The notes under the pieces are model-generated. The model saw nothing but the letters and a program-made list of their open reading frames with translations, was not told the DNA's origin and made no database searches. Both the position numbers and the translations under genes were made by a program. Below, piece by piece: positions 1-64,000 of a stretch of DNA of 64,000 nucleotides (position 1 is its first letter; each line of letters starts with the position of its first letter). Origin of the DNA: Eretmocerus hayati (Eukaryota; Arthropoda; Insecta; Hymenoptera; Aphelinidae); the NCBI GenBank assembly GCA_029851415.1, contig CM056742.1, positions 92,556,748 to 92,620,747 on the forward strand, read 5' to 3'.

Positions 1-2094
1 ATTGGCTATCCACTGATTCTATGAATTCAGTGCAAATTTTCACCTCAATTTCTCTCAATCCTAACTTCTCTCCCGACTCATCGCATGAGTGAGGGAGTTC
101 CTCACGATATTGGTTTCTCCGATATTCCATTCTCATACGGCAGCTGTTCGAATCTCTTAACTGAAACCTTCGGCTATTATATACAATCTGGTTCTCAACG
201 TGAAATATACAGCAAATTAGCATGAGTATACTCAATACTTTCACGTAAAATTTTTTCATTAATCCATTTCTGTTAGGTTGATTTTAACTCTCTTTCTTTG
301 CTTTCTTATAGAGAAGATCTGCTAAATAATACCAATCATGTCTGTTATTCGAACAATATGATTTAATCAACTCTCGCATTTGGGTGATGTAAGTGTCCGA
401 AATCTTCTTAGGTCCGTGAGCCCATGCGAAAATGGGTGGTAGCGATCGATTTTACTAAACTTCGTCATTTTGATCGTTTCAGTAGACTCTTACGTTTTTC
501 TGATCCCTTACTTTCAAGGATTATACTAGTTTTGCGTCAACAATTCTGCATACGCAGACAATACCTTCAATGATAACAATGCAATTCTCACAGACATAGA
601 CTCAAGTGGGATTATATCTCATGAAATCTTTCTGCGGTCATTGGTATTTCTGGATCGGCAAAATCTCCCAACGTTATTGCTCACTTTCATTCGAATTCAG
701 CTCATATATCAGGGGGTAAATGGATTTCTTATCAGATTCAGAAGGGACTATCGCATTCGCGTCTATTGAGCGCCGTGCTTCGTAAGGAAATCCCAACCTA
801 TCGTGGCATGTGTTTTACAGGAACTCCTGGCACAATATGGATCTCAGTGTTGAAACTACTAACTTTTATCTCCGTTTCCCCTGAAAAACCTAATTCTCCA
901 TTCATCACACCCGTAATAAGAGCCGTACTATAAACGTCTTTTGAGCTATCTAAAATTAGTTATTCCCGAGCGAACCGATACTGTAATTGTTCATATACCA
1001 GACCATGTACGTTTAGTATCTCTGTTCCCAATGAGTCAATGTCTCTAATTCATCTGAATAAAATAATGAATGCAGTCTACTGATTTCATACTCGAGTTCC
1101 ATATTCAGTCAATTTGAAGTCTTGGCTGTACCTTGATGAGGATCAGAGGATATACATGATGATGCGAAGTTTGATGCTGATGACGTTGATTCGATGTTAG
1201 GTCGATTGGCGCATGATCTTGTACATCGACGGCTTGAATGATTGTAGTCTGGTGCCGCCAACCTTCAATTTTTTCCCTTCTGATGATGGAACTGCAGAGT
1301 TCTGCCTGATATTGTTGACTTTTTGTGCTGCCCCGGTGTTGCTGGGCCGGGTGGTCGGTTCACTCCTTTCTCAGAGCGTCTGCATGATGGTAGTTGCACA
1401 GTCCTTGTACCGTCTTTTTCACTCAGACGAGCCTCTTTCCGCGGGTGATCTCGCGAAATGTTTCACCTGAGGTCTACCACACCTAGCACCACTGTGATGT
1501 GGGGTGTCGGCGACAAGCAAAAACTCACGTAATATAGATAGAATCATATGTTATCGAATAAATTGACAAGTATAATGACTGTGTGATTTGAGAGTAAGTG
1601 ATAGGCACTCCCGAAATGGGAGTCCCAGAGCGGTCTGATGAGGTGCGCGCGAGTCGCGCGCGTTTTTTGGCCCTCACAATGGCCGACACCGCGATTCCAC
1701 GAGTTACCCATATGTGAAAATAACTTCCTCACAAAAAATCAAGACAGTGCGGTGTGTGTCATATACAAACTATTGTGAATGTGTAGATGCATGCCTACTC
1801 GCGAGCACGAGCTCGCGATCGAAAATTGTGAAAAGCTGCGGTCACGGACTCCAGCATGACCAATATGTGTCGTCTACCCAGTTGCTTACCCTCGCCCCCT
1901 TCACCTCCGTCCACTCACGACCCCTACATCCACCACCTACCCATAGCACCCGTCAGAGTTTTACTGTGGATAAGTAATGCACTGAATAAAATTGTTATTT
2001 GCTGATTTGTACGAAAGAGTGAATCCCATAGCAGTTATCCAAAAACATAACTTTTAAATATCCCATCACTATTTCCCTGAAAATCTTCTAGCAA
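1..2094. other. No recognisable gene; AT-rich flanking sequence
   Basis: I see no protein, RNA gene or mobile element that I can name here. An 85-codon frame at 1213-1470 has hydrophobic stretches but no recognisable domain. A 9-bp inverted pair (GGTGTCGGC near 1502, GCCGACACC near 1682) brackets a GC-rich hairpin (GCGCGCG at 1645-1651, CGCGCGC at 1655-1661) followed by six T residues. It may be a fragment of an old mobile element, but nothing confirms this. Confidence 0.4.
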
Positions 2095-2129
2095 CCTCCC
2101 ACTTGGGAATTCTAAAAGATTCTCAAGGG

Positions 2130-2960
2130 TCCAAATAAAAATGCGAGAAATATTCCTGAAGTACTCCACATGCACAATCCTCCAGCGAACTCACTTTGAA
2201 CATTCTTGGAGGTTTCCTGAAGTGTTTTCGAGAGGTACCTTAAAGCTCCTCCAAAAGTTCCTGAGTCGGGTCTGAAATGTTTCTTGAATATTTCTGAAAT
2301 GTTTATGAAATGTTTTTTGAACATTCCGAGAATGTATCTGGAGGATCTGGTGCGAGATTCCGAGAATATAGCTTCGAAGCAATTCTGCAATATTGCAAAA
2401 TGAATTTTCAGCATCCTGAGAGATCTTTAATAGATTCCTGATCGTTTCTTCAGTGCTACGCTCCAAGACCTTCAATACTGGTTATTCTTGTGATACTCCA
2501 CTCATGAGAATTTTCAGCAGTATTGCTTCGGAAAATGTTTCGAAGTTCTTTAAATTCTCCTTGGAAAATTCCTCTCAGCTTGCTGAGATGTTTCTAGAAG
2601 GTTCTTCAAACATTCCTGGGATTTTTCAAAACTTCCATGAGTTGTGATGGAAATATTTCTGGGATGTTCCTGACAGATTTCGAAGCAAGATGATAGAAAT
2701 ATGACCTCGGAATATCTTTTCGATTCCCCACTATCAAATCCTCCGCAATCTGGCATTCAGAAATTTTTGTAAGTTCCCTGAGAGGCTCTTGAGAGGTTCC
2801 TGGAACCTTTACGAGGAATTTTTATGGGAGATTTCTGTACTGGTTTTGGAAAATTTCTGAGATATTGCTGAAACGTTTCTGAAATCTTTTTGCAAGACTT
2901 TAATATGATTATAATTCCAAGAATTTTCCTGAAATAGTTTCAATGCCAATATCTTGGCAG
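2130..2960. repeat. Degenerate low-complexity repeat (TTTCTGAAATGTT / TTCCTGAGA-like)
   Basis: Short motifs such as TTTCTGAAATG, TTCCTGAAG and GGTTCCTGGAA recur irregularly on the + strand through about 0.8 kb. The overlapping reading frames of 60-100 codons on both strands are by-products of this repetition, because none shows a domain. It reads as an old, highly diverged short-period tandem repeat. Confidence 0.55.
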
Positions 2961-3411
2961 TATTCGTTAAGCGGTTTGAATCCTTTCTGGGAACCATCTG
3001 GAATATTTGAATGTGTTTTGGGTAGATTATCACTTGAAATCGCCGAATATGACAGTTGACAGCGCAAAACTGTACAATGTGAAAATCCTGGGGAACAAAA
3101 TTATGATGCATCTACATGATTTGCTCTGGTAAGATGGGAAGATTTGCGTGAACCCTGACTTGGAATTTTGTTTCATCCCATTTCCCCTTTCTTCTCCTCC
3201 GAATCCCAAATTCATATTTCAGTAGATAGTGTTCTTTCCCACAAGGTCCTTGAGATATCAAAATGCCATTTTCATATCAAAAATTTGTATTACGATCCTC
3301 ATTGTGTGTATCAATTAATCAGAAACGGATGAAATCCAATCACGAAGTGATTCTCACATCACAAACACTTGCGTTTGGCTAAGTAGACGGTTTGAGGCAC
3401 GACGTGTACGT
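2961..3411. other. No recognisable feature
   Basis: AT-rich sequence between the degenerate repeat and the tRNA-like unit. I see no coding potential or repeat structure. Confidence 0.4.
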
Positions 3412-3483
3412 ACGTTGATAGCTCAGTGGATAACGTCACAGTATCGTAATCCAAAAATTAAAGGTTCGAATCCCACGACGACC
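3412..3483 (+). tRNA. Degenerate tRNA-like unit (SINE-head type)
   Basis: An RNA polymerase III A-box-like sequence, TAGCTCAGTGGA (3419-3430), is followed 33 bp later by a perfect B box, GGTTCGAATCC (3463-3473). The T loop TTCGAAT is intact, but the acceptor and T stems do not pair well, so this is not a convincing functional tRNA. It is more likely a tRNA pseudogene or the head of a tRNA-derived SINE. It lies 19 bp upstream of the Gypsy 5' LTR. Confidence 0.5.
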
Positions 3484-3502
3484 CTCACGTGGCGATATTA
3501 TC

Positions 3503-3599
3503 TGCAACCCTTCAAATTCCTTTGGAAGCTCACACTGCGAAAATAAACCCACATACATAAAGCCAAGTGGTTAGTTGCATGTACTAAGAAATATATATA
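3503..3599 (+). repeat. Gypsy 5' LTR, left fragment
   Basis: Aligns with 63377 onward: both start TGC(A/G)ACCC, share the segment ending TTGCATGTACTAA, and enter an (AT)n tract. The fragment stops inside that tract, where the 43-kb element has inserted. The last eight bases, TATATATA (3592-3599), are a candidate target duplication. Confidence 0.85.
3592..3599. other. Target-site duplication (left) of the 43-kb element, TATATATA
   Basis: The eight bases before the element (3592-3599) equal the eight after it (46563-46570). Because the target is a TA repeat, the true duplication may be any length up to 8 bp. Confidence 0.6.
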
Positions 3600-4711
3600 C
3601 AACCTGTACCATAAGTAGTGTACATACCAATACCGGGTTGTTGGCTGAATTTTGTATATTCAGGAGGCGTTGTCGAATTTTTTTGTAATTTCTACCTATT
3701 TTTGTAACTTTTGATCAAAAATGTCATTCTAAACATTACATCGGTAATGTTTGGAGAAACTTCACATGCGTAATGAGTTTCTGCTAACCATTACACTATT
3801 TGTTGTGTATTGATCTCAGCAGAAAGCTTTGCCATGAAGGTTAGGAAGTGAGTGCTGTGCTGCTGTGGTTCACATTCTAATATCGGATGTAATCTAGAGA
3901 AATCATTTTCTTTTGTAGTATGGTGCTTGGAAATTCTCTATTGTGCGTGGATTTTTCACTCGCGCGCGCGAGGATCATGTGCTCGCGTGCGCGAAATTTG
4001 CATAAACTTCTGTCTTGTTTTCGCATACGGTAACGTTTGGATTTCCACGCGCGTGAGGATCGTATTTGTTTGATGAGGGAATCGTGCGCGCCGGTCGAGG
4101 TCAAGCCTGGCCGAGGTATTCGGTGCACGTGCGCAGCTTAGAGTTCATGCGGCGACGACGACGTGGCCTGCAATCCACCTGCAGTTTAGTCTGGATGCTG
4201 TTGCCTGTTGCTGTCAGCAGTTGTCGAGTTCTTGAAGATGTCATTCACAGTCCTGGAAAGTGGCATCCGCGGCGAGCTAGATCCGCTCAGTTGTGAAGTT
4301 CACAACTCCTCCGAGCACGAACTAGCCCCAGGTCATCGCACGCACTCTAACTCTCGCATGCTGACGGTTTCATCGACGGCTATCCGTGTAGCGACAGTGT
4401 GCCCAGGCCTGAGTGCGCGTTATTGTAGGGCCGTTTCGTCGTGATCGCATACGTGCCATACGTCTGTTCAGTGCCCAGTGAAGAGTTTTAAATTGTCTGA
4501 CGTACTCTTTTTTTCATGCTCAATTACTTGCATTGTTGGTATTTTCAATTTGCTTCATGTTTCACCAGGCTTCTCTAGTTTATGCTTGTGCGTTGGTAGA
4601 TTTTTTCTGTAAATTACTTAGGTTTTGGAGGCGAAAAAATCATACCAAATCCGTCCAAGGAGAGGTTTGAGCTAATCATCAATACTTCCTAATTTTATAG
4701 TTTCATGTCCC

Positions 4712-4753
4712 AAAGAGCTTGCAAGCATGATAATTCATGCTTGCAAGCTCTTT
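4712..4753. other. Perfect 19-bp hairpin in the left arm
   Basis: AAAGAGCTTGCAAGCATGA (4712-4730) and its reverse complement (4735-4753) flank a 4-base TAAT loop. The counterpart in the right arm keeps 16 paired bases (45436-45451 with 45456-45471). Confidence 0.7.
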
Positions 4754-4969
4754 GCAACAAGATCAAGTACCGTGTCCATTATGTCCAAGTAATAGTAATA
4801 GCACTACAGCTGGTATAATTACATACTTTCAAGTAGACTGGAACGAAGCCGATGCAAATCTTGTTGATGCAGAGATACTCCAATAGGTCCCAAAGCAAGT
4901 ACAAAGGTCAAGATGACTCGCTTGCGCGAGCTTTTCCAGCGCTCAATCGAGCCGAGATTGGCGTATGCC

Positions 4970-5800
4970 ACGGCTAAGATTCCGCACACAAGAGAGTCTC
5001 TATCCGGCGGGTCTCTGATTCGCACAAGGGGTGCCTTGGGACATTTTCCACCATCCAACCATGCCTCTTCTCGTAGTTCTCCACTAAACACAAACTGAAT
5101 TTCCCAAATTCACTCAATGTAGAAACTGCGGCATCTTGCATTAATTATTAAAAACTTTCAAATATTGGAACTGCAAGTGGTCTCGTATGCGTCAGAAATC
5201 AACTGTACCCGTTGCAAATAGTTTTGAACAACGGAGCCAGCTCCAACCAAAACTAAGTCGGCTTCTTCTCTGCAGAATTTGCTGTTATTCATTCCTAAAC
5301 AATGATTATTATGAGAGCAGCCAAGTCGATTGATAAACCGGACTCTAAGTTGTGGGACACTGGCTGTCGCGTGACCCCCGCCGCGTTCCGAAGCGGGCAA
5401 ATACGGAGCCGCCTAAATAACCAGTATCCTATAACTTGGAGTCTGGCTCAGCGGGTGACCTTAGTGCTTTTGTAATAATCATTTTTTAAGAATAAATTAC
5501 AGCGAATTTCGCAGAGAAAAAGATGACACAATTTTTAAGAACTGTTTGCAACGGGGTGCGGTTGATTTCTGATGCATACAATCATTTCCGAAATTTGGAA
5601 ATTTTTGATAATTAATGCAAAATGACTGAGTTTCTGAATGAAGTGAAATTGGGAGACTCAGTTTGTGTTTAGTAGAAAACTACGAGAAAAATCACGGTTG
5701 GGGGGGTCAGAGGTGGATGATGTACCAGAGCACCCGTGATCTGATTCGCGTACGCGAATCCGAGGATGCATCGCGTGAGCGATCGCAAATGTGACCCGCG
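4970..5800. repeat. Inner diverged palindrome within the left arm
   Basis: The segments to each side of about 5395 are imperfect inverted copies. Landmarks that pair across the centre are the AGTTTGTGTTTAGT motif near 5660 with its complement near 5085, the GTTGATTTCTGA motif with its complement near 5195, and the GGATACTGG/CCAGTATCC pair nearest the centre. By eye the halves are roughly 75% alike, far more diverged than the two main arms, so this palindrome predates the large one. Confidence 0.7.
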
Positions 5801-6925
5801 TGCGCGAGCGTTTCATATTCCCAAGAAATATGGAGGTCGCGTTAGCTGAGTTCGGATAACATCTGGTGCGCGATCGGAATCTCCTCCTCTTCAGCCTCAA
5901 ATGTATCTCACCCGCGCGAGAATACTCATATGATGGGATAGACCTCTCAATTGATTTGCGTACGTGAACATAAAGACGCCTCGCGGTGCGAGCAAGCCGA
6001 GACTCGCGTACACGAACGTAAAACCGACTCGCGTGCGCGAGCGACTCATAGTAGTAATTTGGAGCTCGCATCCGCTAAGGTTGGATAACGTCTTGTGCGC
6101 GATCGGGATCTTCTCCTCTAAAGCCTCGCGTGCGCGAGTATGCACCTCACTCGTGGCTGAGAACCCCTGTGATGCGATTGACACCTCAGTTGATTCGCGT
6201 CCGTGAACGTGAAGATACCTCACGTGCGCGAGCAAGCTGAGACTCGCGTACGCGAATGCTGAGCCGATTCGCGTGTGCGAGCAAACCGAGATTCGCGTAC
6301 GCGAATGAAAAGCTGATTCGCGTGCGCGAGCGACTCAAATCCCCGAGTAATTTGGAGCTCGCGTATGCTACGTTTGGACTTCATCTTGTGCGCGATCGGC
6401 ATCTTCTCCTCTTTGGCCTCGCGTACGCGAATATGAATCTCACTCGTGCGTGGAAATTGATGTGATGAAATTGACACCTCAGTTGATTCGCGTCCGTAAA
6501 CGTGAAGATACCTCGCGTGCGCGGGTGAGCCAAGGTTCGCGTACGTAAATGTGAAGCTGATTCGCGTGTGCAAGCAAGCCGAGATTCACGTACGCGAATG
6601 TGAAGCTGATTCGCGTGCGCGAGCAAGCCGAGATTCGCGTACGCGGATGTGAAGCTGATTCGCGTGCGCGAGCGACTCGAATTCCCAAGTAATTTGGGAC
6701 TCGCGTATGCTACGTTTGGATATCATCTTGTGCGCGAGCGGCATCTTCTCCTCTGAGGCCTCGCGCACGCGGATATGGATCTCACTCGTGCATGAAAGCC
6801 CATGTGATGTGATCGACACCTCAGTTGATTTGTGTACGTAAACATGGAGATACTTCGCGTGCGGGCGCAAGCCGAGACTCACGTACGCGAATGTGGAGCT
6901 GACTCGCGTGCGCGAGCGAATTATT
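5740..6925. repeat. Tandem 49-bp repeats with CGCGTACGCG palindromes (left arm)
   Basis: GAAGCTGATTCGCG starts at 6553, 6602 and 6651, a 49-bp period. Each unit carries a TTCGCGTACGCGAA-like palindrome and a CTCGCGCACGCGA-like palindrome. A longer block with the landmark TGCGCGATCGG...CTTCTCCTC recurs near 5859, 6093, 6387 and 6727, giving a variable ~0.23-0.34 kb super-repeat. Long open frames across this region arise because the CG-rich units lack stop codons. Confidence 0.8.
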
Positions 6926-7089
6926 TCCCCAAGTCGATGAAGTCTTATTTTCTCGACGGTGATGTCGAAAAGTCCATAGCGATCGATTTCCAATGACCAA
7001 AACTCGCGAGTAGATGACTCGATGCTCGAGCTGTAACCGACGCTCGCTCAGATTCAGAGCAGATGTGAGGAATTTGCGGGATTGAATCG

Positions 7090-8410
7090 AACTACCGACT
7101 AATCGACATTTCGTCTCTTCCATTCACACGATTTTGTTGACGGAGATGTTGGAAAGTCAAGGCCGATCGATATCCAATGACAGGAATTCGCGAGAAGATG
7201 ACTCGATGCTCGAGCTGTAGTCGACGCTCACTGAGATTCAGAGCAGATGTAAGGAATTTGCGGATTTGAATCAAACTACAAACTGATAATCCTTTCGTCT
7301 CTCTCATCCACACTATTTTGTCACCGGGGATGTCATGAAGTCAATGCTCATTGATATCCGGTGACAGAAATTCGCGAAAAGATGACTCGATGCTCGAGCT
7401 GTGGTCGACGCTCGCTCAGATTCAAAGCAGACCTAAGAAATTGCGGATTTTGATCAAACTACCGACTAATTGACATTTCGTCTCTTTCATTCACACGATT
7501 TTGTTGACGTGGATGTTGAAAAGTCAATGCCAATCGATATCCAATGACCGAAATTCGCGAGAAGATGACTCGATGCTCGAGCTGTAGTCGACGCTCGGTG
7601 AGATTCAGAGCAGATGTAAGGAATTTGCGGATTTGAATCAAACTACAAACTGATAATCCTTTCGTCTCTCTCATCCACACTATTTTGTCACCGGGGATGT
7701 CATAAAGTCAATGCTCATTGATATCCGGTGACAGAAATTCGCGGAAAGATGACTCGATGCTCGAGCTGTGGTCGACGCTCACTCAGATTCAAAGCAGACC
7801 TAAGAAATTAAGGATTTTGATCAAACTACCGACTAATTGACATTTCGTCTCTTCCATTCACACGATTTTGTTGACGGAGATGTTGGAAAGTCAAGGCCGA
7901 TCGATATCCAATGACAGGAATTCGCGAGAAGATGACTCGATGCTCGAGCTGTAGTCGACGCTCACTGAGATTCAGAGCAGATGTAAGGAATTTGCGGATT
8001 TGAATCAAACTACGAACTGATAATCCTTTCGTCTCTCTCATCCACACTATTTTGTCACCGGGGATGTCATGAAGTCAATGCTCATTGATATCCGGTGACA
8101 GAAATCCGCGAAAAGATGACTCGATGCTCGAGCTGTGGTCGACGCTCGCTCAGATTCAAAGCAGACCTAAGAAATTAAGGATTTTGATCAAACTACCGAC
8201 TAATTGACATTTTGTCTCTTTCATTCACACGATTTTGTCGACGTGGATGTTGAAAAGTCAATGCCAATCGATATCCAATGACCGAAATTCGCGAGAAGAT
8301 GACTCGATGCTCGAGCTGTAGTCGACGCTCGCTAAGATTCAGAGCAGATGTAAGGGGTCTGCGGATTTTGATCGAACTACACACTAATGAACCATTTGTC
8401 CCTTCCATTC
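7090..8410 (+). repeat. 367-bp dimeric higher-order repeat
   Basis: Equivalent points occur at 7092, 7459, 7826 and 8193, a period of 367 bp, equal to two alternating monomer types. One type carries CACTATTTTGTCACCGGGG and the other CACGATTTTGTTGACG. Confidence 0.85.
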
Positions 8411-11400
8411 ACACGATTCATTCGACGGGGATGTCGAAAAGTCATAGCCGATCGATATCCGATGACCGAAATTCGCGAGACGAGGACCCGATGCTCGAGC
8501 CGTAGACGACGCTCGCTAAGATTCAGAGCAGATGTCAGAAATTCGCGAATTTTGATTAAACTACAGACTCATTGAAAACTTGTCCCTCTCATCCACACGA
8601 TTGTGTCTCCGGAGATGTTGGGAAGTCAATGCTCATTGAAATCCAGTGACAGAAATTCGCGAGAAGATGACTCGATGCTCGAGCTGTAGTCGAAGCGCGC
8701 TAAGAATCAAAGAAGACGTAAGAAATTGCGGATTTTGATCGAACTGCAGACTTATCGACATTTTGTCTCTTCTACTCACACGATTTTGTTGACGGAGATG
8801 TCGTAAAGTCAATGCTCGTCGAAATCTTATAATAGAGATTCGCGAGAAGATGACTCGATGCTCGAGCTATAGTCGACGCTCGCTAAGATTCAGAGCAGAT
8901 GTAAGTAATCTGCGGATATTAATCAAACTACAGACTAATTGACTATCTGTGTCTTCCATTTACACGATTTTGTTGACGGGGATGTCGGGAAGTCAATGCC
9001 GATCGATATCCAATGACCGAAATTCGCGAGACGAGGCCACGACGCTCGAGCGGTAGTCGACGCTCGCTAAGATTCGGAGCAGATGTGAGAAACTCGCGGA
9101 TTTAAATCAAACTACAGACTAATCGACATTTAATCTCTTCCATTCACAGGATTTTGTTGACGGGGATGTCGAAAAATCAATGCCGATCGATATCCAACGA
9201 CCGGACTTCGCGAGGAGATGACTCGATGCTCGAGCTGTAGTCGACTATCGCTAAGATTCAGAGCAGATGTGAGGAATTTGCGGATTTCAATCAAACTACT
9301 CACGAATTGACAACTTGTTCATCTCATTCACACGATTTAGTTGAGGGGGATGTCGAGAAGTCATTGCCGATCGATATCCAATGACCGAAATTGGCGAGAC
9401 GAGGACCCGATGCTCGAGCCGTAGTCGAGGCTCGCTAAGATTCAGAGCAGATGTCAGAAATTCGCGAATTTTGGTTAAACTGCAGACTCATCGACAACTT
9501 GTCCCTCTCATTCACACGATTGTGTCTCCGGAGATGTTGGAAAGTCAGTGCTCATTGAAATCCAGTGACAGGAATTCGCGAGAAGATGACTCGATGCTCG
9601 AGCTGTAGTCGACGCTCGCTAAGAATCGAAGAAGACGTAAGAAATTGCGGATTTTGATCGAACTGCAGACTTATCGACATTTTGTCTCTTCAACTCACAC
9701 GATTTTGTTGACGGAGATGTCGTAAAGTCAATGCTCGTCGGAATCTTATAATAGAGATTCGCTAGAAGATGACTCGATGCTCGAGCTATAGTTGACGCTC
9801 GCTAAGATTCAGAGCAGATGTAAGGAATCTGCGGATTTTAATCAAACTACAGACTAATTGACTATTTGTGTCTTCCATTCACACGATCTTGTTGACGGGG
9901 ATGTCGAGAAATCAATGCCGATCGATATCCTATGACCGGAATTGGCAAGTAGATGACTCGATGCTCGAGCTGTAGTCGACTATCGCTAAGATTCAGAGCA
10001 GATGTAAGGAATTTGCGGATTTCAATCAAACTACTCACGAATTGACAACTTGTTCATCTCATTCACACGATTTAGTTGACGGGGATGTGGAGAAGTCATT
10101 GCCGATCGATATCCAATGACCGGAATTGGCGAGTAGATGACTCGATGCTCGAGCCGTAGTTGACGCTCGCCAAGATTGAGAGCGGATAAGAGGAATTTGC
10201 GGATTTCAATCAAACTACACACTAATTGACAACTTGTTCATCTCTTTCACACGATTCAGTTGACGGGGATGTCCAAAAGTCATTGCCGATCGATATCCAA
10301 TGACCGGAATTGGCGAGTAGATGACTCGATGCTCGAGCCGTAGTTGACGCTCGCTAAGATTGAGAGCGGATAAGAGGAATTTGCGGATTTCAATCAAAAT
10401 ACACACTAATCAACCTCTTGTCATCTTCCATTCACACGATTTTGTTGACGGGGTCGTCGTAAAGTCAATGCCGATCGACATCCAATGAACGAAATTCGCC
10501 ATAAGATGACTCGATGCTCGAGCTGTGGTCGACGCTCGCTAAGGTTCATAGCAGAAGTGAGGAATTTGCGGATTTTGATCAAACTACGGACTCATCAATA
10601 ACTTGTTTCTCCCATTCACACGATTTTGTCGCCGGAGATGTTGGGTAGTCTATTCTCATTGATATCCATTGACAGAAATCCGCGAAAAGATGACTCGATG
10701 CTCGAGTTGTAGTCTATGCTCGCGGAGATTCAGAGCAGATGTGAGGAATTTGCGGATTTTAATCAAGGTACACATTAATAATCCCCTTGTCCCTTTCATT
10801 CACACCATTTTGTCACCGGAGTTGTCGAATAGTCAATGCCGATCGATATCCAATGACCGAAATTCGCGAGAAGATGACTCGACGCTCGAGCTGTAGTCGT
10901 GGCTCGCTAAGATTTAGAGGAGATAAGAGAAATTTGAGGATTTTGATCAAACTACAGACTAGTTGACTATTTGTCTCTTTCATTCACACTATTTTGTCAC
11001 CGGAGATGTCGTCAAGTCAATTCTCAACCATATCCAGTGACAGAAATTCGCGAGAAGATTAATCGATGCTCGAGCTGTATTCGACGCTCGCGAATATTCA
11101 GAGCAGATAAGAGAAATTTGAGGATTTTGATCAAACTACAGACTAGTTGACTATTTGTCTCTTTCATTCACACTATTTTGTCACCGGAGATGTCGTCGAG
11201 TCAATGCTGATCGATATCCAATGACCGAAATTCGCGAGAAGATGACTCGATGCTCGAGCTGTAGTCGTGGCTCGCTAAGATTCAGAGCAGATGTGAGTAA
11301 TTCACGGATTTTAATCGAACTACAGACTAATCGACAACTTGTTCCTCTCATTCACACGATTTTGTCGCCGGATATGTTGGGAAGTCAATTCTCAACCATA

Positions 11401-13340
11401 TCCAGTGACAGAAATTCGCGAGAAAACGCCTCGATGCTCGAGCTGTAGTCGACGCTCGCTGAGATTCAGAGGAGACGTAAGGAATCGCAGATTTTGGTCA
11501 AACTACCGACTGATTGACATTTAGTCTCTTGCATCCGCACAATTTCGTTGACGGGGATGTTGAAGAATTAATGCCGATTGATATGCAGTGACCGAAATTC
11601 ACGAGACGAGGACCCGACGCTCGAGCCGTAGTCGACTCTCGCGAGGATTCAGAGCGGATGAGAGAAATTTGAGGATTTTGATCAAACTACAGACTAGTTG
11701 TCGATTTGTCTCTTTCATTCACACTATTTTGTCACCGGAGATGTCGTCAAGTCAATGCTGATCGATATCCAATGACCGAAATTCGCGAGAAGATGACTCG
11801 ATGCACGAGTTGTAGTCGACGCTCCTTGAGATTCAGAGCAGATGTACGGAATCTGCGGATTTTAATCAAACTACACACAGATAAACCCTTTGTCTCTTCC
11901 ATTCACACGATTTCGTTGACGGGGATGTCGGAAAGTCAATGCCGATCGATATCGAATGACCGGAACTCGCGAAAAGATGACTCGATGCTCGAGCTGTAGT
12001 CGACGCTCGCTAAGATCGGAAGGAGACGAAAGAAATTCGCGGATTTTAATCAAACTACAGACTAATCGACATCTTGTCTCCTTCACTCACACGATTTTGT
12101 TGACGGGGATGTCGAATAGTCAATGCCGACCGATATCCAATGACCGAAATTCGCGAGAAGATGACTCGATGCTCGAGCTGTAGTCGTGGCTCGCTAAGAT
12201 TCAGTGCAGATGTGAGTAATTCACGGATTTTAATCAAACGACAGACTAATCGACAACTTGTTCCTCTCATTCACACGATTTTGTCGCCGGATATGTTGGG
12301 AAGTCAATTCTCAACCATATCCAGTGACAGAAATTCGCGAGAAAACGCCTCGATGCTCGAGCTGTAGTCGACGCTCGCTGAGATTCAGAGCAGACGTAAG
12401 AAATCGCAGATTTTGGTCAAACTACCGACTGATTGACATTTAGTCTTTTGCATCCGCACGATTTCGTTGACGGGGATGTTGAAGAATCAATGCCGATTGA
12501 TATGCAGTGACCGAAATTCACGAGACGAGGACCCGACGCTCGAGCCGTAGTCGACTCTCGCGAGGATTCAGAGCGGATGAGAGGAATTTGAGGATTTTGA
12601 TCAAACTACAGACTAGTTGTCAATTTGTCTCTTCCATTCACACTATTTTGTCACCGGAGATGTCGTCAAGTCAATGCTGATCGATATCCAATCACCGGAA
12701 TCTCGCGAGAAGATGACTCGATGCACGAGCTGTAGTCGACGCTCCTTGAGATTCAGAGCAGATGTACGGAATCTGCGGATTTTAATCAAACTACACACTG
12801 ATAAACCCTTTGTCTCTTCCATTCACACGTTTTTGTTCACGGGGATGTCGGAAAGTCAGTGCCGATCGATATCGAATGACCTAAATTCGCGAAAAGATGA
12901 CTCGATGCTCGAGCTGTAGTCGACCCTCGCTAAAATCGAAAGGAGACGAAAGAAATTCGCGGATTTCGAATGAACTACAGACTAATCGACATCTTGTCTC
13001 TTTACTCACACGATATTCTTGACGGGGATGTCGAATAGTCAATGCCGATCAATATCCAATGACCGAAATTCGCGAGAAGATGACTAGATGCTCGAGCTGT
13101 AGTCGACGCTCCTTGAGATTCAGAGCAGATATACGGAATCTGCGGATATCAATCAAGGTACACACTAATAAACCCCTTGTCCCTTTCATTCACACCAATT
13201 GGTCACCGGAGATGTCGAAAAGTCAATGCCGATCGATATCCAACGACCGGAACTCGCGAGAAGAAGACTCGATGCTCGAGCTGTAGTCGACTATCGCTAA
13301 GATTCAGAGCAGATGTGAGGAATTTGCGGATTTCAATCAA
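8080..13340 (+). repeat. Segmental duplication, copy 1 (partner 20766-26045)
   Basis: This stretch recurs nearly unchanged 12,686 bp downstream (69 monomers), for example 8278/20964 and 9381/22067. After a 17-bp net insertion at 23204 the offset becomes 12,703 bp. Past 13340 the copies differ by whole 184-bp units, giving later offsets of 12,887 and 13,072 bp. Confidence 0.85.
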
Positions 13341-16300
13341 ACTACACACTAATTGACAACTTGTTCATCTCTTCCACACGATTTAGTTGACGGGGATGTC
13401 GAAAAGTCATTGCCGATCGACATCCAATGAACGAAATTCGCCATAAGATGACTCGATGCTTGAGCTGTGGTCGACGCTCGCTAAGGTTCATAGCAGAAGT
13501 GAGGAATTTGCGGATTTTGATCAAACTACGGACTCATCAATAACTTGTTTCTCCCATTCACACGATTTTGTCGCCGGAGATGTTGGGAAGTCAATCCTCA
13601 TTGATATCCATTGACAGAAATTCGCGAAAATATGACTCGATGCTCGAGTTGTAGTCTATGCTCACGGAGATTCAGAGCAGATGTGAGGAATTTGCGGATT
13701 TCAAGCGAGGTACACACTCTCAAACCCCTTGTCCCTTTCATTCACACCAATTTGTCACCGGAGATGTCGAATAGTCAATGCCGATCGATATCCAATGACC
13801 GAAATTCGCGAGAAGATGACTGGATGCTCGAGCTGTAGTCGTGGCTCGCTAAGATCCAGAGGAGATAGGAGTGATTCACGGATTCCAATCAAACTACAGA
13901 ATAATTGACAACTTGATCCTCTCATTCACACGATTTTGTCGCCAGAGATGTTGGGAGGTCAATTCTCAACCATATCCAGTGACAGAGAATCGCGAGAAAA
14001 CGCCTCGATGCTCGAGCTGTAGTCGACGCTCGATGAGATTCAGAGCAGACGTAAGAAATCGCAGATTTTGGTCAAACTACCGACTAATTGACATTTCGTC
14101 TCTTGCATCCGCACGATTTCGTTGACGGGGATGTTGAAGAATCAATGCCGATTGATATGCAGTGACCGAAATTCACGAGACGGGGACCCGACGCTCGAGC
14201 CGTAGTCGACTCTCGCGAGGATTCAGAGCGAATGAGAGGAATTTGAGGATTTTGATCAAACTACAGACTAGTTGTCAATTTGTCTCTTCCATTCACACTA
14301 TTTTGTCACCGGAGATGTCGTCAAGTCAATGCTGATCGATATCCAATGACCGAAATTCGCGAGAAGATGACTCGATGCACGAGCTGTAGTCGACGCTCCT
14401 TGAGATTCAGAGCAGATGTACGGAATCTGCGGATTTTAATCAAACTACACACTGATAAACCCTTTGTCTCTTTCATTCACACGTTTTTGTTCACGGGGAT
14501 GTCGGAAAGTCAGTGCCGATCGATATCGAATGACCTAAATTCGCGAAAAGATGACTCGATGCTCGAGCTGTAGTCGACCCTCGCTAAAATCGAAAGGAGA
14601 CGAAAGAAATTCGCGGATTTCGAATGAACTACAGACTAATCGACATCTTGTCTCTTTACTCACACGATATTCTTGACGGGGATGTCGAATAGTCAATGCC
14701 GATCAATATCCAATGACCGAAATTCGCGAGAAGATGACTAGATGCTCGAGCTGTAGTCGACGCTCCTTGAGATTCAGAGCAGATATACGGAATCTGCGGA
14801 TATCAATCAAGGTACACACTAATAAACCCCTTGTCCCTTCCATTCACACCAATTGGTCACCGGAGATGTCGAAAAGTCAATGCCGATCGATATCCAACGA
14901 CCGGAACTCGCGAGAAGAAGACTCGATGCTCGAGCTGTAGTCGACTATCGCTAAGATTCAGAGCAGATGTGAGGAATTTGCGGATTTCAATCAAACTACA
15001 CACTAATTGACAACTTGTTCATCTCTTCCACACGATTTAGTTGACGGGGATGTCGAAAAGTCATTGCCGATCGACATCCAATGAACGAAATTCGCCATAA
15101 GATGACTCGATGCTCGAGCTGTGGTCGACGCTCGCTAAGGTTCATAGCAGAAGTGAGGAATTTGCGGATTTTGATCAAACTACGGACTCATCAATAACTT
15201 GTTTCTCCCATTCACACGATTTTGTCGCCGGAGATGTTGGGAAGTCAATCCTCATTGATATCCATTGACAGAAATTCGCGAAAATATGACTCGATGCTCG
15301 AGTTGTAGTCTATGCTCACGGAGATTCAGAGCAGATGTGAGGAATTTGCGGATTTCAAGCGAGGTACACACTCTTAAACCCCTTGTCCCTTTCATTCACA
15401 CCAATTTGTCACCGGAGATGTCGAATAGTCAATGCCGATCGATATCCAATGACCGAAATTCGCGAGAAGATGACTGGATGCTCGAGCTGTAGTCGTGGCT
15501 CGCTAAGATCCAGAGGAGATAGGAGTGATTCACGGATTCCAATCAAACTACAGAATAATTGACAACTTGATCCTCTCATTCACACGATTTTGTCGCCAGA
15601 GATGTTGGGAAGTCAATTCTCAACCATATCCAGTGACAGAGAATCGCGAGAAAACGCCTCGATGCTCGAGCTGTAGTCGACGCTCGATGAGATTCAGAGC
15701 AGACGTAAGAAATCGCAGATTTTGGTCAAACTACCGACTAATTGACATTTCGTCTCTTGCATCCGCACGATTTCGTTGACGGGGATGTTGAAGAATCAAT
15801 GCCGATTGATATGCAGTGACCGAAATTCACGAGACGGGGACCCGACGCTCGAGCCGTAGTCGACTCTCGCGAGGATTCAGAGCGAATGAGAGGAATTTGA
15901 GGATTTTGATCAAACTACAGACTAGTCGTCAATTTGTCTCTTCCATTCACACTATTTTGTCACCGGAGATGTCGTCAAGTCAATGCTGATCGATATCCAA
16001 TGACCGAAATTCGCGAGAAGATGACTCGATGCACGAGCTGTAGTCGACGCTCTTTGAGATTCAGAGCAGATGTACGGAATCTGCGGATTTTAATCAAACT
16101 ACACACTGATAAACCCTTTGTCTCTTCCATTCACACGATTTCGTTGACGGGGATGTCGGAAAGTCAATGCCGATCGATATCGAATGACCGGAACTCGCGA
16201 AAAGATGACTCGATGCTCGAGCTGTAGTCGACGCTCGCTAAGATCGGAAGGAGACGAAAGAAATTCGCGGATTTTAATCAAACTACAGACTAATCGACAT

Positions 16301-19300
16301 CTTGTCTCCTTCACTCACACGATTTTGTTGACGGGGATGTCGAATAGTCAATGCCGACCGATATCCAATGACCGAAATTCGCGAGAAGATGACTCGATGC
16401 TCGAGCTGTAGTCGTGGCTCGCTAAGATTCAGTGCAGATGTGAGTAATTCACGGATTTTAATCAAACGACAGACTAATCGACAACTTGTTCCTCTCATTC
16501 ACACGATTTTGTCGCCGGATATGTTGGGAAGTCAATTCTCAACCATATCCAGTGACAGAAATTCGCGAGAAAACGCCTCGATGCTCGAGCTGTAGTCGAC
16601 GCTCGCTGAGATTCAGAGCAGACGTAAGAAATCGCAGATTTTGGTCAAACTACCGACTGATTGACATTTAGTCTTTTGCATCCGCACGATTTCGTTGACG
16701 GGGATGTTGAAGAATCAATGCCGATTGATATGCAGTGACCGAAATTCACGAGACGAGGACCCGACGCTCGAGCCGTAGTCGACTCTCGCGAGGATTCAGA
16801 GCGGATGAGAGGAATTTGAGGATTTTGATCAAACTACAGACTAGTTGTCAATTTGTCTCTTCCATTCACACTATTTTGTCACCGGAGATGTCGTCAAGTC
16901 AATGCTGATCGATATCCAATTACCGGAATCTCGCGAGAAGATGACTCGATGCACGAGCTGTAGTCGACGCTCCTTGAGATTCAGAGCAGATGTACGGAAT
17001 CTGCGGATTTTAATCAAACTACACACTGATAAACCCTTTGTCTCTTCCATTCACACGTTTTTGTTCACGGGGATGTCGGAAAGTCAGTGCCGATCGATAT
17101 CGAATGACCTAAATTCGCGAAAAGATGACTCGATGCTCGAGCTGTAGTCGACCCTCGCTAAAATCGAAAGGAGACGAAAGAAATTCGCGGATTTCGAATG
17201 AACTACAGACTAATCGACATCTTGTCTCTTTACTCACACGATATTCTTGACGGGGATGTCGAATAGTCAATGCCGATCAATATCCAATGACCGAAATTCG
17301 CGAGAAGATGACTAGATGCTCGAGCTGTAGTCGACGCTCCTTGAGATTCAGAGCAGATATACGGAATCTGCGGATATCAATCAAGGTACACACTAATAAA
17401 CCCCTTGTCCCTTTCATTCACACCAATTGGTCACCGGAGATGTCGAAAAGTCAATGCCGATCGATATCCAACGACCGGAACTCGCGAGAAGAAGACTCGA
17501 TGCTCGAGCTGTAGTCGACTATCGCTAAGATTCAGAGCAGATGTGAGGAATTTGCGGATTTCAATCAAACTACACACTAATTGACAACTTGTTCATCTCT
17601 TCCACACGATTTAGTTGACGGGGATGTCGAAAAGTCATTGCCGATCGACATCCAATGAACGAAATTCGCCATAAGATGACTCGATGCTCGAGCTGTGGTC
17701 GACGCTCGCTAAGGTTCATAGCAGAAGTGAGGAATTTGCGGATTTTGATCAAACTACGGACTCATCAATAACTTGTTTCTCCCATTCACACGATTTTGTC
17801 GCCGGAGATGTTGGGAAGTCAATCCTCATTGATATCCATTGACAGAAATTCGCGAAAATATGACTCGATGCTCGAGTTGTAGTCTATGCTCACGGAGATT
17901 CAGAGCAGATGTGAGGAATTTGCGGATTTCAAGCGAGGTACACACTCTTAAACCCCTTGTCCCTTTCATTCACACCAATTTGTCACCGGAGATGTCGAAT
18001 AGTCAATGCCGATCGATATCCAATGACCGAAATTCGCGAGAAGATGACTGGATGCTCGAGCTGTAGTCGTGGCTCGCTAAGATCCAGAGGAGATAGGAGT
18101 GATTCACGGATTCCAATCAAACTACAGAATAATTGACAACTTGATCCTCTCATTCACACGATTTTGTCGCCAGAGATGTTGGGAAGTCAATTCTCAACCA
18201 TATCCAGTGACAGAGAATCGCGAGAAAACGCCTCGATGCTCGAGCTGTAGTCGACGCTCGATGAGATTCAGAGCAGACGTAAGAAATCGCAGATTTTGGT
18301 CAAACTACCGACTAATTGACATTTCGTCTCTTGCATCCGCACGATTTCGTTGACGGGGATGTTGAAGAATCAATGCCGATTGATATGCAGTGACCGAAAT
18401 TCACGAGACGGGGACCCGACGCTCGAGCCGTAGTCGACTCTCGCGAGGATTCAGAGCGAATGAGAGGAATTTGAGGATTTTGATCAAACTACAGACTAGT
18501 TGTCAATTTGTCTCTTCCATTCACACTATTTTGTCACCGGAGATGTCGTCAAGTCAATGCTGATCGATATCCAATGACCGAAATTCGCGAGAAGATGACT
18601 CGATGCACGAGCTGTAGTCGACGCTCCTTGAGATTCAGAGCAGATGTACGGAATCTGCGGATTTTAATCAAACTACACACTGATAAACCCTTTGTCTCTT
18701 CCATTCACACGTTTTTGTTCACGGGGATGTCGGAAAGTCAGTGCCGATCGATATCGAATGACCTAAATTCGCGAAAAGATGACTCGATGCTCGAGCTGTA
18801 GTCGACCCTCGCTAAAATCGAAAGGAGACGAAAGAAATTCGCGGATTTCGGATGAACTACAGACTAATCGACATCTTGTCTCTTTACTCACACGATATTC
18901 TTGACGGGGATGTCGAATAGTCAATGCCGATCAATATCCAATGACCGAATTTCGCGAGAAGATGACTAGATGCTCGAGCTGTAGTCGACGCTCCTTGAGA
19001 TTCAGAGCAGATATACGGAATCTGCGGATATCAATCAAGGTACACACTAATAAACCCCTTGTCCCTTTCATTCACACCAATTTGTCACCGGAGATGTCGA
19101 AAAGTCAATGCCGATCGATATCCAACGACCGGAACTCGCGAGAAGAAGACTCGATGCTCGAGCTGTAGTCGACTATCGCTAAGATTCAGAGCAGATGTGA
19201 GGAATTTGCGGATTTCAATCAAACTACACACTAATTGACAACTTGTTCATCTCTTTCACACGATTTAGTTGACGGGGATGTCGAAAAGTCATTGCCGATC

Positions 19301-20155
19301 GATATCCAATGACCGGAATTGGCGAGTAGATGACTCGATGCTCGAGCCGTAGTTGACGCTCGCTAAGATTGAGAGCGGATAAGAGGAATTTGCGGATTTC
19401 AATCAAACTACACACTAATTGACAACTTGTTCATCTCTTTCACACGATTTAGTTGACGGGGATGTCGAAAAGTCATTGCCGATCGACATCCAATGAACGA
19501 AATTCGCCATAAGATGACTCGATGCTCGAGCTGTGGTCGACGCTCGCTAAGGTTCATAGCAGAAGTGAGGAATTTGCGGATTTTGATCAAACTACGGACT
19601 CATCAATAACTTGTTTCTCCCATTCACACGATTTTGTCGCCGGAGATGTTGAGAAGTCAATCCTCATTGATATCCATTGACAGAAATTCGCGAAAATATG
19701 ACTCGATGCTCGAGTTGTAGTCTATGCTTACGGAGATTCAGAGCAGATGTGAGGAATTTGCGGATTTCAAGCGAGGTACACACTCTTAAACCCCTTGTCC
19801 CTTTCATTCACACCAATTTGTCACCGGAGATGACGAATAGTCAATGCCGATCGATATCCAATGACCGAAATTCGCGAGAAGATGACTGGATGCTCGAGCT
19901 GTAGTCGTGGCTCGCTAAGATCCAGAGGAGATAGGAGTGATTCACGGATTTCAATCAAACTACAGAATAATTGACAACTTGATCCTCTCATTCACACGAT
20001 TTTGTCGCCAGAGATGTTGGGAAGTCAATTCTCAACCATATCCAGTGACAGAAAATCGCGAGAAAATGCCTCGATGCTCGAGCTGTAGTCGACGCTCGAT
20101 GAGATTCAGAGCAGACGTAAGAAATCGCAGATTTTGGTCAAACTACCGACTAATT
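11700..20155 (+). repeat. 4,228-bp (23-monomer) higher-order repeat, two tandem copies
   Basis: Corresponding points 11956/16184, 12617/16845, 13611/17839 and 14713/18941 are all 4,228 bp apart. The second copy gains one monomer near 19224. Each copy itself contains a 9-monomer (1,654-bp) duplication, for example 13611/15265 and 14280/15934. Outer limits are approximate. Confidence 0.85.
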
Positions 20156-20765
20156 GACATTTCGTCTCTTCCATCCGCACGATTTTGTTGACGGGGATGT
20201 TGAAGAATCAATGCCGATCGATATGCAGTGAACGAAATTCGCGAGACGAGGACCCGACGCTCGAGCCGTAGTCGACGCTCGCGAAGATTCGGAGCGGATG
20301 AGAGAAATTTGAGGATTTTGATCAAACTACAGACTAGTTGACAATTTGTCTCTTTCCTCCACACTATTTTGTCACCGGAGATGTCGTCAAGTCAATGCTG
20401 ATCGATATCCAATGACCGAAATCTCGCGAGAAGATGACTCGATGCACGAGCTGTAGTCGACGCTCCCTGGGATTCAGAGCAGATTCACGGAATCTGCGGA
20501 TTCCATTCAAACTACACACAAATGAACCCTCTGTCTCTTCCATTCACACAATTTTGTTGACAGGGATGTCGGAAAGTCAATGCCGATCGATATCGAATGA
20601 CCGAAATTCGCGAGGAGATGACTCGGTGCTCAGGCCGTAGTCGACGCTCGCTGAGATTCAAAGCAGATGTAAGGAATTCGCGGATTTGAATCAATTTACA
20701 AACTGATAATCCTTTTGTCTCTCTCATCCACACTATTTCCTCACCGGGGATGTCATGGAGTCAAT

Positions 20766-23700
20766 GCTCATTGATATCCGGTGACAGAAATCCGCGAAAA
20801 GATGACTCGATGCTCGAGCTGTGGTCGACGCTCGCTCAGATTCAAAGCAGACCTAAGAAATTAAGGATTTTGATCAAACTACCGACTAATTGACATTTCG
20901 TCTCTTTCATTCACACGATTTTGTTGACGTGGATGTTGAAAAGTCAATGCCAATCGATATCCAATGACCGAAATTCGCGAGAAGATGACTCGATGCTCGA
21001 GCTGTAGTCGACGCTCGCTAAGATTCAGAGCAGATGTAAGGGGTCTGCGGATTTTGATCGAACTACACACTAATGAACCATTTGTCCCTTCCATTCACAC
21101 GATTCATTCGACGGGGATGTCGAAAAGTCATAGCCGATCGATATCCGATGACCGAAATTCGCGAGACGAGGACCCGATGCTCGAGCCGTAGACGACGCTC
21201 GCTAAGATTCAGAGCAGATGTCAGAAATTCGCGAATTTTGATTAAACTACAGACTCATTGAAAACTTGTCCCTCTCATCCACACGATTGTGTCTCCGGAG
21301 ATGTTGGGAAGTCAATGCTCATTGAAATCCAGTGACAGAAATTCGCGAGAAGATGACTCGATGCTCGAGCTGTAGTCGAAGCGCGCTAAGAATCAAAGAA
21401 GACGTAAGAAATTGCGGATTTTGATCGAACTGCAGACTTATCGACATTTTGTCTCTTCTACTCACACGATTTTGTTGACGGAGATGTCGTAAAGTCAATG
21501 CTCGTCGAAATCTTATAATAGAGATTCGCGAGAAGATGACTCGATGCTCGAGCTATAGTCGACGCTCGCTAAGATTCAGAGCAGATGTAAGTAATCTGCG
21601 GATATTAATCAAACTACAGACTAATTGACTATCTGTGTCTTCCATTTACACGATTTTGTTGACGGGGATGTCGGGAAGTCAATGCCGATCGATATCCAAT
21701 GACCGAAATTCGCGAGACGAGGCCACGACGCTCGAGCGGTAGTCGACGCTCGCTAAGATTCGGAGCAGATGTGAGAAACTCGCGGATTTAAATCAAACTA
21801 CAGACTAATCGACATTTAATCTCTTCCATTCACAGGATTTTGTTGACGGGGATGTCGAAAAATCAATGCCGATCGATATCCAACGACCGGACTTCGCGAG
21901 GAGATGACTCGATGCTCGAGCTGTAGTCGACTATCGCTAAGATTCAGAGCAGATGTGAGGAATTTGCGGATTTCAATCAAACTACTCACGAATTGACAAC
22001 TTGTTCATCTCATTCACACGATTTAGTTGAGGGGGATGTCGAGAAGTCATTGCCGATCGATATCCAATGACCGAAATTGGCGAGACGAGGACCCGATGCT
22101 CGAGCCGTAGTCGAGGCTCGCTAAGATTCAGAGCAGATGTCAGAAATTCGCGAATTTTGGTTAAACTGCAGACTCATCGACAACTTGTCCCTCTCATTCA
22201 CACGATTGTGACTCCGGAGATGTTGGAAAGTCAGTGCTCATTGAAATCCAGTGACAGGAATTCGCGAGAAGATGACTCGATGCTCGAGCTGTAGTCGACG
22301 CTCGCTAAGAATCGAAGAAGACGTAAGAAATTGCGGATTTTGATCGAACTGCAGACTTATCGACATTTTGTCTCTTCAACTCACACGATTTTGTTGACGG
22401 AGATGTCGTAAAGTCAATGCTCGTCGGAATCTTATAATAGAGATTCGCTAGAAGATGACTCGATGCTCGAGCTATAGTCGACGCTCGCTAAGATTCAGAG
22501 CAGATGTAAGGAATCTGCGGATTTTAATCAAACTACAGACTAATTGACTATTTGTGTCTTCCATTCACACGATCTTGTTGACGGGGATGTCGAGAAATCA
22601 ATGCCGATCGATATCCTATGACCGGAATTGGCAAGTAGATGACTCAATGCTCGAGCTGTAGTCGACTATCGCTAAGATTCAGAGCAGATGTAAGGAATTT
22701 GCGGATTTCAATCAAACTACTCACGAATTGACAACTTGTTCATCTCATTCACACGATTTAGTTGACGGGGATGTGGAGAAGTCATTGCCGATCGATATCC
22801 AATGACCGGAATTGGCGAGTAGATGACTCGATGCTCGAGCCGTAGTTGACGCTCGCCAAGATTGAGAGCGGATAAGAGGAATTTGCGGATTTCAATCAAA
22901 CTACACACTAATTGACAACTTGTTCATCTCTTTCACACGATTCAGTTGACGGGGATGTCCAAAAGTCATTGCCGATCGATATCCAATGACCGGAATTGGC
23001 GAGTAGATGACTCGATGCTCGAGCCGTAGTTGACGCTCGCTAAGATTGAGAGCGGATAAGAGGAATTTGCGGATTTCAATCAAAATACACACTAATCAAC
23101 CTCTTGTCATCTTCCATTCACACGATTTTGTTGACGGGGTCGTCGTAAAGTCAATGCCGATCGACATCCAATGAACGAAATTCGCCATAAGATGACTCGA
23201 TGCGTCTGCTATGAACCTTAGCGAGCTGTGGTCGACGCTCGCTAAGGTTCATAGCAGAAGTGAGGAATTTGCGGATTTTGATCAAACTACGGACTCATCA
23301 ATAACTTGTTTCTCCCATTCACACGATTTTGTCGCCGGAGATGTTGGGTAGTCTATTCTCATTGATATCCATTGACAGAAATCCGCGAAAAGATGACTCG
23401 ATGCTCGAGTTGTAGTCTATGCTCGCGGAGATTCAGAGCAGATCTGAGGAATTTGCGGATTTTAATCAAGGTACACATTAATAATCCCCTTGTCCCTTTC
23501 ATTCACACCATTTTGTCACCGGAGTTGTCGAATAGTCAATGCCGATCGATATCCAATGACTGAAATTCGCGAGAAGATGACTCGACGCTCGAGCTGTAGT
23601 CGTGGCTCGCTAAGATTTAGAGGAGATAAGAGAAATTTGAGGATTTTGATCAAACTACAGACTAGTTGACTATTTGTCTCTTTCATTCACACTATTTTGT

Positions 23701-26700
23701 CACCGGAGATGTCGTCAAGTCAATTCTCAACCATATCCAGTGACAGAAATTCGCGAGAAGATTAATCGATGCTCGAGCTGTATTCGACGCTCGCGAAGAT
23801 TCAGAGCAGATAAGAGAAATTTGAGGATTTTGATCAAACTACAGACTAGTTGACTATTTGTCTCTTTCATTCACACTATTTTGTCACCGGAGATGTCGTC
23901 GAGTCAATGCTGATCGATATCCAATGACCGAAATTCGCGAGAAGATGACTCGATGCTCGAGCTGGAGTCGTGGCTCGCTAAGATTCAGAGCAGATGTGAG
24001 TAATTCACGGATTTTAATCAAACTACAGACTAATCGACAACTTGTTCCTCTCATTCACACGATTTTGTCGCCGGATATGTTGGGAAGTCAATTCTCAACC
24101 ATATCCAGTGACAGAAATTCGCGAGAAAACGCCTCGATGCTCGAGCTGTAGTCGACGCTCGCTGAGATTCAGAGGAGACGTAAGAAATCGCAGATTTTGG
24201 TCAAACTACCGACTGATTGACATTTAGTCTCTTGCATCCGCACAATTTCGTTGACGGGGATGTTGAAGAATTAATGCCGATTGATATGCAGTGACCGAAA
24301 TTCACGAGACGAGGACCCGACGCTCGAGCCGTAGTCGACTCTCGCGAGGATTCAGAGCGGATGAGAGAAATTTGAGGATTTTGATCAAACTACAGACTAG
24401 TTGTCGATTTGTCTCTTTCATTCACACTATTTTGTCACCGGAGATGTCGTCAAGTCAATGCTGATCGATATCCAATGACCGAAATTCGCGAGAAGATGAC
24501 TCGATGCACGAGTTGTAGTCGACGCTCCTTGAGATTCAGAGCAGATGTACGGAATCTGCGGATTTTAATCAAACTACACACAGATAAACCCTTTGTCTCT
24601 TCCATTCACACGATTTCGTTGACGGGGATGTCGGAAAGTCAATGCCGATCGATATCGAATGACCGGAACTCGCGAAAAGATGACTCGATGCTCGAGCTGT
24701 AGTCGACGCTCGCTAAGATCGGAAGGAGACGAAAGAAATTCGCGGATTTTAATCAAACTACAGACTAATCGACATCTTGTCTCCTTCACTCACACGATTT
24801 TGTTGACGGGGATGTCGAATAGTCGATGCCGACCGATATCCAATGACCGAAATTCGCGAGAAGATGACTCGATGCTCGAGCTGTAGTCGTGGCTCGCTAA
24901 GATTCAGTGCAGATGTGAGTAATTCACGGATTTTAATCAAACGACAGACTAATCGACAACTTGTTCCTCTCATTCACACGATTTTGTCGCCGGATATGTT
25001 GGGAAGTCAATTCTCAACCATATCCAGTGACAGAAATTCGCGAGAAAACGCCTCGATGCTCGAGCTGTAGTCGACGCTCGCTGAGATTCAGAGCAGACGT
25101 AAGAAATCGCAGATTCTGGTCAAACTACCGACTGATTGACATTTAGTCTTTTGCATCCGCACGATTTCGTTGACGGGGATGTTGAAGAATCAATGCCGAT
25201 TGATATGCAGTGACCGAAATTCACGAGACGAGGACCCGACGCTCGAGCCGTAGTCGACTCTCGCGAGGATTCAGAGCGGATGAGAGGAATTTGAGGATTT
25301 TGATCAAACTACAGACTAGTTGTCAATTTGTCTCTTCCATTCACACTATTTTGTCACCGGAGATGTCGTCAAGTCAATGCTGATCGATATCCAATCACCG
25401 GAATCTCGCGAGAAGATGACTCGATGCACGAGCTGTAGTCGACGCTCCTTGAGATTCAGAGCAGATGTACGGAATCTGCGGATTTTAATCAAACTACACA
25501 CTGATAAACCCTTTGTCTCTTCCATTCACACGTTTTTGTTCACGGGGATGTCGGAAAGTCAGTGCCGATCGATATCGAATGACCTAAATTCGCGAAAAGA
25601 TGATTCGATGCTCGAGCTGTAGTCGACCCTCGCTAAAATCGAAAGGAGACGAAAGAAATTCGCGGATTTCGAATGAACTACAGACTAATCGACATCTTGT
25701 CTCTTTACTCACACGATATTCTTGACGGGGATGTCGAATAGTCAATGCCGATCAATATCCAATGACCGAAATTCGCGAGAAGATGACTAGATGCTCGAGC
25801 TGTAGTCGACGCTCCTTGAGATTCAGAGCAGATATACGGAATCTGCGGATATCAATCAAGGTACACACTAATAAACCCCTTGTCCCTTTCATTCACACCA
25901 ATTGGTCACCGGAGATGTCGAAAAGTCAATGCCGATCGATATCCAACGACCGGAACTCGAGAGAAGAAGACTCGATGCTCGAGCTGTAGTCGACTATCGC
26001 TAAGATTCAGAGCAGATGTGAGGAATTTGCGGATTTCAATCAAACTACACACTAATTGACAACTTGTTCATCTCTTTCACACGATTTAGTTGACGGGGAT
26101 GTCGAAAAGTCATTGCCGATCGATATCCAATGACCGGAATTGGCGAGTAGATGACTCGATGCTCGAGCCGTAGTTGACGCTCGCTAAGATTGAGAGCGGA
26201 TAAGAGGAATTTGCGGATTTCAATCAAACTACACACTAATTGACAACTTGTTCATCTCTTCCACACGATTTAGTTGACGGGGATGTCGAAAAGTCATTGC
26301 CGATCGACATCCAATGAACGAAATTCGCCATAAGATGACTCGATGCTCGAGCTGTGGTCGACGCTCGCTAAGGTTCATAGCAGAAGTGAGGAATTTGCGG
26401 ATTTTGATCAAACTACGGACTCATCAATAACTTGTTTCTCCCATTCACACGATTTTGTCGCCGGAGATGTTGGGAAGTCAATCCTCATTGATATCCATTG
26501 ACAGAAATTCGCGAAAATATGACTCGATGCTCGAGTTGTAGTCTATGCTCACGGAGATTCAGAGCAGATGTGAGGAATTTGCGGATTTCAAGCGAGGTAC
26601 ACACTCTTAAACCCCTTGTCCCTTTCATTCACACCAATTTGTCACCGGAGATGTCGAATAGTCAATGCCGATCGATATCCAATGACCGAAATTCGCGAGA

Positions 26701-29420
26701 AGATGACTGGATGCTCGAGCTGTAGTCGTGGCTCGCTAAGATCCAGAGGAGATAGGAGTGATTCACGGATTCCAATCAAACTACAGAATAATTGACAACT
26801 TGATCCTCTCATTCACACGATTTTGTCGCCAGAGATGTTGGGAAGTCAATTCTCAACCATATCCAGTGACAGAGAATCGCGAGAAAACGCCTCGATGCTC
26901 GAGCTGTAGTCGACGCTCGATGAGATTCAGAGCAGACGTAAGAAATCGCAGATTTTGGTCAAACTACCGACTAATTGACATTTCGTCTCTTGCATCCGCA
27001 CGATTTCGTTGACGGGGATGTTGAAGAATCAATGCCGATTGATATGCAGTGACCGAAATTCACGAGACGGGGACCCGACGCTCGAGCCGTAGTCGACTCT
27101 CGCGAGGATTCAGAGCGAATGAGAGGAATTTGAGGATTTTGATCAAACTACAGACTAGTTGTCAATTTGTCTCTTCCATTCACACTATTTTGTCACCGGA
27201 GATGTCGTCAAGTCAATGCTGATCGATATCCAATCACCGAAATCTCGCGAGAAGATGACTCGATACACGAGCTGTAGTCGACGCTCCTTGAGATTCAGAG
27301 CAGATGTACGGAATCTGCGGATTTTAATCAAACTACACACTGATAAACCCTTTGTCTCTTCCATTCACACGTTTTTGTTCACGGGGATGTCGGAAAGTCA
27401 GTGCCGATCGATATTGAATGACCTAAATTCGCGAAAAGATGACTCGATGCTCGAGCTGTAGTCGACCCTCGCTAAAATCGAAAGGAGACGAAAGAAATTC
27501 GCGGATTTCGAATGAACTACAGACTAATCGACATCTTGTCTCTTTACTCACACGATATTCTTGACGGGGATGTCGAATAGTCAATGCCGATCAATATCCA
27601 ATGACCGAATTTCGCGAGAAGATGACTAGATGCTCGAGCTGTAGTCGACGCTCCTTGAGATTCAGAGCAGATATACGGAATCTGCGGATTTCAATCAAGG
27701 TACACACTAATAAACCCCTTGTCCCTTTCATTCACACCAATTTGTCACCGGAGATGTCGAAAAGTCAATGCCGATCGATATCCAACGACCGGAACTCGCG
27801 AGAAGAAGACTCGATGCTCGAGCTGTAGTCGACTATCGCTAAGATTCAGAGCAGATGTGAGGAATTTGCGGATTTCAATCAAACTACACACTAATTGACA
27901 ACTTGTTCATCTCTTTCACACGATTTAGTTGACGGGGATGTCGAAAAGTCATTGCCGATCGATATCCAATGACCGGAATTGGCGAGTAGATGACTCGATG
28001 CTCGAGCCGTAGTTGACGCTCGCTAAGATTGAGAGCGGATAAGAGGAATTTGCGGATTTCAATCAAACTACACACTAATTGACAACTTGTTCATCTCTTT
28101 CACATGATTTAGTTGACGGGGATGTCGAAAAGTCATTGCCGATCGACATACAATGAACGAAATTCGCCATAAGATGACTCGATGCTCGAGCTGTGGTCGA
28201 CGCTCGCTAAGGTTCATAGCAGAAGTGAGGAATTTGCGGATTTTGATCAAACTACGGACTCATCAATAACTTGTTTCTCCCATTCACACGATTTTGTCGC
28301 CGGAGATGTTGAGAAGTCAATCCTCATTGATATCCATTGACAGAAATTCGCGAAAATATGACTCGATGCTCGAGTTGTAGTCTATGCTTACGGAGATTCA
28401 GAGCAGATGTGAGGAATTTGCGGATTTCAAGCGAGGTACACACTCTTAAACCCCTTGTCCCTTTCATTCACACCAATTTGTCACCGGAGATGTCGAATAG
28501 TCAATGCCGATCGATATCCAATGACCGAAATTCGCGAGAAGATGACTGGATGCTCGAGCTGTAGTCGTGGCTCGCTAAGATCCAGAGGAGATAGGAGTGA
28601 TTCACGGATTTCAATCAAACTACAGAATAATTGACAACTTGATCCTCTCATTCACACGATTTTGTCGCCAGAGATGTTGGGAAGTCAATTCTCAACCATA
28701 TCCAGTGACAGAAAATCGCGAGAAAATGCCTCGATGCTCGAGCTGTAGTCGACGCTCGATGAGATTCAGAGCAGACGTAAGAAATCGCAGATTTTGGTCA
28801 AACTACCGACTAATTGACATTTCGTCTCTTCCATCCGCACGATTTTGTTGACGGGGATGTTGAAGAATCAATGCCGATCGATATGCAGTGAACGAAATTC
28901 GCGAGACGAGGACCCGACGCTCGAGCCGTAGTCGACGCTCGCGAAGATTCGGAGCGGATGAGAGAAATTTGAGGATTTTGATCAAACTACAGACTAGTTG
29001 ACAATTTGTCTCTTTCCTCCACACTATTTTGTCACCGGAGATGTCGTCAAGTCAATGCTGATCGATATCCAATGACCGAAATCTCGCGAGAAGATGACTC
29101 GATGCACGAGCTGTAGTCGACGCTCCCTGGGATTCAGAGCAGATTCACGGAATCTGCGGATTCCAATCAAACTACACACAAATGAACCCTCTGTCTCTTC
29201 CATTCACACAATTTTGTTGACAGGGATGTCGGAAAGTCAATGCCGATCGATATCGAATGACCGAAATTCGCGAGGAGATGACTCGGTGCTCAGGCCGTAG
29301 TCGACGCTCGCTGAGATTCAAAGCAGATGTAAGGAATTTGCGGATTTGAATCAATTTACAAACTGATAATCCTTTTGTCTCTCTCATCCACACTATTTCC
29401 TCACCGGGGATGTCATGGAG
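20766..29420 (+). repeat. Segmental duplication, copy 2, with a third copy of the 4.2-kb unit
   Basis: Copies 8080 onward at an offset of 12.69-13.07 kb. Positions 24.4-29.0 kb are a third version of the 4.2-kb unit, whose internal duplication here has a 1,839-bp period (26498/28337). The terminal part 28803-29420 also matches 20143-20760 (offset 8,660 bp). Confidence 0.8.
23205..23258. other. 21-bp perfect hairpin made by a templated insertion
   Basis: Positions 23205-23225 are the exact reverse complement of 23238-23258, with a 12-base spacer. The otherwise near-identical monomer at about 10510 has one base where this one has 18, so a short piece was copied in inverted orientation from the adjacent sequence. 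Confidence 0.9.
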
Positions 29421-30089
29421 TCAATGCTCATTGATATCCAGTGACAGAAATTTGCGAAAAGATGACTCGTTGCTCGAGCTGTAGTCGACGCTCGCTGAGA
29501 TTCAAAGCAGATGTAAGGAATTTGCGGATTTGAATCAATTTACAAACTGATAATCCTTATGTCTCTCTCATCCACACTATTTCCTCACCGGGGATGTCAT
29601 GGAGTCAATGCTCATTGATATCCAGTGACAGAAATTTGCGAAAAGATGACTCGTTGCTCGAGCTGTGGTCGACGCTCGCTAAGATTCAAAGCAAACCTAA
29701 GAAATTGCGGATTTTGATCAAACTACCGACTAATTGACATTTCATCTCTTTCTTTCACACGATTTTGTTTACGTGGATGTTGAAAAGTCAGTGCCAATCG
29801 ATATCCAATGACTGAAATTCGCGAAACGAGGACCCGACGCTCGAGCCGTAGCCGACGCTCGCTAAGATTCAGAGCAGATGTGAGAAATTCGCGGATTTAA
29901 ATCAAACTACAGACTAATCGACATTTAATCTCTTCCACTCACAGGATTTTGTTGACGGGGATGTCGAAAAGTCAATGCCGATCGATATCCAACGACCGGA
30001 ATTCGCGAGAAGATGACTCGATGCTCGAGCTGTAGTCGACTATCGCTAAGATTCAGAGCAGATGTGAAGAATTTGCGGATTCCAATCAA

Positions 30090-32060
30090 ACTACACACTA
30101 ATTGACAACTTGTTCATCTCTCTCACACGATTCAGTTGACGGGGATGTTGAAGAATCGAGGCCGATCGATATCCAATGACCGAAATTCGCGAGAAGATGA
30201 CTCGATGCACGAGCTGTAGTCGACGCACCTTGAGATTCAGAGCAGATGTACGGAATCTGCGGATTTTAATCAAACTACACACTAATAAACCCTTTGTCTC
30301 TCCCATTCACATGATTTTGTTGACGGGGATTTCGGAAAGTCAATGCCGATCGATATCGAATGACCGAAACTCGCGAAAAGATGACTCGATTCTCGAGCTG
30401 TAGTCGACGCTCGCTAAGATCGGAAGGAGACGAAAGAAATTCGCGGATTTTTATCAAACTACAGACTAGTCGACATCTTGTCTCCTTCACTCACACTATC
30501 TTGTTGACGGGGATGTCGAATAGTCAATGCCGACCGATATCCAGTGACAGAAATTCGCGAGAAAATGCCTCGATGCTCGAGCTGTAGTCGACGCTCGCTG
30601 AGATTCAGAGCAGACGTAAGAAATCGCAAATTTCCGTCAAACTACCGACTAATTGACATTTCGTCTCTTCCATCCGCACGATTTTGTTGACGGGGATGTT
30701 GGGAAATCAATTCTCAACCATATCCAGTGACAGAAATTCGCGAGAAAATGCCTCGATGCTCGAGCTGTAGTCGACGCTCGCTGAGATTCAGAGCAGACGT
30801 AAGAAATCGCAAATTTTCGTCAAACTACCGACTAATTGACATCTCGTCTCTTCCATCCACACGATTTTGTTGACGGGGATGTTGAAGAATCGAGGCCGAT
30901 CGATATCCAATGACCGAAATTCGCGAGAAGATGACTCGATGCACGAGCTGTACTCGACGCTCCTTGAGATTCAGGGCAGATGTACGGAATCTACGGATTT
31001 TAATCAAACAACACACTGATGAACCCTTTGTCGCTTCCATTCACACGATTTTGTTGACGGGGATGTCGGAAAGTCAATGCCGATCGATATCGAATGACCG
31101 AAATTCGCGAAAAGATGACTCGATGCTCGAGCTGTAGTCGACGCTCGCTAAGATCGGAAGGAGACGAAAGCAATTCGCGGATTTTTATCAAACTACAGAC
31201 TAGTCGACATCTTGTCTCCTTCACTCACACTATCTTGTTGACGGGGATGTCGAATAGTCAATGCCGACCGATATCCAGCGACAGAAATTCGCGAGAAAAT
31301 GCCTCGATGCTCGAGCTGTAGTCGACGCTCGCTGAGATTCAGAGCAAACGTAAGCAATCGCAAATTTCCGTCAATCTACCGACTAATTGACATTTCGTCT
31401 CTCCCATCCGCACGATTTTGTTGACGGGGATATTGGGAAGTCAATTCTAAACCATATCCAGTGACAGAAATTCGCGAGAAAATGCCTCGATGCTCGAGCT
31501 GTAGTCGACGCTCGCTGAGATTCAGAGCAGACGTGAGAAATCGCAAATTTTCGTCAAACTACCGACTAATTGACATCTCGTCTCTTCCATCCACACGATT
31601 TTGTTGACGGGGATGTTGAAGAATCGAGGCCGATCGATATCCAATGACCGAAATTCGCGAGAAGATGACTCGATGCACGAGCTGTACTCGACGCTCCTTG
31701 AGATTCAGAGCAGATGTACGGGATCTGCGGATTTTAATCAAACAACACACTGATGAACCCTTTGTCGCTCCCATTCACACGATTTTGTTGACGGGGATGT
31801 CGGAAAGTCAATGCCGATCGATATCGAATGACCGAAATTCGCGAAAAGATGACTCGATGCTCGAGCTGTAGTCGACGCTCGCTAAGATCGAAAGGAGACG
31901 AAAGAAATTCGCGGATTTTAATCAAACTGCAGACTTATCGACAATTTCTCTCTTCCACTTACACGATTTTGTTGACGGGCATGTTGAAGAGTCATTGCCG
32001 TCCGATATCCAATGACCGAAATTCGGGAGAAGATGACTCGATGCTCGAGCTGTAATCGAC
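30090..32060 (+). repeat. 734-bp (4-monomer) higher-order repeat
   Basis: Equivalent points at 30091, 30825 and 31559, and at 30176, 30910 and 31644, are 734 bp apart. This is a separate local homogenisation unit next to the orientation switch. Confidence 0.8.
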
Positions 32061-32278
32061 GCTCGCTAAGAATCAGAGCAGATGTAAGGAACTTGCGGAT
32101 TCCAATCAAACTACAGACTAATTGAAAACTTGTCTCTTCCATTCACCCGATTTTGTTGACGGAGATGTCGTAAAGTCAATGTTCATCGAAATCTTATAAT
32201 AGAGAGTCGCGAGACGAGGACCAGAAGCTCGAGCCGTAGTTGACGCTCGCTAAGATTCAGAGCAGATGTGAGGAGTTT

Positions 32279-32336
32279 GCGGATTTTAATCAAACTTCAC
32301 ACTGTCAATTAGTGTGTAGTGCGATTAAAATTCGCC
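32279..32336. other. Centre of the giant palindrome (satellite orientation switch)
   Basis: Monomers read + up to here and - beyond. At the centre CACACT (32298-32303) and AGTGTG (32311-32316) flank GTCAATT, and imperfect pairing continues outward through the GATTTTAATC / GATTAAAATT segments. Confidence 0.85.
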
Positions 32337-35300
32337 GATTTCTTACCTGCTTCTTATCTGCTCTGAATCTCAGCGAGCGTCGACTACGGCTCGAGCATCG
32401 AGTCATCTTCTCGCGAATGCCTGTGAATGAATATCAATGAGAATCGACTACCCAACATCTCCGGCGACAGAATCGTGTGGATGGAAGGAACAACTTATCG
32501 ATGAGTCTGTAGTTTGATCAAAATCCGCAAATCTCTCACATGCGCTATGAACTTTAGTGAGCGTCGACTACGGCTCGAGCATCGAGTCATCCTCTCGCGA
32601 ATTTCGTTCATTGGATATCGATCGCCATTGACTTTTCAACATCCCCGTCAACGAAATCGTGTGAATGAAAGAGGCAAATGGTTTATCAGTGTATAGTTTG
32701 ATCAAAATCGGCAAATTCCTTACATTTGCTCTGAATCTCAGCGAGCGTTGACTACAGCTCGAGCATCGGGTCATCTTCTCGCGAATCTCTGTCACTGGAT
32801 ATGAATGAGAATTGACTTCCCAACATATCCGGAGACAAAGTCGTGTGAATGGAAGAGACGGAAGGTTCATGAGTGTGTAGTTTGATTATAATCCGCAAAT
32901 TCCTTACATCTGCTCTGAATCTTGCGATCGTCGAGTACGTCTCGAGCATCGAGTCATCTCCCCGCGAATTTCGGTCATTGGATATCGATCTGCATTGACT
33001 GTACGACATCTCCGGTGACAAAATAGTGTGAATGGAAGAGACGAAAGGTTCATCAGTGTGTAGTTCCATTTAAATCCGCGGAATCCTCACATCTGCTCTG
33101 AATCTCACCGAGCGTCGAGTACGGCTCGAGCATCGAGTCATCTCCTCGCGAATTTAAGTCATTGGATATCGATCAGCATTGACTTTACGACATCTCCTGT
33201 GACAAGATAGTGCGAATGAAAAAGACAGAAGCTTGATGAGTGTACAGTGTGATTAAAATCCGCAAATTCCTCACATCTGCTCTGAATCTTAGCGAGCGTC
33301 GACTACGGCTCGAGCATCGAGTCATCTCCTCGCGAATTTAAGTCATTGGATATCGATCAGCATTGACTTTACGACATCTCCTGTGACAAAATAGTGTGAA
33401 TGGAAGAGACAAAAGGTTTATCAGTGTGTAGTTTCATTAAAATCCGCAAAATCCTCACATCTGCTCTGAATCTCACCGAGCGTCGAGTACGGCTCGAGCA
33501 TCGAGTCATCTCCTCGCGAATTTAAGTCATTGGATATCGATCAGCATTGACTTTACGACATCTCCTGTGACAAGATAGTGCGAATGAAAAAGACAAAAGC
33601 TTGATGAGTGTACAGTGTGATTAAAATCCGCAAATTCCTCACATCTGCTCTGAATCTTAGCGAGCGTCGACTACGGCTCGAGCATCGAGTCATCTCCTCG
33701 CGAATTTAAGTCATTGGATATCGATCAGCATTGACTGTACGACATCTCCGGTGACAAAATAGTGTGAATGGAAGAGACAAAAGGTTTATCAGTGTGTAGT
33801 TTCATTAAAATCCGCAAAATCCTCACATCTGCTCTGAATCTTACCGAGCGTCGAGTACGGCTCGAGCATCGAGTCATCTCCTCGCGAATTTAAGTCATTG
33901 GATATCGATCAGCATTGACTTTACGACATCTCCTGTGACAAAATAGTGTGAATGGAAGAGACAAAAGGTTGATCAGTGTGTAGATCCATTAAAATCCGCG
34001 AAATCCTCACATCTGCTCTGAATCTTACCGAGCGTCGAGTACGGCTCGAGCATCGAGTCATCTCCTCGCGAATTTAAGTCATTGGATATCGATCAGCATT
34101 GACTTTACGACATCTCCTGTGACAAGATAGTGCAAATGAAGAAGACAAAAGCTTGATGAGTAAACAGTTTGATTAAAATCCGCAAATTCCTCACATCTGC
34201 TCTGATTCTTAGCGAGCGTCGACTACGGCTCGAGCATCGAGTCATCTCCTCGCGAATTTTGGTCATTGGATATCGATCAGAATTGACTTCACGACATCTC
34301 CGGTGACGGAATAGTGTGGATGAAAGGGACAAAAGCTTCATCAGTGTATAATTTGATTTGCATCCGCAAATCCCTCACATCTGCTCTGAATCTTAGCGAG
34401 CGTCGACCACGGCTCGAGCGTCGGGTCATCTTCTCGCGAATTTCAGTTATTGGATATCGATCGGCATTGACTTTTCGACATCACCGTCAACAGAATCGTG
34501 TGAGTGGAAGAGACAGAATGTCGATCAATATGTTGTTTGATTAAAATCCGCATATTCCTTTCGTCTGCTTTGGATCTCAGCGAGCGTCGACTACAGCTCG
34601 AGCATCGAGTCATCTCCTCGCGAATTCCTGTTACTGGATATCAATGAAAATTGACTTCCCAATATCTCCGGCGACGAAATCGTGTGATTGCAAGGAATAA
34701 GTTATCGATGAGTCTGTTGTTTGATCAAAATCCGCAAATTATACACATCTGCTATGAACTTTAGTGAGCGTCGACTACGGCTCGAGCATCGAGTCATCCT
34801 CTCGCGAATTTCGTTCATTGGATATCGACCGCCATTGACTTTTCAACATCCCCGTCAACGAAATCGTGTCAATGAAAGAGGGAAATGGTTTATCAGTGTG
34901 TAGTTTGATCATAATCGGCAAATTCCTTACATTTGATCTGAATCTCAGCGAGCGTTGACTACAGCTCGAGCATCGAGTCATCTTCTCGCGAATCTCTGTC
35001 ACTGGATATGAATGAGAATTGACTTCCCAACATATCCGGAGACAAAGTCGTGTGAATGGAAGAGACGGAAGGTTCATGAGTGTGTAGTTTGATTATAATC
35101 CGCAAATTCCTTACATCTGCTCTGAATCTTGCGAGCGTCGAGTACGTCTCGAGCATCGAGTCATCTCCCCGCGAATTTCGGTCATTGGATATCGATCAGC
35201 ATTGACTGTACGACATCTCCGGTGACAAAATAGTGTGAATGGAAGAGACGAAAGGTTTATCAGTGTGTAGTTCCATTAAAATCCGCGAAATCCTCACATC

Positions 35301-37983
35301 TGCTCTGAATCTCACCGAGCGTCGAGTACGGCTCGAGCATCGAGTCATCTCCTCGCGAATTTAAGTCATTGGATATCGATCAGCATCGACTTTACGACAT
35401 CTCCTGTGACAAGATAGTGCGAATGAAAAAGACAAAACCTTGATGAGTGTACAGTGTGATTAAAATCGGCAAATTCCTCACATCTGCTCTGAATCTTAGC
35501 GAGCGTCGACTACGGCTCGAGCATCGAGTCATCTCCTCGCGAATTTAAGTCATTGGATATCGATCAGCATTGACTGTACGACATCTCCGGTGACAAAATA
35601 GTGTGAATGGAAGAGACAAAAGGTTTATCAGTGTGTAGTTTCATTAAAATCCGCAGAATCCTCACATCTGCTCTGAATCTTACCGAGCGTCGAGTACGGC
35701 TCGAGCATCGAGTCATCTCCTCGCGAATTTAAGTCATTGGATATCGATCAGCATTGACTTTACGACATCTCCTTTGACAAAATAGTGTGAATGGAAGAGA
35801 CAAAAGGTTGATCAGTGTGTAGATCCATTAAAATCCGCGAAATCCTCACATCTGCTCTGAATCTTACCGAGCGTCGAGTACGGCTCGAGCATCGAGTCAT
35901 CTCCTCGCGAATTTAAGTCATTGGATATCGATCAGCATTGACTTTACGACATCTCCTGTGACAAGATAGTGCAAATGAAGAAGACAAAAGCTCGATGAGT
36001 GTACAGTTTGATTAAAATCCGCAAATTCCTCACATCTGCTCTGAATCTTAGCGAGCGTCGACTACGGCTCGAGCATCGAGTCATCTCCTCGCGAATTTAA
36101 GTCATTGGATATCGATCAGCATTGACTTTACGACATCTCCGGTGACAAAATAGTGTGAATGAGAGAGACAAAAGGTTGATCAGTGTGTAGTTCCATTAAA
36201 ATCCGCGAAATCCTCACATCTGCTCTGAATCTCTCCGAGCGTCGAGTACGGCTCGAGCATCGAGTCATCTCCTCGCGAATTTAAGTCATTGGATATCGAT
36301 CAGCATTGACTTTACGACATCTTCTGTGACAAAATAGTGTGAATGGGAGAGACAAAAGGTTTATCAGAGTGTAGTTTCATTAAAATCCGCAAAATCCTCA
36401 CATCTGCTCTGAATCTTACCGAGCGTCGAGTACGGCTCGAGCATCGAGTCATCTCCTCGCGAATTTAAGTCATTGGATATCGATCAGCATTGACTTTACG
36501 ACATCTCCTGTGACAAAATAGTGTGAATGAAAGAGGCAAAAGGTTGATCAGTGTGTAGTTCCATTGAAATCCGCGAAATCCTCACATCTGCTCTGAATCT
36601 CTCCGAGCGTCGAGTACGGCTCGAGCATCGAGTCATCTCCTCGCGAATTTAAGTCATTGGATATCGATCAGCATTGACTGTACGACATCTCCGGTGACAA
36701 AATAGTGTGAATGGAAGAGACAAAAGGTTTATCAGTGTGTAGTTTCATTGAAATCCGCAACATCCTCACATCTGCTCTAAATCTTACCGAGCGTCGAGTA
36801 CGGCTCGAGCATCGAGTCATCTCCTCGCGAATTTAAGTCATTGGATATCGATCAGCATTGACTGTACGACATCTCCGGTGACAAAATAGTGTGAATGGAA
36901 GAGACAAAAGGTTTATCAGTGTGTAGTTTCATTGAATTCCGCAAAATCCTCACATCTGCTCTGAATCTTACCGAGCGTCGAGTACGGCTCGAGCATCGAG
37001 TCATCTCCTCGCGAATTTAAGTCATTGGATATCGATCAGCATTGACTTTACGACATCTCCCGTGACAAAATAGTGTGAATGAGAGAGACGAAAGGTTGAT
37101 CAGTGTGTAGTTCCATTAAAATCCGTGAAATCCTCACATCTGCTCTGAATCTCTCCGAGCGTCGAGTACGGCTCGAGCATCGAGTCATCTCCTCGCAAAT
37201 TTAAGTCATTGGATATCGATCATCATTGACTTTACGACATCTCCTGTGACAAAATAGTGTGAATGGAAGAGACAAAAGGTTGATCAGTGTGTAGATCCAT
37301 TAAAATCCGCGAAATCCTCACATCTGCTCTGAATCTTACCGAGCGTCGAGTACGGCTCGAGCATCGAGTCATCTCCTCGCGAATTTAAGTCATTGGATAT
37401 CGATCAGCATTGACTTTACGACATCACCTGTGACAAGATAGTGCAAATGAAGAAGACAAAAGCTTGATGAGTGTACAGTTTGATTAAAATCCGCAAATTC
37501 CTCACATCTGCTCTGAATCTTAGCGAGCGTCGACCACGGCTCGAGCGTCGGGTCATCTTCTCGCGAATTTCAGTTATTGGATATCGATCGGCATTGACTT
37601 TTTGACATCACCGTCAACAGAATCGTGTGAGTGAAAGAGACAAAATGTCGATCAGTATGTTGTTTGATTAAAATCCGCAAATTCCTTTCGTCTGCTTTGG
37701 ATCTCAGCGAGCGTCGACTACAGCTCGAGGATCGAGTCATCTCCTCGCGAATTTCGGTCATTGGATATCGATCAGAATCGACTTTACGACATCTCCGGTG
37801 ACCGAATAGCGTGGATGAGAGGGACAAAAGGTTCATCAGTGTGTAATTTGATTCGCATCCGCAAATTCCTCACATCTGCTCTGAATCTTAGCGAGCGTCG
37901 ACTACGGCTCGAGCGTCGGGTCATCTTCTCGCGAATTTCTGTTATTGGATATCGATCGGCATTGACTTTTCGACATCACCGCC
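32307..37983 (-). repeat. ~184-bp satellite array, inverted orientation (about 31 monomers)
   Basis: Same monomer family as the left array but reverse-complemented. It contains a 12-monomer duplication (32514/34721, offset 2,207 bp) and a run of very similar monomers at 33.1-37.4 kb marked by GAATTTAAGTCATTGG and CGTCGAGTACGGCTCGAGC, variants that are rare or absent in the + array. It joins the right arm near 37983. Confidence 0.95.
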
Positions 37984-38019
37984 GAGAATATAAGACTCCA
38001 TCGACTCGGGAAGATAATC

Positions 38020-39140
38020 CACTCACGCACGCGACCCAGCTCCACATTCGCGTACGCGAGTCTCGGCTTGCTCCCGCACTCGAAGTATCTCCACGTTTAC
38101 GTACGCGAATCAACTGAGGTGTCAATCGCATCACATGAGCTTTCATGCACGAGTGAGATTCATATTCGCGTACGCGAGGCCTTAGAAGAGAAGATGCCGC
38201 TCGCGCACAAGATGATATCCAAACGTAGCATACGCGAGTTCCAAATTACATGGGAATTCGAGTCGCTCGCGCACGAGAATCAGCTTTACATTTGCGTACG
38301 TGAATCTCGGATTGGTCGCTCTCGCGAATCAGCTCCACATTCGCGCACGCGAATCTCGGCTTGCTCGCACACGCGAATCAGCTTTACATTCACGTACGCG
38401 AATCTTGGCTCGCTCGCGCACGCCAGGTATCCTCACGTTTACGGACGCGAATCAACTGAGCTTTCAATCGCATAACATGGGCTCTCATGCACGAGTGAGA
38501 TTCATATTCGCGTACGCGAGGCCAAAGAGGAGAAGATCCCGATCGCGCACAAGATGAAGTTCAAACGTAGCATACGCGAGCTCCAAATCACTTGGGAATT
38601 TGAGTCCCTCGCGCACGCGAATCAGATTTACATCCGCGTACGCGAATCTCGGTTTGGTCGCTCTTGCGAATCAGCTTTACATTCGCGTACGCGAATCTCG
38701 ACTTGCTCGCGCACGCGAATCAGCTCCACATTTTCGTACTTGAATCTCGGTTTGCTCGCATACGCGAATCGGCTTCACATTCGCGTACGCGAGTCTCAGC
38801 TTGCTCGCGCACGGGAGGTATCTTCACGTTTACGGACGCGAATCAACTGAGGTGTCAATCGCATCACATGGGTTTTCAGCCATGAGTGAGATACATATTC
38901 GCGCACGTGAGGCTCTAGAGGTGAAGATCTCGATCGCGCACAAGACGTTATCCAACCTGAGCGGACGCGAGCTCCAAATTGCTACTATGAGTCGCTCGCG
39001 CACGCGAGTTAGTTTTACGTTCGCATACGTGAGTTTCGGCTCGCTCGCGCACGCGAGGCATCTTTATGTTTACGTACGCAAATCAATTGAGAGGTCTATC
39101 CCATCATATGAGTATTCTCGCGCGGGTGAGATACATTTGA
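38020..39140. repeat. Tandem CGCGTACGCG palindromic repeats (right arm, inner part)
   Basis: Mirror of 5900-6925, with the same alternation of TTCGCGTACGCGAA-like and CTCGCGCACGCGAA-like palindromes. A short remainder lies beyond the CR1 insertion at 44286-44460. The long frames read across it are composition artefacts. Confidence 0.8.
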
Positions 39141-39697
39141 GTGATACATTACAAAGGGGCGAGTGGCGCTGTAAGTACGAGCAGTCGACAGTGTTTTCGC
39201 TCCACTATTCACAGTGATAATAATACCCCTGTTTGCATTTCCCGAGTGGAAATTTGTTTCAGGTGACCCGGGCACTCGCTGGCTCCTGCAATCGCGAGCA
39301 TACTCGGCTGGGCTCGCAAAATTTGAGTCAGGGTGTCCGTTTCACCTTCAAATTTTGAGGTTACGTGCACACATGCAGTAGCAATCCTGAGCTTGTGGTG
39401 GTAATACGTGCTGATATCAACATCAAAGTGTTAGTGCAAGCGGCTTAAGGCACGTTTACATCATCAGCGACATACGCACATTCTGTCTTCGTCGTGGCCT
39501 CTCAACCAACGCACCACACCAGAGCTAACTTTCTGCGCACGCGTTTCATAGCAGACGCCACATCACTGCATACTGCATAGGCCTTACAACAAGCAGCGAA
39601 TCAGCTGACATCGACATCGTGAGCCGTGTTTGTGAGTGCTATCTTCTGCGAATGACACGACCAAACTATATAGTCGTAATGCCTGCTTGTTCATACT

Positions 39698-40852
39698 ATG
39701 CCCAGGACTAAGTTACGGGCTTCGTGTCCCCTGTGTAAACGTATTGTAAAACCATCTGAGAAATCTGTGAGGTGCGTGCAGTGCCTTGCCCCTTTTCACT
39801 TAGCCTGTCTAAAGATTTCTGCAGAGTTTTTATCAGATTATCGGTGTTCGCGCTGTTCACATCCCGGTACATTATCTGCTAGCTCGTCCGATTCGCTTGC
39901 GCGCTCTGAATTCGCTAGCCCAGTTTCAAAAGTATCCACTCCAAAACGTCCGCGGTCTTCTCCACCATCTGTTGATCTCGAACCTGCTCATAAAACGCAC
40001 TGTGCCAGCATATCGGAATCCTCGAGCGCCTCGTCGCTCCTTGCACTTAGTGAAACCATGGCATCCGGAGCATTTGCCGATTTTGAAAATGATCCTTCTA
40101 CACCCGCGTATATGAAAGCGTTCTATGCAGACGTTATGAGAGAGCAGCGATCCGGTACTGCTGAACTCCGGGCTGAAATCAACACTCTCGCAGCAAAAGT
40201 CGAAGATACTCATATTGCTAATACTAGTGCTATTAAAGAACTGCGTACCGAATGCCGCTCTGAAATAGTAAATACTCGTTCTTTAGTTGACACCTACGAA
40301 ATAAAATTCTCCGGTATCCCGTCGAGTTTCAACTCTAATCTAGTTACAGCCGCTGGTCTACTGCATAACGCGCTCGGCTGCCCCGAAGCTGATAAATTCA
40401 TATTCCAATGTCGCGTATGGCAACCACCTCGCCCTTCACCTAATTTGATTTCAGCTCCCGCAAATGCCCTGGCTAACCCGAATGCGTCTTCGCAACAAGC
40501 AACGCGTCCTGAACAGTTCGCATTCGTTGTTAAATACGCTTCCGCCGCAGTACGCGATACTGTTCAGGCAAGTGGCGGCAAGCTCCGAGACTTGACTGCT
40601 CAGTCAATTTTTGGCGAAGGTGGTAACAATAAAATTTATCTTTCTCCAGTGCTACCCGGGCCTGTGTACCGTATTTTCGGCGCAGCTCTGAGAAAATCCC
40701 GAGAGCTTGGATATGCCCGTCCTGTTCAACGTGGCATGGCTATCTTTATGCGCCAGACACGCACTTCTGCTCTCATACCTATACTGTCTGAGAAAGATTT
40801 AACCGACCTGCCTGCACTTCAACCTTCCACCGGTGAACCTATGGCCCAATGA
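39698..40852 (+). CDS. CR1-like ORF1 protein with PHD-type zinc finger
   Basis: 384 aa. ORF1 proteins of non-LTR elements bind the element RNA and form the ribonucleoprotein particle with ORF2p; a PHD finger in ORF1 is known for CR1-like elements. Residues 10-53 form a C4HC3 pattern: C10, C13, C26, C29, H34, C37, C50, C53. Residues ~60-115 are Ser/Pro-rich and probably disordered. An alpha-helical, coiled-coil-like segment follows (~150-200), then a globular region to about 370. The ATG at 39698 is the first in this frame immediately before the zinc finger. The ORF ends in TGA (40850-40852), and the reading frame continues open, in the same frame, straight into ORF2. No frameshift or stop is seen within it. 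Confidence 0.9.
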   Translation: MPRTKLRASCPLCKRIVKPSEKSVRCVQCLAPFHLACLKISAEFLSDYRCSRCSHPGTLSASSSDSLARSEFASPVSKVSTPKRPRSSPPSVDLEPAHKTHCASISESSSASSLLALSETMASGAFADFENDPSTPAYMKAFYADVMREQRSGTAELRAEINTLAAKVEDTHIANTSAIKELRTECRSEIVNTRSLVDTYEIKFSGIPSSFNSNLVTAAGLLHNALGCPEADKFIFQCRVWQPPRPSPNLISAPANALANPNASSQQATRPEQFAFVVKYASAAVRDTVQASGGKLRDLTAQSIFGEGGNNKIYLSPVLPGPVYRIFGAALRKSRELGYARPVQRGMAIFMRQTRTSALIPILSEKDLTDLPALQPSTGEPMAQ

Positions 40853-43800
40853 GATTCGGCTGGTCTAGAGAGCGCTTCGTCTGTCAACAATCATTCGAAT
40901 AGAGCACTTTCAGTAGGGCATATAAACATCAACAGATTGAAAAATAATTTCAACCTATTAGAACACCAATGCACTCTCAGGAGATACGACGTCATTGCGA
41001 TTTCTGAAACATTTTTGACCCCGTTGGACAGCGCTGAACCCTTTTTACTAGATGGGTTCTCTTTTCACCGCCATGACAGGCTGGGCAAAGAGGGTGGGGG
41101 CATCTGCTTGTATACACGTGCTGATTTCAATGTCAAAGTTCTTGCAGCATCTGACCAACAATTTTCTAATTCTCCTGAGTTTGTAATTTATGAATTAAAG
41201 GTCGCAAAATCTAAGATACTCTTTGCTGTTGTTTATCGACGACCCTCTGCGTCTTACCCTCATGCTTTTTTCGATACAATTTCACCTTTTTTACCTCTTT
41301 ATACTCATTGCATCATAACTGGCGATTTCAACATGAATATGGCAATCGATTACCCTCTCTCCAGAGCACTTCAGAATATGTTAGATACTTATGCCCTTCA
41401 GCTGGTAAGCACAAAACCGACCCATCATTCGACATGGGTCACCGATGGTAGTTCACACCACACTTGCCTTGATCTATTCATAGTGCGTCATCAGTCTGCA
41501 GTGTTATCATACCGACAATCGGCCACACCTTTTGCAGCAGGGCACGATTTCATTGAGATTGATTATTCCATTGCCACCCCATCTCCGCCGCCTAGGACAA
41601 TTATCACTAGATCTCTTGCCCATCTCAACAGCTCCGAGCTATATGAAGAGGTTAAAAATAACATCAAACAAGATATTTTCCCTTTGCAACCGACAATCCA
41701 TTCTCTAGACCCCTTGGACGGATCTCGCCTTCACGCGACCAATGTAAATAATGTAAATATTGTATATAATGATACCTTGCTCAATCCCAAGTTATTAGAT
41801 TTAAGTTCACCTGTATTCTCCAGCCTATCCGCTGGTGATATTGACGAGAAAGTCAAGCACTTGACCAAGGCCACTCTAACTGCATTCGACAAACTTGCCC
41901 CGTGCAAAACGATCACCGTCTCGTCTCATCACCACAAACCGTGGGTTACAGCCGATATTAGGCGCATCATGGATCAGCGTGATCGGCTATACCGGAGAGC
42001 CCAACGTACTCAGTCTATTGCAGATCATGAGAGATATAGAGCCCTTCGAACTGAAGCTAAGAACTCACTCGACTCTAGCAAAAATCGCTTCATCTCAAAT
42101 CGCCTTAATTCAGCTCCTGACTCTAAAACAACATGGCGTGAGCTCCGCAAATTGGGCTTAGCAACGCGCAAACTACCTTCGCCACTTACTGTTTTTTCTC
42201 CTACAGCTTTGAATACTCACTTTGCATCTGTTGCATCACAAGGTGATCCCTTGACAGAGGCGGAAGTTGAGCGCATATGCCGTACAGCCATCCCTGACGG
42301 CACTCCAATATTTGATTTTGTCCCCATCTCAGAAGTCGACGTGCTCAATGCTCATGCTCATAGTAACTCTCACGGAGTTGGGGAAGATCAAATCTCATCC
42401 GGAATGCTCAAATCAGCTCTCCCACCCCTCGCGCCTTACCTTTCTCAGCTGTTCAATGAATCACTCTCGACAGGTCATTTTCCTACATGCTGGAAACATG
42501 CCTCAGTGATTCCTTTGGCGAAGAAATCTCCGCTCACTACCGTATCCGACACCAGGCCCATAGCACAACTATCTGAACCGTCTAAAATACTTGAGAGACT
42601 CGTTCACGATCAGCTTATGAACCATCTGCTCACAAACAAGTTACTCAACCCTCAACAAGCTGGGTTTCGCCCTGGTCATTCAACTCAAACTGCTCTTCTT
42701 GATCTTATCGAGAACACTCATATAGCCATAGATAAGCATCAACTCACTGTGCTAATTTCATTTGACTTCTCCAAAGCTTTTGACACTATATCTCATGCAA
42801 AACTTCTGCAGAAGCTTCGTAAATATGGCTGTACTGAAAGAGTAGTACGTTGGTTTGCTAGTTATCTTCAAGGTCGCACGCAAGCCGTGAGATCTGACGA
42901 CGGCAATCACTCGGAGTGGCTTCCATTAACAACAGGTGTCCCCCAAGGTAGCTGTCTTGGCCCTCTCCTTTTCCTCATCTTGATTAACGACCTTCCGCAG
43001 TGTCTTCTTCACTCAAAGAACATTATTTATGCAGACGACACGCAAATTTTTCGTCACTGCACGGTGGATCAGCTCACAACATGCATAGAATTACTGAACC
43101 AAGATGCCAACGCGATTGTTCAGTGGGCGGCTGAAAACGAGCTGAAGCTCAATGCAGACAAGACCACGATTATTATTCTGGGTAGCCGGAAAAATATCGA
43201 TGCTCTGAAGAGATTAGCTACCCCGAAAATTACTATCTCTGGTGTCGAAATACCCTTTTCTTCATCAATAAAAAGCCTTGGCATCCTCATCACACCTGAA
43301 CTTGATTGGGATGCCCAAATAAGGTCGGTCATACGCCGAGTTCATACCACACTTCAAACGTTGCGAGTTTATCATAAATCTCTGTCACGATCTTTGAAAC
43401 GTAAACTCGTACAGTGCTTGGCATTGCCATATTTTGACTATGCAGCCCCCGTATATTACCATATGACTGAGGCTCAAAAACTGAAACTCCAACGCCTGCA
43501 AAATGCATGTATTCGCTTCATTTTTGGGAACATTCCTTGGCGAGATCACGTATCGCCTTTCCGCCTATCCCTCGGGTGGTTATCGGCCAAACGCAGACGA
43601 CGATATCTTGTCGGTTGTCTTGCCTACAAGATCATCACCTCCGGCGTTCCTACACCCCTATACTCTCTCTTCCAATTCAAACCTGAGCATTCAGCATATT
43701 CCTTGAGATCCTCTGGAGTGCTCACCTATACTACCCCCCGAACAAAGAGCCGTGAGAAGTCATTCACCCTAGTTGCAACTAGGCTACTAAACAAAGTGTA

Positions 43801-43954
43801 CCCCCATGATCTCCATTCTATATCTTTCAACGAGTTCAAGACGCTGCTTTTCTGCTTTCTACTCGAACGCGACAAGGCAGATTGGACAGAGAGAGCGCGA
43901 GTATCGGATGTTCCATACATTCCCCCTTCTCTTGTGGGAAAGCTGGAACTGTGA
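40853..43954 (+). CDS. CR1-like ORF2: AP endonuclease and reverse transcriptase
   Basis: Open from the codon after the ORF1 stop (about 1,033 codons). The product nicks target DNA and reverse-transcribes the element RNA at the nick. The endonuclease-typical GHININ start is at 40916-40933. Counting from the TTG at 40937: SETF with catalytic Glu24, YRRP (100-103), GDFN (129-132), a CLDLF strand and a GHDFIE motif. Reverse transcriptase: QAGFRPGHST, FDFSKAFD (609-616), GVPQGSCLGP, YADD (698-701) and LNADKT. There is no RNase H; the C-terminus has the usual LQRLQNACIRF region. There is no in-frame AUG before codon ~133, which lies inside the endonuclease, so initiation must be by UGA readthrough, stop-coupled reinitiation or a non-AUG codon. 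All catalytic motifs I can identify are intact. Confidence 0.9.
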   Translation, partial: DSAGLESASSVNNHSNRALSVGHININRLKNNFNLLEHQCTLRRYDVIAISETFLTPLDSAEPFLLDGFSFHRHDRLGKEGGGICLYTRADFNVKVLAASDQQFSNSPEFVIYELKVAKSKILFAVVYRRPSASYPHAFFDTISPFLPLYTHCIITGDFNMNMAIDYPLSRALQNMLDTYALQLVSTKPTHHSTWVTDGSSHHTCLDLFIVRHQSAVLSYRQSATPFAAGHDFIEIDYSIATPSPPPRTIITRSLAHLNSSELYEEVKNNIKQDIFPLQPTIHSLDPLDGSRLHATNVNNVNIVYNDTLLNPKLLDLSSPVFSSLSAGDIDEKVKHLTKATLTAFDKLAPCKTITVSSHHHKPWVTADIRRIMDQRDRLYRRAQRTQSIADHERYRALRTEAKNSLDSSKNRFISNRLNSAPDSKTTWRELRKLGLATRKLPSPLTVFSPTALNTHFASVASQGDPLTEAEVERICRTAIPDGTPIFDFVPISEVDVLNAHAHSNSHGVGEDQISSGMLKSALPPLAPYLSQLFNESLSTGHFPTCWKHASVIPLAKKSPLTTVSDTRPIAQLSEPSKILERLVHDQLMNHLLTNKLLNPQQAGFRPGHSTQTALLDLIENTHIAIDKHQLTVLISFDFSKAFDTISHAKLLQKLRKYGCTERVVRWFASYLQGRTQAVRSDDGNHSEWLPLTTGVPQGSCLGPLLFLILINDLPQCLLHSKNIIYADDTQIFRHCTVDQLTTCIELLNQDANAIVQWAAENELKLNADKTTIIILGSRKNIDALKRLATPKITISGVEIPFSSSIKSLGILITPELDWDAQIRSVIRRVHTTLQTLRVYHKSLSRSLKRKLVQCLALPYFDYAAPVYYHMTEAQKLKLQRLQNACIRFIFGNIPWRDHVSPFRLSLGWLSAKRRRRYLVGCLAYKIITSGVPTPLYSLFQFKPEHSAYSLRSSGVLTYTTPRTKSREKSFTLVATRLLNKVYPHDLHSISFNEFKTLLFCFLLERDKADWTERARVSDVPYIPPSLVGKLEL

Positions 43955-44237
43955 ATAGTTCAAATAATTATAAGTGATTTTTCCGCTTTTTATTTTATTT
44001 TTATTTTAAATGAAATTTTTCTTTCAAATTATGTCATTTCTATCATTTTTATCTAATTATGAATTAAGCACCCAATTAGCCACTGCCACTGCACGCACCA
44101 CTGAAATATTGTTAAGAATCGTACGCCACTCATGCTTTTGACATGCTTTTGATACTTCTGAGTACACTTCTCTGATTAATCTATTCATAAGTGTATAATT
44201 ATATTTCTTGTATATGATCATTCTCTTAGAGTCTGAT

Positions 44238-44285
44238 GGGGTTGTACCCCTAGACTTCAATAAAATCTTATCAATCAATCAATCA
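44238..44285 (+). promoter_or_regulatory. CR1 3' end: hairpin, polyadenylation signal and (TCAA)n tail
   Basis: GGGG-TTGTA-CCCC (44238-44250) forms a small hairpin, AATAAA follows at 44259-44264, and the element ends in TCAATCAATCAA repeats. Such 3' hairpins and short repeats are typical recognition sites for the reverse transcriptase of stringent non-LTR elements. Confidence 0.7.
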
Positions 44286-44339
44286 ATTTGAGGCTGAACA
44301 GGAGGAGATTCCGATCGCGCACCAGATGTTATCCGAACT

Positions 44340-45230
44340 CAGCTAACGCGAGCTCCATATTTCTTGGGAATATGAAACGCTCGCGCTCGCGGGTTACATT
44401 TGCGATCGCTCACGCGAGGCATCCTCGGATTCGCGTACGCGAATCAGATCAGGGGTGCTCTGGTACATCATCCACCACTGACCCCCCAACCGTGATTTTT
44501 CTCGTAGTTTTCTACTAAACAGAAACTGAGTCTCCCAATTTCACTTCATTCAGAAACTCAGTCATTTCGCATCAATTATTAAAAATCCCCTAATATCGGA
44601 AATGATCGTATGCATCAGAAATCAACCGCACTCCGTTGCGAACAGTTCTAGAAAATTGTGTCATCTTTTTTCTGCGGAATCCGCTGTAATCTATTCTTAA
44701 AAAATGATTATTACATTAGCACTCAGGTCACCCGCTGAGCCAGACTCCAAGTTATAGGATACTGGTTATTTAGGCGGCTTCGTATCTGTCCGCTTCGGAA
44801 CGTGGTGGGGAACACGCGACAGCCAGTGTCCCACAACTTAGAGTCCGGTTTATCAATCGACTTGGCTGCTCTCATGATAATCATTGTTTAGAAATGAATA
44901 ACAGCGAATTCTGCAGAGAAGATGCCGTTTTAGTTTTGGTTGGAGCTGGCTCCATTTTTCAAAACTATTTGCAACGGATACAGTTGATTTCTGACGCATA
45001 CGAGACCACTTGCAGTCCCAATATTCGAAAGTTTTCAATGATTAATGCAAGATGCCTCAGTTTCTACATTGAGTGAACTTGGGGGATTCAGTTTGTGTTT
45101 AGTGGAGAACTACGAAAAGAGTCATGGTTGGATGGTGGAAAATGTCCCACGGCACCCCTTGTGCGAATCAGAGACCTGCCGGATAGAGACTCTCGCGTGC
45201 GCGGAATCTTAGCCGTGGCATACGCCAATC
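44340..45230. repeat. Inner diverged palindrome within the right arm
   Basis: Mirror image of 4970-5800, centred near 44785. It shows the same pairing landmarks (GTTGATTTCTGA, GGATACTGG and AAACTGAGT/ATTCAGTTT). Its presence in both arms dates it before the formation of the large palindrome. Confidence 0.65.
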
Positions 45231-45435
45231 TCGGCTTGATTGAGCACTGGAAAAGCTCGCGCAAGCGAGTCATCTTCACCTTTGTACTTGCTTTGGACCC
45301 TATTGGAGTATCTCTGCATCAACAAGATTTGCATCATCTTCCTTTCAGTCTACTTGAAAGTATGTAGTTATACCAGCTGTAGTGCTATTACTATTACTTG
45401 GACATAATGGCCACGGTACTTGATCTTGTTGCGGA

Positions 45436-45471
45436 GAGCTTGCAAGCATGAATTATCATGCTTGCAAGCTC
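45436..45471. other. Hairpin in the right arm (partner of 4712-4753)
   Basis: GAGCTTGCAAGCATGA (45436-45451), loop ATTA, and the reverse complement (45456-45471). The outer three base pairs of the left-arm version are lost here. Confidence 0.65.
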
Positions 45472-46562
45472 TTTGGGACATAAAACTATAAAATGAGGAA
45501 GTATTGATGATTAGCTCAAACTTCTCCTTGAAGGGATTTGGTATGATTTTTTCGTCTCCAAAACCTGAGTAATTTTCAGAATAAATCTACCAACGCACAA
45601 GCATAAACTAGAGAAGCCTGGTGAAACATGAAGCAAATTGAAAATATCAACAATGCAAGTAATTGAGCATGAAAAAAAGAGTACGTCAGACAATTTAAAA
45701 CTTTCACTGGGCACTGAGCAGACGTATGGCACGTATGCGATCACGACGAAACGGCCCTACAATAACGCGCACTCAGGCCTGGGCACACTGTCGCTACACG
45801 GATAGCCGTCGATGAAACCGTCAGCATGCGAGAGTTAGAGTGCGTGCGATGACCTGGGGCTAGTTCGTGCTCGGAGGAGTTGTGAACTTCACAACTGAGC
45901 GGATCTAGCTCGCCGCGGATGCCACTTCCCAGGACTGTGGATGACATCTTCAAGAACTCGACAATTGCTGACAGCAACAGGCAACAGCACCCAGACCAAA
46001 CTGCAGGTGGATTGCAGGCCACGTCGTCGTCGCCGCATGAACTCTAAGCTGCGCACGTGCACCGAATACCTCGGCCAGGCCTGACCTCGGCCGGCGTGCA
46101 CGATTCCCACATCAAACAAATACGATCCTCACGCGCGTGGAAATCCAAACGTTACCGTATGCGAAAACAAGACAGAAGTTTATGCGAATTTCGCGCGCGC
46201 GAGTGATATATCCGCGCACGATAGAGGATTCCCAAGCACCACAATACAAAAGGAAATGATTTCTCTAGATTACATCCGATACTAAAATGTGAACCACAGC
46301 AGCACAGCACTCCCTTCCTAACCTTCATAGCAAAGCTTTCTGCTATGATCATTACACAACAAATAGTGTAATGGTTAGCACAAAATCATTACACATGTGA
46401 AGTTGCTCCAAACATTACCGATGTAATGTTTAGAATGACATTTTTGATCAAAAGTTACAAAAATAGGTAGAAATTACAAAAAAATCCGACAACGCCTCCT
46501 GAATATCCGAAATTCAGCCAACAACCCGGTATTGGTATGTACACTACTTATGGTACAGGTTG

Positions 46563-48317
46563 TATATATATATAATCTGGGTATATAAGGGATACTGATC
46601 GTAGTAGACTAACAAAGTACACGTAAAAATCATTCACAAGTATCAAACGGTAGTTTGAACAAGCGCGCGTTGAAGGAATTCAGATTTGTGGAATGGATAG
46701 TAGAGAATAGAGAGTGGATGATTGGTCGATATTGGTACGTGGGGGACATATGGCATGTATAAGAGGAGAAGTCACGTGTGTGCGGCGAGCTTACGAGCCG
46801 CCGAAGATATTGAGTGGGAGAAAATGAGCTCTGCGAGGACGAGAAAGGAGAACCAAGGGGCACTTGGGGCTGAGAGCTGGAACAGCGAGGCGAGTATACC
46901 CCGGAGAGGACGTCGACGAGTATGTCGTGACCAGAGCAGCTCAATAGTCGCGCGGATGGAAGTCATGTTGCTGCCAAGCAGTCGGCATTTTTTGTTTTTT
47001 CATCGATAGCTTTCAGGCCAAGTCCCTAAAGGTACTTATCCATGCGTAGATCGCACCTCATACGGGAGATGCGACCGTGTGGCTTTTCAAATTTCTAGTA
47101 AGAAATCCCGTCGAATCTTGGGAATTGGCCCCTCGATCCTGGATTCCGCCTACGGTCGCGGATACTAACACCCCAGTTCACAAGGCCATACTCCAGGGGG
47201 GGGGATGGAATGATGGGTTCGGACTCATCATAAACTTTCACAAGTAGAATTGAACTCTGGAGGTGAATTGGGGCTTTTTCGTTCGATAATCAGAGTGAAA
47301 TCACGTGCGAGTAAAGTCACTCGTCACTAGATTACTAATCCTATTTTCTTTAGTTGCGCATTGAGAGCGCAGAGTATGATACAAGTTATTTGGTTTCCTT
47401 TTCTTTTTTTGGAATTTTCCAGTTCCCACGATCAAATAGAAAAATTGAGGCTCATACGGGATGCCTTGGAGAATATGATATCCACCAACGCAAGGAAGAA
47501 TTTTGGAACACAATATAAAATGAACCAGCTTAAAATTATCATCGTCATGATCGTGTCAAAGTTGTAGAATTATATCTTTTCCATTCAATTCGAGTTGAAT
47601 TTCATGATAACGTGAATAAAAAATTCGCAGTCGATTATCTAGAATTGGATGTTATATTATTTTCGTATGATTCCTAAGATTATAAAATGATCATTTGTTT
47701 TAATTTCTAAAAATTCGGTTCAGCTGGTTTCATCAAAATTTGGTGAAATTTCTCAATCAGATCTCGTACATTAATTTATTTGACCTTACCTACCTCAATC
47801 CTCATTTAGACCTAATTACAATATCTTCATCAAATGAAGAATTTCAAATTGATTACAGTAGCAGACTAAGTTATTCAATTTTCACCAAATGGTGCTCGCG
47901 TTCAATGATTAATTGTTAACTCGAAATGATGTGCTCGATTTAAAAATATAAAGAAAACAAACGCAATTTCTTTTAGTAGAAAACGTAATTTATCTCACGC
48001 ACGATTCTTTCGCCATGCTTGGCTATGGATTTATTTTTGTTCGTTGAAGCAAATAAGTTGAGTTAATATTTTGAGCACATGTATTTTTTCTCTCGTATTT
48101 CACAAAACGAATTGCACCCAACCTAATGGAAGCTGAACTGTACGAGCTTGATGAGCGATATAGCCTAGCTGCACGTCGTTGGGTCCAACAGCTCACGGAC
48201 TGCAGCCCGTGAGCTGATCGTCTGAACTTAAGAAAAATATAGACGTAACTTCACTAATACAAATACCGGCATTGCACTTCAGCCGGTCAATTTAATGCAC
48301 AGTAAGTACTCGTTGCA
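46563..48317 (+). repeat. Gypsy 5' LTR, right fragment
   Basis: Continues the LTR interrupted at 3599. It matches 63491-64000 at roughly 94% by eye as far as the window goes. It holds a TATA box (TATATAAG, 46582-46589), located only about 20 bp from the foldback insertion, and a hairpin (CAGCTCACGG with its complement) at about 48189-48216. It ends GTTGCA at 48317, mirroring the TGCAAC start at 3503. Total LTR length without the insertion is about 1.84 kb. Short frames inside it are not genes. Confidence 0.85.
46582..46589 (+). promoter_or_regulatory. TATA box of the Gypsy 5' LTR
   Basis: TATATAAG here corresponds to TATAAAAG at 63499-63506 in the 3' LTR. The 43-kb element separates it from the first 97 bp of the LTR, so the promoter has lost its upstream U3. 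Confidence 0.55.
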
Positions 48318-48323
48318 TCAAAA

Positions 48324-48340
48324 TGGTGACCCTGGTGGGA
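48324..48340 (+). promoter_or_regulatory. Gypsy primer binding site
   Basis: TGGTGACCCTGGTGGGA begins 6 bp after the LTR end. Its complement reads as a tRNA 3' end: T-stem CCCAC, an acceptor half, discriminator A, then CCA. I cannot name the primer tRNA. Confidence 0.7.
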
Positions 48341-48869
48341 CAAATGATAATTGAGGTTTGATCGAATAGAAAAAATGGAGAGATCTGGGACATTCCAATA
48401 GGTAGAGTCAAAATTTGACTAACTCAACATATTTGTTGTGTGCTTGAAAGAAAATCCCGGGTAAATCGGAACTTGCGGATACATAGATCGATGTATAGTC
48501 GGAATGCCGTCAAGGCCACTATAAGATTGTCATCGCGTACACAACGTCATGTGAACAGAAGCGCGTGTTGAGAGATGATCCCTCGGGCATATATGGCAGT
48601 GACAGTTTACGCGGTTGTACAAGAGCAAGGCGAGCGAGTCTCGAGTTAGGTCGGCATATAATCCGTGCATCATAACAGACTGGGCGGTATTACAAGTACG
48701 AAACAAGGTGGGTGTAGAAAATAGGCACGTAGCTATATAGTTTTCAGAGCACGCAAGCAACAAAAAGAAATTGTTCGAAATGCCGATTACGCACTCGCCG
48801 AAAGGCGTTGGTACGCAAGCCAACGCAGATGGAAGGTGAACGGGACGAGACGTCGCGATTGCTGAAAAA

Positions 48870-50515
48870 TTGTTGATCGATTTTGAGGACTTGGAACCGA
48901 GCAATAATGCCGTCGGGCCAGGACTAAATCACCAGAACGTTATTTCAGACGAGAATGTCTCGAACACAGTGCGACACAATGACCGGGCGGAGATCGGTTC
49001 AGAAAACGGCGGTGACGACTCTATTTCGAAGACTCTACAACAATCGAGATCTAACGACGAGACCAAGCCTAGAATTTCCAATCGACGGGGTAAAGGCGGG
49101 CCACCGCATTTCCGAAACACAACGCGCACGATGAGAACTCGGTCGTCTTCTAAAAATCTGGGTACGGCTGCAGGCGCACCAGGAAGCGAATTGATACGCT
49201 CTGAGACCATCCGTGAGGAAACTCGAAGACAAGTTCGGCGATCTCTTGATCAAGCAGAGGCGATACCGTCCATGGGTTCATCGGAGGTCGACGTAGATCT
49301 TGATGACGCGCGGTCAGAAGTCGGTATACAAATTAATAACGAATTTTATTCGGTAGGGAAACTCACGGGGTGTTGATAGAATTGCGTTCGCGTACAAATA
49401 TGCTCAAGCGCCGCGCCAATGCACAAGACGACCGACTCCAGCGTCTCGAAGAAACTCAACGAGTTGCGGATGAGTTGAATAGAGCAAATTCCGCATGCTT
49501 AGAAATGCACCGAGAGTCGATTATTCAAAACCAAGATGACATCATATGGCTTTCTGAGAATGTTTGCGATAATAAATCGGAAATAGCCCGGGTTGCCACG
49601 GATACGGAGTATGCAGTACGTTTATGTGAAGCAAATGATACCGTAACCGAACAACTCCATGAAAAGTCTATGAGGCTCGAAGAGCAAGTATCAAGAGACA
49701 AAATCAAATTGACAGAAATGATTCGCCGCCGTCCGACGTATACAAATAGTTCACGTGCTGAAATAACACCGAAACTGAAACTTGACTTGCCAACATTCAG
49801 CGGAGCGCGTTTCAATTGACCAGCACGATTTCTACGCGATTTAGAAAATTATGTTACGGTATTGCAATGCGACGCGGATACTTTAGCAATTGCACTATCT
49901 CAAGCGATGAGAGGCCCTGCGCGCGATTGGTGAAATTATGTTGGGGCGTCTGTTACTTCGTTCGACGAATTCAAGTCAAGATTTACGGAAAAATATTGGG
50001 ATGTGCATGCACAAGAGGAGGCGCGTCGTAATCTTGATCAAGGTTATTACACAGCGGAAGAATCTATAAGTCGTGGCGAATACGCTTTGAAATTGTATGA
50101 CGAAGTAACACAATTGACGGACACACCAAGTGATCGAGTGATAGTAGAAAGGCTTTCTCGACATTTCGACGAGCAAGTACGGCAGTCAATCTCATGAAAT
50201 AGAGTGGACTCGGTTGACGCGCTAGTCAAGCTACTTGATACAGTAGATTTGGCGGGTAATCTAAACTTACGCAACCCTAGAGCGAGGTATGTAGATTTTC
50301 ACGAAAACGGTGATGGAAAATCAAGTCGAAATCTGCGCTTCAATGGAAATATAAATACTAATAATGATCGACAGGCGTATCAGGCCAGAAATGATAATAA
50401 TCCAGATCGGTCAACCTCTACACCGACACAAATACGTGCGCGGACACCAGAAAGACGAAGTAATGGTAATTATCGTCCATCCACACCTCACTCGAATGCG
50501 TATCGCTCAAATTAG
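48870..50515 (+). pseudogene. Gypsy gag remnant (capsid-type), broken
   Basis: Gag forms the intracellular particle. The N-terminal part (48870-49376) is polar and Arg/Glu-rich. A frame change near 49370 leads into a coiled-coil segment (residues such as RLQRLEETQRVADEL) and then the capsid-like region with LKLDLPTFSGA, ALSQAMRGPARDW and a YW...AQEEARR segment, typical of retrotransposon Gag. In this second frame there are TGA stops at 49817, 49931 and 50195, and TAG at 50513, which may be the natural end. The C-terminus is Asn/Arg/Ser-rich. I see no CCHC zinc knuckle. Start codon not determined. Confidence 0.75.
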
Positions 50516-50771
50516 CCGGCCTCACAGTCTAATGCGCGAGACAGCGTGGCGCCACGTCAAACTCCAAGTAGAGAGGCGAGCCGCGAGTGCACTATTCCTA
50601 CTACCGGGGCAAATTCTCGGAACCCGCAGCAGGCAAGCAATTATAAACGTTCAAGCGGTGTGAACGAGATCGACATACAAACAGATCATGAGGACTCGGA
50701 AAATGAGTAGTCGCTGCACAGTTTCCACACCATCTCCAGAGTAGTAAAATCTTATCTTCTTTGGAAAATTC

Positions 50772-53230
50772 ATGTTACAAAAGGATGCCAGTGCAGCGAT
50801 TCCTCGCCGTGTGGGAAAAAATTTCAGAAAAAGATTATTGAAGAAACAAAGCGTTAAAAACGCAAATGAGTCAAGCGTGCTCGTTTTCGCGGAAGCATTG
50901 GCAGAAAGCAACGAACTTGGAGTAGAGACTAACTTGTCCTTGTATGAGGGGTGTGTGGGCGCTGATCGTGAAGATTTATTTGAGATCATGTCGTCATGTG
51001 AAAAGGGATCCACGCAGATCGATATAGCGAAGCGAGATGCACCCGAAACCGACCCGCAGATTGAGCGTACAACCGAAATGGGGTCGAGGACTAAGGAAAT
51101 TCGAGCTCGATACGAGATGGTGGATGATTTCACGTACGATCGTCGGAGATTTGAGGATTCCGATAATGTTTCACAGCAATCTAGGAAACAAGGAGGAATC
51201 TTCTCGAAGTGTCAGGAGATTAATTCAGTTCTTTTACGAGACGAATCATGAAACGAAAACGAATATACAACGGAGCCGGAAGAAGTTCCGAGGACCCGAT
51301 GCCCAGAGATAAAAATCCTCGAAGAGGTACAAATAAAAGTTTTATTAGATACTGGTAGTAAGTTAACATGTGTTTCTGAGGAAGTATATGAAAAATATGA
51401 CGCATTATGGAAAGTTTGCGCGACGTTACCGGTAACAGGTATGCAGGCGTGCGGGTTTACCAGCGAAAAGTCTCATCGCATCAAGAAGCAGTTTCGAGCC
51501 CAAATAAAAATCGGTGATGCTAAAACGTGGGCTGATTTTCTGGTTATTCCAAAACTGGTACGTGAATGTATTTTTGGAATTAATATTCTCGCTAGTTTGG
51601 GGGCGAAGCTCGACTTAGGAACCGGAGAAATACTATTCAAAATTGGGCAACAGGTTGTAAAACTGAATTACGAGGTCATTCATTTTCCTACGCGTGAGTT
51701 GGAGCGAATCCGGGAGTTATGTGCTATAGACCCGTACGACATAGATTCGGCCATAGGAGATTGTGTAGAAGCGTATGTATTAACTGAGGAGATGATACGC
51801 GCTGAAGTAGAATCAACCATCGGGTTTACTGAAAAACAGAAGCATCGTCTATTCGCTATTATTATACGGTTTGAGCATATTTTCAGCAATTTATCGGGTA
51901 GATTCAAGAATTTCCAGTACAAAGTCAGGATGAGGGATGTTGACCCGTATAAACAGAAATCATACCCGATTCCGATTAAATTTCGTGAAAGAGTTGATCG
52001 TGAAATGTTGAGGATACTTAAACTAGACGTGATAAAGCCTTCGGAGAGTGAGTATATCAACCCTCTAGTCGTCGTTATAAAGAAGGACGGATCAGAAAGG
52101 CTGTGTCTGGACGCGCGCGAACCGAATGCGCGTACCGAGGACGATCATGAGGGATCGGAAGAAATCGACGAGAATTTTAGAAAATGTGCGGGAGTGCGGG
52201 TCATGTCAAGTTTCGATCTCGTCGCTAGTTTTTGGCAGTGCGAACTTCATCCTGAGAGCAGGAAGTTTTTCGCTTCCCAATACAGAGGGAGGATTTATCA
52301 GTGGAAAATTACCCCATTTGGGGGAAGAACGAGTGTTTCGGCGTTAAAAAGAGCATCTCGAAGGATACACCACGTCATGGGGGACTCCTTGCTTGATTTC
52401 GTCGATGATTGGCTATTAGTCTCGGAATCAGAAGGCGAACATCTGGACCACATCGAGCGATTTTTCACGTTCATAGAGGAAGAAGGTGTGACTCTAAGCT
52501 TCGAAAATCGGACTTTTGCAAACGCGAAACCAAATTCTTAGGGCACATTTTGAGTACCGAAGGGCTACAGCCAGACCTTGAAAAGGTAGACACGATAAAA
52601 AAATTTCCTACACCTAGAAACGCTCGTCAATTGAAAGGGTTTTTGGGTGTGTTACAGTTTTGTTCAAAATTCACGAACAGGTTGTCGGAAGAGATTTCAG
52701 CTCTTCTAGAGTTACTGAGATCAGGCGTGAAATGGAATTGGACCAAATTTCACGATTTGGCTCTCAATAGAGTGAAGGAGGTATTCAACCACGACATGTT
52801 CTTATCTCATCCTCGCCGCGATTCAAATTTTCAACTGTTTTGTGACGCGTCAATTCAATCGATTGGGGCTATTTTGACTCAAGATGATGAAAATGGTCCT
52901 AGAGCAGTGACTATGGCCAGTAGGACGTTGAAATCATTCGAGAAGAGATATATGATAAGTGAGCTTGAACTTTTGAGTATCGTATGGTCGTGATCAAATT
53001 CCGTCCTTTCATCCTCGCAGCCGAAATACACGTGAAAACGGATCACAAAGCTCTTTCGTATCTGATGACTTGTCGTTTTCTGAATGCTAGACTAACTCGC
53101 TGGATGTTAGCCATACAAGATTTCAATCTAAAAATGTCACACATTCTAGGTAAAGAGAACATTGCGGCAGATGCATTGAGTCGTATGGGGTACGAGGAAG
53201 GAGCAAAAACTCCGGAAGATTTGATAATTT
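50772..53230 (+). pseudogene. Gypsy pol remnant: protease, reverse transcriptase, RNase H; broken
   Basis: In order: an acidic leader (50772-51248), a TGA stop at 51249, aspartic protease with active-site DTGS (51348-51359), and reverse transcriptase with KKDGSERLCLDARE, MSSFDL, PFGG and the catalytic FVDD (52398-52409). A frameshift follows near 52505-52520, then FLGHILS, the connection region and RNase H with FCDAS. A second frameshift near 52985 precedes TDHKALSYL and GKENIAADALSR (ending near 53190). The domain order without chromodomain is usual for Ty3/Gypsy. No HHCC or DDE integrase motif follows in any frame, so integrase has been lost or deleted. The copy cannot make a continuous Pol. 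Confidence 0.85.
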
Positions 53231-53553
53231 ACGCTATCTCAATGCGAAAACCATCAAAACACATCGCAGATCAAATCAAGAATATTCAACGTCAACAGGA
53301 GGAACGATTAACGATACTGGAAAATACTGCCAAGGATCAATGGGATGCGATAGCCGCGTTGGCAAACGAAATAAGGAATGTGAAAAATGATTTGGCCGAA
53401 AGAGATCGAATTATTGGTCGATGCTGTCGACATGTGAGGCGAACTGAATGTCGAGTCAGTGAGTTGCGAGATGAACATTCAAGATGTTATCAAACAGTAG
53501 TGAACTTAGGAGAAAGAGCAGCCCAGATTTCCCAGCGACTGATAAGAGAGTGA
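53231..53553 (+). pseudogene. Coiled-coil tail fused in frame after RNase H
   Basis: The same frame continues for about 108 codons beyond the RNase H end, where the integrase zinc-binding domain is expected. The sequence is charged and heptad-like (QRQQEERLTILENTAKD, NEIRNVKNDLAERDR) with a Cys pair (RCCRH) and resembles coiled-coil segments elsewhere in this element. I infer an internal deletion that removed integrase and joined RNase H to a downstream ORF. Function unknown. Confidence 0.5.
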
Positions 53554-53822
53554 ATAATTCGTCGAAGAAACGAAGGAGACACAAGTTTTTCGGTGGAAGA
53601 TCAGTTGTCTAGATTAACGTTTGATGATACTCAATCAGATTAAGCTACATGATTGTACAGATATGAGGATGAATAAACAAATATGAATCCGATTCAATAA
53701 CAAAGAGTTCAAGAGTTTTCTTTATATAAATAATCTTCCTGATTAGAGCAAGATCATTGAGAATATTTCCAAGGTTTATACGTGGAAAGATACGTATACA
53801 TATTTCCGAGTCAAATAAAAGA

Positions 53823-53824
<2 letters not shown>
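53554..53824. other. Gypsy interior, no gene seen
   Basis: AT-rich sequence following the pol remnant. I see no LTR, polypurine tract or domain here. Confidence 0.4.
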
Positions 53825-53854
<30 letters not shown>

Positions 53855-53863
53855 TATATATAG
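53825..53863. repeat. (TA)n microsatellite
   Basis: An almost pure TA run of about 39 bp, interrupted once. Confidence 0.9.
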
Positions 53864-54061
53864 CATGCCATATTAACATTGCTCAATTGAATTTGTTTTA
53901 AATGGTATCATATTCGTAAATCGGCATCGGAGGACTAATTTTATTTCTCTATCAATCTCGAGTTTGAGATCGATTAATTGAGAAATTAACGATCGGGTTT
54001 GATCGTGGAGGTGTTATTTAATGAAAAAATTGCATATGACAGACATCGAGAGAAAAAAGTC

Positions 54062-54134
54062 GCCTGGACCCAGATTTGAACTGGGGGCCTTCTTCACACC
54101 GGGAAAGACACTCTACCAGCTGAGCTATCCAGGG
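54062..54134 (-). tRNA. tRNA-like gene, copy 1 (anticodon arm aberrant)
   Basis: On the - strand: acceptor CCCTGGA/TCCAGGC (first pair C-C mismatched), perfect A box TAGCTCAGCTGG, good D stem (GCTC/GAGT), perfect T stem CCCAG/CTGGG with loop TTCAAAT, and a T6 run just downstream that would terminate RNA polymerase III. The anticodon stem pairs poorly and position 33 would be C, so no anticodon can be assigned with confidence (GGT by position). It could be a tRNA pseudogene, a SINE head or a divergent functional small RNA. Confidence 0.6.
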
Positions 54135-54404
54135 CTCCAGGAACTCTTGTCTCGATGTCATGCATATGCGCGCCTATTTCTTTGCCGAAGGCGCCTGAAA
54201 TCAGGTTACACTTTTCGAACTTGACTCGTCCTCTTATGTTTCAAATGGTATTATATTCGTAAATCGGCATCGGAGGACTAATTTTATTTCTCTATCAATC
54301 TCGAGTTTGAGATCGATTAATTGAGAAATTAACGATCGGGTTTGATCGTGGAGGTGTTATTTAATGAAAAAATTGCATATGACAGACATCGAGAGAAAAA
54401 AGTC

Positions 54405-54477
54405 GCCTGGACCCAGATTTGAACTGGGGGCCTTCTTCACACCGGGAAAGACACTCTACCAGCTGAGCTATCCAGGG
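54405..54477 (-). tRNA. tRNA-like gene, copy 2
   Basis: Identical to copy 1 over 73 nt, 343 bp away, with the same downstream T6 terminator and the same defective anticodon arm. Confidence 0.6.
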
Positions 54478-54533
54478 CTCCAGGAACTCTTGTCTCGATG
54501 TCATGCATATGCGCGAAATTGTTTTAGTGCTTC

Positions 54534-54770
54534 ATGCCGGTTTCAAAATTCAAGGGTGCGAGGCAACGTATGAATAGGAAGCTCAAACGAATACGAAATT
54601 GTGTTGGGCGATTACAGGAAGAAATTCACAAACTGAAGAATAATCATGAGGGCAAGCACAATGAAACTAATCGGGGACAAATAAATGAACGAAAAACGAA
54701 ACGGAAGATTGCCTGGTTATTTCTAACGAAGTTTCGTGGGAAGAATTTGAGAATCTCCGAATTGATGTAG
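54534..54770 (+). pseudogene. Basic coiled-coil ORF fragment
   Basis: About 78 codons rich in Lys, Arg, Asn and Glu (RLQEEIHKLKNN, NERKTKRK). No conserved domain. In style it resembles the coiled-coil tail at 53231-53553 and the ORF at 62639, so it may be a remnant of the Gypsy element's extra 3' ORF. Confidence 0.35.
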
Positions 54771-56629
54771 GTAGTTTATAAAGACTAGCACTAGAAATAT
54801 TGTACAAGATCAAAAAGCGCGGTAGCGCCTTGCTGGCGAGTATATGAAAGAGAAGAACATATGTGAGAAAGAGAGAGAGAGCGCGCGCAAGGCCGCCGTG
54901 CCTTATATACGCTGAGTTGGGCCGTTTTAACCTCACACATTTTTTCGAACTTACTTATTTCATGCTTTTCTGGGTTCAGGAGGGTCTCAATCCCTCTGAA
55001 CCCATTATTTCGGTCCTCAACAAGGATATTGGCAAGTCATTCCGCCGCTGACAGCATTTAGTGCCGAAATATCTTGCTCACTAATTTCGACCCTTCCAAA
55101 TTTTTTCGCGTCAAGATTTCAGCCGCGTCAAGACACTCGAAGTCGAACACAATCGATTGTTGGGGTCGACCACGCGGGACGATCGACTGCGAGAACACAC
55201 GGGGGATGTTTTGATGCAGCCTAGGGAGGGTAGAGAGAAGGAGAGTAAACTCGGTCCGAAAGCCAGAGCTAGCCAGGATACAGTAACGACATATTTTCCA
55301 CGAGAGGCGCTACTAGGCTCTGGGCTAAGGCTTCACCGACACGAAACCGGGACGCTCGTGTGCGTAAGAGGCGTGGATCGCGTTAGCATTACGGAGATTG
55401 AATGTGCCACGCACACTACTTTGACATTTTTCACCTACTACGAGAGGGGATGAAGGAGGCGGAGTCAGTCTTCCTTCCTTTCAGAAGCTATGAGCCAACG
55501 TCGATCTAGCCCAGAACACCCCAGAGCCTCTAGTGGCCAACTCTGAAAGTGTAATTGTATCCTGACAAAAACTAGTTTTGTACACGGCGAAAGCCCAGAG
55601 TTTACTCTCCTTCTCTCTACCCTCCCTAATGCAGCCGCATGTGTAGCAGACGACGTTATTCCGCTCCGGCAGTTTAACATGTTGTAACGTTTTTGATGAC
55701 TATTTTGATTATATTATGCAAAGATAACAGCAGAGATTGAATGCCAATTGATGCCAATCGTAGCACTGCCTACAGCGAGCTTGTAAAAATCAGCTCTCAT
55801 TGTTGGAGAAATAAGAGCCACCAATTGTTGTGGGTTTTCTTGTCTGGAGTGATATTGAGGATAATAGGCCAGAATGTGTGTCATTCTCGCTGTTGTGCAG
55901 TGTCCAGAGTTGATATTCGAAAATATTTGGAGAATTTTGGATTTGATCGTGAGAAAAAATGAGTGCAAGTATCAATCTACATTTCAGCAGAATACTTCGG
56001 ACAGACCCAACTCTGGAGCTATAAATTGTGCATCTCAAAGAGAAGTCGATTAACCACTCTAGTTGAAATGAAGTGTGCAACCAATAGAATATCCTTCGCA
56101 GTGCTTTTTGTGTCTCAATATAAACCTGTCAATGTCCAACACATTAAGAGGGTACGTCTCTCACATCTAGATGTTGTGAGACAGGTCAGTCAATTGACGA
56201 CTGTCGAAGAACAGTTGTGATATATAAGGACTGATATTTTGTACTACTCTGGTTACTTTTGAATATCATATGTCTATTGCGTAATACTCTAATCCAAGGT
56301 CTCAGCTGAGCTCTTACTCATATCACATATGGTATATGGATTTGACTTTCTTGGCGTTAAATTCTGAATAGGATTAGAAAGTTGTACAGGGTTCACCTGT
56401 TTCATCAAGAGTATTACGGAGAAAGAAAGGCACATTTACGCTCTTGGTGGGAAGTGGTAAGTTCAAATTGAAAAAGTTATTACTTGAGTTGTCAATCACT
56501 AAACAAACTGGATCCGTACATCATCTATCTGGAAGTATGTTGAGGATCATTCAAACACATATCACATAATGCTACTGAACCTTCATTTCCCTCAGAATGA
56601 GTTCGCACGAATTGCTCTAACTTCTTGAT
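54771..56629. other. Gypsy interior or older insertions, no gene seen
   Basis: Mixed-composition sequence. A 32-bp inverted pair (TAGGGAGGGTAGAGAGAAGG core at 55221-55252, complement at 55599-55630, one mismatch) brackets about 350 bp that may be a small foldback or MITE-type insertion. A (GA)n stretch lies near 54871. Short frames here have no recognisable domain. Confidence 0.4.
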
Positions 56630-56633
56630 GTGT
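56630..56633. other. Target-site duplication (left), GTGT
   Basis: GTGT directly before the LTR at 56634 equals GTGT directly after it at 61286-61289. A 4-bp duplication is normal for Ty3/Gypsy-type integration. Confidence 0.75.
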
Positions 56634-56773
56634 TGACGATAACCTAATCTTCATTAAATTATCATTTTATGTAATTTTTTAATCAATTTTCACCCAATCG
56701 TGCCGTTTTCATCGCATGTGTGCATGTATGTTACGAATGTAGAAATTTTCACAAAAGAAAAAGTAATTGAAAC

Positions 56774-57335
56774 GTACGCCGCTTAAGCGTACAACTCGTG
56801 ACCAAAACATCGTTACGAGAATTACAATCGCAATATATGCCATTCGTACGGTCTTGCAACGTACGGATGGCAAACAGTAAAAAGCCGTACGCCCATCAGG
56901 CGTACGGCAGCTCAAAGGCGTTTCTAAGATATAAATTGGTCGTAACTCACCGCGAAAAACGTACGCCCATCAGGCGTACGAAACTAAGTGTCAAGTTTGT
57001 GTTTTAACCGCGTACGCCCATCAGGCGTACACATTTTGAGCCTACCATTGGTTTTATTTAGTAGCCATAATTCAATCCAAATAACGTACGTTCGATCAGC
57101 ATACGATCTTAAGAATATCCATGAAATTAAGGATTAGGCAGCATTTCCTATCAGAAACATACGCTCATCGACCGTACTCAGGGTATTAATAAATCACGTG
57201 ATGGCCATCAGCGGCATATATGCGTACGCTCTTCACCCGTACGCATGTTTCCATGCAAGTTTCTACATACGATTCGTACGCCGTTCCGGCGTACAATTAG
57301 ATACGACATTCAATCGTACGCTTCCCAAGCGTACG
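56774..57335. promoter_or_regulatory. Cluster of ~10 short CGTACG-type hairpins in the LTR U3
   Basis: Palindromes begin at 56774, 56846, 56884, 56960, 57012, 57085, 57158, 57222, 57275 and 57315, about 40-75 bp apart. Examples: GCCGTACGCC-CATCA-GGCGTACGGC (loop 5), CGTACGCTT-CCC-AAGCGTACG, and GTACGCCG-TTC-CGGCGTAC written as stem-loop-stem. Stem bases change in matched pairs (CC/GG, TT/AA, CG/CG), which implies that pairing or dyad symmetry is maintained. The cluster is repeated in the 3' LTR. Confidence 0.75.
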
Positions 57336-57354
57336 GTTTCTATTTCATCTTGCC

Positions 57355-57362
57355 TATATAAG
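57355..57362 (+). promoter_or_regulatory. TATA box of the LTR promoter
   Basis: TATATAAG lies just downstream of the last hairpin; transcription should start about 25-30 bp further on. The 3' LTR has the same box at 60940-60947. Confidence 0.7.
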
Positions 57363-57703
57363 AACGACGAAAAAAGAATCAGAGGAAGTTTTTTACCCGA
57401 GACCAGTAGAGGCGGAACTCTCGCCGTCTAAGTTTTTTTTTACAGCCTCACGTGCGCCCGCACGTCGAGGCTGGACGGGTAGCCGGTATGGCCGTGGCAT
57501 TGCGCCGCGGTGACGATCACGGCGGATAACTTAAGTTACGTTAGTGTGCGTGGGTGATGTGTGTTTTATATACAATCATTGTGCGAGGTAGTGGCCCTGA
57601 CATCCCTAGCATAAAAACTATGAGTTTTTATCATTCAAAAAATACCCCTACCACCCCCACTCATCCTGTTATCCGTCACCGCCTCCCGGTGCACCCGTCA
57701 ATT

Positions 57704-57720
57704 TGTCGCCCAACGTCCGG
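57704..57720 (+). promoter_or_regulatory. Primer binding site, tRNA-Lys-like
   Basis: TGTCGCCCAACGT a few bases after the LTR resembles the common Lys-tRNA binding site TGGCGCCCAACGT, with one mismatch in the CCA-complementary triplet. Confidence 0.55.
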
Positions 57721-57880
57721 GCCCCGGAAGACCTCGTCTTCCGCCAGCATCCCCATATGCTGGTTACTGACGACCCTGAAGAGTGAAACCATGCAGACGA
57801 CCCTCCTCTGGACTTCCGAGTTGGCCAAGAGGAGGAACGAAGACTCGGTGGCGCCCTACTCAACATGAATCAACCCTGGA

Positions 57881-60112
57881 ATGTACTTCAACCAAGGGAT
57901 GGCGACTAGGACGGCATGGATAGGGTATGCTGATGACCTTATCACCTGGGATAGCCGCTACGAGGAAAACGCACGAGCCCCGGTGAAAAGAAAAAGCCCA
58001 GGCGACTCCGTGAGTAATCAACCAGGGAGAAGTAACCCTCGCGGGGCCGACGAACATCAAGCTCCGGACAGGAAAAGAATTAAAGTCCTTGAAAGCACTG
58101 GCAACCTGGTGAATGCAGAAAGCCCGGAAACCACTGTGAATAAAAGACTCGACCTCCTGTTGACCGTACGGTCCTATAGCGTACGGAAAAGCAGGGAAAC
58201 TCGCCCTATAAAAGCACAGCAGTGCTCGTTCGAATCATCATTTAGTCTTCAAGCGTGGACACGCGAAGAGAACAGAATGGACAACGTTGCCCAAATCCAG
58301 AAGTCGCCTTCAAGACCTCGGCGCTGGCTCGCCGGAGCTCCTGGAGGATGGTGGCCGAGTGACTCGGAGGACACCACCTCGGACGAGGACGACATCGGGA
58401 CAGCGACTATCCGTCTGCCAATCAAGAAGCGGGAACTACATTGGAGCTCGCGCACTAGCGCTGGTGCCTCAAGTGACTTCTCTGTAGGATGCGAGCCGCA
58501 GCCCTGTTTCTCGCGCCAAGGCGACGACACGCCCCGAGAAATCTGGCCCGAGCTGCCTCAAGGCCCATCATATCCTGACTTCAACAACATCGAAAACAAT
58601 CTCGACCTGGACCGCAGTCTTGGCTCCTTATCGACAATAGCGCTCGCCTCCGACGGAGAGGAACGCGAGGAGCCATCCTCGTCGTCATCCGCATATGGCT
58701 CTGGCTCGGAAGAGGGAGTCCCCATCACGACAGCGGCGACAACCGTCCGAGGGCCTTCTCGCACCCCCGCTATGCCCTCGCAGTGGGGAGAGGGAAAAGC
58801 TGCCCCCGCCGCTCATCGAAACCGACGCACGAGAAAAGAGCGCGCTGCACGGAACGCAAACTGGAGCGCCTCAGTCACGCTGCACACCGCGCCTGTTATA
58901 ATTGATCTCATCTCATCGTCGGATGACGAAGCCGCTTGCTCCAAAAGTGATCTGCGTTCGAGTGAGAACAAAGTTAGACAAAGTGTCGCCGAGGCAAGTG
59001 TTAGTGCAATCAGTGTGCAGTGCGCAAATCACGGTGACGTGGAACATAGTGCCCGTGATCCTTGTGTGCTTAGCGAACAAACAATGCCCATCGACGTACA
59101 GGTCTACCGTGCCCTGTGCCAGACGTACGAAGAGACACTCCACCCTGTCGATGGCGAAGCCCTCATCGACTACGTGAAAGGCTTCGTGAATCTGGACAAG
59201 AAAGCCCTCCGCCTACGTAATTATCGGCTGCGGAAGAAATTGGAGAGGGAGCAGGAGCAGCGAGAAAACGAGGGCGACGAAGAGGCTCCGGTGACCGCGG
59301 AGCGCGCCACTCGACCCCGAACGACTAAGAGGCAAAGCAGGGCCACGTCTCGGCCACGTCAACAGGCCAAGAGGACGAAGAAAGCGCGAGGGAATGGATC
59401 AACGCCAACGGCTGGACTCGCAAGTGCACCACAGCCGACCACCTCGGTCCAGCAAGAGAACATCGCGTCGACGAGCAATAGCACCACCGTCGAGGAGGTT
59501 GAAACAGGCACCACCGTCGAGGAAGTTGAAGCAGTATTGGCGAGTAGCTTTACAACACAATCGCTCAGCGTCACAGTCGGCCCAAGCGACCATTCCGCTC
59601 CGATTCTGCCGATGCCGGCGGACATCGCTCGAGCGACCACGTCCACTCCGCTGCACCCCGCATACGGTCCTTCAGACGCCATGCTCGCATCGACAACTCA
59701 CGCCGTTTTCGAGTACACCATCTCGTCGGCCACCATCGCTGCAAGCCCATCCCTGAACCTGCATTTCTCGAGGTTCCTAGAGGATATCACTCCTCTGCCG
59801 AGCCCGGCGGCCACGTTCCGGACGCAAGGCATCGAAGAACTCCGTAACGAACTTTCGCCGATGGGTCTAATGGACCTAGACGACGTTATCAATAGCTCAC
59901 TCCAGATACCACCGACGCCGGCCACCCCCGAGCATCTGCGACGTACAGCAACTACCGAAGCACCACCATCGACGTTCCGAGCTCATATGATGTCCCCCGT
60001 GCCTGACGAACCGAACCCGACAATCCGGATGCGCATCGTGCGAGAGCACACCAACGCCGTCCCAACAGTGGAGCAGCAGTCGACAGAAGCCGTAACGTAT
60101 ATGTGTATCTAA
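57881..60112 (+). CDS. Unrecognised 743-aa protein of the pol-less LTR element
   Basis: I do not recognise this protein. It fills most of the element interior, as a gag would. The ATG at 57881 opens the frame; an upstream ATG at 57865 reads only 14 codons. The N-terminal half is polar and acidic-patterned (SDSEDTTSDEDD, a Ser-rich run), suggesting disorder. A candidate folded segment lies near residues 403-455 (VQVYRALCQTYEETLHP, then GEALIDYVKGFVNLDKKAL). A strongly basic stretch follows (~455-510; RLRNYRLRKKLERE, KRTKKARGNG), suitable for nucleic-acid binding or nuclear import. The C-terminal third is Thr/Ser/Pro/Ala-rich. No CCHC knuckle, protease, transmembrane segment or signal peptide is seen. 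It could be a highly diverged Gag or a captured host sequence. The uninterrupted frame in so young a copy suggests that it is expressed. Confidence 0.75.
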   Translation: MYFNQGMATRTAWIGYADDLITWDSRYEENARAPVKRKSPGDSVSNQPGRSNPRGADEHQAPDRKRIKVLESTGNLVNAESPETTVNKRLDLLLTVRSYSVRKSRETRPIKAQQCSFESSFSLQAWTREENRMDNVAQIQKSPSRPRRWLAGAPGGWWPSDSEDTTSDEDDIGTATIRLPIKKRELHWSSRTSAGASSDFSVGCEPQPCFSRQGDDTPREIWPELPQGPSYPDFNNIENNLDLDRSLGSLSTIALASDGEEREEPSSSSSAYGSGSEEGVPITTAATTVRGPSRTPAMPSQWGEGKAAPAAHRNRRTRKERAARNANWSASVTLHTAPVIIDLISSSDDEAACSKSDLRSSENKVRQSVAEASVSAISVQCANHGDVEHSARDPCVLSEQTMPIDVQVYRALCQTYEETLHPVDGEALIDYVKGFVNLDKKALRLRNYRLRKKLEREQEQRENEGDEEAPVTAERATRPRTTKRQSRATSRPRQQAKRTKKARGNGSTPTAGLASAPQPTTSVQQENIASTSNSTTVEEVETGTTVEEVEAVLASSFTTQSLSVTVGPSDHSAPILPMPADIARATTSTPLHPAYGPSDAMLASTTHAVFEYTISSATIAASPSLNLHFSRFLEDITPLPSPAATFRTQGIEELRNELSPMGLMDLDDVINSSLQIPPTPATPEHLRRTATTEAPPSTFRAHMMSPVPDEPNPTIRMRIVREHTNAVPTVEQQSTEAVTYMCI

Positions 60113-60218
60113 AGAGATTCAATGAAAATTCAAAGATTTCAATAAACGTCAGGGTTAACGCCTCTTTTCAAGTATGCTGAATGATGAGTGAAAATCGCTT
60201 ATAAAATTCGGGGCCGAT

Positions 60219-61285
60219 TGACGATAACCTAATCTTCATTAAATTATCATTTTATGTAATTTTTTAATCAATTTTCACCCAATCGTGCCGTTTTCATCGC
60301 ATGTGTGCATGTATGTTACGAATGTAGAAATTTTCACAAAAGAAAAAGTAATTGAAACGTACGCCGCTTAAGCGTACAACTCGTGACCAAAACATCGTTA
60401 CGAGAATTACAATCGCAATATATGCCATTCGTACGGTCTTGCAACGTACGGATGGCAAACAGTAAAAAGCCGTACGCCCATCAGGCGTACGGCAGCTCAA
60501 AGGCGTTTCTAAGATATAAATTGGTCGTAACTCACCGCGAAAAACGTACGCCCATCAGGCGTACGAAACTAAGTGTCAAGTTTGTGTTTTAACCGCGTAC
60601 GCCCATCAGGCGTACACATTTTGAGCCTACCATTGGTTTTATTTAGTAGCCATAATTCAATCCAAATAACGTACGTTCGATCAGCATACGATCTTAAGAA
60701 TATCCATGAAATTAAGGATTAGGCAGCATTTCCTATCAGAAACATACGCTCATCGACCGTACTCAGGGTATTAATAAATCACGCGATGGCCATCAGCGGC
60801 ATATATGCGTACGCTCTTCACCCGTACGCATGTTTCCATGCAAGTTTCTACATACGATTCGTACGCCGTTCCGGCGTACAATTAGATACGACATTCAATC
60901 GTACGCTTCCCAAGCGTACGGTTTCTATTTCATCTTGCCTATATAAGAACGACGAAAAAAGAATCAGAGGAAGTTTTTTACCCGAGACCAGTAGAGGCGG
61001 AACTCTCGCCGTCTAAGTTTTTTTTTACAGCCTCACGTGCGCCCGCACGTCGAGGCTGGACGGGTAGCCGGTATGGCCGTGGCATTGCGCCGCGGTGACG
61101 ATCACGGCGGATAACTTAAGTTACGTTAGTGTGCGTGGGTGATGTGTGTTTTATATACAATCATTGTGCGAGGTAGTGGCCCTGACATCCCTAGCATAAA
61201 AACTATGAGTTTTTATCATTCAAAAAATACCCCTACCACCCCCACTCATCCTGTTATCCGTCACCGCCTCCCGGTGCACCCGTCA
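60219..61285 (+). repeat. 3' LTR of the pol-less element
   Basis: Same length and sequence as 56634-57700 apart from one seen substitution. The sequence before it (ATTCGGGGCCGAT) is a weak polypurine tract. Confidence 0.92.
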
Positions 61286-61289
61286 GTGT

Positions 61290-61803
61290 TATGAATTACC
61301 AATGTGCTACATGGAATTTGTTTCAGTTTTTGGTCCTTGGAAAATGTTGAACAACATATGTATTGTCATAATTCTATGTTTCAGTTATAAATTAGTTATT
61401 AGTTATTCACTTTGATAGTTAGCATCCTCTCTTGCTGAAGAGTGGACGAACCAACTCATGTGAGGTATTTCTACAATCTAGGCGTTCTTTGTGATCCTAA
61501 ATATTCTCTCTCAAGCACCATCACAAGTGGGTTAGGAGTCTTCGCATCAACCCAAGTCAATTTCATGAACTCATTCCAAGTCCTGCTATCATATATACAA
61601 AGTTTTACTTCTCCAGATATTTCTTTGCTCATGATCAAAAAATACACATCTTGGAATTAAGTACACTAGTGTTAATTAGGAGAATGGTTTTTATGGATGA
61701 GATACATAGAAGTTTTTTATGTTCCCCCACATGCTACTATTTACAGCATGTTTTTCAATCTGAGAATATTCAGTCATTACCATAGCCGAGTGTTGAAATC
61801 TTT
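61290..61803. other. Gypsy interior, no gene seen
   Basis: AT-rich sequence between two nested insertions. The 72-codon frame at 61442-61660 has no recognisable domain. Confidence 0.4.
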
Positions 61804-62603
61804 CCCCCCCCCCACTTCACTTTTTCCAAAAGTATAACTTGGCGAGTATGGCCATCCTTTCCCCCTATCACTTTATCTGGGAGCAAGAACTGAATTTCAA
61901 CTCTTGAGCGTCATGAAATCAGGGGAAACATGTCGAGTAACTATTTAGCAAAATTTAGTAAAATTTAAACATGAAACAAATGGTGAGAGAATGAAAAATA
62001 TTAATTTCAACTCTTGAGAGCCGTGAGATCAAGAAAAGTATGTCGAGTAATTGTTTTGCAAAATCTGAATGTGAAGCGCATGGAAAAGGATTGATTACAT
62101 TACGACTTGACTTCCTCGGTAATTTTGACTCAACTTGAGTTACTCACCATCTCTACTGAATTCAAAACTAAACCGATCAATGCTAGATTGAATTTTCTGG
62201 TTTCCTTTTCTTCTCAATGGTCTGAATGAATTATTATTTTCAATACATCTCATAGACGAAGGAGATGGTGAGAAACTTGAGTTGAGTTAAAATTACCGAG
62301 AAAGTCAAGTCGTAATGTAATCAATCCTTTTCCATGCGCTTCACATTCAGATTTTGCAAAACAATTACTCGACATACTTTTCTCGATCTCACGGCTCTCA
62401 AGAGTTGAAATTAATATTTTTCATTCTCTCACCATTTGTTTCATGTTTAAATTTTACTAAATTTTGCTAAATAGTTACTCGACATGTTTCCCCTGATTTC
62501 ATGACCCTCAAGAGTTGAAATTCAGTTCTTGCTCCCAGATAAAGTGATAGGGGGAAAGGATGGCCATACTCGCCAAGTTATACTTTTGGAAAAAGGGGGG
62601 GAG
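61804..62603. mobile_element. Foldback MITE-like element (~0.8 kb)
   Basis: Two inverted arms of about 340 bp (61820-~62155 and ~62256-62595) flank a ~100-bp loop. The outer ends are CTTTTTCCAAAAGTATAAC and its complement, preceded by a C10 run on the left and followed by a G7 run on the right. The arms are mostly identical, with small differences. No coding capacity, and no clear target duplication. It lies immediately upstream of the coiled-coil ORF and may have truncated it. Confidence 0.8.
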
Positions 62604-62638
62604 ATATGTAATTGGTGATAACGTTTATATCAAATAGG

Positions 62639-63055
62639 ATGCCTAGCCCACACGACATAGCGCGTAGGGCTAAATTCAAGAAGATATGTCGAGAACGGAA
62701 ACGAGCACGGGCGCAGCGAGTCGAGGAAGAGTGGAAGCGATTGCGACTTGAAGAAAATGCACGGGATGCTTGGGCTAGATCGCTTGTGAGAAGACAAGAT
62801 CTTGCAGCAGTAGAAGCTGCGCGAGAGGAAGAATTACGCCAGGAGGCCGACCGAATATCTAAAATCCGCGAAGAGGAGCGGATCGGGAGGGAGAGAATTG
62901 CGAAAGAACGAGCGGAATTACGCGAACAACGACGTTCACACGTCGAGGCTTTGCCCCAAGAACGTTTACGACAATATGAGTCAATGGTCTTATCATCAAA
63001 AAGAACGGTTCGAGTACGTATTCAAAATTCATTGTTTTTTATCACAGGTTTATAA
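62639..63055 (+). CDS. Arg/Glu-rich coiled-coil ORF at the 3' end of the Gypsy element
   Basis: About 138 aa from the ATG at 62639. It is almost entirely charged helix (RRAKFKKICRERKRARAQR, EERIGRERIAKERAELRE), predicted as a long coiled coil. It has no signal peptide or membrane segment, so it is not an envelope protein. It ends about 310 bp before the polypurine tract, where LTR elements may carry an extra ORF. The N-terminus may be lost to the neighbouring foldback insertion. Function unknown. Confidence 0.5.
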   Translation: MPSPHDIARRAKFKKICRERKRARAQRVEEEWKRLRLEENARDAWARSLVRRQDLAAVEAAREEELRQEADRISKIREEERIGRERIAKERAELREQRRSHVEALPQERLRQYESMVLSSKRTVRVRIQNSLFFITGL

Positions 63056-63145
63056 CGGTTCGTTTCAATGGGACTATTGCAGAATCATGAAAATAACTGA
63101 TAGTTATACCCGAATCAATGGGGAAATTTTTGTTCAAAGAAAAAG

Positions 63146-63150
<5 letters not shown>

Positions 63151-63182
<32 letters not shown>
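63151..63182. repeat. (TA)n microsatellite
   Basis: A pure AT dinucleotide run of about 32 bp. Confidence 0.9.
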
Positions 63183-63184
<2 letters not shown>

Positions 63185-63363
63185 AAATCATGATGATAAT
63201 AAGAATTATTAAGTAGAAAATCACATTTTTTTATTGCTGAAGTCAGAGTGATTTTTATGTTAAAAGACAATTACATGATATAGAATGCAATGTACATATT
63301 TTATGTGAGGTTTTCGCAGTATAATTGTATTTCTCTTGAGATTAAGATCTGTGTCGATAAATT

Positions 63364-63375
63364 CAAAGGGGACTT
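63364..63375 (+). promoter_or_regulatory. Gypsy polypurine tract
   Basis: CAAAGGGGACTT lies directly before the 3' LTR start TGCGACCCC (63377). It is the expected primer for plus-strand synthesis. Confidence 0.65.
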
Positions 63376-63376
63376 C

Positions 63377-63460
63377 TGCGACCCCTCAAATTTCTTTGAA
63401 AGCTTACACTGCGATAATAAACCCACATATATGAAGCCAAGTAGTTAGTTGCATGTACTA

Positions 63461-63492
<32 letters not shown>

Positions 63493-64000
63493 TCTGGGTA
63501 TAAAAGGGATACTAATCGTAGTAGACTAACAAACTTCACATAAAAATCATTTACAAGTATTAAACGGTAGTTTGAACAAGCGCGCGTTGAAGTAATTCAG
63601 ATTTGTGGAATGGATAGTAGAGAATAGAGAGTGGATGATTGGTCGATATTGGTACGCGGGGGACATATGGCATGTATAAGTGGAAAAGTCACGTGTGCGG
63701 CGAGCTTACGAGCCGCCGAAAATAATGAGTGGGAGAAAATGAGCTCTGCGAGGACGAGAAAGAAGGACCAAGGGGCACTTGGTGCTGAGAGCTGGAGCAG
63801 CGAGGCGAGTCTACCCCGGAGAGGACGTCGACGAGTATTTCGTGACCAGAGCAGCTCAATAGACGCGCGGACGGAAGTCAAGTTGCTGCCAAGCAGTCGG
63901 CATTTTTTGTTTTTTCATCGATAGCTCTCAGGCCGATTCCCTAAAGGTACTTATCCATGCGTTGATCGCACCTCATACGGGAGATGCGACCGTGTGGCTT
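63377..64000 (+). repeat. Gypsy 3' LTR (truncated by window end)
   Basis: Collinear with 3503-3599 joined to 46563-47086. It carries an uninterrupted (TA)n tract (about 63466-63491) where the 5' LTR holds the 43-kb insertion, so it serves as the related empty site. The TATA box is TATAAAAG at 63499-63506. The last base in the window is still within the match. Confidence 0.85.

Follow-up and report, generated by a model that had tools for sequence, protein, structure and literature searches.

The foldback element at positions 3600–46562 of the window (the whole 64,000-nucleotide stretch of Eretmocerus hayati DNA analyzed here) raises the question of what kind of mobile element could occupy some 43 kb, and whether it moved at that size. 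An earlier note, made from the letters of the window alone, had read it as an exceptionally large non-autonomous foldback transposon with no visible transposase gene. The element was confirmed as a real feature of the window, and this reading is supported by copies across the genome with the same ends, target and arms.

Architecture and insertion site

The complete element carries CAACCTGTACCATAAGTAGTGTACAT... termini, inverted at both ends, and lies between (TA)n target flanks at 3591–3599 and 46563–46574 (element, flanks and palindrome center being assigned no strand). The inversion is perfect, as had been claimed, with 30/30 bases identical between 3591–3620 and 46571–46542. The left arm (+ strand) comprises an outer non-tandem domain (3600–5720) containing nested palindromes at 4703–4762 and 5055–5701, a domain of 49-bp and ~293–342-bp subrepeats (5721–6946) rich in CGCGNNCGCG, which occurs 14 times in this 1.2 kb vs 0 times in each flank, and a 184-bp satellite array (6947–32310) with 138 monomer anchors and nested block duplications. 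This array meets its right counterpart (32311–37985, − strand; 31 monomer anchors) at a spacer-free palindrome center (32303–32320) with a short loop near 32311; the tandem repeats proper extend over 6947–32303 (forward) and 32356–37981 (reverse). Beyond it lie the inner part of the right 49-bp subrepeat domain (37986–39141, −), a nested CR1-like non-LTR retroelement (39142–44285, +) and the right outer domain (44286–46562, −). The 5.1-kb retroelement, present in the right arm only, has an ORF1 with a PHD finger, an ORF2 with endonuclease and reverse transcriptase, an (ATCA)n tail and a 7-bp target site duplication (TSD), ATTTGAG, at 39135–39141 and 44286–44292. Up to this interruption the arms match over 2,312 bp at 94.0%, and with the retroelement removed they differ by 6.15% over 3,319 aligned positions. 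Arms of ~3.4 kb had been proposed; inverted arms do exist, but they continue through the 184-bp arrays to the center near 32311. Most of the element consists of the two opposed arrays (138 + 31 monomers), and with arrays counted the left arm exceeds 28 kb.

The insertion site is the (TA)n tract of an LTR. The interrupted LTR is represented by a left part outside the TA tract (3501–3590, +) and a right part overlapping the window's 3' LTR (46575–47085, +), and the uninterrupted 3' LTR at 63375–64000 (+; TA tract 63465–63491), which runs off the window, supplies the empty site. The left flank (3501–3599) aligns to 63375–63473 at 88.9% and the right flank (46563–47085) to 63480–64000 at 94.6%, bearing out the claim that the rejoined flanks correspond to an intact LTR; LTR divergence is 6.2%. 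Because the TA flanks sit in a microsatellite the TSD is unreadable at this site, and it was read from other copies.

Family members and target site

Genome-wide, 111 terminus matches were found and a 26-mer terminus pattern occurred at 62 places, with 0 matches for the reversed control in each case; a terminus similarity search scored 40 matches among 323 candidates. The 100 end matches listed included 34 inverted pairs (19 small and 15 large) and 32 matches without a partner, indicating that truncated or diverged copies exist too. The family, whose shared terminus spans ~26 bp, comprises at least 18 large copies (5.2–97 kb, window copy included) and a ~1.1-kb relative. Facing ends placed it at at least 17 other loci, 13 of which (of 17) were read wholly or partly, all with an array. 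Of the other large copies read, 11/11 have inverted arms and carry 184-bp monomers in tandem inside, and ten of these 11 also have a CGCG-rich subrepeat domain. At C2:72.5 Mb lies the most diverged of the large copies, which holds an old array and no frame longer than 112 aa. The long inverted repeats of several domains, with tandem subrepeats of variable number, are those of a foldback element, and the same ends at different sites, the target duplication and the empty site are those of a mobile one. This search of the assembly with the terminus had been set in advance as a check; since other copies share ends, target and arms, the contrary outcomes open to testing, such as termini unique in the genome, were absent.

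The size noted for the window copy is exceptionally large, as stated, but not unique: two copies are bigger, at 86 and 97 kb, and 4/4 10-kb stretches sampled from them were array over 9,993–10,000 bases. Palindromic layout varies within the family. Among 12 copies read, including that of the window, five have two opposed array blocks, six a single block in one orientation and one two blocks running the same way, the single-block copies being inverted in their arms only.

TA lies outside 29/30 ends checked and on both sides of each of the 13 large copies for which the two ends were checked. Six of the 13 permit no direct repeat beyond TA (e.g. ...CCCTATA / TACACC... and ...GTATATA / TATGG...), and the other seven lie in TA-rich sites also compatible with 4–8 bp repeats. 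For the copy at C4:82293223-82300068 an empty site matches the flanks at 140/140 and 299/300 positions with a 2-bp overlap, TA. This single clean empty site sits in a short TA tract; those beside C1:138.8 Mb, with an extra 8 bp, and of C2:81.9 Mb are less clean. The TA duplication points to Tc1/mariner-type insertion and not to the 7–10-bp TSDs of Galileo, Tetris and Mutator foldbacks. It matches that of the IS630-Tc1-mariner superfamily, whereas the 7 bp of Galileo and the 8–10 bp of Mutator elements (Tetris, MuTAnT, Tm1) are each excluded by six of 13 copies and by the 2-bp clean empty site. P elements generate an 8-bp TSD. Helitrons and Helentrons encode a RepHel protein and are not known to produce a TSD or to carry long terminal inverted repeats; the TA duplication and multi-kb inverted arms set this family apart from them. 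The terminus presumably resembles the mariner Himar1 repeat through a shared ATAAGT, a likeness set aside as evidence.

A transposase between these ends was sought, and none of 150 scored DDE_3 matches (from 821 first-look candidates) lay inside an end pair; a PF01359 profile search gave 0 matches, its control being likewise silent. Two short pairs, of 1,266 bp (C1:80210752-80212017) and 1,757 bp (C1:77122804-77124560), with an end of the giant type on one side or both, fell outside the transposase-frame scans. Among nine arm ORFs analyzed with Pfam (together with one LTR-element ORF), none had a family above cut-off, no stop-to-stop frame of at least 120 aa lay wholly inside the arrays, and the 11 short relatives with both ends located (12 fetched) held no frame longer than 184 aa. 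The ends had been said to fit no recognized family, and no match to a described one was made: exact terminus and monomer patterns gave 0 hits in viral contigs, the exact terminus pattern gave 0 in prokaryote genomes, and among the matches listed for terminus 11-mers in the openly available portions of the literature none appears to concern a transposon. Derivation of the 184-bp unit from the arm was unconvincing (best score 29 vs a maximum of 28 from 60 shuffles), two other comparisons of unit and arm falling below the shuffle maximum.

Movement as units and probable growth of the arrays

Three sister copies at different sites are 99.4% identical over 2.9–5.3 kb with differing flanks, and the two sister pairs that involve the C3 copy share an additional 2.0-kb block at 97.6–97.8%. 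Their same-side ends are 0.2–0.4% apart vs 3.3–3.7% when the opposite ends of a single copy are compared, and 30/30 of their monomers have the nearest neighbor in another sister. These three copies moved as units, arrays included; they measure 5.2–6.8 kb and are the sole copies shown to do so.

In the window element 135/136 left and 29/30 right monomers have their nearest neighbor within their own arm, and the nearest neighbor lies in the same copy for 94/98 monomers of the 86-kb copy, 98/104 of the 97-kb copy and 69/69 of a 34-kb copy. Across the four giants examined, monomers are thus mostly copy-specific, and in three of them mostly near-identical. This privacy fails in one smaller copy, at C2:81.9 Mb, where 5/22 monomers have their nearest neighbor within the copy, and others show it less strongly (8/12, 9/12 and 17/21). 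Five sub-blocks of the left array were tested and are duplicated at 99.2–100%, vs the LTR divergence of 6.2%. Such copy-specific, mostly near-identical monomers make much of the 43 kb look like growth after insertion.

Cut-and-paste insertion of a giant unit near its present size (38–43 kb, arrays included) is unlikely when set against these data. Arrays do travel with the element in the three sisters, ~34 left and eight right monomer lineages would predate the LTR divergence even assuming growth in situ (an estimate that disregards gene conversion), and the ends of the 86-kb copy are just 1.9% apart, as might result if it had jumped recently when already large. However, for 105 of the 137 left monomers the same array holds a twin of at least 99% identity, closer than the LTR divergence, and the twins are arranged in nested blocks with offsets between 9 and 69 monomers. 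No left monomer matches a right one at more than 0.897 identity, and movement as units was seen at 5.2–6.8 kb only. As a retroelement that arrived later accounts for 5.1 kb and much of the arrays is near-identical block duplication, the size that jumped was probably not 43 kb.

Somewhat more doubtful still is a Mutator- or P-superfamily foldback of the Tetris, Galileo or MuTAnT type, with a longer TSD masked by TA repeats. The overall design does resemble Tetris and Galileo (PMC4079207, PMC3573991), MuTAnT likewise targets TA microsatellites with 9-bp TSDs (PMC4486113), and seven of 13 copies occupy permissive sites, but the six copies restricted to TA and the empty-site overlap of exactly 2 bp argue against it. 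That the assembler joined the arms or inflated the array is very improbable, given the 6% difference between arms, the retroelement in one arm only and an assembly from HiFi reads at 693x with hifiasm (PMC10482854); the family also recurs, arrays included, at the other loci described above. Near-identical repeated blocks are nevertheless hard to assemble, so array length may be wrong, and unit counts are assembly counts. A Helitron or Helentron bearing satellite monomers, of the kind present in the Pacific oyster, is scarcely credible: Helentrons are described as carrying short satellite arrays (PMC7492417, PMC12628747), but multi-kb inverted arms and a TA duplication, the latter seen at the empty site, are not known as features of Helitrons. 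Rep and helicase domains were sought with Pfam in 17 reading frames of the window.

We therefore regard it as highly probable that this is a satellite-carrying non-autonomous foldback DNA transposon which inserted at TA and whose arrays then grew in place. A Tc1/mariner-type transposase acting in trans would recognize the ends and insert the element at TA, with a preference for ATA|TAT and for microsatellites of TA. Once in place, the array of each arm would enlarge independently, by unequal exchange or by replication-based block duplication, such that a unit of perhaps 7–15 kb may reach 34–97 kb; in the window copy a CR1-like element also entered the right arm.

Comparable elements and possible satellite dispersal

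The closest precedent appears by analogy to be Tetris of Drosophila virilis, also a non-autonomous foldback whose terminal inverted repeats (TIRs) adjoin a flanking domain, and one for which no transposase is known. Inside it a ~220-bp tandem repeat varies in number and expands to satellite arrays (up to 66 copies), and a smaller relative, DAIBAM, has common ends (PMC4079207). Tetris differs in its TIRs of at most 1,735 bp and its TSDs of 8–10 bp vs TA here, and its authors suggest a Mutator affiliation (PMC4079207). The window element has an arm of over 28 kb, a 138-monomer array and opposed arrays meeting without a middle domain; the repeat units measure 184 bp here vs ~220 bp. The earlier note had also drawn a comparison with Galileo, which holds for structure alone, given the TA target duplication of the present family. 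Galileo, of the P superfamily, has long TIRs, longest in non-autonomous copies, with internal tandem repeats whose expansion at one end of a copy is independent of that at the other. Its TSDs are 7 bp, however, its TIRs do not exceed ~1.26 kb and it has two to three repeats in D. mojavensis (PMC3573991), where arrays in the present family can number over a hundred monomers. MuTAnT, a Mutator-like family of non-autonomous plant foldbacks, is also concentrated in TA microsatellites but has a 9-bp TSD and a length of about 0.2–1.6 kb, and the available text mentions no satellite array (PMC4486113). Tm1 of root-knot nematodes (Mutator/foldback) shares composite TIRs with variable tandem subrepeats but has a 9-bp TSD, 13–15-bp subrepeats and transposase-bearing members (PMC3169594). 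The IS630-Tc1-mariner superfamily shares the TA duplication, but the accessible part of its description mentions no satellite-bearing foldback arms this large (PMC7325037), and no transposase was seen in the present family. Among the matches listed from the open-licence literature, outside which most subscription papers lie, there was no satellite-bearing foldback that duplicates TA and measures tens of kb. The window arms far exceed the TIRs described for Tetris (up to 1.7 kb) and Galileo (about 1.3 kb).

The origin and spread of satellite arrays is a standing question, and the balance tips slightly towards two-step dispersal in this family, in which a TA-inserting (Tc1/mariner-type) foldback of 5–15 kb would plant a short 184-bp array, and arms and array would then drive block amplification into islands of ~30–100 kb. 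If so, each satellite island would have a datable founding insertion and be bounded structurally by transposon ends. One family offers small founders, mobile sisters, copies of intermediate size and four that are very large, and its identifiable ends, together in some cases with an empty site and with LTR or flank duplicates that serve as a clock, make jumping and growing in place separable and timeable. Such a system would show satellite DNA in the act of being dispersed by a transposon and of expanding afterwards at its new sites.

Structure of the window element and its insertion site

The inverted ends described in the earlier note were borne out, with 3591–3620 and 46571–46542 identical at 30/30 positions. 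The left arm (3600–6946) and the right arm minus its insert showed 204 differences over 3,319 aligned positions (6.15%), with 138 gap positions. Arms of ~3.4 kb had been reported and are indeed present, but they go further, into tandem arrays of a 184-bp unit, with 137.8 copies in forward orientation at 6947–32303 and 30.6 copies of the same unit in reverse at 32356–37981. These arrays join at the palindrome centre (~32311) with only a short loop, and the window copy therefore has no middle domain. Each arm consists, from the outside in, of an outer non-tandem domain, a subrepeat domain and the 184-bp array. The outer domain contains nested palindromes at 4703–4762 (83%) and 5055–5701 (68%). 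The subrepeat domain is made of 49-bp and 293–342-bp subrepeats and is rich in CGCGNNCGCG, which occurs 14 times in 5721–6946 and 11 times in 38001–39141, and two and four times in the outer domains, and is absent from both flanks (3.6 kb on the left, 17.4 kb on the right).

The right arm is interrupted at 39142–44285 by a non-LTR retroelement, which we label CR1-like, bordered on each side by ATTTGAG, a 7-bp target-site duplication (TSD); the left arm carries the uninterrupted sequence. ORF1 encodes a PHD finger scoring barely over the Pfam cut-off, ORF2 encodes an endonuclease and a reverse transcriptase, both frames are open from one stop codon to the next, and the element has an (ATCA)n tail. 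This apparently full-length retroelement looks young and is a passenger, outside the foldback proper.

The proposed rejoining of the flanks held up, since 3501–3599 and 46563–47085 match a continuous stretch of the 3' LTR (63375 to the end of the window). Between the LTRs, labelled 'Gypsy' in the earlier note, are reverse transcriptase and RNase H domains. Outside the TA tract the LTR parts differ at 37/599 positions (6.2%, K2P 0.065), a divergence which, in sequence units, is taken as an upper bound on the age of the foldback insertion. The TA tract measures 9 and 12 bases beside the element and 27 bases in the empty LTR copy, and the TSD is therefore unreadable at this site. The 16-kb region between the LTRs also includes a 747-aa frame (57869–60112) with no Pfam family, 99% identical to E. 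hayati QAD02_003058; eight more relatives (28–48% identity), all from E. hayati, were observed and the frame may belong to a lineage-restricted gene family. Two identical 74-bp tRNA-Thr(GGT)-like sequences, GGT being an unusual anticodon in eukaryotes, were present on the minus strand at a spacing of 343 bp (54061–54134 and 54404–54477). A tRNA-like stretch at 3417–3480 (GATAGCTCAGTGG...GGTTCGAATCCCA), immediately upstream of the LTR, is possibly a SINE head.

A family with shared ends and a TA target

When bases 1–601 of the element were used to search the E. hayati assembly, the 40 matches scored from 323 candidates showed 84–100% identity. Terminus pattern matches numbered 62 with at most two mismatches and 111 with at most three, and reversed controls gave none, answering the earlier question of whether other copies carry the same ends. 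Among the 100 terminus matches listed there were 34 facing pairs, 19 of 0.73–1.76 kb and 15 of 5.2–97.0 kb, and 32 unpaired ends. The 15 longer pairs, together with three copies with poorer ends from the 601-base search, give 18 large copies including that in the window. Eleven others were read (C2:69.0 Mb minus its leftmost 0.7 kb), and the two largest were each sampled over 20 kb of their interior. All 11 showed the arms of the family together with 184-bp monomers, and the 49-bp subrepeat domain was clear in 10 and weakly seen in C2:72.5 Mb. In four 10-kb samples from inside the 86- and 97-kb copies, monomers cover 9,993–10,000 bases each. Array orientation varies among large copies, with a single block in some and two opposed blocks in others. 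The 34-kb copy has ~10 kb free of monomers (12094–22374 of the joined fetched sequences L044–L047), probably another nested insertion.

Bases immediately outside the ends were TA at 29 of 30 and ATA at 28 of 30. All 13 large copies examined at both ends had TA on both sides; a direct repeat longer than TA is impossible in six, and the other seven lie in TA-rich sites also permitting 4, 6 or 8 bases. One of these seven, C4:82293223–82300068, has a clean empty site, matching a nearby inverted empty target at 140/140 positions on the left and 299/300 on the right with an overlap of TA. This target (C4:82300675–82301112; reverse complement of 457–894 in fetched sequence L004) lies less than ~1 kb from the element end and is a local inverted target duplication without the element, near-identical to its flanks. 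At C1:138.8 Mb the comparison was not clean, the filled site carrying 8 extra bp relative to a paralogous empty site, and the C2:81.9 Mb paralogue yields no simple junction.

Twelve short sequences (L052–L063) are ~1.1-kb MITE relatives; TA was present on both sides in nine, the right end being poor or missing in the remaining three. The two compared in detail (L052 and L053) have ~180-bp inverted ends 80–84% like those of the giant and small 19–42-bp subrepeats, the long tandem array being absent. Such relatives could possibly represent the ancestral form. Two short pairs, C1:80210752–80212017 (1,266 bp) and C1:77122804–77124560 (1,757 bp), each carry an end of the giant type at one side or both and are candidate transposase-bearing or deleted members.

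Copy-private array expansion and movement of whole units

In the left array of the window element 126/137 monomers have a twin at ≥97% identity and 105/137 at ≥99%; for the right array the figures are 22/30 and 8/30. Five left-array sub-blocks, hand-picked from the nearest-neighbour list, recur at offsets of 69, 47, 23, 14 and 9 monomers with 99.2–100% identity; across the whole left array, offset 69 gives a mean identity of 0.87. Between left and right arrays, monomer identity reaches at most 89.7%. In a nearest-neighbour comparison of 579 monomers from 15 sources, the closest monomer lay in the same arm for 135/136 left and 29/30 right window monomers, and in the same copy for 94/98 (86 kb), 98/104 (97 kb) and 69/69 (34 kb), the 86- and 97-kb figures being based on the 20 kb sampled in each. 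Results for smaller copies were mixed (20/22, 17/21, 11/13, 10/10, 9/12 and 8/12), and C2:81.9 Mb, with 5/22, runs contrary to growth in place. The fraction of monomers with a within-source twin at ≥97% was 0.92 in the 86-kb copy, 0.86 in the 34-kb copy and 0.37 in the 97-kb copy; it was 0.91 and 0.73 in the left and right arrays of the window element, and 0–0.17 in smaller copies. As read from these monomer sequences, the giants (the 86-, 97- and 34-kb copies and the window element) demonstrate copy-private expansion, which in the window copy is arm-private.

Clustering at the LTR divergence gave 34 monomer lineages on the left (29–39 by method) and eight on the right. Under pure duplication the window element would have landed with ~42 monomers, at 14–15 kb, and then grown to 38 kb plus the retroelement, an estimate that is rough because gene conversion would alter it.

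The copies at C3:19.4, C4:82.3 and C2:152.9 Mb, with 14, 14 and 5 monomers respectively and dissimilar flanks, are 99.4% identical over 2.9–5.3 kb in their best-matching block, and the two pairs involving C3:19.4 share another 2.0-kb block at 97.6–97.8% identity. When 30 ends were placed in a tree, same-side ends of these sister copies grouped across copies at 0.2–0.4% distance, against 3.3–3.7% between opposite ends within a copy. For each of their 30 monomers the closest match, at ≥98.4%, is carried by another of these copies. These data indicate that the whole unit, array included, transposed. Judged by topology, among seven other pairs in the tree a copy's own two ends are sisters in five (window, C1:115, C4:64, C2:63 and C1:138) and not in two (C1:84 and C2:81). 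By plain identity the other end is the best match in C1:115 only, and the ends of the window element score 0.963 and 0.967 to C1:115 versus 0.949 to each other; arm homogenisation is therefore not demonstrated.

Relation to known systems and a proposed mechanism

TA duplication is described as a hallmark of IS630-Tc1-mariner elements (PMC7325037), and the target is the one feature that supports assignment of the element to Tc1/mariner. TSDs given in the respective sources are 8–10 bp for Tetris (PMC4079207), 7 bp for Galileo (PMC3573991) and 9 bp for MuTAnT (PMC4486113). The TSD of the E. hayati element does not match those of the Mutator and P superfamilies. The element resembles Tetris, a foldback with internal repeats seeding satellites, in its working; literature searches within an open-licence library listed no equivalent element.

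Shared ends, TA insertion and unit movement of small copies are established at the level of sequence comparison. A Tc1/mariner-type transposase would act in trans on the family ends. No transposase was found in the arm reading frames or the short relatives scanned, and of 150 scored DDE_3 matches (821 first-look candidates) none falls inside a family pair, the nearest lying 16 kb from a listed terminus; DDE_3 matches are common in the genome and a source of transposase activity is therefore plausible. The CGCG-rich subrepeats may provide extra binding sites, by analogy with Galileo, for which such sites are discussed in PMC4079207 and PMC3573991. Once inserted, the array would grow through unequal exchange or through template switching, possibly with help from the inverted arms.
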